NCBI GenBank assembly: GCA_013286315.1
Contig: JABDFX010000016.1
Location: 2,997-39,699, forward strand
From: Bacteroidota bacterium
GTDB lineage: Bacteria; Bacteroidota; Bacteroidia; Chitinophagales; Chitinophagaceae
Length of the DNA stretch: 36,703 nt
Direction of reading: 5' to 3'
The position numbers were made by a program, and so were the translations under genes. A model generated the notes under the pieces. The model was given only the letters and a program-made list of their open reading frames with translations, was not told the origin of the DNA and did not search any database. Shown here one piece after another: positions 1 through 36,703 of this stretch. Position 1 is the stretch's first letter. Every line of letters begins with the position of its first letter.

Positions 1-973
1 AAAAGTGAGGAAAAATCGCCTGATGGATAATCGGGATAATTTTTATCTCCTCACAGAAACATCCACTCAAGCCATCTTCCAGGAAATAAAAAAATTAAAC
101 CCGCAGGTTGTCATTGTCGATTCAATTCAGACATTGCAGTCATCTTATATCGAATCAACACCGGGTACCGTTTCACAAATCCGTGAATGCGCCGCAGAAT
201 TTCAACGCTATGCTAAAGAAACGGGAACACCTGTTTTTCTGATTGGTCATATTACCAAAGATGGAAATATTGCTGGTCCGAAAATTCTCGAACATATGGT
301 AGATACGGTATTGCAATTTGAAGGTGACCGCCACTATACCTATCGCATTCTGCGAACTTTAAAAAATCGTTTTGGCAGTACCGCGGAGCTAGGTATTTAT
401 GAAATGACAGATGAAGGAATGCAGGAAGTAAATAATCCAAGTGAGATCCTGATTACACAAAAAGAAGAACAACTTAGCGGAAGTGCAATCGCCGCAAGCA
501 TAGAAGGGCAGCGGCCTTTGCTGATCGAGGTGCAGGCCCTGGTAACTGCATCCGTTTATGGAACACCGCAAAGAACAGTAAGTGGTTTCGACCTTCGAAG
601 ACTGCAACTGTTGTTGGCAGTACTGGAAAAAAGAGGAGGTTTTCACTTTGGGATAAAAGATGTTTTTTTAAATATTGCAGGCGGTTTGAAAGTGGAAGAT
701 CCATCCATAGATCTGGCAGTGCTTTGCGCCTTATTAAGTTCATTCGAAGATGTTCCGCTTGCAGCTGATGCCTGCTTTGCGGGTGAAGTCGGATTGAATG
801 GAGAGATCCGTGCAGTAAATAGAATCGGTCAGCGAATAGCAGAAGCAGAGAAACTCGGATTTAGTAAAATACTCGTCTCAAAATACAATCAGAAGGGTTT
901 AAAAAATCATCCGCACCAGATAGAAGTGATATTAATGGGAAAGGTGGAAGAAGTTTACAAATATTTATTTTAG
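1..973 (+). CDS. radA: DNA repair protein RadA/Sms, C-terminal part (5' end outside window)
   Basis: RadA is a RecA-like ATPase that drives branch migration during recombinational repair. Only the C-terminal ~323 residues are here; the reading frame is open to base 1, so the zinc finger and Walker A lie upstream. Visible are a Walker-B-like strand (VVIVDSIQTL, near 109-138) and the family signature KNRFGS at 362-379, which separates RadA from RecA. From about 480 to the end comes the Lon-protease-like domain that forms the hexamer scaffold (ALVTASVYGTPQR, GLKVEDPSIDLAV, GEVGLNGEIRAV). The GTG at position 5 is an internal codon and not a start. comF follows after 27 bp in the same direction. 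Identity is very secure; the only uncertainty is the missing upstream part. Confidence 0.96.
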   Translation, partial: KVRKNRLMDNRDNFYLLTETSTQAIFQEIKKLNPQVVIVDSIQTLQSSYIESTPGTVSQIRECAAEFQRYAKETGTPVFLIGHITKDGNIAGPKILEHMVDTVLQFEGDRHYTYRILRTLKNRFGSTAELGIYEMTDEGMQEVNNPSEILITQKEEQLSGSAIAASIEGQRPLLIEVQALVTASVYGTPQRTVSGFDLRRLQLLLAVLEKRGGFHFGIKDVFLNIAGGLKVEDPSIDLAVLCALLSSFEDVPLAADACFAGEVGLNGEIRAVNRIGQRIAEAEKLGFSKILVSKYNQKGLKNHPHQIEVILMGKVEEVYKYLF

Positions 974-1000
974 AGGTTCGCGATTGGGGCACGATAACAG

Positions 1001-1705
1001 ATGACATCGCGTATATTCTTTTTTCAGTCAGTTTTGCATCTCCTTTTCCCACACACCTGTTGTGGATGTGGCAGTGACCTGCTTACAGAAAATATATTAT
1101 TTTGTATTCATTGCCAGTCATCTATGCCCATTACGCGCTTCGAATATTTTAAAGCAAATCCCATAGAGAAAATTTTTTGGGGTCGTGTGCAAGTTCATTC
1201 AGCGGCTGCTCATTTATACTTCACCGGCGGATCCCAGGTTCAGCATAGCCTTCATCTGCTTAAATACAAGGGAAGAAAAGAAATCGGTATATACTTTGGT
1301 CAACAGATGGGCGAATCATTAAAACATTCATCGCGTTTTAGCGATTGTGAAATTATTATTCCATTACCACTCTTTGCCTCGAGGGAAAAGAAGAGGGGAT
1401 ATAATCAGGCATCACTGATTGCAGACGGGATATCACAAAAATTAAAAATTCCGGTTATTAATGATGCCATTTCCCGCATAAAGAAAACTGAAACACAAAC
1501 ACATAAAAGCCGCATTCAGAGATGGAAAAATATGGAGTCGACCTTTGAAATCTGCGATCCCCGCAAAATTTCCGGAAAACATGTTTTGCTTGTTGACGAT
1601 GTTATTACTACCGGTGCCAGCCTGGAGGCATGCGCCCAGGTCCTTTTAGAGGGTCCGGATGTAAAAGTCAGTATCGCCTGTCTGGCACATACGGTATCTT
1701 CTTAA
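1001..1705 (+). CDS. comF: ComF family phosphoribosyltransferase-like protein
   Basis: This 234-residue protein has the two parts typical of ComF/GntX. An N-terminal cysteine cluster (C20, C21, C23, then C35 and C38) should bind zinc. A type I phosphoribosyltransferase domain carries the PRPP-loop signature VLLVDDVITTGAS at residues 195-207. In naturally competent bacteria ComF helps bring single-stranded DNA into the cytoplasm; in others its role is unclear, so competence here is only inferred. The adjacency to radA fits a DNA uptake/repair theme. The ATG at 1001 gives a normal family length. The stop codon at 1703-1705 is directly followed by a 7-bp repeat array. Confidence 0.93.
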   Translation: MTSRIFFFQSVLHLLFPHTCCGCGSDLLTENILFCIHCQSSMPITRFEYFKANPIEKIFWGRVQVHSAAAHLYFTGGSQVQHSLHLLKYKGRKEIGIYFGQQMGESLKHSSRFSDCEIIIPLPLFASREKKRGYNQASLIADGISQKLKIPVINDAISRIKKTETQTHKSRIQRWKNMESTFEICDPRKISGKHVLLVDDVITTGASLEACAQVLLEGPDVKVSIACLAHTVSS

Positions 1706-1858
1706 GCCTAAATCCGAAAGGGCAAAGCGTAAAGCCCCTTTTAGAAAAGAAGCCAGGATCAATTCTGTTTAAAATTATCAGAGAATCTCAAAAACAACAA
1801 AATTCAAGCTTTGACTTAAAAAGCTTTAACCTTTGCCCTTTCGGCTTTGGGCTTAAAG
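1706..1858 (+). repeat. Inverted pair of 4x7-bp degenerate arrays (heptad element 1)
   Basis: Left array: four heptads at 1706-1733, each ending in AAA (gcctAAA, tccgAAA, gggcAAA, gcgtAAA). Right array: TTT triplets at exact 7-bp steps (1825, 1832, 1839, 1846). The arms are inverted copies: 1701-1733 pairs with 1824-1856 at 29 of 33 positions, across a 90-bp spacer. The left arm begins at the comF stop codon and the right arm ends about 16 bp before the next start. It fills the whole gap between two co-directional genes. The function is unknown. Confidence 0.85.
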
Positions 1859-1860
1859 AG

Positions 1861-1868
1861 TATTTTTG
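1861..1868 (+). promoter_or_regulatory. Bacteroidota -7 box (TATTTTTG) directly before the lipoprotein start
   Basis: TATTTTTG matches TAnnTTTG exactly. Only five bases separate it from the ATG at 1874, so a transcript starting at the usual distance would be leaderless or nearly so. No clear TTTG at -33 with 19-bp spacing is present, because the heptad array occupies that position. Confidence 0.45.
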
Positions 1869-1873
1869 TTTAA

Positions 1874-3268
1874 ATGTTCAAATTCCTGCTCTTATCGGTT
1901 TTGGCCGGCGGTCTGATGATTTCCTGTCAAAAGCAATCAAATCAAAACGGGAACGCCCGTCTTTTTCTTTCCGCCGACACAGTTAGTTTTGACACCGTTT
2001 TTGCCGCTACAGCCACTGTAACACAGCAGGTTAAGTTGATAAATAACAATGACTTCGGATTAGCCATCAACTCTATCATCCTGGCCGGTGGGTCCGCGTC
2101 CCCCTTTATTATAAATATTGACGGGAGTCCGGGGCCCGAAGTGACCAACCTAAATATACCAGCCAACGACAGCCTTATCATATTCGTTACAGTCTATATC
2201 CGTGCAGGATCAGGACCCGTCCCGTTTCGTTTGGAAGACAGTATACGGATCAGTTATAATGGCAAAGAACAGTTTGTACAGCTAACCGCCTGGGGCCAAA
2301 ATGCACATTTTCTAAAAAACATGGTGATTCAACATGATACTGTCTGGCCCAACGACCTTCCGTATGTGATTTATGGTAGTCTGACAGTTGACAGTAACGC
2401 GACCCTCACCATACAACCCGGAACACATATATATGTGCACGCAGATGCCCCTATATATGTAGATGGAAGTCTGAAAGTATTGGGTGATTCACTTAATAGC
2501 CAGCGGGTTTATTTTACCGGCGACAGGCTGGATCTTCCATATGCCAGTTATCCGGGCTCCTGGCCCGGTATTTTTTTCAGGCAAAACAGCAGGGATAATG
2601 TAATGAATTATACCGTGCTTCAAAACGGAAACCAGACCCTGGTTTCGGAAGGCCTTAGTACTGATTTGAATCCTAAACTTTCATTAAACCAATGTATCAT
2701 CAATAATTCGCTGGCTGAGGGCATTCTGGCAGTGCAGTCCAGCATTCAAGCTATTAATTGTCTGGTGAGTAACTGTGGACAAAATATCGTCATTGGATTG
2801 GGGGGCGTGTATCAGTTTGAGTATTGCACGGTAGCCTCATTTTCAACAAGCCTGCTTTTTCATCAACAACCTGTGCTGACTGTTTCGAATTCCGGTTTAA
2901 ATGGCAGCCAGATCGTAACCGCCGATCTGAATGCAGGATTTATCAATTGTATTTTCTGGGGAAGTGAAGGCGTTCCGGATGAGGCAGTAATACAAAAGCA
3001 GGGAAGCAATACATTTAAAGTCCTGTTCGATCATTCTATCCTCAAACAGCAAAACTATCCGGCCAATATTGATAGCAATTCATTATGGCTAAATACAGAT
3101 CCGCTATTTATAGCAACCGGAATCCCCCCGAATAATGAATATAATTTCCAGTTGCAAGCGGCTTCACCTGCCGTGGACAGGGGTGTCAATTCCGGAATCA
3201 TCATCGACCTGAATGGTGATCCAAGACCAGCAAATCTCAGCGACCTCGGTTGTTATGAGCGGCAGTGA
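1874..3268 (+). CDS. Secreted lipoprotein with right-handed beta-helix (pectate-lyase-like fold)
   Basis: This 464-residue protein starts with a lipoprotein signal (MFKFLLLSVLAGGLMISC), with the lipid-modified cysteine probably C18, so it should be anchored in the envelope. Residues ~20-150 look like a beta-sandwich of the kind common in secreted Bacteroidota proteins (SADTVSFDTVFA, VTQQVKLINNN). From ~150 on, short repeated strands (LTVDSNATLTIQPGTHIYVH, VDGSLKVLGDS) and an ending of the form SPAVDRGVN..IDLNGDPR are typical of right-handed parallel beta-helix proteins. No catalytic residues could be assigned, so polysaccharide binding or cleavage is only a possibility. The ATG at 1874 is chosen because the signal peptide begins there. 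Confidence 0.85.
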   Translation: MFKFLLLSVLAGGLMISCQKQSNQNGNARLFLSADTVSFDTVFAATATVTQQVKLINNNDFGLAINSIILAGGSASPFIINIDGSPGPEVTNLNIPANDSLIIFVTVYIRAGSGPVPFRLEDSIRISYNGKEQFVQLTAWGQNAHFLKNMVIQHDTVWPNDLPYVIYGSLTVDSNATLTIQPGTHIYVHADAPIYVDGSLKVLGDSLNSQRVYFTGDRLDLPYASYPGSWPGIFFRQNSRDNVMNYTVLQNGNQTLVSEGLSTDLNPKLSLNQCIINNSLAEGILAVQSSIQAINCLVSNCGQNIVIGLGGVYQFEYCTVASFSTSLLFHQQPVLTVSNSGLNGSQIVTADLNAGFINCIFWGSEGVPDEAVIQKQGSNTFKVLFDHSILKQQNYPANIDSNSLWLNTDPLFIATGIPPNNEYNFQLQAASPAVDRGVNSGIIIDLNGDPRPANLSDLGCYERQ

Positions 3269-3286
3269 TTACTCCCCCGATTCTCT

Positions 3287-3294
3287 TAACTTTG
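3287..3294 (+). promoter_or_regulatory. Candidate -7 box (TAACTTTG) for the glutathione peroxidase gene
   Basis: TAACTTTG matches TAnnTTTG. It lies 36 bp before the ATG at 3331, in the 62-bp gap after the lipoprotein gene. No matching -33 TTTG is seen, so confidence is moderate. Confidence 0.45.
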
Positions 3295-3330
3295 ATAGTG
3301 AAACATTGATTATAAAATAAAATATATTTT

Positions 3331-3852
3331 ATGTTAAGATTGTTGTTCATTCCAATTCTGTTTATGATACACTCAAGTGTAAGTGTGTATGATTTTAAAG
3401 TGCCAGCGCTGGATGGCGGTACCATTGACCTGTCAACATACAAAGGGAAAAAATTACTGATCGTAAATACGGCTTCCAAATGCGGTTTTACACCCCAGTA
3501 CGCTGACCTTGAAAAATTGTATGATAAGTATAAAGGCAAACTGGTAATTGTTGGATTCCCGGCCAATGATTTTGGTGGACAGGAACCGGCTACAAATTCT
3601 GAAATCAGTGAGTTTTGTAAGAAGAATTATGGCGTAACATTTCCGCTTGCTGCAAAATCTGATGTAGTGGGTGAAAATACATCCCCCTTATTCAAATATC
3701 TGACGGAAGAAGCCATTAAATTGGGCACACCGGCTCCGGTTATCAAATGGAATTTCACAAAATTCCTGATTGATGAAAACGGAAAACTCATTGGGGTTTA
3801 TAATAGCAAGATCACTCCTATGAGTGACGAAATCACGTCTCACCTCAACTAA
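3331..3852 (+). CDS. Glutathione peroxidase family thiol peroxidase
   Basis: The 173-residue protein reduces peroxides, probably with thioredoxin as electron donor, as known for most bacterial members. The peroxidatic cysteine is C51 in NTASKCGFTPQ. Q84 in FGGQEP and the W-N pair of KWNFTKFL supply the rest of the catalytic tetrad. C96 in EFCKKNYGVTFP is the likely partner cysteine. The usual FPCNQF motif reads FPANDF here, so the cysteine at that place is absent. A hydrophobic N-terminal segment (residues 1-19) suggests export to the periplasm or membrane attachment. The holB-like gene follows after 14 bp. Confidence 0.93.
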   Translation: MLRLLFIPILFMIHSSVSVYDFKVPALDGGTIDLSTYKGKKLLIVNTASKCGFTPQYADLEKLYDKYKGKLVIVGFPANDFGGQEPATNSEISEFCKKNYGVTFPLAAKSDVVGENTSPLFKYLTEEAIKLGTPAPVIKWNFTKFLIDENGKLIGVYNSKITPMSDEITSHLN

Positions 3853-3866
3853 TTCTGGCTAACGGG

Positions 3867-5027
3867 ATGTTATTTAGTCAGGTTATCGGTCAGCAGGAAA
3901 TCAAAGCAAAGCTTCGCAACCTCGTTGAGCATAACAGGTTGAGTCATGCATTGCTGCTGAATGCACCGGAAGGTGCAGGCGGCCTGCCATTGGCATTGGC
4001 TTTTGCTCAATATATCGTTTGTGATAGGGTATCCGGTGTTGATGCAGGTAATCCATTTCCTGCAGAAAGCTGTAATGAATGCCCTTCCTGTCAGAAGGCT
4101 GCGCGGTTAATTCATCCTGATATACATTATGTATTTCCCGTTGTTTCGCGTAAACCGGGCGACAAACCGGTGAGTGCAGATTATATTACCGAATGGCGCG
4201 AATTCATTTCGCTCTATCCTTACGGAACCATTTTCGACTGGCTGTTACAGATCAATGCAGATAATAAACAGGGGAACATTTCCGCCCATGAGTGCAATGA
4301 GATCAACCGTACACTCAGTTTGAAAAGTTTTGAAAGCGGATATAAGATACTCATCATGTGGATGCCGGAATACCTCGGCGATCAGGGAAACAAATTGCTG
4401 AAACTGATTGAGGAACCGCCCCCGGATACGCTTTTCATACTGGTAACTGAAAATGAAGCCCAGATTCTTCCCACCATACTTTCACGGGTGCAAATCATAC
4501 GGCTGCCCAGACCCCAGGTAACCGAAATCCAGGAGGCATTGGTATCCCGGGCAGGTGTACAACCCGAACAGGCCAGACAACTGGCCGCAGTGAGCGAACA
4601 GAATTACCGGGAAGCACTCAGACAATTGCAACATGGACAAGACGACTGGCAGTCGCTATTACGGGAATGGTTAAACGCTGTTCTACGATCAGGACCTGTG
4701 GCTCAGGTAAAATGGGTGGAAGAAATAGCCAAAACGGGCCGCGAAAAACAGAAACAATTTCTGCAGTATTTTAGTCACCTGTTGGAACAGGCCGTCAGGC
4801 TGCGTATGTCGGATGCCGCATCGGCAGATCTGCCGGATTCTGAAAGGGATTTTGCACTGAGACTAAATAAGATCACTGACCTGTCAGCCCAGAGGTCCAT
4901 AGCAGAAGAAGTTAATAAATCGATTTATTACATTGAACGCAACGCACACGCTAAAATGCTTTTTCATGCGTTGACTATTCGTCTCTATCATATCCTGGCA
5001 AACCGGGAAGAGGCGGTAGTGACTTAG
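3867..5027 (+). CDS. holB: DNA polymerase III subunit delta prime (clamp loader)
   Basis: Delta prime is the stator subunit of the clamp loader, which places the sliding clamp on DNA. The 386-residue protein opens with the typical FSQVIGQQEIKAKL and SHALLLNAPEGAG. The P-loop is degenerate (APEGAGGLPLALA, no lysine), as is usual for this non-hydrolysing subunit. A zinc module is visible as C52, C69, C72 and C75 (SCNECPSCQKAARLIHPD). LLKLIEEPPPDTLFILVTE and LSRVQIIRLPRP are conserved AAA+ segments. The C-terminal third is divergent. A PSP1/RicT gene follows directly, an arrangement I recall from other Bacteroidota. Confidence 0.92.
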   Translation: MLFSQVIGQQEIKAKLRNLVEHNRLSHALLLNAPEGAGGLPLALAFAQYIVCDRVSGVDAGNPFPAESCNECPSCQKAARLIHPDIHYVFPVVSRKPGDKPVSADYITEWREFISLYPYGTIFDWLLQINADNKQGNISAHECNEINRTLSLKSFESGYKILIMWMPEYLGDQGNKLLKLIEEPPPDTLFILVTENEAQILPTILSRVQIIRLPRPQVTEIQEALVSRAGVQPEQARQLAAVSEQNYREALRQLQHGQDDWQSLLREWLNAVLRSGPVAQVKWVEEIAKTGREKQKQFLQYFSHLLEQAVRLRMSDAASADLPDSERDFALRLNKITDLSAQRSIAEEVNKSIYYIERNAHAKMLFHALTIRLYHILANREEAVVT

Positions 5028-5034
5028 AAAGGAG

Positions 5035-5042
5035 TATATTTG
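5035..5042 (+). promoter_or_regulatory. Candidate -7 box (TATATTTG) for the ricT-like gene
   Basis: TATATTTG fits TAnnTTTG exactly and lies just after the delta prime stop codon. It argues that the true start of the next gene is the ATG at 5070, since the TTG codon at 5040 lies inside the box. No -33 TTTG is visible. Confidence 0.45.
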
Positions 5043-5069
5043 TCAACTTGCTGGTTAATATATACATAT

Positions 5070-6377
5070 ATGGGATGTTCTAATTGTGGCACTGCCGATG
5101 GCAAGCCAGGAGGATGCCAAAGCCATGGAAGCTGCGGATCCGGAAGTTGTAATAGAATGAATGTATATGACTGGCTCTCAAACCTGCCGATTCATGATCC
5201 CGCTACAGAATGCCGGGTTATGGAGATAAGTTTCAGTCAGGGAAGTCGTAAAGATTTTTTTCGCAATACAACTACACAGATTTTTGAAAAAGGTGAGATG
5301 GTGAGCGTAGAAGGTGTAAGTGGTTTTGATGTTGGCGAAGTAAGTATGACGGGAGAGTTAGTCAGAATACAGATGAAAAAGAAGTCGGTTGAAGAGTTTC
5401 ATCCGGACATGAAAAAAGTGCTTCGTCGCGCATCGGATCGTGATCTGGACCTGCTCAAGCAAAACAAAGCCCGTGAAAAGGAGGCTGTGATCCGTTCGCG
5501 CGCCATTTCGCGCCAGTTAAAACTGGACATGAAAGTGTCGCAGGTGGAAATTCAGGCCGATGGCCGCAAAGCGACCTTCTATTATATTGCTGACGACCGG
5601 GTAGATTTCAGGGAACTTATAAAAATTTTCGCGTCAGAATTCCGGGTAAAAGTAGAAATGCGTCAGATCGGCGCAAGGCAGGAAGCCGGAAAAGTAGGTG
5701 GCATCGGCAGTTGCGGGCGTGAACTCTGTTGTTCAACCTGGCTTACTGATTTTAAATCTGTAAATACCACTGCAGCCCGTTACCAGAACCTTTCAATCAA
5801 TCAAAGTAAACTCAGCGGTCAGTGCGGCAGGTTAAAATGCTGCCTGAACTACGAACTGGATACTTATCTCGATGCACTGCAACAGTTTCCAGATAATGCC
5901 GACACTTTGCAAGTCGCAAAAGGTACGGCCCTGCTGGTTAAAAAGGATATTTTCAAATACCTGATGTGGTACGTGTTACCTGACAGCAATAAGCAATACC
6001 CGCTGCTGATCGAGAGGGTCAAGCAAATAAAAAATCTCAACAAGCAGAATATTATTCCGGATGATCTGGGCGCTGTTGAAGCAACCGGTAAACCAAAAGA
6101 AGAACTGGTGAACGTTGATCTGACTGGACAATTCAGTTTGAAAACGCTGGATAGTGCAGACAAGAAAAAAAGACACAACCGGCCCGGACCCCCTCAGCAG
6201 AGAAGGGATAACAAACCTCCGCAACAACAACGAGATAACAGGCCAGCACAACAACAGAAAGATAACAGACCCCCTCAACAATCAAAAGACAACAGACCAC
6301 CACAACAACAAAGAGACAACAGGCCGCCGTCTCCACCGAGAGAAAACAGACCGCCGCCTCCTATTAAGAAACCATAA
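5070..6377 (+). CDS. ricT: PSP1-domain protein, RicT (YaaT)-like, with repetitive Pro/Gln tail
   Basis: The PSP1 domain with the cysteine set GSCGRELCCSTW and GQCGRLKCCLNYE (about residues 210-260) identifies a RicT/YaaT-type protein. In Bacillus subtilis RicT works with RicA and RicF in an Fe-S complex that promotes mRNA maturation by RNase Y; the role in Bacteroidota is not established. The N-terminus is also rich in Cys and Gly (MGCSNCGTADG, GSCGSGSCN), which may be a second metal-binding segment. The last ~65 residues form five imperfect 9-residue repeats around (R/K)DN(R/K)PPQQ, followed by KKP; such a tail is probably disordered and RNA- or protein-binding. The start is the ATG at 5070. 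The hydrolase gene begins 3 bp after the stop. Confidence 0.88.
   Translation: MGCSNCGTADGKPGGCQSHGSCGSGSCNRMNVYDWLSNLPIHDPATECRVMEISFSQGSRKDFFRNTTTQIFEKGEMVSVEGVSGFDVGEVSMTGELVRIQMKKKSVEEFHPDMKKVLRRASDRDLDLLKQNKAREKEAVIRSRAISRQLKLDMKVSQVEIQADGRKATFYYIADDRVDFRELIKIFASEFRVKVEMRQIGARQEAGKVGGIGSCGRELCCSTWLTDFKSVNTTAARYQNLSINQSKLSGQCGRLKCCLNYELDTYLDALQQFPDNADTLQVAKGTALLVKKDIFKYLMWYVLPDSNKQYPLLIERVKQIKNLNKQNIIPDDLGAVEATGKPKEELVNVDLTGQFSLKTLDSADKKKRHNRPGPPQQRRDNKPPQQQRDNRPAQQQKDNRPPQQSKDNRPPQQQRDNRPPSPPRENRPPPPIKKP
6199..6366 (+). repeat. 27-bp imperfect coding repeats (9-residue units) in the ricT-like gene
   Basis: Units of the form RDN-K/R-PPQQ-Q/S recur every 27 bp: RRDNKPPQQ, QRDNRPAQQ, QKDNRPPQQ, SKDNRPPQQ, QRDNRPPSP, then a more diverged PRENRPPPP. 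The copies share the RDNRPP core at DNA level, so copy number could change by slippage. Confidence 0.8.
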
Positions 6378-6380
6378 ACC

Positions 6381-7235
6381 ATGAAAGGCTTTAAGAAGAA
6401 AATGCTACTGCTTTCCGGATTATTCCTGACGAGCTGGCTTCTCTTAGCCCAAAGCTGTATGAGTTTTCGTAAATCGGATGCGGATGCAAAAACCGAATTT
6501 GCGAAAGACCATGTAACACTGCGCACTGCAACCATGGAAGTGGAAGGAAGGCATATACATTATGCCATGACGGGCAGCGATTCCTTACCCACTCTTTTTT
6601 TTGTTCATGGTTCCCCCGGAAGCTGGGATGCTTTTGCAGAATACATGAAAGATTCATTGCTGCTGCAAAAATTCAGAATGGTATCCGTTGACCGTCCGGG
6701 TTTCGGATTCAGTGATTATGGTCAGCCACAACATCTCGATGTACAATCTTTTTGGATCAGCAGACTTTTCTATCTGCTGGCCAATCATAAACCCATGTAC
6801 CTGGCCGGACATTCATTAGGAGGTCCGATGGTCATAAAATTGGCAGCCGACAATCCGCAGACTTTTTCCGGAATCGTTGTCATTTCCGGATCCATAGATC
6901 CCAAGGAAGAAAAACCAGAGAAATGGAGGCCATGGTTGTATAAAACCCCTTTAAATTATTTGGTTCCCGGCGCGATGCGGCCTTCCAATGAAGAATTGTG
7001 GTATCTGAAGAAAGATCTTGTACAGCTCGAAAAAGATTTTCCCAAAATAACCTGTCCGGTTTATTTTATTCACGGGGCTATGGACACCTGGGTGCCACCG
7101 GGTAATGTAGAATATGGTAAAAGAATGTTGGTGAATGCACCTCTTGTGGATGTAACATTGATCCCGGGTGCCAATCACTTTATTCCCTGGTCAAAATTCA
7201 CGGAAATCAGAACCGTATTGTTAAAATTGCATTAA
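6381..7235 (+). CDS. Alpha/beta-hydrolase fold lipoprotein
   Basis: The 284-residue enzyme has a complete alpha/beta-hydrolase core. The HGSPGSWDAF segment forms the oxyanion loop (HG at 76-77). The nucleophile is S145 in AGHSLGG, the acid is D235 in GAMDTWVPP and the base is H266 in GANHFIPW. An N-terminal signal with a possible lipobox (LLAQSC, C26) suggests an exported, lipid-anchored hydrolase. The substrate cannot be read from the sequence; esterase, lipase or haloalkane-dehalogenase-like activity are all possible. It starts 3 bp after the ricT-like gene and is probably co-transcribed with it. Confidence 0.9.
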   Translation: MKGFKKKMLLLSGLFLTSWLLLAQSCMSFRKSDADAKTEFAKDHVTLRTATMEVEGRHIHYAMTGSDSLPTLFFVHGSPGSWDAFAEYMKDSLLLQKFRMVSVDRPGFGFSDYGQPQHLDVQSFWISRLFYLLANHKPMYLAGHSLGGPMVIKLAADNPQTFSGIVVISGSIDPKEEKPEKWRPWLYKTPLNYLVPGAMRPSNEELWYLKKDLVQLEKDFPKITCPVYFIHGAMDTWVPPGNVEYGKRMLVNAPLVDVTLIPGANHFIPWSKFTEIRTVLLKLH

Positions 7236-7281
7236 GTAATGAAAGCACAAAGAACCCCTTTACAATACATTTCCTTTTTAC

Positions 7282-7289
7282 TAAATTGC
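7282..7289 (+). promoter_or_regulatory. Possible variant -7 box (TAAATTGC) before the Bax-inhibitor-like gene
   Basis: TAAATTGC looks like the usual box with one T missing. A TTTA lies exactly 19 bp upstream (7259-7262), close to the -33 TTTG. The same octamer family (TAnnTTGC) recurs at 16776, 18416 and 36040, each ahead of a gene start. Confidence 0.3.
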
Positions 7290-7309
7290 AAGTCCTAAAC
7301 ATATAAACT

Positions 7310-8059
7310 ATGGCTATTTTCAAATCCGGTAATCCTGCGATGAATGTTTTCCAGAATACGATTACCATACCCGGCTCAGGCGTGATGACTGAAAGGGGTA
7401 CGCTGAATAAGTTTTTCATGCTGTTTTTACTCGTCATGGCATCTGCCTCCTTAACCTGGAAGGCATTCTACGATGGGGTGGACGTTATGCCCTATACCAT
7501 AGGTGGCGCCATACTCGGATTTATCACCGCAATGGTCGTCATCTTCAAAAAAGAATGGGCTGCCTATCTGACTCCGGTGTACGCTTTATTTGAAGGTGTA
7601 TTCCTCGGTGGCATTTCTGCGATCTATAATAATGTATTTGCGAAAACTGCACCAGGAATAGTAACGCAGGCTGTGCTTTTGACTTTTGGCGCCGTGATTG
7701 CGATGTATATGTTATATCGCTTCAGAATTATTAAAGTAACAGAACAATTCCGGTCCATCATTTTTATAGCAACGGCCGGCATCGCGATTTTTTATCTGCT
7801 GGCGATCGTGTTACGCTTGTTTCATGTGGATATCGCATTCATTCATGAAGGATCCACGCTGGGTATTGTGTTCTCATTGTTTGTGGTGTGCATTGCCGCA
7901 TTAAACCTCCTGCTTGATTTTGATATGATTGAAAAAGGTGTTGCCGCGGGCGCACCAAAATATATGGAGTGGTATGGAGCTTTCGGATTATTGGTCACCA
8001 TTGTATGGCTTTATCTCGAAATTCTTCGTTTGTTATCCAAGCTCGCAAACAGGAAGTAA
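7310..8059 (+). CDS. Bax inhibitor-1/YccA-like membrane protein
   Basis: This 249-residue integral membrane protein has about seven hydrophobic helices after a ~30-residue cytosolic head. Segments such as YALFEGVFLGGISAIY and the end LDFDMIEKGVAAGAPKYMEWYGAFGLLVTIVWLYLEILRLL are characteristic of the bacterial Bax-inhibitor-like family. Related proteins conduct calcium or protons; the function in Bacteroidota is not known. The acidic residues in LDFDMIE and YLEIL match the conserved in-membrane acidic sites of the family. The gene stands alone, 74 bp after the hydrolase, and ends at a strong terminator. Confidence 0.9.
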   Translation: MAIFKSGNPAMNVFQNTITIPGSGVMTERGTLNKFFMLFLLVMASASLTWKAFYDGVDVMPYTIGGAILGFITAMVVIFKKEWAAYLTPVYALFEGVFLGGISAIYNNVFAKTAPGIVTQAVLLTFGAVIAMYMLYRFRIIKVTEQFRSIIFIATAGIAIFYLLAIVLRLFHVDIAFIHEGSTLGIVFSLFVVCIAALNLLLDFDMIEKGVAAGAPKYMEWYGAFGLLVTIVWLYLEILRLLSKLANRK

Positions 8060-8087
8060 TTGTTCCAGTCGGGCAATAAAAAAAACT

Positions 8088-8134
8088 AAGCCCTGAAAGT
8101 TATCTGGATTCAAACTTTCGGGGCTTTTTTATTT
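8088..8134. terminator. Bidirectional intrinsic terminator between convergent genes
   Basis: Stem arms aagccctgaaagtt (8088-8101) and aactttcggggctt (8113-8126) pair with one mismatch around an 11-nt loop and are followed by a T run. The opposite strand also has a T-rich tract (A run at 8077-8085), so it can serve the AIM24-family gene too. A partial copy of the right arm, ttcggggcttttt, recurs at 8169-8181. Confidence 0.88.
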
Positions 8135-8207
8135 ACGATTGTCTTTATCGATGTATCAATTATCGCCGTTCGGGGCTTTTTATTTTGTCGAGTTGCTCCG
8201 AATGAAA

Positions 8208-9005
8208 TTACCTGTCTCCGCCTAGCAAACTACCGAGCCCCCCCAGAATGCTTCCTTCTTCTCTCCTGGTTCCAAGCTGCGGACTATATTGAATGATCCT
8301 GCTGGCTAACCTGCTGATGGGGAGGGATTGTATCCAGACTTTTCCCGGACCACGCATGACCGCAAAGAACAGGCCTTCGCCCCCGAACATCCAGTTGCGG
8401 ATACCGCGTATAAATTCAATATCGAAATCAATGGTGGGCGTATAAGCAACCACACAACCTGTATCTACTTTCAGAATTTCACCCGGTTTCAGTTCTTTTT
8501 CCAATATATAACCACCGGCATGTACGAATGCGAGCCCGTCACCGTCCAGCTTTTCCATGATAAACCCTTCTCCACCGAAAACACCTGTACCCAGTCTGCG
8601 TTGAAAGGCGATCCCAATACTGACACCTTTAGCCGCGCAAAGAAATGCATCCTTTTGCGCGATAATCGTTCCGCCCAGTACCTGCAGATCCAGGCAGATT
8701 ATTTTTCCTGTATAGGGAGCTGCGAAACTGACTTTCTTTTTTCCCTGACCCATATTTGTAAATGCGGTCATAAATAAATTCTCTCCCACCAGCACTCTTT
8801 TACCTGCATTCATCAAACGATCGAGTATACTGGAATTATGTTGCTGGGAACCGTCGCCGAAAATAGTTTGCATCTCGATTCCGTCGTCCATCATCATGAA
8901 TCCACCGGGCTCACCAATCACGGTTTCCTGCGGATCCAGTTCCACTTCTACAAACTGCAGTTCCTCACCGTATATTTTATAATCGATCTCGTGGTTGTTT
9001 CTCAT
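8208..9005 (-). CDS. AIM24/TIGR00266 family protein
   Basis: The 265-residue protein matches the TIGR00266/AIM24 family: HEIDYKIYGEELQFVEVELDPQE at the start, MMMDDGIEM, the FVHAGGYILEKEL segment and a glycine-rich C-terminus (ILGGLGSLLGGD). The family is named after a yeast protein needed for normal mitochondrial respiration. Its bacterial role is unknown, but it is predicted to be a beta-rich, possibly membrane-associated oligomer. The frame stays open to 9050, but family members begin just before the HEIDY segment, so the ATG at 9005 is preferred. It lies 47 bp after the RND pump gene on the same strand and may be the last gene of that operon. Confidence 0.9.
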   Translation of the reverse strand: MRNNHEIDYKIYGEELQFVEVELDPQETVIGEPGGFMMMDDGIEMQTIFGDGSQQHNSSILDRLMNAGKRVLVGENLFMTAFTNMGQGKKKVSFAAPYTGKIICLDLQVLGGTIIAQKDAFLCAAKGVSIGIAFQRRLGTGVFGGEGFIMEKLDGDGLAFVHAGGYILEKELKPGEILKVDTGCVVAYTPTIDFDIEFIRGIRNWMFGGEGLFFAVMRGPGKVWIQSLPISRLASRIIQYSPQLGTRREEGSILGGLGSLLGGDR

Positions 9006-9052
9006 TACGTAAGCTTTAAATATTAAATTCAGATCATCATAATTAACCACAA

Positions 9053-12000
9053 CTATTTCCTGAATATTCTCACTATCTGTCTGATGATAATCAAAATTAC
9101 AAACAAAAGAGAAATAAGAAATACCGGGCCAGTGATCGACGATGATGTACGCATAAAATATAAAGTAATTGGAATTACTGGCAGCGCAGCCAATAAAAAC
9201 AAAATATTTCTTGGTATTCTATAAAACCTTTGTAAAGGTTTCATTTGAAGATTTACCATTATTAAGTATAAAAAGATTGGGGTAAATGGAGGAATCCCCA
9301 ACATAGAAATCCATCTACCTCCGTACATATTCCGCATCGGTCTCTTCAGCCTTTCCGCAATCAGATACATGCTTGGCAGAATAAAAAGCGTCATGAAGAA
9401 TGCAAATGCAAGACCGAAGATAATGGTCCATGACAAAGGTTTCCAGAATACCGCGCTGTCTCCTCCAAAGAAAATATGCGGATTCAGATCAGCAAATAGT
9501 GTAACAAAATTAATGTTGAATCCAATAGCCAACGGTATAAGCGCCAGTATCGCAGCAAGCGCTGTCAGCAATACAGGAATGATTCTCGTTTTACCCGCCT
9601 GGATCAACGCCTCCCTGGTTTTCATTCCGCGTTCACGCAGCACATCTGCAAATTCAATTACAAGAATTCCGTTTTTGACAACGATACCAGCCAGCCCTAC
9701 AATTCCCAAACCTGTCATTACGGATGAAATGGTCATACCCGTAATGCCGAAACCCAGTAATACCCCGATAATGCTGAATATAATTTCCGTCAGAATGATC
9801 ACCGGTTTACTGATCGAATTAAACTGGAGTACGAGAATAAAAAGAATAAGCATCAAAGCAATCATCAATGCCGAGCCCAGAAAGGACACGGTTTCCTGTT
9901 GTTGTTTGCCTTCACCTGTTTGAGTTATATCTACATCTTCCGCTTTGCCTCTAAAATTATCAATCGCATCTTTAAGTTGGGCGTTGACGGCCTGTGGTGT
10001 GAAACCGGTCAGCACATTTGAATAGAGTGTTATAACTCTTTTCAACGATTTCCTTTTAATGCTTCCATATGTACTTGTAAAATCAATTTTCACAAGGTTA
10101 GTAATGGGAATGGACTTGATCGCGCCGGTTGGTTCACGGAAAAAAATCTTCATATTCAGCAGGTCGGTAAGGTTTCTGCGCTGAATTTCTGTATTGCGTA
10201 ACTGGATTTTATATTCTTCTTTATTGTCCTTGATCTTGGAGAGCTCCCGGCCGAACAAGGCTGTTCGTATTTGCTGACCGATTTGTGCCGTACTTACGCC
10301 TTCAATCATCGCCCGTTGCCGGTCGATGGTAAGCGTTATTTCAGGATTTGTCAGATCGACATCCATTTTTAATTCTTCCACTCCGGGAGTCTGAATAGAG
10401 TCGAGATAATTTTTCAGCGCTGAAGCAGTACTCGTAAGATTCTCGAAATTGTCACTGGCAATTTCAATATTGATAGGCGGATCAGTAGGCGGACCACCCT
10501 GCTCCTGGTCCACAGAAATTTCGGCGCCCGGTATGCCCTTCAGGGCTGTCCGGATAGAATCCAAAATAGGTGTTGTTGCTCTGCCATTCCGTTTTTCATA
10601 TTCAACAAATGAAATCTGCAGTCGTCCGAGTTCGGGTCTTGTACTCCGGTCTCCACTTTGGGGATTTCCGGCGCCAATCGCCACATTGGAAATCACGCTT
10701 TCAACCAATGGATTGATTTTACCATTTTCCGTTCCCAGAATTTTATTTACACGCTTCTCGAGTACCGAAGTAACCGAATCGGTATAATTTACATTGGTTC
10801 CTACCGGCAGTTTGAGATATACAAATATGAAATTCGGATCACCCTTGGGGAAAAATACAACCGGTACTTTCCGTATCCCGATGAATACAAAAGAAAATAT
10901 CAATAAGAAAAATGTACCTACTAGCAACCAGACGGGACGCCAGCCTTTCAGGGCCCAGCGCAATCCACTTTCATAATGCCTCATAATCCAGGGAAGACTC
11001 CTGTTTTGAAAAGTATGTATCAGTCCGGTAAAAACATATGCGTTCAGAAACATGAGTATACTAAATAGTATCAGAATGTTTCCGGCGAATGTAAAATGTG
11101 AGATATCAAGCAGGATGCCCAACGCTAAGAAGGTCCAGAAAAGCGGGTTCCTGAATACCCTTGATTTTCTGCTGGCATGATCATCTTCCGCGTGGTTCAT
11201 AAAATCGACGGCGAATATGGGGTTCATCAGAAAGGCAACAATCAGCGATGCAGAAAGTGTGAAAATCAACATGACCGGGAGATAGATCATAAATTTTCCG
11301 ATCAGACCCGGCCAGAATAAAAGAGGAAAGAACGGAGCCAGCGTAGTGAGTGTACCCGCCAGCACCGGGATAAATATTTCACCGGCCGCAATCTTGGCAG
11401 CAACAACGGAAGTTATTTTTCCCTTGCCTTCTGTAAAAATCCTGTGTGTATTTTCAATCACCACGATCGCATCATCCACGATAATTCCCAAACCGAACAG
11501 CAAAGCAAATAATACGATGAAGTTCAACGTAACGTGACCCCCGATGATCAGATCAGCCGCAGGTAAAAACAGGAAGGCGAGGAACATGCTCAGCGGAACG
11601 GAAAGCGCCACGAAAAAAGCATTGGTTACTCCCATAAAAAACATAAGGATCACCAGGACCAGCACAAATCCGATTACAATGGAATTCACCAGATCATTAA
11701 AAGACGTGCGCGTTGTTTTACTTTGGTCTCCGGTTATTACTACATTTAAATCTTTTGGGAACTCGGTGGCCTTCATTTCTGCTACTACCCGTTTTACTTC
11801 ATCCGAAGTCTCGATCAAATTTTCCCCGCTTCTTTTGATCATATTAAGGGTAATGACGTTTTTGCCATCCAGCCGTGCATAACTCTCACTTTGTTTTACA
11901 GTGTCAATGATCGTCGCAATATCTTTTAAATAAATGGGTGCTGCTGACGTATTGCGGATTACGATCTGGGCAATATCAGCAGCGGTTTTAAACTGACCTT

Positions 12001-12733
12001 TCACCTGCAGGCTTCTTTTCATATTGCCCACTTCAAGCAAGCCTCCGGAAACATCGAGATTTTCATTCGCGACCGCGTTGGCAATATCATTGAAAGTAAC
12101 ATTGGAACTCTGCATCTTGTAATTATCCACATTGATCTGGAATTCCCTTTCCGGGGCACCCACTTCATCCACCCGGTTCAGTTGAGAAAGATCTTCGAGT
12201 TTATCTTTCAGATCATCGGCAAATTTTTTCAGGTGTTGCCCGTCATAGTTCCCGCTCACATTTACATACATGATTGGCTGATCCGATAAACTGATTTCCA
12301 TCACATTTGGCTGGGTTGTCAGGTCTGTGGGCAAATCCGTTTTTGCCTTGTCAACCGCATCTTTTACTTTTTGCAGCGCTACGTCAATGACCACATCGGA
12401 TTCAAATTCAACCACGATGGCAGAAAAATCCTGCACCGAAGTGCTGGTGAGTTTGTTTATCTTGGCTCCGGTAATACCCTTGATCTGTTTTTCAATCGGC
12501 CTTGTAACCAGGTTTTCAATATCCTTGGGAGAATTCCCTATATAGGTTGTCTGTACATAAATCTGGGAAATAACAATATCAGGGAATTGCTCTTTCGGAG
12601 TAGAAGTAAATTTTATAATACCCAGGATGGTCACAAAAATGATCGCCAGGTAAACGGACGTTTTGTTATTGATGGCCCAACTCGTAGGCCCGAATTCTTT
12701 AAACTTTCCCTTTATATTTTCTAGTGCGCTCAT
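9053..12733 (-). CDS. RND-family efflux transporter, inner-membrane permease
   Basis: The pump takes substrates from the periplasm or inner membrane and passes them, powered by protons, to the adaptor and TolC channel. The HAE1/AcrB fold is clear: TM1 (VYLAIIFVTILGI), porter domains, GIIVDDAIVVIEN near residue 415 with the proton-relay aspartates of TM4, and the matching GIVVKNGILVIEF near residue 1018. At 1226 residues it is ~150-200 longer than AcrB. The extra length is a hydrophobic insertion between the halves (about 515-590, two likely helices) and a C-terminal extension after SMYLIAERLKR (about the last 97 residues, two or three likely helices). The adaptor gene ends 32 bp upstream. The substrate is unknown. 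Confidence 0.95.
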   Translation of the reverse strand: MSALENIKGKFKEFGPTSWAINNKTSVYLAIIFVTILGIIKFTSTPKEQFPDIVISQIYVQTTYIGNSPKDIENLVTRPIEKQIKGITGAKINKLTSTSVQDFSAIVVEFESDVVIDVALQKVKDAVDKAKTDLPTDLTTQPNVMEISLSDQPIMYVNVSGNYDGQHLKKFADDLKDKLEDLSQLNRVDEVGAPEREFQINVDNYKMQSSNVTFNDIANAVANENLDVSGGLLEVGNMKRSLQVKGQFKTAADIAQIVIRNTSAAPIYLKDIATIIDTVKQSESYARLDGKNVITLNMIKRSGENLIETSDEVKRVVAEMKATEFPKDLNVVITGDQSKTTRTSFNDLVNSIVIGFVLVLVILMFFMGVTNAFFVALSVPLSMFLAFLFLPAADLIIGGHVTLNFIVLFALLFGLGIIVDDAIVVIENTHRIFTEGKGKITSVVAAKIAAGEIFIPVLAGTLTTLAPFFPLLFWPGLIGKFMIYLPVMLIFTLSASLIVAFLMNPIFAVDFMNHAEDDHASRKSRVFRNPLFWTFLALGILLDISHFTFAGNILILFSILMFLNAYVFTGLIHTFQNRSLPWIMRHYESGLRWALKGWRPVWLLVGTFFLLIFSFVFIGIRKVPVVFFPKGDPNFIFVYLKLPVGTNVNYTDSVTSVLEKRVNKILGTENGKINPLVESVISNVAIGAGNPQSGDRSTRPELGRLQISFVEYEKRNGRATTPILDSIRTALKGIPGAEISVDQEQGGPPTDPPINIEIASDNFENLTSTASALKNYLDSIQTPGVEELKMDVDLTNPEITLTIDRQRAMIEGVSTAQIGQQIRTALFGRELSKIKDNKEEYKIQLRNTEIQRRNLTDLLNMKIFFREPTGAIKSIPITNLVKIDFTSTYGSIKRKSLKRVITLYSNVLTGFTPQAVNAQLKDAIDNFRGKAEDVDITQTGEGKQQQETVSFLGSALMIALMLILFILVLQFNSISKPVIILTEIIFSIIGVLLGFGITGMTISSVMTGLGIVGLAGIVVKNGILVIEFADVLRERGMKTREALIQAGKTRIIPVLLTALAAILALIPLAIGFNINFVTLFADLNPHIFFGGDSAVFWKPLSWTIIFGLAFAFFMTLFILPSMYLIAERLKRPMRNMYGGRWISMLGIPPFTPIFLYLIMVNLQMKPLQRFYRIPRNILFLLAALPVIPITLYFMRTSSSITGPVFLISLLFVILIIIRQIVRIFRK

Positions 12734-12765
12734 AAAAAACGATTCTGTTAGTTATAGATGCAGTA

Positions 12766-13932
12766 TCACATGGCCGATGTGGTGATGGGTTGATCATCAT
12801 ACAAGCCCTGGTATCCGTCGGTAATAATATTGTCGCCTGTTTGAATGCCGGATAAAACCTGCACTCTGTCACCATACATCAATCCGATGGTGATCGGTTT
12901 TTTACGTGCCACCAGACGGCTTCCGTCTTTCACGGCAACCATCACATATTTTCCCTTGTCATCGTTCTGCAAACTATTCACGGGTATGGTAAGCGCATTG
13001 GACGTGGTATAATCCTGAATTTTTATCAGGGCCACCTGGTTTGGATAAAACGCTTTATCGAATGGAAGTTTTGCTTCAATATAAAAACCCCGGTTTGAGG
13101 CATCTATCGTTTTTCCCGTGACGGATATTTTTGTATCAATCGTTTTATTATTTAGTTCGGGGATCACTACTTTCACATTACTGCCCACTTTTACCTGGCC
13201 AAGATAATTTTCAGGAACCTGCGCAGTGGCTTTCAGATCGGTGGTATTCACAATTTGAATCTGATTATTTCCGGTAAAAATCTCACCCAGTCTGATATTA
13301 ACAACATCCGCAACACCACTGATATCTGCGTAAACCCTTGTCAGCTCGATCTGGCGCTGTATCAGGTCCACCGACATCTGCGCCTGGTCCACCTGGTTTT
13401 TTGCAGTTACCAATTCAACCTCTGAACCGATTTGCTGGTCCCAGAGATTCTTTCTCCTCTCATACAGATTTTTTGCAAATGCCAGTTGCTGGTTGGCGGT
13501 TGCCAGTTGCTGCTGAAGCACCACGTCATCCAACTTAAGAAGTAACTGACCCTTCTTCACCATATCTCCCTTCTTCACAAAGATTTCCTTCACCTGCCCG
13601 CCTGTACCATTTCTGGGAGTTACCAACGCGATATTTAATGCATCAATTTTGCCTTGTAATTCGATATAATGGGTAAAGCCAGTCGGAGCAACGGGCAGAA
13701 AAGCGACCAGCTTTGTTTTTTCTTTTTTTTCTGAAGAAGAATCCACCGCACCAAGTGTTTCTTCAAGCTTCTGAATTTTTGTAGAAAGCTCCGCCTGTTG
13801 TTCTTTCAACTTTTGCAGTTCTGCTTTTTGTTTTGAAACGGTATCACCTGTCTGTCCGCAGGACATGAAAAAAATGGTCCCGGTGATCATTGCAGATAAA
13901 AATATCTTGTTCATAATTGCGTTGTTTGACAT
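12766..13932 (-). CDS. RND efflux periplasmic adaptor (membrane fusion protein), lipoprotein
   Basis: The 388-residue protein links the RND pump to the outer-membrane channel. After a lipoprotein signal (ITGTIFFMSC) comes a coiled-coil segment (KQKAELQKLKEQQAELSTKIQKL). A split biotinyl-lipoyl domain follows (GGQVKEIFVKKGDMVKKGQLLLKLD), with an alpha-hairpin between its halves and a C-terminal barrel (VKVVIPELNN, ITIGLMYGDRVQVLSGIQTGDNIITDGYQGL). Starts at 13932 and 13914 are both possible; the second (MNKIFLSAM) gives a tighter signal peptide, while the first lies 2 bp after the tolC stop and suits translational coupling. Confidence 0.94.
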   Translation of the reverse strand: MSNNAIMNKIFLSAMITGTIFFMSCGQTGDTVSKQKAELQKLKEQQAELSTKIQKLEETLGAVDSSSEKKEKTKLVAFLPVAPTGFTHYIELQGKIDALNIALVTPRNGTGGQVKEIFVKKGDMVKKGQLLLKLDDVVLQQQLATANQQLAFAKNLYERRKNLWDQQIGSEVELVTAKNQVDQAQMSVDLIQRQIELTRVYADISGVADVVNIRLGEIFTGNNQIQIVNTTDLKATAQVPENYLGQVKVGSNVKVVIPELNNKTIDTKISVTGKTIDASNRGFYIEAKLPFDKAFYPNQVALIKIQDYTTSNALTIPVNSLQNDDKGKYVMVAVKDGSRLVARKKPITIGLMYGDRVQVLSGIQTGDNIITDGYQGLYDDQPITTSAM

Positions 13933-13934
13933 TT

Positions 13935-15281
13935 TTAAATTTTTCCGATAGCTTTCAGGAAATCAACTTTAGATAAGACTGCGTTGTAAAGTGCATTCAC
14001 ATAGCTTGACTGCGCGGTGATCAGATCAGATTGTGAGCTGGATAAATCAGTATTCGTAGCGAGACCTGATTCAAATTTCTTTTTCACCTGTCTGTAAACG
14101 GATTCGGCGCGGTCCATATTTATCTTTTGGGCGTCCATGGTCTGTATGGCATTAATGAAATTGTTTTTAGCAACCGCAACCTGCTGACCAATATTCAGTT
14201 TCAGATTCTCCATCTCATCTGAGGTTAAAGTAGAATTCAGTCTCGCTTTTTTGAGTCGCGCATTTTTTGCAAAGCCTTCGAAAATCGGGACGTCCAGCGA
14301 AAGACCTACGTAGGAAGTCGTAAACCAGGTACCAGATTTTGAGAACAAATCATAGGTATTATTCGCTGCATTTTTCTGGTAAGCACCGTTCAGTTTAAGA
14401 GTCGGATAATATGCTGCCTGATAGCGTTTGATGTCGAAGTCATTCAGTTGTTTTTGAATTTCGAGAGACTGATAATCAAACCGGTTTTTATAGCTGTATT
14501 CAATATCCATCGGCACGCCACCTTTCAGATCTGCCTCACTGAACTGTGATGTCAGTATAATGGAATCTGTTGCCGGCACGCCCAGCAGAAATTTCAAAAA
14601 TGTAAAACCGTTGGTAATTGATGTAGCAGTATTTTGTTTTTGTATCTGGAAATTTGTCAGCTGTACTTCTGCTTTATCAACATCCAGCTTTTCAACAAAC
14701 CCGTTTTCGTTCATCACTTTTGTATCGTGTAGTAATTTGGCCGCGCGAAATATATTGGAGTCTTCAAGTTGGATCTGTGTATTACTGACCACAAGCTGGT
14801 AATATGTTTTATACACCTGAACGGAAAGGTCTTCAACTGTCAGATCGATTGCTTTTTTATAGAAATCGAGTGCGCTTTGTCTTGCTTTCAATCCGACGAA
14901 CACAGAACCATCGAAAAGGGTCTGGGTTAAATTAAAACCTCCCGATGCAATATATTTCTGCTGGAATGCAACGGGGTAGTAAGTCCCGGGTGGCTGTTGA
15001 AAAAATTCGCCGGGCACGAGCGTTACCGGTATATTAAAATAATCCGTTGTACCCGCTGTTCCCTTAACATTCGGAAGAGCAAGTGCCGTTACTTCTTTGT
15101 TGGTCTGTTCCTGTATGGCCAGGTTCGTCAGGGCGTTCTTTATAGCAATATTATTTTTCTTCGTCAGTTCGATCGCCTGATCAGCAGTCAGTGAATGTAT
15201 ATTCTGGGCATACAGGTATGTCGAACCCATCACAGCTGCCATCAGCGTCAGGCAAATACGGTTAAGAAATTTTCTGTTCAT
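13935..15281 (-). CDS. TolC-family outer-membrane efflux channel
   Basis: The 448-residue protein is exported by a cleavable signal (LTLMAAVMGSTYLYAQ) and should form the trimeric channel-tunnel of the efflux system. Two related halves are visible: LTADQAIELTKKNNIAIKNA and ARLKKARLNSTLTSDEMENLKLNIGQQVAVAKNNFINA, each the start of a long helical pair. VYRQVKKKFESGLATNTDLSSSQSDLITAQSSYVNALY near the end is the canonical OEP motif. Its first 20 bp overlap the end of the tetR gene, so the two are translationally coupled. The adaptor follows almost without a gap. Confidence 0.95.
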   Translation of the reverse strand: MNRKFLNRICLTLMAAVMGSTYLYAQNIHSLTADQAIELTKKNNIAIKNALTNLAIQEQTNKEVTALALPNVKGTAGTTDYFNIPVTLVPGEFFQQPPGTYYPVAFQQKYIASGGFNLTQTLFDGSVFVGLKARQSALDFYKKAIDLTVEDLSVQVYKTYYQLVVSNTQIQLEDSNIFRAAKLLHDTKVMNENGFVEKLDVDKAEVQLTNFQIQKQNTATSITNGFTFLKFLLGVPATDSIILTSQFSEADLKGGVPMDIEYSYKNRFDYQSLEIQKQLNDFDIKRYQAAYYPTLKLNGAYQKNAANNTYDLFSKSGTWFTTSYVGLSLDVPIFEGFAKNARLKKARLNSTLTSDEMENLKLNIGQQVAVAKNNFINAIQTMDAQKINMDRAESVYRQVKKKFESGLATNTDLSSSQSDLITAQSSYVNALYNAVLSKVDFLKAIGKI

Positions 15282-15900
15282 GTAAAATCATTTTATTTCT
15301 TTCATTCAAATATTTCTCTATCAGTTTTTTCCCCTCTGCGTTACATATACTGTGCAGGTACAGGATTGCCAGTTCCTGACAAGTCTGGTTCATCGGGTAT
15401 TTGTTATGCGGGAAGGCTTCCTGGTTGAAAGGCATAAAAGCCGTTTCAATCCGGTGGCGCGAAGTAATGTCTGCATTCAGATCGGTCCTGTACAAATCTT
15501 CCCCCATTCCACGCTCCAGATTCGCTATGATCATAGTATACAGAAACTGGTATTTATACTGTTTGAGACGCTTAAAGGCGGCCGGATGATGTTTTTCGAG
15601 ATCGTGAATGAGCTGCGGATTCATGGTTTTCAGCATTTCTTCAATACCGTCCATGGCCTGGAATATTTCGTGTACAGCATTCTCTGCCGACGAACTGAAT
15701 TCACGACAATCCTGCTCATTCCGCTTCATTTCCTCGTTTACCACCGCTTCGACCATGGCATCCTTATCAGTAAAAAACTGGTAAATCGTCTTCTTACTGA
15801 TACCAAGCTGCGCGGCGATTTCATCCATGGTAATCGAACGGATCCCATAACGCATGAAAAGCTGGGTTGCTTTTTCTAATATTCTCTCTTTGTTTTCCAT
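15262..15900 (-). CDS. TetR/AcrR-family transcriptional regulator of the efflux operon
   Basis: The 212-residue regulator has an N-terminal helix-turn-helix (SITMDEIAAQLGISKKTIYQFFTDKDAM, residues 22-49), typical of TetR repressors. The rest is the helical ligand-binding and dimer domain, which is not conserved enough to predict a ligand. It is the first gene of the minus-strand operon tetR-tolC-MFP-RND and overlaps tolC by 20 bp. Its own promoter carries a 28-bp palindrome (15931-15958), so it most likely represses itself and the pump until a substrate binds. A role as activator cannot be excluded. Confidence 0.93.
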   Translation of the reverse strand: MENKERILEKATQLFMRYGIRSITMDEIAAQLGISKKTIYQFFTDKDAMVEAVVNEEMKRNEQDCREFSSSAENAVHEIFQAMDGIEEMLKTMNPQLIHDLEKHHPAAFKRLKQYKYQFLYTMIIANLERGMGEDLYRTDLNADITSRHRIETAFMPFNQEAFPHNKYPMNQTCQELAILYLHSICNAEGKKLIEKYLNERNKMILHEQKIS

Positions 15901-15921
15901 TTTTATCGTTCAAATCAGGTA

Positions 15922-15952
15922 CAAAACTACGGAAACTCTTTTCGTTACCAAA
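15922..15952 (-). promoter_or_regulatory. Consensus Bacteroidota promoter of the tetR-efflux operon
   Basis: Read on the minus strand, the -33 box TTTG (15952-15949) is followed after exactly 19 bp by the -7 box TAGTTTTG (15929-15922), a full match to TTTG-N19-TAnnTTTG. The tetR ATG lies 21 bp further. This is the best promoter match in the window. Confidence 0.8.
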
Positions 15953-15958
15953 GTTTCC
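15931..15958. promoter_or_regulatory. Probable TetR operator (inverted repeat GGAAACT-N14-AGTTTCC)
   Basis: Perfect 7-bp arms at 15931-15937 and 15952-15958 lie 14 bp apart, spanning the -33 box and the spacer of the tetR promoter. The size and position fit a TetR-family operator and autoregulation. Ligand and affinity are unknown. Confidence 0.6.
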
Positions 15959-16047
15959 ACCGAGATTTTAGGCGGTTTCACCGGAAATCCGGTTTATTAA
16001 GGATGACGTTTGAGTGTTTTAAACATGGACTCCGGAGAATGTTTGAT

Positions 16048-16055
16048 TATTTTTG
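16048..16055 (+). promoter_or_regulatory. Candidate -7 box (TATTTTTG) for the DUF502 gene
   Basis: This is an exact TAnnTTTG match 17 bp before the ATG at 16073, in the divergent gap opposite tetR. No TTTG at the right -33 distance is seen. Confidence 0.4.
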
Positions 16056-16072
16056 GTACCAAACCGCTGATT

Positions 16073-16693
16073 ATGAAATTCCGGATCATCGCCCGTAAAC
16101 TGTTCAAATACTTTTTGCAGGGACTGATCATTCTGGCTCCGATTACCATTACCATTTCGGCTGTACTTTCTCTATTTAACTGGGTGGATAGTATTTTGCC
16201 GGATTTCTTTCAAAGCCATTTTCCCAAGCTTGCCCTGGATGAAAACGGGATTCCGAGACGTATACCGGGTTTGGGATTTATACTTGTTACCGGGATCGTG
16301 TTGGTTGTGGGGTATACTTCATCATCATTTATCGTAAGTAAACTCGTGGAATTATTCGATAAAATCCTGGAGAAAACACCCGGAATAAAAATAATATATA
16401 GTACGATCAAGGATTTCTTTGAAGCTTTTGCAGGAAACAGGCGAAAATTCGACCGGGCTGTTTTAGTAAGCATTGAAGCGCCGGATATCTGGAGGATCGG
16501 TTTTATCACACACCAAGAACTCACAGAATTCGGATTACAGGAATATATTTCGGTTTATATCCCTCAATCCTATGCATTTGCCGGTCATCTGTATTTTGTA
16601 AAAAAAGAAAGAGTGCGGCTGATCACCGATATCACATCCACCGATGCTATGAAATTCGCGATATCCGGTGGGGTGACGAATATTGATGACTGA
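16073..16693 (+). CDS. DUF502 family membrane protein
   Basis: The 206-residue protein has two N-terminal transmembrane helices (FLQGLIILAPITITISAVLSLF and IPGLGFILVTGIVLVVGYT) and a conserved soluble part (KIIYSTIKDFFEAFAG, AVLVSIEAPDIWRIGFITHQ, YIPQSYAFAGHLYFVKKERV). This order is typical of DUF502, a widespread family of unknown function. The frame extends up to 16010, but the ATG at 16073 (MKFRIIARKLFKYFLQG) begins the conserved part and follows a -7 box, so it is preferred. The gene is divergent from the efflux operon and is followed by heptad element 2. Confidence 0.9.
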   Translation: MKFRIIARKLFKYFLQGLIILAPITITISAVLSLFNWVDSILPDFFQSHFPKLALDENGIPRRIPGLGFILVTGIVLVVGYTSSSFIVSKLVELFDKILEKTPGIKIIYSTIKDFFEAFAGNRRKFDRAVLVSIEAPDIWRIGFITHQELTEFGLQEYISVYIPQSYAFAGHLYFVKKERVRLITDITSTDAMKFAISGGVTNIDD

Positions 16694-16698
16694 TGTTA

Positions 16699-16831
16699 GT
16701 TGACGGTTGACGGTTGACGGTTGGCGGACTGATAAATTGCCACTAAGTGGTATTTTATTTTTAGCTCGGTGAAATTAATTTGCATCTATCAGATAACTGT
16801 CACCCTCAACTGTCAACTGTCAACCGTCAAC
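16699..16831 (+). repeat. Inverted pair of 4x7-bp arrays (heptad element 2, GTTGACG type)
   Basis: Left array 16699-16726: three exact copies of gttgacg and one gttggcg. Right array 16804-16831: cctcaac, tgtcaac, tgtcaac, cgtcaac, the reverse complement of the same heptad. The arms match at 24 of 28 positions across a 77-bp spacer. The left arm starts 5 bp after the DUF502 stop and the right arm ends 21 bp before the next ATG (16853). Confidence 0.9.
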
Positions 16832-16852
16832 CGATTAGCAGCAACACGCTCC

Positions 16853-17818
16853 ATGAAAAAGATTTGCTGCCTGATCACACTGGTACTCATTTCCCACCGA
16901 TCCTACTGCTGGGGGTTTTACATGCATGAGAAAATCAATTATCATGCGGTATTTCTCCTGCCACCCCAGATGATGATTTTGTTTAAACCCAATATCGGGT
17001 TTCTGACTGAACATGCGGTGGATCCCGACAAAAGAAGATATATCTCAGTCAGTGAAGGCGCACATCATTACCTGGATATTGATCATTACGGTCGCTATCC
17101 TTTCCCCGATCTTCCCCGCGACTATAAATCCGCACAGTTGAAATATTCCGAAGATAGCTTGCGGGCTTATGGAATTGTCCCCTGGTGGATACAGATAATG
17201 ATGAGCCGTTTAACAAAAGCATTCCGCGAAAAAGACAAACAGGCCATCCTAAAAACTGCAGCTGAATTGGGGCACTATATCGCTGATGCGCATGTTCCTT
17301 TGCATGTATGCTCAAATCACAACGGTCAACTGACCCACCAGGAAGGCATACACGCTTTCTGGGAATCCAGGGTACCGGAATTATTTGCCGAAACAGACTG
17401 GGACTTCTTTATTGGCAAAGCAGTCTACATCACGGACTTATCGGGATTCATTTGGAGTCGCATTTTGGAAAGTGCAGCCGCTTCGGATACCGTGCTGCGA
17501 TGCGAGAAAGAGATCAGCGATCATTTCAGGCCCGATCAGAAGTATGCTTTCGAAGAGCGAAAGGGCAAACTTGTAAAACAATATTCAACCGCTTTTGCCT
17601 CACTTTATGAAGACCGGCTGGATCATATGATTGAACGTCGCATGCGACAATCCATTTTCGCTGTTGCATCCTGTTGGTATACGGCCTGGGTAAATGCAGG
17701 TCAGCCTTGGCTCGAGGCCCTGACTCATGACTCTCTATCGGATTCCGAAATAAAAGAATATGAAAGAATGAACCTGGAATGGAAAAACCATGACATCATT
17801 GGTCGAAAGTGCCAATAA
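16853..17818 (+). CDS. Secreted zinc-dependent phospholipase C / S1-P1 nuclease-like protein
   Basis: After a signal peptide (MKKICCLITLVLISHRSYC) the mature protein would begin with W20-G, as in zinc phospholipase C and S1/P1 nucleases, where the new N-terminal Trp binds zinc. Further likely ligands are H25, the H71/H72-D75-D77 cluster (GAHHYLDIDHY), H141 and D145 in GHYIADAHVPLH, H151, and H167 with E171 in GIHAFWE. The fold is therefore a tri-zinc phosphodiesterase; the sequence does not decide between phospholipid and nucleic acid as substrate. The frame opens at 16769 inside the repeat element, but the signal peptide fixes the start at 16853. Length is 322 residues. Confidence 0.88.
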   Translation: MKKICCLITLVLISHRSYCWGFYMHEKINYHAVFLLPPQMMILFKPNIGFLTEHAVDPDKRRYISVSEGAHHYLDIDHYGRYPFPDLPRDYKSAQLKYSEDSLRAYGIVPWWIQIMMSRLTKAFREKDKQAILKTAAELGHYIADAHVPLHVCSNHNGQLTHQEGIHAFWESRVPELFAETDWDFFIGKAVYITDLSGFIWSRILESAAASDTVLRCEKEISDHFRPDQKYAFEERKGKLVKQYSTAFASLYEDRLDHMIERRMRQSIFAVASCWYTAWVNAGQPWLEALTHDSLSDSEIKEYERMNLEWKNHDIIGRKCQ

Positions 17819-17904
17819 GCATCCCGGAAAGTAAGGCAGTAGTTTGAAGCTGGTTTGTACAACCTGTCATATATTTAATATCTTCTGTTTATACTCCGTA
17901 TATC

Positions 17905-18006
17905 TTTCGTATATTATCCGTCTGCTTACGGAAGACTTACTGAAATTATACTTAATATTTACTAAAGTTTTACGGAAAATATTAGATATTTGAGAGATAT
18001 ACGAAA
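17905..18006. repeat. 10-bp inverted repeat upstream of the 115-residue unknown gene
   Basis: tttcgtatat (17905-17914) and atatacgaaa (17997-18006) are perfect reverse complements 82 bp apart, in the AT-rich 193-bp gap 17819-18011. The right arm ends 5 bp before the next ATG. The wide-spaced layout resembles the heptad elements, but no 7-bp periodicity is visible. Nothing else was recognised in this gap apart from a short ccgt/acgg hairpin near 17918-17931. Confidence 0.5.
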
Positions 18007-18011
18007 CCGAT

Positions 18012-18359
18012 ATGGCAATTGTCAACAACCTGTTTCTTCAAAATGCTTCCGGCTCAGTCGGAAAGCAGCTCGTTTTCAAGAAGTATTACGACAAAACCGT
18101 TATTTCCAAGATGCCCGACATGAGTAAACGGGTGCTCAGCGAAAAGCAATTGGAATCTAACGAGCGCATGCGGCTGGCCACCATCTATGCCAAGTTTATG
18201 TATAAAACAGAAGAGGGAAAAATCAAGGCCCGCATACGACTGAAACTACCGGCGCATAAATCGCTGTTTCATGCCCTGGTGAAAGAACATCTGGATCGGC
18301 ACAAGCATCTGACACTGGAAGAGGTTGAGAAAGGTTTTATGGACGACAATCCTTCTTAG
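18012..18359 (+). CDS. Small conserved-looking protein of unknown function
   Basis: This 115-residue protein is rich in Lys and Arg. I do not recognise a named domain. The N-terminus (LFLQNASGSVGKQLVFKKYYDKTVISKMPDMSKRVLSEKQ) resembles a type of small protein I have seen in other Bacteroidota, with a short glycine-containing head, a VISKMPDMS-like motif and a basic helical second half (HKSLFHALVKEHLDRHKHLTLEEVEKGF). No signal peptide or membrane segment is present, so it should be cytosolic. A nucleic-acid-related role would fit the charge but is unproven. It stands alone between an AT-rich leader and a hairpin. Confidence 0.7.
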   Translation: MAIVNNLFLQNASGSVGKQLVFKKYYDKTVISKMPDMSKRVLSEKQLESNERMRLATIYAKFMYKTEEGKIKARIRLKLPAHKSLFHALVKEHLDRHKHLTLEEVEKGFMDDNPS

Positions 18360-18362
18360 CCT

Positions 18363-18396
18363 GTGTGGTGAGAGTCCCCTTCCACGCTCACCACAC
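18363..18396. terminator. Perfect 10-bp stem-loop between the unknown gene and serC
   Basis: gtgtggtgag (18363-18372) and ctcaccacac (18387-18396) pair perfectly around a 14-nt loop, 3 bp after the stop codon of the unknown gene. There is no T run behind it, so it may be a weak or factor-aided terminator or an mRNA-stabilising 3' hairpin. Confidence 0.55.
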
Positions 18397-18415
18397 TAAT
18401 TCCGGTTTTACGAGT

Positions 18416-18423
18416 TAAATTGC
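18416..18423 (+). promoter_or_regulatory. Possible variant -7 box (TAAATTGC) for serC
   Basis: This octamer is identical to the one at 7282-7289 and lies at nearly the same distance from its start codon (19 bp here, 20 bp there). No -33 box is clear. Confidence 0.3.
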
Positions 18424-18442
18424 GCTCCCAAGTAAATCACGG

Positions 18443-19495
18443 ATGATACATAATTTCAATGCAGGTCCAAGCATTTTGCCGAAAGAGGTTTTTGATGAAG
18501 CCGCCAAAGCCATTTTGAATTTCAGGGATACCGGCCTTTCTATTCTGGAAATCGGACACCGGACTGCCCTGTTTCAATCTGTCCTGGATGAGGCGGTACT
18601 GTTGGCAAAGGAACTCATGAAACTGGATGGAGACCACGAGGTATTATTCCTGCACGGCGGCGCCACTACCCAGTTCTTCCAGATGCCTATGAATCTGTTG
18701 AACGAAAACCAGACTGCCGCCTACCTCGACTGTGGAACCTGGGGAACAAAAGCCATTAAGGAAGCCCGCGTATTTGGCAACGTTGATGTTGTCGCTTCCT
18801 CAAAGGATAAAAATTATACCTATATACCAAAGGGATATGTAATCCCGGCTGATGCAGCCTATTTTCATTATACCACCAATAATACGATTGAGGGAACGGA
18901 AATGTATTCCATTCCGGAAACAAATATTCCGCTGATAGCAGACATGAGCAGTGATATTCTGAGTTATGAAACGGATTACAATCGTTTCGCCCTGATCTAT
19001 GCAGGTGCCCAGAAAAATATAGGTGCGGCGGGGGTGAATATGGTGGTCCTGCGTAAGGATATTCTGGGAAAGGTAGATCGCAAACTGCCGGGAATGATGG
19101 ATTACCGGAAACACATCGAAGCCGGTTCCATGCTGAATACTCCTCCTGTTTTTGCCATTTATGTTTGCCTGCTCACACTGCGCTGGCTAAAAAAAATCGG
19201 CGGTGTGGGAGCTATTGAAAAAATAAACAGAGCGAAAGCGGATCTGCTTTATAAAACCCTGGACGAAAAAGAAGGTTTTCAGCCAACAGTCGCAAAAGAA
19301 GACAGAAGCAGGATGAATGTGGTATTCCTTATTAACGAACCGGAACTCGAGAAGAAATTTCTCGAAGCATGCAGGGAGCAACAAATGATTGGTGTGAAGG
19401 GCCATCGAAGTGTTGGCGGATACCGGGTTTCCCTCTATAATGCCCTTCCGCTTGAAAGTGTAAAAGCACTGAGCGAACTTATTTATCAACTTTAA
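18443..19495 (+). CDS. serC: Phosphoserine aminotransferase
   Basis: SerC converts 3-phosphohydroxypyruvate to phosphoserine with glutamate (second step of serine synthesis), and it also acts in pyridoxine synthesis in many bacteria. The 350-residue protein begins with the typical HNFNAGPSILP. It has the HGGATTQF phosphate/cofactor segment, TTNNTIEGTE, IADMSSDILS and the PLP lysine K191 in YAGAQKNIG. GHRSVGGYRVSLYNAL near the end completes the family pattern. The DUF1015 gene starts 6 bp downstream. serA (phosphoglycerate dehydrogenase), which often lies between these two in related genomes, is absent here. Confidence 0.97.
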   Translation: MIHNFNAGPSILPKEVFDEAAKAILNFRDTGLSILEIGHRTALFQSVLDEAVLLAKELMKLDGDHEVLFLHGGATTQFFQMPMNLLNENQTAAYLDCGTWGTKAIKEARVFGNVDVVASSKDKNYTYIPKGYVIPADAAYFHYTTNNTIEGTEMYSIPETNIPLIADMSSDILSYETDYNRFALIYAGAQKNIGAAGVNMVVLRKDILGKVDRKLPGMMDYRKHIEAGSMLNTPPVFAIYVCLLTLRWLKKIGGVGAIEKINRAKADLLYKTLDEKEGFQPTVAKEDRSRMNVVFLINEPELEKKFLEACREQQMIGVKGHRSVGGYRVSLYNALPLESVKALSELIYQL

Positions 19496-19501
19496 TAACC
19501 G

Positions 19502-20731
19502 ATGGCTATTATCTCTGCTTTTCGTTCCCTAAGGCCCTCTAAAGAACTGGCTCCCCGCGTGGCTTCTCTTCCGTATGATGTTTTAAACAGCGCGGAAGCA
19601 CGGGTCGTCGCAGATAAAAATCCCTACTCCTTTCTACACATTACAAAAGCCGAAATCGACCTTCCGGAGGGCACGGATATTCACAGTGACAAAGTATATC
19701 GTAAGGCAGCCGACAACTTGTTCATATTTCAGGATAATAAAATCCTTGTCCGGGATGAAAAGCCATGTTATTATATATATGAGCTCAGCATGGCCGGGAG
19801 AAAACAAACCGGGCTGGTTTGTGTAAGTGCGGTATCAGACTATGAAAATAATATTATCAAAAAACATGAGCTGACACGTCCTGAAAAAGAACTGGACCGG
19901 ATCAACCATATGCGCATTACAGGCGCACAGACAGGCAACGTATTCCTGGCCTATAAATCAAATGTTACCTTAAGTGACCTGATCAGCAATTGGAAAGAAG
20001 CAAACGAACCCATCAACGATTTTGTTGCTGAAGATGGAGTCGGTCACCGGGTGTGGGTGATTCACGAACCGCAAACGATCCATGAAATCACGAAAATATT
20101 TGAAAAGCAAATCCCGTTTACATATATCGCTGACGGGCATCATCGCGCGGCCTCTGCAGCAAAAGTAAAAAATGCGATGGGCAAGGATGCAACACCCGAA
20201 TCCGCTTATTTTTTAACCACTCTCTTCCCGCACGATGAACTGCACATCATGGATTATAATCGCCTGGTCAGGGATCTGAACGGGCTGGATGCCAGTGGTT
20301 TTATTGAAAAACTTAACAAGAATTTCAGGGTTGAAAAAATAAAAGCACCTTATTCACCCAACCGCTTCCATAACTTCGGGATGTATCTGGAAGGTAACTG
20401 GTACAAGCTGGAAGCAAATGAGGATAGTTTTCCAAATGATCCGATCGGTATCCTGGACGTGAGTATCCTGCAGAATAACATTCTTTCTCCACTGCTTGAA
20501 ATTCAGGATCCGCGAACGGATAACAGAATAGATTTTGTGGGTGGCATCAGGGGCTTACAGGAACTTGAAAAAAGAGTGGACAGCGGTCAGATGAGACTGG
20601 CATTCAGCCTTTACCCGGTCAGTATGGAACAACTTTTTGATATTGCCGACAGCGGACAGATCATGCCACCGAAATCTACCTGGTTTGAACCTAAGTTGCG
20701 CGACGGCCTTTTTACACACCTGATCAGATAA
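19502..20731 (+). CDS. DUF1015 family protein linked to serine biosynthesis
   Basis: The 409-residue protein shows the DUF1015 features: RASLPYDVLNSAEA-like start (here ASLPYDVLNSAEARVVADKNPYSFLHI), KKHELTRPEKELDR at 121-133 and the strongly conserved YIADGHHRAASA at 208-219. The DGHHR motif (211-215) is reminiscent of the nucleotide-binding motif in ParB-like serine kinases, so a serine-related phosphotransfer is a reasonable but unproven idea. Genes of this family often neighbour serC/serA in Bacteroidota, and here the gap to serC is only 6 bp, which implies co-transcription. Confidence 0.92.
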   Translation: MAIISAFRSLRPSKELAPRVASLPYDVLNSAEARVVADKNPYSFLHITKAEIDLPEGTDIHSDKVYRKAADNLFIFQDNKILVRDEKPCYYIYELSMAGRKQTGLVCVSAVSDYENNIIKKHELTRPEKELDRINHMRITGAQTGNVFLAYKSNVTLSDLISNWKEANEPINDFVAEDGVGHRVWVIHEPQTIHEITKIFEKQIPFTYIADGHHRAASAAKVKNAMGKDATPESAYFLTTLFPHDELHIMDYNRLVRDLNGLDASGFIEKLNKNFRVEKIKAPYSPNRFHNFGMYLEGNWYKLEANEDSFPNDPIGILDVSILQNNILSPLLEIQDPRTDNRIDFVGGIRGLQELEKRVDSGQMRLAFSLYPVSMEQLFDIADSGQIMPPKSTWFEPKLRDGLFTHLIR

Positions 20732-20735
20732 GCGG

Positions 20736-20743
20736 TATTTTTG
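20736..20743 (+). promoter_or_regulatory. Candidate -7 box (TATTTTTG) before the TPR gene
   Basis: This is an exact TAnnTTTG match just after the DUF1015 stop codon. A TTTA at 20711-20714 (21-bp spacing) could be a weak -33 box. It would give a leader of about 50 nt to the ATG at 20800. Confidence 0.4.
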
Positions 20744-20799
20744 CCTGTACAATTATTCCGGCCATGGGCCGTTTCATAAAGCAGGCCTATATTCAATAC

Positions 20800-21810
20800 A
20801 TGAAAAAACTTCTGTTTCTCATTGGTTTATTCCTCTCGCTAAATGACTGTTTTGCCCAACAGGCGGATTCTCTTCACCTGATCGCCAGGCAATTTATGCG
20901 GACCGCAGATTATCCCAATGCCATTATAGTTTTGACAAATGCATTAAAAAAAGATCCCGGTAATATTGAAATACAAAAGGATCTGACTTTCACGTATTAT
21001 CTGCAGAGAAATTACAGCGCTGCCGTGGAATCCGGGAGGAAACTCATCGAACGCAATGATGCAGACGAGCAGTGCTACCAAATCCTCGGGATGGCCTACA
21101 AAGCCATCGATGAAAAAAAGCAGGCGGATAAAATGTACAAACAGGGAATCAAAAAATTTCCAAGCAGCGGTGAATTGTACAATGAATATGGCGAGATGCT
21201 CTGGGTTGAAAAGGACGCAGAAGCCATCCGGTTCTGGGAAAAAGGAATCGAAGTGGATCCCAATTATTCCTCTAACTACTACAATGCAAGCAGGTTTTAT
21301 TATTATACCTACGATAAAGTGTGGAGCCTCATATATGGAGAGATATTTATCAATATGGAGAGTTACAGTAAAAGAACCCCGGAGATCAAATCCCTGTTGG
21401 TTGAAGGATATAAGAAATTATTTACTGATCTGAAATCTCCAAAAACAGCGTCTAAAAATCCTTTCGAAAATGCCTACCTGGCCGTTATGACGGATCAAAG
21501 CCAGACGGTAGCTCTCGGCGTTACTCCTGAATCGCTGAATATCCTGAGAAGTAAATTTGTACTTGAATGGTTTGAAAAATACGGAGATAAATATCCATTC
21601 AGGCTTTTTGAATACCAACGGCAACTTCTGAAAGAAGGACTTTTTGATGCTTACGATGAATGGGCATTTGGCACCGCATCGGGACTGGCGGCTTTTCAGA
21701 GCTGGACCGCACAACATGCCGATGATTATAACCGGTTCATATATTTTCAGAAAGGACGGGTATTCAAAATACCACCCGGACAGAATTATCGAAATCTGAG
21801 TACCAAATAA
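20800..21810 (+). CDS. Secreted TPR-repeat protein
   Basis: The 336-residue protein has a cleavable signal peptide (MKKLLFLIGLFLSLNDCFA) and so acts in the periplasm or outer envelope. Residues ~25-180 form about four tetratricopeptide units (DYPNAIIVLTNALKKDPGN, NYSAAVESGRKLIERNDAD, KKQADKMYKQGIKKFPSSG, AEAIRFWEKGIEVDPNYSS). Such units usually mediate protein contacts. The C-terminal half is not recognisable. The frame opens at 20764, but the signal peptide sets the start at 20800. The acyl-CoA ligase gene follows after 5 bp, so the two are likely co-transcribed. Confidence 0.85.
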   Translation: MKKLLFLIGLFLSLNDCFAQQADSLHLIARQFMRTADYPNAIIVLTNALKKDPGNIEIQKDLTFTYYLQRNYSAAVESGRKLIERNDADEQCYQILGMAYKAIDEKKQADKMYKQGIKKFPSSGELYNEYGEMLWVEKDAEAIRFWEKGIEVDPNYSSNYYNASRFYYYTYDKVWSLIYGEIFINMESYSKRTPEIKSLLVEGYKKLFTDLKSPKTASKNPFENAYLAVMTDQSQTVALGVTPESLNILRSKFVLEWFEKYGDKYPFRLFEYQRQLLKEGLFDAYDEWAFGTASGLAAFQSWTAQHADDYNRFIYFQKGRVFKIPPGQNYRNLSTK

Positions 21811-21815
21811 TCACC

Positions 21816-23603
21816 ATGAGCAAGCCTGAACGATTGTTTGATTGTATCGCTTACCAGCTGGAAAAATTTCCCAAGCCCGACATGCTGGCCGCAAAAGAAA
21901 ATGGCGCATGGAGAAAATATAGCACAAAGGAAATATCTGAAACCGTTGATGCCTTAGCCTGCGGCCTGATGAAAATAGGTGTTTCGGGAAAAGATATGAC
22001 AGTTGAAAATCAGGACAAAATAGCCATCATTTCGGGCAACAGGCCTGAATGGCTGATAACGGATATGGCTGTACAGAAATTAGGTGCCGTACTCGTTCCA
22101 ATTTATCCGACTACCAACAACCATGAAATAGAATTTATTTTCCGGGACGCAGCTGTAAAATATGTTTTCGTCAGTAACAAAGAATTGCTGGAAAAAGTCC
22201 GCGCAGTCAGACCAAATGTACCCAGTATTCAAAACATATTTTCTTTCGATATCATTCCGGAAACGGATCATTGGTCATCATTGCATGAGACCGTCAATGC
22301 AGAAAATAAAGAAAAGCTGGATGCGATCAGTAAAACCATCGACAAGCAGCAGGTCGCCACTTTGATCTACACGTCAGGCACAACAGGTACACCCAAGGGC
22401 GTGATGCTGACACACAATAATATTCTTAGCAACGTGATGTTCTCCAAAGAAAGTTTTCCATTCGAGGACCGGCCTGATTATAAAGTGCTCAGCTTTCTGC
22501 CTCTGAACCATATCTTCGAAAAGATGGTGAGTTATATCTACCTGTTCAGTGGAAACAGTATTTATTATGCGGAGAGTATGGAAACTATAGGGGCCAACCT
22601 GATGGAGGTAAAACCGGATCTGTTCACAACCGTTCCCCGCCTGCTGGAAAAAGTATATGAAAGAATTATGGCAAAGGGGGCGGAACTGAAAGGCATAAAA
22701 AGAAGCCTTTTTTTCTGGGCTGTCGAAGTTGGTAAAAAATACGATAACAACAAGAACCAGGGTTTTTGGTATAATCTGCAACTTTCATTAGCCAATAAAC
22801 TCATCTTCAATAAATGGCGCGAGGCTCTTGGCAATAATATCAAGTATATTATCACGGGCGGTGCAGCATGTCAGGTAAGACTATTACGAATTTTCAATGG
22901 AGCACGCATCCCGGTTTATGAGGGGTACGGTCCAACAGAAAACTCGCCTGTCATATCGGTCAACCGCCGCGGTCCGGGACTCAACCGGTTTGGCACCGTG
23001 GGCCCTATCTTAAATGGTGTTGAATTTAAATTGGAAGCCGATGGGGAAATTTGCGTGGCAGGACCTTCGGTCATGAAAGGTTATTTCAAGCGGCCGGACC
23101 TGACTGCAGAAACGATCATTGACGGATGGTTGCATACCGGAGATATCGGTGTTCTGGAAGATGGAAAATTTTTACGGATCACAGACCGGAAAAAAGAATT
23201 ATTCAAAACCAGTGGCGGAAAATATGTGGCTCCATCTGCCATCGAAAACAAACTCAAGGAATCCCGTTTTATAGAACAGGTAGTGGTTGTTGGTGCTGAA
23301 CAGAAATTTGTAGGAGCCCTGATCGTTCCTGCATTCGCGGCGCTGACAGAATGGTGCAAACAACATAATTACGATACTTCGTCCCGCGAAGCAATGATCC
23401 ACAACCCTGAAGTCAGGAAGTTTTACAGAGCACTCATTGACGAATACAATCAGGAATTCAATCATGTGGAGCAGATCAAAAAATTTGAATTGCTGCCCGC
23501 TGAATGGAGTGTCGAATCCGGTGAGCTGACACCCAAACTGAATTTCAAACGAAAAGTAGTTCTTGAGAAATACAAGTCCTACATAGAAAAAATCTACTCC
23601 TGA
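21816..23603 (+). CDS. Long-chain fatty acid--CoA ligase (AMP-forming)
   Basis: The 595-residue enzyme activates fatty acids with ATP and CoA. The AMP-binding signature LIYTSGTTGTPKG is near residues 185-197, PLNHIFEK follows the linker, EGYGPTEN lies near residue 369, LHTGDIG near 441 and DRKKELFKTSGGKYVAP near 456-472. These are the A3-A10 motifs of the long-chain (FAA1-type) acyl-CoA synthetases, and the length is right. It supplies acyl-CoA for beta-oxidation or for recycling membrane lipids. Chain-length preference cannot be judged. The glycosidase gene starts 25 bp downstream. Confidence 0.95.
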   Translation: MSKPERLFDCIAYQLEKFPKPDMLAAKENGAWRKYSTKEISETVDALACGLMKIGVSGKDMTVENQDKIAIISGNRPEWLITDMAVQKLGAVLVPIYPTTNNHEIEFIFRDAAVKYVFVSNKELLEKVRAVRPNVPSIQNIFSFDIIPETDHWSSLHETVNAENKEKLDAISKTIDKQQVATLIYTSGTTGTPKGVMLTHNNILSNVMFSKESFPFEDRPDYKVLSFLPLNHIFEKMVSYIYLFSGNSIYYAESMETIGANLMEVKPDLFTTVPRLLEKVYERIMAKGAELKGIKRSLFFWAVEVGKKYDNNKNQGFWYNLQLSLANKLIFNKWREALGNNIKYIITGGAACQVRLLRIFNGARIPVYEGYGPTENSPVISVNRRGPGLNRFGTVGPILNGVEFKLEADGEICVAGPSVMKGYFKRPDLTAETIIDGWLHTGDIGVLEDGKFLRITDRKKELFKTSGGKYVAPSAIENKLKESRFIEQVVVVGAEQKFVGALIVPAFAALTEWCKQHNYDTSSREAMIHNPEVRKFYRALIDEYNQEFNHVEQIKKFELLPAEWSVESGELTPKLNFKRKVVLEKYKSYIEKIYS

Positions 23604-23628
23604 TCCGCGTGCTTTTCAATGTTCATTT

Positions 23629-26232
23629 ATGACCGAAGAAAGCAAGAGACTGCAAGATCCGGCCTGGAGAAACTGGGGACCTTATCTAAGCGATCGCCAA
23701 TGGGGAACTGTTCGCGAGGATTACAGTGCTGACGGATCTGCCTGGGAAGCCACTTCCCATGAAATGGCCCGCAGCAAAGCCTGGCGCTGGGGAGAAGACG
23801 GCCTGGGCGGGATGGCTGATTCTAAATTACAACTATGCATTGCCGTTAGCTTGTGGAACGGGCAGGATCCGATTTTGAAGGAAAGGTATTTCGGACTGAC
23901 GGGTAACCAGGGCAATCACGGGGAAGATGTCAAGGAAATATATTATTTTCTGGATGCAACGCCCAGCCACTCCTACCTGAAAATGCTGTATAAATATCCC
24001 CAGGCTGCATTCCCCTATGAAGAGTTGCTGGCTGAAAACGGCCTTCGGAGTAAAAAAGATCCTGAATATGAAATTCAGGACACGGGTATATTTAATGAGA
24101 ACAGATATTTTGATGTTTTTATTGAATACGCAAAAGATTCGCCAGAAGACATCCTGCTAAAGATTACGGTTTTTAACCGTGGCCCGGAAGCCGCTCCTCT
24201 GCGTGTTTTGCCAAATATCTGGTTCAGAAATAACTGGAACCTGGGATATTCACATCCGAAGCCGGGACTGGAAAGGGAAACAGACAACAGTATCATCATA
24301 CAGCATGAAATTTTGGGCCATCGCAGGTTCTATGCTGAAAATCCCGTGGAAGTCCTTTTCTGCGATAATGAAACCAACGATGAAAAATGCTACCTGACTC
24401 CTAACAAAAATGTTTGCTATTATAAAGACGGTATCAACAATTATATACTGCACGGCGCAGCCAGCGTGAACCCGGGTCAGAGTGGTACGAAAGCTGCTTT
24501 CCATTTCAATAAAACCATCGGAGCGGGTGAATCGGAAACATTTCGGTTACGCATGAGCGTGTCAGAGCTTAAAAATCCATTTAAAGAATTCGACAGTATA
24601 TTTTCATCCCGGATTGAGGAAGCAAATGCTTTTTATGCGGAGAAACAAACCAACCTGCCCACGGATGAATTAAAAACCATACAACGTCAGGCGTACGCCG
24701 GCATGATCTGGTGTAAACAAATATATTATTACAATGTGGAGAAATGGATTACAGGAGATCCGGCATTTCCACCGCCCCCGCCCGAACGAAAAAACGGAAG
24801 GAACCATCAGTGGCGGCACCTGAATAGTTCCGACATCATGTCGATGCCTGACAGCTGGGAATATCCCTGGTTTGCAGCCTGGGACCTGGCATTTCATTGC
24901 ATATGTTTCGCAGATCTGGATGCCGGCTTTGCAAAACATCAGTTAACCCTGCTCACGCATGAATGGTTTATGCATCCGAACGGACAGCTCCCGGCTTATG
25001 AATGGGCTTTTTCGGATGTAAACCCTCCGGTTCATGCATGGTCAACCTGGAAGGTATACAGCATTGATAAAACCGCTACTGGTAAGGGTGACCTGAAATT
25101 CCTGGAGACTATATTTCTCAAATTACTCATGAATTTTACCTGGTGGGTAAACAGAAAAGATGAACAGGGTAATAACATTTTTGAAGGCGGCTTCCTGGGA
25201 ATGGATAATATCGGACTCTTCGACCGGAATACGCCGCTGCCGGACGGATCCATTCTGGAACAATCTGATTCAACCAGCTGGATGTGTATGTATTCGCTCA
25301 ACATGATGCGAATCGCATTGGAACTCGCTAAAACAAATGATGTTTATCAGGACATGGCCACGAAATTCTTTGAACATTTCCTGTATATCGCACATGCCAT
25401 GTTTGCCGGTGGTGATCAGGATACGGGTCTTTGGGATGATGTGGATGAATTTTATTATGACGCCATCCAGAAATCTGACGGAAAATTCCAGAAATTAAAG
25501 ATTCGATCCATGGTCGGACTGATTCCGCTGCTGGCCGTTGAAATTCTGGACGATGATCTGTTGAAAGGTCAGAAAGAATTTACGGAACGATTATACTGGT
25601 TCCTGAATAACAGGCCGGAACTTGCGAAACTGGTTTCGAAATGGGGTGAAAAAGGAAAAGATGAGAAACATCTTTTATCTCTTTTGCGCGGTCACCGCAT
25701 GAAACGAATCCTGTACAGGATGCTGGATGCAAGCGAATTTCTGAGCGATCATGGTTTGAGGGCGCTTTCAAAATATCATGAAGCAAATCCATTTGTTTTA
25801 CAAATAGATGGTATGTGGTTCTCTGTTCAGTATACTCCAGGAGAATCGGATACCGGATTATTCGGAGGAAATTCCAATTGGCGGGGACCAGTGTGGATGC
25901 CTGTGAATTACCTGATCATAGATGCCCTTAAAAGGTTTCATGATTACTATGGTGATGATTTCCGAATTGAATATCCTACTCATTCGGGCAATCTTTTATC
26001 CCTGAAGGAAATCGCAGATAAACTGGCCGAAAGAATCATATCATTATTTATTCGGGATGCAAATGGAAGCCGGCCGGTCTATGGTGATCAACCCCTTTTT
26101 CAAAAAAATCCAGACTTTAAAGACTATATCCAGTTTTTTGAGTATTTCCACGGCGATACCGGTAAGGGCCTGGGCGCATCTCATCAAACAGGCTGGACTG
26201 GCCTGGTTGCACGTCTTTTGACAGTCAGATAG
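23629..26232 (+). CDS. MGH1/GH63-like glycoside hydrolase (glucosidase)
   Basis: The 867-residue protein matches the bacterial 'glucosidase' group with an (alpha/alpha)6 catalytic domain related to GH63 and mannosylglycerate hydrolases. Visible signatures are WGPYLSDRQWGTVREDYSADGSAW at the start, the central WEYPWFAAWDLAFHCI, HPNGQLPAYEWAFSDVNPPVHAW, EGGFLGMDNIGLFDR, and FGGNSNWRGPVWMPVNYLII near the end. In GH63 enzymes the acids in such segments are catalytic; the D in AAWDLA and the E in PAYEWAF are the likely pair, by analogy only. No signal peptide is present, so it acts in the cytosol, perhaps on a storage or compatible-solute sugar. Confidence 0.9.
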   Translation: MTEESKRLQDPAWRNWGPYLSDRQWGTVREDYSADGSAWEATSHEMARSKAWRWGEDGLGGMADSKLQLCIAVSLWNGQDPILKERYFGLTGNQGNHGEDVKEIYYFLDATPSHSYLKMLYKYPQAAFPYEELLAENGLRSKKDPEYEIQDTGIFNENRYFDVFIEYAKDSPEDILLKITVFNRGPEAAPLRVLPNIWFRNNWNLGYSHPKPGLERETDNSIIIQHEILGHRRFYAENPVEVLFCDNETNDEKCYLTPNKNVCYYKDGINNYILHGAASVNPGQSGTKAAFHFNKTIGAGESETFRLRMSVSELKNPFKEFDSIFSSRIEEANAFYAEKQTNLPTDELKTIQRQAYAGMIWCKQIYYYNVEKWITGDPAFPPPPPERKNGRNHQWRHLNSSDIMSMPDSWEYPWFAAWDLAFHCICFADLDAGFAKHQLTLLTHEWFMHPNGQLPAYEWAFSDVNPPVHAWSTWKVYSIDKTATGKGDLKFLETIFLKLLMNFTWWVNRKDEQGNNIFEGGFLGMDNIGLFDRNTPLPDGSILEQSDSTSWMCMYSLNMMRIALELAKTNDVYQDMATKFFEHFLYIAHAMFAGGDQDTGLWDDVDEFYYDAIQKSDGKFQKLKIRSMVGLIPLLAVEILDDDLLKGQKEFTERLYWFLNNRPELAKLVSKWGEKGKDEKHLLSLLRGHRMKRILYRMLDASEFLSDHGLRALSKYHEANPFVLQIDGMWFSVQYTPGESDTGLFGGNSNWRGPVWMPVNYLIIDALKRFHDYYGDDFRIEYPTHSGNLLSLKEIADKLAERIISLFIRDANGSRPVYGDQPLFQKNPDFKDYIQFFEYFHGDTGKGLGASHQTGWTGLVARLLTVR

Positions 26233-26245
26233 CTCTTTATTAAAC

Positions 26246-26253
26246 TATCTTTG
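26246..26253 (+). promoter_or_regulatory. Candidate -7 box (TATCTTTG) for obgE
   Basis: This is an exact TAnnTTTG match followed by C, 18 bp before the GTG start of obgE. The expected -33 TTTG is not at 19 bp; the nearest one (26217-26220) is too far at 25 bp. Confidence 0.45.
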
Positions 26254-26271
26254 CAGCCCGAATAAAATAAA

Positions 26272-27276
26272 GTGGAAAAAAGCAATTTCGTAGACCAGAT
26301 CCGGGTTTTTTGTAAGAGCGGACATGGCGGAGCCGGCAGTAAACATTTTATGCGCACAAAATACAATGCCCTCGCAGGTCCCGATGGTGGCGATGGCGGA
26401 CGGGGCGGTCATATTATTCTTCGCGGAAATAAAAATACCTGGACCCTCCTTTCACTCAGATATTATAAAAATGTACTGGCTGAAGACGGGGAAGCCGGAA
26501 GCGGTAATAATTCCAGCGGACGATTTGGAAAGGATATTTATATCGATGTTCCCCTTGGTACGATTGCCAGAGATGAGGTCACCGGATCGATTGAAGGAGA
26601 AATACTGGAGGATGGTCAGGAGATCATCTGGCTGAAAGGTGGTCGCGGTGGCCTGGGCAACGCGCGTTTTGCCACACCTACGAATCAGGCACCCGAACAT
26701 GCGCAGCCGGGAGAAGACGGAGTGGAAGGATGGAAGGTGCTGGAACTAAAAGTACTCGCCGATGTGGGCCTTGTGGGATTCCCGAATGCCGGAAAATCAA
26801 CCCTTCTTTCAGTAATGACCGCCGCAACACCTAAAATTGCGGATTATGCATTTACCACATTGACCCCACAACTTGGCATGGTGGAATACCGGGATGGAAA
26901 GAGTTTTTGTATAGCCGATCTGCCCGGAATTATTGAAGGCGCGGCAGAAGGAAAAGGCCTGGGTCACCGGTTTTTACGGCATATCGAAAGGAACGTAGCT
27001 CTTTTATTTATGATTCCGGCAGACAGTCCGGATCATCGCAAAGAATTTGAAATACTCCGTAACGAACTGGAACAATATAATCCGGAATTGCTGGATAAAC
27101 GTTTTGTGATTGCCATCAGCAAATCTGATCTGCTGGATGAAGAATTGATTGTTGAAATCAGAAAAGAATTGCCAGCCGACATCCCGAATATTTTTATTTC
27201 TTCGGCAACGCATAAAGGTATACAGGCACTGAAGGATTTGCTATGGTCCATTATGAATGAAGACGACAAAAAATAA
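26272..27276 (+). CDS. obgE: GTPase Obg/CgtA
   Basis: Obg is an essential GTPase in late 50S ribosome assembly and stress response. The glycine-rich Obg domain (1-160) includes [15 protein letters not shown] and [20 protein letters not shown]. The G domain shows G1 GFPNAGKS (169-176), switch segment [12 protein letters not shown]3 DLPG (216-219) and G5 SSAT. G4 reads SKSD (283-286) where NKxD is usual, a form I recall from other Bacteroidota. With 334 residues it lacks the C-terminal OCT domain of some homologs. The start is GTG at 26272, directly before EKSNFVDQI; no nearby ATG fits. kdsB follows after 5 bp. Confidence 0.96.
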
Positions 27277-27281
27277 ATTCC

Positions 27282-28004
27282 ATGAATTGCATCGCGATGA
27301 TTCCGGCCAGATATGCTTCAACTCGTTTTCCTGCGAAACTGATGCAATTGCTGGGAAAGAAAACGGTCATCCGCCATACATACGACAACACGGTAAAAAC
27401 CGGCCTCTTTGATAAGGTGATTGTAGTAACGGATAGCCCGGTGATTTTTGAAGAAATTAAATCGAATGGCGGCGATGTGATGATGAGTGTAAAAAGCCAT
27501 GAAAGCGGAAGTGACCGAATAGCGGAAGCCGTGGAGAATCTGGATACTGATATCGTTGTAAATGTTCAGGGAGACGAGCCCTTCGTTCAAAAAGCTCCGC
27601 TGGAGAAGTTACTGGATGTTTTCAGGCACGATCATCACGTTCAGGTGGCCTCCCTGATGCAGGTGATTAAAAACAAAAAGAATGTTCAGGACCCGAATTT
27701 TGTCAAAGTGGTTGTGGATCTGCAGATGAATGCACTTTTTTTTAGCCGGAGTTTAATTCCTTATCCCCGGGATCCTTCTGTGCCCATCCATTATTATGAG
27801 CATATTGGTGTGTATGCATTCAAGAAACAGGCATTGTTGAACTTTACCCGATGGCCCGTAACAACTTTGGAGGCGGCTGAAAAAATCGAATGTCTTCGAT
27901 ATCTTGAGCATGGAATACCTTTAAAAATGGTACTTACTGAATATATGGGTATTGAAATCGATACTCCCGAAGACCTGAAGCTGGCGATTCAAAAACTGGG
28001 TTGA
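27282..28004 (+). CDS. kdsB: 3-deoxy-manno-octulosonate (or 8-amino-Kdo) cytidylyltransferase
   Basis: KdsB activates Kdo with CTP to CMP-Kdo for attachment to lipid A. The 240-residue protein has the nucleotide-binding start [15 protein letters not shown], the [10 protein letters not shown] segment, NVQGDEPF with the metal-binding Asp, and the ending [14 protein letters not shown]. In Shewanella a KdsB homolog uses 8-amino-3,8-dideoxy-Kdo. Because a KdnB-like oxidase lies 1.1 kb downstream, the same substrate is possible here; sequence alone does not decide. obgE precedes it by 5 bp and the ROK kinase follows by 26 bp. Confidence 0.95.
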
Positions 28005-28030
28005 TCAACTGAAATATTAAACGACGTTAT

Positions 28031-28942
28031 ATGAAACAAACTATGTGGGGCATCGACCTGGGAGGAACCAAGGTTGAAGGAATTATCCTGAGCGGAGACA
28101 AAGAGCCGGAAACCCTGATCAGAACCCGGGTGGATACTGAGGCTGCCAGGGGATATGACCACGTGATCGGACAGATTGAAAAACTGGTCAATAAGATGAA
28201 GGCGGAATCAGGCCTACAGCCTGCGAAAATAGGATTTGGTACTCCCGGAATTCTCGATCCCATTTCCCATACTTTAAAAAATTCAAATACAACTATATTA
28301 AATCATCAACCTTTAAAAAAGGATCTTGAGGAGAAACTGCAGCTGCCCATCATCCTGGCCAATGACGCAAACTGTTTTGCTTTGGCAGAGACAACCTGGG
28401 GCGCTGTGAAAAAAAAGTCACCGCATGCGCGGGTGGTATTTGGGATCATCCTGGGTACCGGTGTCGGTGGTGGCCTTGTCATTGACGGAAAAATCTGGGA
28501 AGGCCATCATGGTATCGCCGGGGAATGGGGGCATAATTTTCTGGATGAATCAGGTGGTCCCTGTTATTGCGGAAAAGTAGGATGTGTGGAAAAATTAATT
28601 TCCGGTCCGTCATTACAAAAATTTTATGAATCCATTGCCGGAACTAAAAAGACCCTGAAAGAAATCGTCATGCAAAAAGAAACCGATCCATATGCCCGGC
28701 ACACACTTGACCGGCTTACTCATTTCTTTGGTAAGGCCGTTTCTTCCATCACGAATATGCTGGATCCGGATATTATTGTAGTCGGTGGCGGAGTTGGAAA
28801 TATTGAAGAAATCTATACTGAGGGGGTTGAGTCCTTAAAACATTTTATTTTTAATAATTATTGTACCGTACCGGTAGTCAGACCTGAACTGGGCGATAGT
28901 GCGGGGGTATTTGGTGCAGCAGCGTTGACGCATAATGTTTGA
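28031..28942 (+). CDS. ROK-family sugar kinase
   Basis: The 303-residue protein belongs to the ROK group (glucokinases, N-acetyl-hexosamine kinases). It shows the ATP motif DLGGTK (9-14), the catalytic D112 in LANDANCFALAE, the glycine loop GTGVGGGLV, and the zinc site H168 with C178, C180 and C185 (GHNF then CYCGKVGC). VVGGGVGN near the end is the adenosine motif. Sugar specificity cannot be read reliably; glucose or an amino sugar are likely. It follows kdsB by 26 bp and its stop codon is directly followed by a repeat-rich gap. Confidence 0.93.
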   Translation: MKQTMWGIDLGGTKVEGIILSGDKEPETLIRTRVDTEAARGYDHVIGQIEKLVNKMKAESGLQPAKIGFGTPGILDPISHTLKNSNTTILNHQPLKKDLEEKLQLPIILANDANCFALAETTWGAVKKKSPHARVVFGIILGTGVGGGLVIDGKIWEGHHGIAGEWGHNFLDESGGPCYCGKVGCVEKLISGPSLQKFYESIAGTKKTLKEIVMQKETDPYARHTLDRLTHFFGKAVSSITNMLDPDIIVVGGGVGNIEEIYTEGVESLKHFIFNNYCTVPVVRPELGDSAGVFGAAALTHNV

Positions 28943-29101
28943 GGAGCAGGATGCAGGAGGCAGGAGGCGAATGCAAAGGCTAAGGCTAAAGCTCTTAATG
29001 TTTGAGGAACGGTGAATGAGGAATGAACTGATAAAAGAAATGCTAATTCAAAGAGATTAATTAAAGAAGCCTTAGGCCTTAGCCTTGGGCCTTAAGCTTA
29101 A
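28941..29101 (+). repeat. Complex heptad-repeat element (heptad element 3)
   Basis: Starting inside the ROK stop codon come four heptads (gaggagc, aggatgc, aggaggc, aggaggc; 28941-28968). Then follow an aaggct-type array (28975-28998), four heptads carrying GAA (tgaggaa, cggtgaa, tgaggaa, tgaactg; 29003-29030), and an inverted gccttag array at 29069-29099 with 6-7-bp steps. An 11-bp perfect inverted repeat joins 28976-28986 to 29076-29086. Thirteen bases, taatgtttgagga, occur at 28933-28945 and again at 28996-29008, exactly 63 bp (9x7) apart. The right arm ends about 5 bp before the next ATG. Confidence 0.8.
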
Positions 29102-29105
29102 AAAT

Positions 29106-30179
29106 ATGAAATTCAGGAATTTCAAAATGGTCAGTTATGTCGTTTATGGTCGTGGAAGTTTTAATCAGCTGGATGAAATACTGGTTCCCCATAGAAAAGA
29201 CAGCGCCCCGATGATTTTTTTGCTGGATCATTTTTTCGAGAATAAATCCCTGGCGACCAGGGTGCCGGTTCGCGGGAAGGATAAAATCATTTTTGCTGAT
29301 GTCACCCATGAACCTAAAACCAAACAGGTCGATGCATTGGCCAATCTGCTGAAAGATGAATTCGGTTCAGTCAGCGGCGTCATTGGAATTGGGGGCGGAT
29401 CGGTGATGGATTTGGCGAAAGCCGTTTCATTAATGATGAATAATCCGGGATCTTCCGCTGATTATCAGGGATGGGATCTGGTGAAAAATCCGGGCGTTTA
29501 TAAAGCAGGCATACCTACATTAAGCGGAACCGGAGCCGAAGTTTCCAGGACAACCGTACTTACAGGACCTTCCCGAAAACTGGGAATGAATTCGGATTTT
29601 ACACCCTTCGATCAGATCGTTCTTGACCCGGAACTCACTGTCAATGCTCCGGTGAATCAAAGATTTTACACAGGAATGGACTGCTATATTCACTGCATTG
29701 AAAGTTTAACCGGTACTTTCCTGAATGAATTCAGCAAATCCTATGGAGAGAAAGCATTGAATCTCTGTCAAGAAGTTTTTCTTGGTGACGGAACATGGGG
29801 ACCTGAACAGGATGATAAGCTGATGATGGCATCCTATGCCGGTGGCATGAGTATCGCCTATTCGCAGGTTGGTGTTGCACATGCCGTGAGTTACGGTTTG
29901 GGATACCTGTTAGGAACCAAACACGGCGTTGGAAATTGTATTGTATTCGACAAACTGGAGGAGTACTATCCCGAAGGTGTAAAAGAATTCAAGCAAATGG
30001 TAAAGAAAAATAAAATTGAAATCCCGCAAAATATAACAAAGGGCCTAAGTGACGAACAGTTTGATACCATGATCAATGTTTCTCTTGGCATGAAACCTTT
30101 ATGGGAAAACGCCCTCGGAGCGGATTGGGAAAAGATCATGACGAGGGATAAGTTAAGAGCATTATATGAAAGACTCTAA
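29106..30179 (+). CDS. kdnB: Iron-containing alcohol dehydrogenase, KdnB-like (Kdo 8-oxidase)
   Basis: The 357-residue protein is a group III metal-dependent alcohol dehydrogenase: NAD-binding GIGGGSVMDLAKA (94-106), SGTGAEVSRTTVL, and metal ligands D192, H196, H259 and H273 in TGMDCYIHC, GVAHAVSYG and GTKHGVGN. The pattern (YGRGSFNQLDEIL, DYQGWDLVKNPG, FYTGMDCYIHCIESL, MSIAYSQVG) is that of KdnB, which in Shewanella oxidises Kdo at C8 before the aminotransferase KdnA makes 8-amino-Kdo. The nearby kdsB supports a Kdo role; no KdnA is in the window, so the assignment is partly inferred. The ATG at 29106 is used; the frame upstream lies in the repeat element. Heptad elements flank the gene on both sides. 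Confidence 0.8.
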   Translation: MKFRNFKMVSYVVYGRGSFNQLDEILVPHRKDSAPMIFLLDHFFENKSLATRVPVRGKDKIIFADVTHEPKTKQVDALANLLKDEFGSVSGVIGIGGGSVMDLAKAVSLMMNNPGSSADYQGWDLVKNPGVYKAGIPTLSGTGAEVSRTTVLTGPSRKLGMNSDFTPFDQIVLDPELTVNAPVNQRFYTGMDCYIHCIESLTGTFLNEFSKSYGEKALNLCQEVFLGDGTWGPEQDDKLMMASYAGGMSIAYSQVGVAHAVSYGLGYLLGTKHGVGNCIVFDKLEEYYPEGVKEFKQMVKKNKIEIPQNITKGLSDEQFDTMINVSLGMKPLWENALGADWEKIMTRDKLRALYERL

Positions 30180-30180
30180 T

Positions 30181-30312
30181 AAGCCTAAAGCCTAAAACTT
30201 TTGTTGATCAGTATTTCATTATTTCTTTTATCTTTTAATGTATACTATTTATCATTTTTCATTTATCACTAAAAATAAGTTATGGGCCCTAGGCCTTAGG
30301 CTTTGGTCATAA
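30181..30312 (+). repeat. Inverted pair of heptad arrays (heptad element 4, GCCTAAA type)
   Basis: Left: aagccta, aagccta, aaacttt (30181-30201), one base after the kdnB-like stop. Right: ggcccta, ggcctta, ggctttg, gtcataa (30285-30312), ending 2 bp before the next ATG. 30181-30194 pairs with 30290-30303 at 13 of 14 positions, with a 95-bp spacer. The spacer itself holds three heptads, tttatca, tttttca, tttatca (30248-30268). Confidence 0.82.
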
Positions 30313-30314
30313 GA

Positions 30315-31169
30315 ATGAGAGTCGCATGTATCATAATGGCTCATAAAGAGCCGCAACAGATTGAGCGTTATATAAAAAAATTTATCGGGATACCATTCGA
30401 TTTCTATATTCATCTCGATAAAAAAATTAACCGCGAATCGTTTGATTACCTTGCAAAAATCCCCCAGGTTTACTTTGTTAGTAAACGAATCCCGGTAAAA
30501 TGGGCGTCCTATAATTTTTTGAACGCGGAGATACAATCGTTCAGGGAAGTGCTGGCCAGTGGAATTCCTTATGATTTTATCAGTATAATGAGCGGACAGG
30601 ATTATCCCATCAAACCCGTCTCAGAAATTTTTGAGTTCCTGGAAAAAAAACCAGAAAAAAATTTTATTTCCTTTGAAGATGATGGTGTATGGTGGAATCA
30701 AGCGATCTCACGCATCAACAAATATCATTTTACAAATTTCGAATTTCGCGGCAGATATTGGATTCAGCATGTACTGAATAGTCTGCTCCCGGCCAGAAAG
30801 TTTCCCTTGCCCTATACACTCTACGGAGGGCCCAGGGCTATGTGCATGACCATTTCAAAAGATTGCGCTGCCTATATACTTGACTTCATTGAATCAAATA
30901 AAAGGCTGAGAAGGTATCTCCGTTTCACCTGGGGAGCGGATGAATTTGTCATTCCGACATTAATCATGAATTCAAAATTCAGGGAAACCGTGATCAATGA
31001 TAATTTCTATTATATCGATTGGTCAAAAGGCGGCGCTAGTCCGAAAACGCTGACTATAGAAGATTATAACTTATTGCTTGCATCGGATAAAATGCTCGCG
31101 AGGAAATTTGATATAAAAGTCGATTCGAAAATACTTGATTTACTGGATGACCGAATCGTTGACCGATGA
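30315..31169 (+). CDS. GT14 (core-2/I-branching type) glycosyltransferase
   Basis: The 284-residue protein resembles the core-2/I-branching beta-1,6-N-acetylglucosaminyltransferase family. Visible marks are the start ACIIMAHKEPQQIERYI, FYIHLDKKI, the conserved FISIMSGQDYPIKP with its acceptor/donor loop, YGGPRAMCMTISKDCA, and the FTWGADEFVIPTLIMNS region whose acidic residues are catalytic in relatives. It has no membrane segment and should act at the cytosolic face, probably on a cell-surface glycan. The donor sugar is unknown; GlcNAc or xylose are used by relatives. The ATG at 30315 is used. The last codons and stop lie in a 7-bp repeat array. Confidence 0.87.
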   Translation: MRVACIIMAHKEPQQIERYIKKFIGIPFDFYIHLDKKINRESFDYLAKIPQVYFVSKRIPVKWASYNFLNAEIQSFREVLASGIPYDFISIMSGQDYPIKPVSEIFEFLEKKPEKNFISFEDDGVWWNQAISRINKYHFTNFEFRGRYWIQHVLNSLLPARKFPLPYTLYGGPRAMCMTISKDCAAYILDFIESNKRLRRYLRFTWGADEFVIPTLIMNSKFRETVINDNFYYIDWSKGGASPKTLTIEDYNLLLASDKMLARKFDIKVDSKILDLLDDRIVDR

Positions 31170-31193
31170 CCGATGACCGATGACGGATGACCG
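31159..31193 (+). repeat. Five tandem 7-bp repeats overlapping the GT14 stop codon (heptad array 5)
   Basis: ttgaccg, atgaccg, atgaccg, atgacgg, atgaccg run from 31159 to 31193, so the stop codon (31167-31169) is part of the array. A further atgaccg at 31147-31153 codes for the Asp-Asp-Arg end of the protein. The gap to the convergent PPIase gene is only 49 bp and no inverted partner is seen. Confidence 0.88.
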
Positions 31194-31218
31194 TAATTGG
31201 ACTTCCCGTCTTCCAGTC

Positions 31219-33144
31219 TTACTTCAGTAACGTTTTAAACACAGTTTCGTTGACAGTAACCGGATACTTCTTCTTAAGTTCGTCGATCCATTTATTTTCC
31301 AGTTCACTCTGATAATCGTTTATCACCAATCCGCGTGCTTCTTCAAAAGTTCTGGGTGATGGAACATTGTATTCACGAATAATATATGCGAACTGAATGG
31401 ATTGATCGGAATTCGTTGCCATCTGCGTAAACCTTCCGGATGCGACGGACTGTTTGCCGGGTATCTGTGATAACTCAAATCGTCCGGAATCTGCATGAAT
31501 TTGTCCGGCATAACCATCTACCGTTACTCTCCAGTTACTGATATTTTTATCCAGTTCACTTTCCAGTTTATTTGCAACAGTAATATTGGGTGCATTGAAT
31601 ATCACAGCTTCCGCTCCTGGCTTCCACCAGTATTTTCTAATATTTGCTTCAAAATATTTTTTCAGACCGTCAGAATCTGCAATGGCGCGGTTCCAGATCT
31701 GGCGCTGCATAATTTCAAACAGCAGATTTCCGTCACTGAATTCGTTCACCTGCGCTGCAAATGCCACATTATATTTTTCTAGGTGTTCCCTGTAATAGTC
31801 AAACGCGATTGTCTGCCGGTACAAATCCAGGATATCGGAATTCGTTTTCCCATTGGTTATATTAGGCGACGAACGCAGGTTCCTACGATAGGTGATCCAG
31901 TCACCCACTATATATTTCTTTTCCGGAAATTGAAAAAGTACTGTCTGATCTGTGATGCCTGCATTAGAAGCAGGCGGTTTATTCTGAAGCGCACTATCTG
32001 TATAAGCCCACAAAAGATTTCCCTGAGGAAGATATTCTTTGAATTGTGTTTGTTTTAATATAGTCTGGGTCATTCGTTTTTTGGAAATCGCTACCCGTGG
32101 ATCAGCTTTGATTTTTTCCCTCATTATGTCGAGGGCTTTCTGATCTGCTTTGACCGGAATCGGATTCCTTGACAATCTTTTAATAATATGATATCCGAAA
32201 GCTGACTGATAAGGCTGGGCTATTTCCCCGTCTTTTCTCAGACTGTATGCCGTATTTTCAAATCCTGCCTCATATTTCCCGATTCCGAATTCCGGCAATA
32301 CACCACCCAACTGGTATGATAAATTATCGCCGCTGTATTTCCTGGCCATCGTACCAAAATCAGCCCCGTTCTTAAGTGCCTGGTAAATAGAATCAGCTCT
32401 TTTACGAGTGGTCAATTTTTCCGGCTCCTTCGCATCAAATGGGAAAATGATCAAAATCTGCGCAATTTTGATGAGGCCCTCTGCCGGTCTTTGGGCAGTT
32501 ATTTTCAGGATAATATATCCCCCGTTCGTACGAAAGACAGGACTGAATTTTCCCGGAGTCGTTTTGTATGCTACTGTCTCCATGGCATAGGGTAAATCAA
32601 AAACAGTAATATAACCCAGGTCGCCCCGGTTTTCTTTTACATTAGGATCTTCTGAATATTGCAGGGCTGTTTCGCCAAAGTCCTTTTTGCTGTTTAAAGC
32701 CTTATAAACTTCCTGAATTTTCTGCCAGGCTTTTGCCGTATCTGCAGTAGATGCATTTTTAGGGGCGGCAACAAATATATAGGAGACGCGCAGATCGTGC
32801 TGGCTTCTGACAAATGCCTCCCTCGCCATTTGATTCAGGCTGATTTCATCATTGATATACTGATCTACAATCTGGCTTTTGAAATTTTTCAACTCTGTAA
32901 TCTGTCCTGCAAGTGTATCCAGTTTTATATCCTTTGCAGCCTGTACTTTGAGTTTGTACCGGATATAAAGATTCAGATAGTCACGATAAGCTTTTTCAGT
33001 CGCTTTGATATGGGTATTATTCTTTCTAAAAGCTGTTAGAAATTCCTGGCGTGAAATAGTTTGTTTTCCGTAACTAACCAGGGTTTGGCCGTAAAACGAA
33101 TCGGAACAAGCAGTAAGGAGAAAAATTAATAAAACACTTTTCAT
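31219..33144 (-). CDS. Periplasmic peptidyl-prolyl isomerase with two parvulin domains (SurA/PrsA-like lipoprotein)
   Basis: The 641-residue protein should help fold outer-membrane or secreted proteins. It has a lipoprotein signal (MKSVLLIFLLTACS, C13), an N-terminal helical chaperone-like part (ISRQEFLTAFRKNN.., ~25-110) and two rotamase domains. The first is ~117-220 (RVSYIFVAAPKN, NRGDLGYITVFDLPYAMETVAY, GGYIILKI). The second is ~223-330 (IAQILIIFPFD, YQLGGVLPEFGIGKYEAGFENTAYSL, FGYHIIKRL). The C-terminal ~300 residues are unassigned. It begins 1 bp after the thioredoxin-like gene and is surely co-transcribed with it. Confidence 0.92.
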   Translation of the reverse strand: MKSVLLIFLLTACSDSFYGQTLVSYGKQTISRQEFLTAFRKNNTHIKATEKAYRDYLNLYIRYKLKVQAAKDIKLDTLAGQITELKNFKSQIVDQYINDEISLNQMAREAFVRSQHDLRVSYIFVAAPKNASTADTAKAWQKIQEVYKALNSKKDFGETALQYSEDPNVKENRGDLGYITVFDLPYAMETVAYKTTPGKFSPVFRTNGGYIILKITAQRPAEGLIKIAQILIIFPFDAKEPEKLTTRKRADSIYQALKNGADFGTMARKYSGDNLSYQLGGVLPEFGIGKYEAGFENTAYSLRKDGEIAQPYQSAFGYHIIKRLSRNPIPVKADQKALDIMREKIKADPRVAISKKRMTQTILKQTQFKEYLPQGNLLWAYTDSALQNKPPASNAGITDQTVLFQFPEKKYIVGDWITYRRNLRSSPNITNGKTNSDILDLYRQTIAFDYYREHLEKYNVAFAAQVNEFSDGNLLFEIMQRQIWNRAIADSDGLKKYFEANIRKYWWKPGAEAVIFNAPNITVANKLESELDKNISNWRVTVDGYAGQIHADSGRFELSQIPGKQSVASGRFTQMATNSDQSIQFAYIIREYNVPSPRTFEEARGLVINDYQSELENKWIDELKKKYPVTVNETVFKTLLK

Positions 33145-33145
33145 A

Positions 33146-34598
33146 TCAGGGGGTATTGACCTTTTTCAGTTTGAGGCTGATGACTTCATCTACCTGCTGA
33201 TAAGTAAGTTTTTTCGCTACGATTCGTTTTTCCTTGTCGAGCAAATAAAGTACGGGTGTTTGGTAAACGTCATATAACTGGCGGTAGTCGGGACGGCCGG
33301 CTGTTACTGCTGCATCATGCTGGGCTGTGGTTTGATATACATTTATCCAATCACCCAGATGATGGTCACGTATAAAATTTCGCCAGTTGTCCTGTCCCCC
33401 GTCTACCATGACTGCAAATACCTGAACGCCCTGATATTTCCATTTAGCCTGGTAGATAGAATCCAGCTTCGGAATGGTTTCCTTGCAGTGACTGCATGTA
33501 GGATCCCAGAAACAAACAACCGTAAAATTGGCAGGCACTTCGTATAACGATCTGATTTTACCGGAGGAATCCGTCATTTCGAGATTCGCTGCCGGAAGAC
33601 CAATCAGATTTGCCATGATACTATAGGCGCGGTCATCGACAAACTTTCGGTATTTCTCTGTGAAGAAATCTGCCTGGCCGGTATTAATATATTTATCAAA
33701 TATGTGAATAAACACAGCATCCTGTCCCATGAATTCAGGATTGATATATTTCTGCGTAAAATAGACCAGCAAAAACTTAAACATGTCTTTGTTGGTTCTT
33801 GAAAACAGGAGCATATGATCTATTTCCCGGTCGATGGAATCAGCCTCCGGTGAAACCAGGTCTTTATAATAACGGTCCAGTTTCGGTTCAAAAATGGGTG
33901 TCCGGATCAGGCGATCGTCAGTAAATGAAATATTGTCCCAGTAATGTTCTTTATAATAACGATAGGCGAATGTACTATCGGGTTTCCCGTTGGCGAGAAC
34001 CGGGGCGGGAGGAACCACCGGGTCTTTGAGTGCACCCAGTAAGGTAGCCAGTAAGGAATTAGGTGCTTTATTCTGAATCTCGTCCCTTTCCTTTTTTACT
34101 TCTTCGTTGATCTTCCTGATTTCATCTTTTATTGTTGCAGAATCATTCTTTGTTTTTGCTTTTTCCAAAGAAGACTGCAGAGTACCGATTTCCTTGCCGT
34201 GGCTATTCATAAATGCGGTATACGCCAGAAAGGATTTGTTTTCAGGTGAACCGGTGAATTCGATACTGGCCGGCAGCCGGGCTGAATCAGCAAAAATGGA
34301 AAACTGCTGAACCTGATCGATCAGCAATTCAAAAAGGATTTCCTTTTTGGGCGAGACGATAAAATAAATACCCCCGCCTAATTTCTCTTTCCCCTTAAAA
34401 ATACCTGCTGAATTATTATCCAGAATAACAGAATCTGCCACAGCCTTTACTTTCCCATAATAATAACCCAGGTAAACCTTGGCATTGGTAAACGGCTTTA
34501 ATGTAATATGGATTTCATATCCCTGGGAGTATCCGCCGAAGGCTGTAAATAGAAGAATGAAGGCTAAAAAAGTCTTTTTTCGATAAAGGGTTGATCAT
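33146..34598 (-). CDS. TlpA-like thioredoxin-fold lipid/periplasmic protein, with apparent frameshift near the start
   Basis: The C-terminal ~150 residues are a TlpA/AhpC-TSA-type thioredoxin domain with the CxxC site in WDPTCSHCKETIP. It probably reduces or isomerises periplasmic disulfides. The N-terminal part (VILDNNSAGIFKGKEKLGGGIYF) is DUF4369-like, as in many Bacteroidota thiol-disulfide proteins. The middle is helical (KEIGTLQSSLEKAK..). The frame could start at a GTG at 34441 but stays open to 34594 and encodes the missing front: TFLAFILLFTAFGGYSQ, GYEIHITLKPFTNAKVYLG. No start codon lies in that frame. An ATG at 34598-34596 is out of frame by one base. Removing one A from the A6 run (34575-34580) gives MINPLSKKTFLAF..., a perfect signal peptide. 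The gene is thus probably longer than the open frame suggests. Confidence 0.85.
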
Positions 34599-34611
34599 AG
34601 GTTTGCTAAAT

Positions 34612-34624
34612 TAGGATAATCCTA
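34612..34624. promoter_or_regulatory. 13-bp perfect palindrome (TAGGAT-A-ATCCTA) in a divergent promoter region
   Basis: The palindrome is centred at 34618 in the 37-bp gap between the divergent thioredoxin-like and rlmD genes, and it overlaps the first two bases of the rlmD -7 box. It could be a binding site for a dimeric regulator of one or both genes, or an accidental product of overlapping promoter elements. Confidence 0.4.
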
Positions 34625-34630
34625 CATTTG
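34623..34630 (+). promoter_or_regulatory. -7 box (TACATTTG) of rlmD, implying a leaderless transcript
   Basis: This is an exact TAnnTTTG match. TTTG at 34602-34605 is a possible -33 box with 17-bp spacing. Only five bases separate the -7 box from the GTG start at 34636, the same distance as at 1861/1874. Confidence 0.55.
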
Positions 34631-34635
34631 CCGCC

Positions 34636-36042
34636 GTGGGAAAAAAGAAAAATATTGTTTTGGAGAACCTGCTGGTCACCGGCTATGCAGCAGGAGGTAA
34701 ATGCCTGGCCAAACATGAGGGCAAAGTTATTTTCATGGAAAACGCAGTTCCGGGTGATATTGTTACAGTCAGGTTAATAAAAAATAAAAAAGACTGGGCA
34801 GAAGCCCAGGTAATCCGGATAATCAGCTTTTCTTCTGAAAGAATAGAACCTTTCTGTAAGCATTTTGGCATCTGTGGCGGCTGCCAGTGGCAAATGCTTC
34901 CTTATGAAAAGCAGTTGGAATACAAACATGATCAGGTATTACAAAGCCTGAAACGTATTGGGAAACTGGATTTACCGGAAATCCGTCCAATCATGGGGTC
35001 CGAAAGAACCTCCCTGTACCGCAATAAACTGGAATATACCTTTTCCAATCACCGTTATCTGCTAAAGGAGGAATTAGCGGATCCGCAAATTTCAAATTTG
35101 CAAAATGCGGCCGGATTTCATGCACGGGGTATTTTCGATAAAGTAGTGGACGTGGAGACCTGTTATCTGCAGGATGAGCCAACCAATGCCATACGCCTGG
35201 AAACGAAACGGTGGGCCATTGAAAATGAAGTCAGCTTTTATGATATCCAGCGCCATGAAGGATTTCTGCGGAACCTGCAGATAAGACTATGCAGAACGGG
35301 TGAAATCATGGTAAACATCGTTTTTGGTTACCGGGATGAGCTATTACAAAATGCCTTGTTAATGCATCTGCAGAACCATTTCCCGGCTATTACAACCCTA
35401 CTTTATACCATCAATCCAAAATGGAACGATAGTCTGAATGACCTTCAGCCTGTTGTATATTCAGGAAAGGGTTATGTGATTGAAAAACTTGAAAAATTCT
35501 TATTTAAAATCGGCCCCAAGTCCTTTTTCCAGACGAACACGGCACAGGCGGAGCGATTGTATCAAACCGTACGTTCATTTGCTGCTTTGAATGGATCTGA
35601 AATCGTCTATGATCTCTATTGCGGTACGGGAAGCATAGGCATTTTCCTGAGTGATGCAGCCAAAAAAGTAATAGGGATCGAATGGATACCGGAAGCTATT
35701 TCCGATGCAAAAGAAAATGCTTTGTTAAATCAGATTCATCATGCAGCTTTTTTTGCCGGTGATGTAACGGAGATCTGCGACGATACATTTTTTGAAACCC
35801 ATGGACGGCCCGATCTGATCGTTTCGGACCCCCCCAGGGCAGGTATGTCAGAAAAACTGATCGTCAAACTCCTGGAGATAGCGGCAGAAAAGATCATTTA
35901 TGTAAGTTGTAATCCGGCTACCCAGGCCCGTGATCTCAATCTGCTTTCCGAAAAATATCAGATTTCTGCTGTTCAGCCTGTGGACATGTTCCCACATACC
36001 CTTCATATTGAAAATGTGACTGCGCTTTTCTTAAAACATTAA
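34636..36042 (+). CDS. rlmD: 23S rRNA (uracil-5-)-methyltransferase, RlmD type
   Basis: The 468-residue enzyme methylates a uracil in 23S rRNA with S-adenosylmethionine. A TRAM domain opens it (LENLLVTGYAAGGKCLAKHEGKVIF, AVPGDIVTVRL). The Fe-S cluster cysteines are C74, C80 and C83 (FCKHFGICGGCQW) plus a later one, probably that in VVDVETCYLQ. The methyltransferase part has VYDLYCGTGSIGIFL (SAM site), VSDPPRAGMS and the catalytic cysteine in IIYVSCNPATQARDL. Whether it modifies U1939 or U747 cannot be told for certain, as both exist in the TrmA/RlmCD family. The GTG at 34636 is the only start that keeps the TRAM domain whole. Confidence 0.94.
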   Translation: MGKKKNIVLENLLVTGYAAGGKCLAKHEGKVIFMENAVPGDIVTVRLIKNKKDWAEAQVIRIISFSSERIEPFCKHFGICGGCQWQMLPYEKQLEYKHDQVLQSLKRIGKLDLPEIRPIMGSERTSLYRNKLEYTFSNHRYLLKEELADPQISNLQNAAGFHARGIFDKVVDVETCYLQDEPTNAIRLETKRWAIENEVSFYDIQRHEGFLRNLQIRLCRTGEIMVNIVFGYRDELLQNALLMHLQNHFPAITTLLYTINPKWNDSLNDLQPVVYSGKGYVIEKLEKFLFKIGPKSFFQTNTAQAERLYQTVRSFAALNGSEIVYDLYCGTGSIGIFLSDAAKKVIGIEWIPEAISDAKENALLNQIHHAAFFAGDVTEICDDTFFETHGRPDLIVSDPPRAGMSEKLIVKLLEIAAEKIIYVSCNPATQARDLNLLSEKYQISAVQPVDMFPHTLHIENVTALFLKH

Positions 36043-36047
36043 CTTGC
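36040..36047 (+). promoter_or_regulatory. Possible variant -7 box (TAACTTGC) before the rhomboid gene
   Basis: It overlaps the rlmD stop codon (36040-36042) and lies 22 bp before the ATG at 36070. It belongs to the TAnnTTGC set also seen at 7282, 16776 and 18416. Confidence 0.28.
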
Positions 36048-36069
36048 AGCCAGTAATTTCTGAAGAAAT

Positions 36070-36703
36070 ATGACCGATTTCCGTTTGGGGCGCTCGCAGG
36101 TGATACCGCCCGTAATAAAGAACCTGATCATCATCAATGTTGTCGTTTTTTTAGTTCAATGGACATTTGAAAACAGAGGCTCTTCCTGGATGGAAAACTT
36201 CTTTGCGCTCCATGATATCCGATCATCTTTTTTCAAACCCCACCAGATCATTACTTATATGTTTCTGCACGGAGGTTTTATGCATATATTCTGGAATATG
36301 CTGATTCTTTGGATGTTTGGAAGTATCCTGGAAAATTACTGGGGACCCAGGCGGTTTCTGACTTTTTATATCGTATGCGGCATCGGAGCGGCCGTATTGC
36401 ATTTAATCGTTGTATATCAGGAACTCACTCCGCTTTGGGATAGCCTTAGCAGCTACGGTCTGCATGACCAGGATGTTCTGAAATTCAATCCAAAGTCGGA
36501 ATTAAATGTCCCTACCCTGGGCGCATCCGGAGCGATTTTCGGTTGCATGGTTGCTTTCGGACTTCTTTTTCCTAACAGCCTGATTTACATCTATGCCCTG
36601 ATTCCGATTAAAGCAAAATGGGCCGTACTTGCCTATGTTGTATATGAATTATTTTTGGGTGTTCAAAATAATGCGGGCGATAACGTGGCTCACTGGGCAC
36701 ATC
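36070..36703 (+). CDS. Rhomboid family intramembrane serine protease (3' end outside window)
   Basis: Translation from the ATG at 36070 stays open to the window end (211 codons). The hallmark segments are present: FLHGGFMHIFWNMLILWMFG (residues 66-84), the nucleophile S153 in LGASGAIFG, and NVAHWAH at 205-211, whose last His should be the catalytic one (normally followed by LGG, cut off here). Hydrophobic helices around 18-30, 60-85, 97-116 and 148-166 match the membrane core. Rhomboids cleave membrane proteins inside the bilayer; the substrate is unknown. An insertion of ~30 residues (118-148) between two helices is longer than in the minimal fold. It lies 27 bp after rlmD. Confidence 0.95.
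   Translation, partial: MTDFRLGRSQVIPPVIKNLIIINVVVFLVQWTFENRGSSWMENFFALHDIRSSFFKPHQIITYMFLHGGFMHIFWNMLILWMFGSILENYWGPRRFLTFYIVCGIGAAVLHLIVVYQELTPLWDSLSSYGLHDQDVLKFNPKSELNVPTLGASGAIFGCMVAFGLLFPNSLIYIYALIPIKAKWAVLAYVVYELFLGVQNNAGDNVAHWAH

Follow-up and report, generated by a model that had tools for sequence, protein, structure and literature searches.

The window, by which we mean the whole stretch of 36,703 nucleotides analysed, comes from the genome of a soil bacterium of the Chitinophagaceae. Four of its intergenic gaps hold a pair of inverted arms separated by a loop, and a fifth place carries a single tandem array (Table 1). Each gap was compared with 600 dinucleotide shuffles, for which the lowest attainable P is 0.0017. 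Inverted repeats gave P = 0.0017, 0.0017, 0.005 and 0.012 at palindromes 1 to 4 and P = 0.82 at the single array; period 7 gave, in order along the five places, P = 0.012, 0.0017, 0.0017, 0.003 and 0.0017, the values in two control gaps of the window being 0.53 and 0.82. The control gap 8060-8207 holds an ordinary terminator hairpin (inverted-repeat P = 0.017).

Table 1. Palindrome arms and repeat arrays in the window, with positions counted from its first letter.
Feature	Position	Strand	Inverted arms	Remarks
Palindrome 1, left arm TAAGCCTAAATCC...	1702..1735	+	1702-1735/1823-1856: 34 nt, 88% match, 87 nt apart	Inverted repeat; overlaps stop TAA of phosphoribosyltransferase-domain gene (Pfam)
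Palindrome 1, right arm	1823..1856	+		Inverted repeat; 17 nt upstream of ATG 1874
Palindrome 2, left array, GTTGACG x4	16699..16727	+	16699-16723/16807-16831: 25 nt, 92% match, 83 nt apart	5 nt past stop of DUF502 gene (Pfam)
Palindrome 2, right array, inverted units CAACTGT/CAACCGT	16795..16833	+		About 20 nt upstream of ATG 16853
AGGAGGC array	28942..28968	+		At stop of ROK gene; right arm does not match it
Palindrome 3, left arm AAGGCTAAGGCTAAAG	28976..28991	+	28976-28991/29071-29086: 16 nt, 88% match, 79 nt apart	Inverted repeat
Palindrome 3, right arm	29071..29086	+		Inverted repeat; weakest of the four pairs
Palindrome 4, left arm TAAGCCTAAAGCCTAA	30180..30195	+	30180-30195/30296-30311: 16 nt, 81% match, 100 nt apart	Immediately past stop of Fe-ADH gene (Pfam)
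Palindrome 4, right arm	30296..30311	+		Immediately before start of Core-2/I-branching gene (Pfam)
Single GATGACC array	31157..31193	+		Overlaps stop 31167-31169; no partner in own gap
Short palindrome GTGTGGTGAG/CTCACCACAC	18363..18396	+		Matches non-heptad dispersed palindrome family D1, 32 bp, 94%

The original prediction had named these five places, and the inverted arms at four of them and the single array at the fifth were found as proposed, with two details to be corrected. The array at 28942-28968 had been taken as the left partner in its gap, whereas the true partner arm is 28976-28991, which begins 33 nt past the stop and reads as 6-mers; and the supposed heptad array at 1706 does have inverted arms (P = 0.0017), but they form a quasi-palindrome in which period 7 is weak (P = 0.012). 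Compared with shuffles, RNA folds scored z = -3.8, -9.5 and -2.5 for palindromes 1, 2 and 4, and the fold of palindrome 3 was no better than shuffles (z = -0.9). An Rfam search of the window gave no match at gathering score, and predicted promoters and terminators in 28000-32000 did not exceed those in shuffles.

The scan was extended to 1.62 Mb of the window's own assembly (a 3.31 Mb Chitinophagaceae MAG, 58.8% complete), covering 827 gaps of at least 40 bp (137 convergent, 498 codirectional and 192 divergent) and 1359 called genes, very short genes being skipped. Period-7 arrays were present in 129 of the 827 gaps against a shuffled mean of 1.0, period-8 arrays in 45 with about 1 expected after shuffling, and inverted repeats scoring at least 14 in 90 against none in shuffles; that the shuffled means lie near 1 for all periods suggests that one of the gaps consists of N. 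Within genes such period-7 arrays are found in 8/1359, and in length-matched coding fragments in 0/827. The arm units are 7 bp long, also 8 bp and rarely 6 bp. Arrays and inverted repeats therefore far exceed shuffled gaps, the comparison that had been proposed as a check, and the period-7 intergenic arrays are confirmed as real and genome-wide. Period 7 is the commonest in relatives too, being present in 25 of the 693 gaps sampled from 80 named loci (0 shuffled), with period 8 in 6 and period 9 in 2.

The claim that the arrays are paired in inverted orientation held far above chance: where a gap has two arrays, one in each half, the match is inverted in 42/54 gaps, the mean over 2000 permutations being 7.7 and the maximum 16 (gaps of up to 600 bp, free of N, and arrays of up to 60 bp). 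A few 7- and 8-bp unit families, among them GTTGACG, AAAGCCT and AGTATGGA, recur across many gaps with one prevailing polarity. For six named unit sets, AATTGT not being one of them, the left half of the gap holds unit X 115 times and its complement 22 times, and the right half the complement 81 times and X 13 times; divergent gaps keep this direction (X to complement 8:1 left, 4:11 right). The three-unit AAAGCC sequence has 40 matches in the own genome and, among 198 genomes, is shared by just one other. Entire elements also recur. Two octad elements (L017:19507-19607 and L211:12060-12173) have arms and a 20-nt loop core in common, and D1 palindromes in different gaps match one another, among the matches listed, along stretches of 32-151 bp at about 75-94%. 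The contention that sequence is free, unlike that of REP elements or MITEs, thus fails on both counts, recurring families of one polarity and copies in different gaps. Shared ends and body at different sites, as in a MITE, characterise the octad pair and D1, whereas resemblances among heptad loops are few and weak, which seems at odds with copies of a single unit.

How closely an arm follows its own partner differs between families. Compared with same-family arms elsewhere, the own partner matches hardly better for AATTGT (0.83 v 0.80) and AACGC (0.75 v 0.71), slightly better for AAAGCC (0.82 v 0.73), and clearly better for octads (0.91 v 0.73) and GTTG (0.83 v 0.51, n=4). It is the best of all same-family partners in 3/4 GTTG, 4/12 octad, 2/14 AAAGCC, 1/12 AATTGT and 0/8 AACGC elements. 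This cross-gap comparison replaced a register test (62/64 better in register), which was biased because the search itself selects the best register.

Periodic pairs are found in 23/137 convergent, 38/498 codirectional and 9/192 divergent gaps. In codirectional elements the left arm lies a median of 3 nt from the stop and in 34/38 is nearer its gene than the right arm is to the next one, bearing out the prediction that the left array adjoins the upstream stop; its companion, a right array close to the start, is seen in the window without being the rule elsewhere, the distance to the called start having a median of 33.5 nt and a range of -1 to 194 nt. Both arms are within 27 nt of stops in 21/23 convergent elements. 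Loops in codirectional gaps measure 5 to 133 nt. In 1826 bp of loops the motif TAnnTTTG occurs 3 times in sense and 0 times in antisense, a count uninformative for a promoter (background: 119 sense, 42 antisense in 113 kb of codirectional gaps).

Comparison with relatives showed different units in the same gap, which fits the earlier idea of a kept architecture. The gap at 16694 has palindromes in our genome, G017 and G015, three species, with differing units and one palindrome weak; parts of the loop are alignable and the right boundary is kept in all three. In G007 and G005, the gap orthologous to that of the 31157-31193 array holds arrays that are paired and built from other units. Across relatives, sites in the window are weakly conserved (8/24 v 5/46, p = 0.048), and an ordinary terminator gap accounts for 5 of these 8. 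Among the nearest relatives compared, which are too diverged, no clean empty site with a target duplication was found, and insertion of elements truncating genes was rejected, the C-termini beside two other elements being the same as in relatives. Ortholog searches gave mostly distant matches with L211:12174-13130 and matches in 14/32 genomes with L017:12157-13638.

REP/BIME elements are intergenic palindromes, often past stops, with several families per genome, and the elements described here resemble them as dispersed intergenic palindromes in many copies. They differ in having arms of tandem 7/8-mers and larger loops, and no Y1 (RAYT-type, PF01797) transposase matched in our assembly (58.8% complete), on which ground RAYT/REP identity was set aside; nor was any transposase for the elements identified in that assembly. 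The STRR of cyanobacteria are likewise intergenic 7-bp tandem repeats, but here the arrays form inverted pairs with loops, and we know of no description of STRR in that form. Some units resemble what we take to be the 7-bp core sites of integron attC. The left end of the elements following a stop is an attC-like trait. Integron attC identity was set aside: matches to the integrase TIGR02249 in the own genome (58.8% complete) all fell below the curated cut-off, and the gaps of the window separate genes whose order is kept in relatives. Among the titles and abstract openings listed for open-licence papers, none describes heptamer arrays as inverted pairs.

According to MacGregor (2015; PMC4679880), TAACTGA heptamer direct repeats are intergenic and have a sporadic distribution in Bacteroidetes, Cyanobacteria and Beggiatoaceae. 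In F. litoralis 12/14 sets lie in forward orientation ahead of starts and a single set, of seven, is reverse just past a stop, and a regulator is proposed for repeats upstream of start codons. The elements here share the tandem 7-bp units and the mostly intergenic location, and the F. litoralis polarity fits the CAACTGT-type units. TAACTGA is described there as one unit repeated directly, with a single indirect repeat, whereas ours are inverted pairs (42/54) of several units anchored on stops. The BrickBuilt MITE of Porphyromonas gingivalis (PMC4596501) is also an intergenic Bacteroidota element with tandem repeats and inverted ends, but its 23-nt unit lies inside small inverted ends, while in our elements it is the arms that consist of tandem repeats.

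We read the elements as dispersed palindromic non-coding intergenic repeats, REP- or MITE-like, with arms of tandem units and a symmetry kept at the DNA level, a reading to which we assign a probability of about one half; the original interpretation as a whole is partly supported. Several unit families coexist, each mostly with X in the 5' arm and the complement of X in the 3' arm, whichever the strand and the type of gap. The elements may settle and persist in promoter-free intergenic DNA, and would for that reason lie flush with stop codons. Symmetry of the arms is probably kept up by slippage and template switching. Starting from the observed arrays, with their pairing, polarity, placement, copies in different gaps and differing units in one gap of relatives, we infer that copying would spread units between gaps, slippage would lengthen and swap them, and template switching in a transient DNA hairpin would rewrite one arm on the template of the other, letting both change together without selection for an RNA stem. 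PMC8794818 shows template switching to create and mend hairpin arms, there in RNA genes and not in bacterial intergenic tandem arrays. The fuller version, self-renewing DNA palindromes whose place and stem-loop persist in a gap as species diverge, slippage and intra-hairpin template switching meanwhile recasting the two arms jointly in new 7-mers and so yielding compensatory change of whole arms without RNA selection, is tentative and on balance doubtful.

Slippage of 7-mers with local template switching could instead build each palindrome independently in place, with nothing moving. The predominance of period 7 in relatives, with various units, and the scarcity of similar heptad loops are consistent with this, as is the 7-nt slippage preference proposed by Mrazek (2007), as related in PMC4679880; but the same units stand in many gaps with one polarity, and octad and D1 copies share their loops, and we consider it rather unlikely.

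Selection might also act on the pairs as long-range RNA stems which, at the 3' ends of mRNAs, insulate, stabilise or terminate transcripts, the sequence being free so long as pairing holds. The left arm adjoins stops, convergent gaps are the richest, stems are predicted in the window, and arms differ together between species within one gap; locus A shows a single double compensatory change when G007 is set against G005 (counted by eye). Against this, a T-tract (T >=4) follows the arm in 2/38 codirectional elements (background 10%), and polarity is unchanged in divergent gaps. Sense-strand mismatches show no G-U excess: G-T to A-C is 16:17 in the 38 periodic codirectional elements of our genome and 15:16 in relatives, for the 65 codirectional inverted repeats, periodic or not, that lack a T-tract, against 38:12 in 146 terminator-like hairpins of the relatives' loci (Fisher p = 0.004 with the two sets pooled as 31:33, and 0.018 with 16:17 alone). 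The own non-periodic codirectional inverted repeats do lean to G-T (10:5 in 23 elements), and a pool that includes them (41:38) still differs from the terminator-like control (p = 0.009). Many relatives also lack such a repeat at the same gap, 39/48 rows falling below score 10 in one comparison and 23/29 and 26/30 below score 12 in another. A role as mRNA-end stems, put forward in the original prediction, is thus disfavoured, and we hold it to be improbable. Identity with intrinsic terminators was rejected separately on the T-tract count and the loop lengths; ordinary ones are present (window 8088-8126, and in relatives) and look different from the periodic palindromes.

A further candidate reading, in which a nucleoid protein or a translational regulator binds the units in DNA or RNA and their pairing serves bridging, is very improbable, for although the prevailing polarity of the units and the likeness of CAACTGT polarity before starts to the TAACTGA 'forward' rule (PMC4679880) would suit it, starts are not the anchor, and more than one protein would be required for at least six unit families, with periods of 7 and 8 bp.

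Under the reading as DNA-level repeats, the stems would offer a natural test set for mutation-made covariation, because their arms co-differ and the periodic ones lack a G-U signature. Covariation within a stem usually counts as evidence for selected RNA structure. Being countable, the palindromes would likewise let one ask why such intergenic repeats most often have units of 7 bp. In a sample of G222, on sequence too short for counts, we observed long heptamer arrays past stops.

Dispersed palindromic repeats with arms of tandem short units are the reading that the evidence favours for these intergenic elements, kept symmetrical at the DNA level and filling promoter-free intergenic DNA. Of the Chitinophagaceae assembly carrying the window (GCA_013286315.1; 3.31 Mb, 202 contigs, 58.8% complete), 1,617,448 of 3,314,637 bases were examined, and a home-made codon-usage caller gave 1359 genes and 827 gaps of at least 40 bp; this caller is weakest at placing starts, which makes distances measured to them less certain than those measured to stops. 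Period-7 arrays (score at least 12) were found in 129 of the 827 gaps, period-8 arrays in 45 and period-6 arrays in 12, against shuffled means of about one each. Periods 4, 5, 9 and 10 stayed at chance level in the same gaps, a small excess was present at periods 11, 12 and 13 (12, 9 and 8 gaps), and the 101 gaps with period 14 reflect a harmonic of 7.

Inverted repeats scoring at least 14 occur in 90 gaps, versus none in shuffled gaps and none in 827 coding fragments; at a score of at least 12 the numbers are 113, 7 and 3. The arms are periodic in 70 of these 113 (52 with period 7, 16 with period 8 and two with period 6) and non-periodic in 43, three of the latter having period 11. Arrays are present in both halves of 54 gaps (no gaps above 600 bp or with N, no arrays above 60 bp). 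The two match in inverted orientation in 42 of these, against 7.7 on average and at most 16 over 2000 permutations; direct matches number five, against a permuted 1.2.

Reading of the window sequence, together with a period and inverted-repeat search, bore out the original prediction of four inverted pairs and one single array at their positions (see table). Compared with 600 shuffled versions of the gap it lies in, each pair is exceptional, the third and fourth to a lesser degree; the single array is exceptional by period only. The pair at 28941 is the weakest of the four by fold, its RNA fold being no better than that of shuffles, and the right arm there does not pair with the stop-adjacent array.

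Coordinates of elements and neighbouring features (unprefixed positions are in the window; L-numbers are sampled loci)
Position	Feature	Remarks
1706-1858	inverted pair	
16699-16831	inverted pair	
28941-29101	inverted pair	
30181-30312	inverted pair	
31159-31193	single array	
18363-18396	D1 fragment	
L024:6220-6379	D1 member	convergent gap
L019:6645-6789	D1 member	convergent gap
L179:7847-8007	D1 member	convergent gap
L021:17382-17536	D1 member	convergent gap
L017:626-965	nested palindrome	hexamer or heptamer arms, D1-like sequence in loop
L003:6783-6991	nested palindrome	hexamer or heptamer arms, D1-like sequence in loop
6207-6352	27/54-bp tandem repeat	end of coding frame 5040-6377
8088-8126	ordinary intrinsic terminator (stem, 11-nt loop, T-tract)	convergent gap; relatives' matching gap holds unrelated hairpins, several with T-tracts
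L330:18573-19013	very long AGTAGGG-type arrays	after stops; G222
L333:1813-2267	very long AGTAGGG-type arrays	after stops; G222

Among 38 codirectional periodic elements, a median of 3 nt separates the stop from the start of the left arm, and the left arm lies nearer its gene than the right arm in 34 (p 6e-7). Both arms of convergent elements are at most 27 nt from stops in 21 of 23 cases, and divergent gaps hold nine periodic elements. The stops adjoining two elements are placed as in relatives, which indicates that those elements sit beside genes without truncating them. Polarity was scored by name for six unit sets (AAAGCC, AACGC, GTTGRC, two octads and GGAGGC; AATTGT was left out): 196 of 231 array calls were of the unit on the left side of the gap or of its complement on the right side. 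Since the unit was defined from left arms, this overall sign is built into the definition. That it stays the same in convergent, codirectional and divergent gaps is not, and we take polarity to be a property of the palindrome, not of the genes. No main left-arm unit was found in both polarities among the elements of this genome.

Selection on mRNA pairing should lead to G-U being tolerated above A-C mismatches on the sense strand. The G-U:A-C ratio was 16:17 in the periodic codirectional elements and 10:5 in the non-periodic ones; relatives' codirectional inverted repeats, periodic or not, gave 15:16 without a T-tract (n = 65) and 1:2 with one (n = 12). Terminator-like hairpins from the same loci gave 38:12 when counted inside the T-tract (n = 146; 48:16, n = 106, before this correction), made up of 24 GT, 14 TG, 10 AC and 2 CA. 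Terminators are expected to be A-rich on the 5' side and T-rich on the 3' side, a skew that should raise GT and AC together; the excess shows in each of the two ratios that can be compared (24:10 and 14:2). The elements differ from these hairpins when the periodic ones of this genome are pooled with the relatives' repeats without a T-tract (31:33; Fisher p 0.004), when the periodic elements of this genome are taken alone (p 0.018) and when its non-periodic elements join the pool (41:38; p 0.009). A T-tract follows 2 of the 38 codirectional elements, against a background of 10%. For symmetry kept at the DNA level, template switching is a published route by which such arms can be made and mended, as outlined in PMC8794818.

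Two octad elements in different gaps have arms and loop core in common. A second, non-periodic palindrome family, D1, has members about 75-94% alike over 32-151 bp in different gaps among the matches listed, several of them flush with stops, with ends resembling TAGTGTGGTGAA / TTCACCACACTA; among the same matches, D1-like sequence lies within the loops of one AAGGCT and one AACGCGT element. Resemblances among heptad loops were few and weak; dispersal is thus seen directly in some families, and we infer it for the remainder. When each arm's own partner was compared with same-family arms from other gaps, it fitted clearly better only in octads (0.91 v 0.73) and GTTG (0.83 v 0.51, four elements); AAAGCC (0.82 v 0.73), AATTGT (0.83 v 0.80) and AACGC (0.75 v 0.71) complete the comparison. 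Some families thus mirror the order of their unit variants from one arm to the other, which is not demonstrable for every family.

Most named relatives of the aminotransferase gene at 18443-19495 come from MAGs and isolates of Chitinophagaceae, including Puia, Terrimonas and Flavitalea, the nearest being 89% and 87% identical. In the gap flanked by the DUF502 gene and one whose S1/P1 nuclease match is sub-threshold, inverted pairs are present in this genome (unit GTTGACG) and in relatives G017 (GTTGGCM) and G015 (TTGACCGATG, with an arm of just 10 bp), and the right boundary and parts of the loop align; pairs also occur in G026 and locus L107, and none was found in this gap in G007 and G005. 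Across 48 usable rows (two of 50 loci dropped, our genome not included), nine, from seven distinct genomes, have an inverted repeat of at least 10 within the first 260 nt, a loose cut-off reached by about 5% of shuffled gaps of our genome. The gap 3' of the 474-aa gene reaches 12 in 6 of 29 rows, with period-7 arms in our genome, G007, G005 and G014, and plain palindromes in G020 and G025; G017 and G015 carry unpaired arrays. Downstream of the gene in G014 (L286) lies a non-periodic, near-perfect 49-bp palindrome with a 16-nt loop. At a convergent locus a heptamer pair is found in our genome alone, and 4 of 30 rows reach 12, one with N in the loop. Over the gaps orthologous to those of the window, association with site is weak (8/24 v 5/46, p 0.048), and the ordinary terminator gap alone supplies five of those eight cases.

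The period is common among relatives, and the load of this genome exceeds that of the named ones several-fold, where period-7 arrays occur in 25 of 693 gaps (none shuffled), within 20 of 80 loci, and inverted repeats of at least 14 in 53 gaps, seven with period-7 arms. Of the further relatives sampled at 11-40 kb each, ten have a period-7 gap (N runs discounted) and the rest have none. A search of 198 genomes from 105 genera of the order found three GTTGRCN units in 25 genomes and 17 genera, our genome included, and the reversed-pattern control is not independent here because it reads nearly the same unit; three AAAGCCY units were found in two of the 198, again including ours. In G222, from another family of the order, shorter TCCCTCA arrays stand between the AGTAGGG-type arrays.
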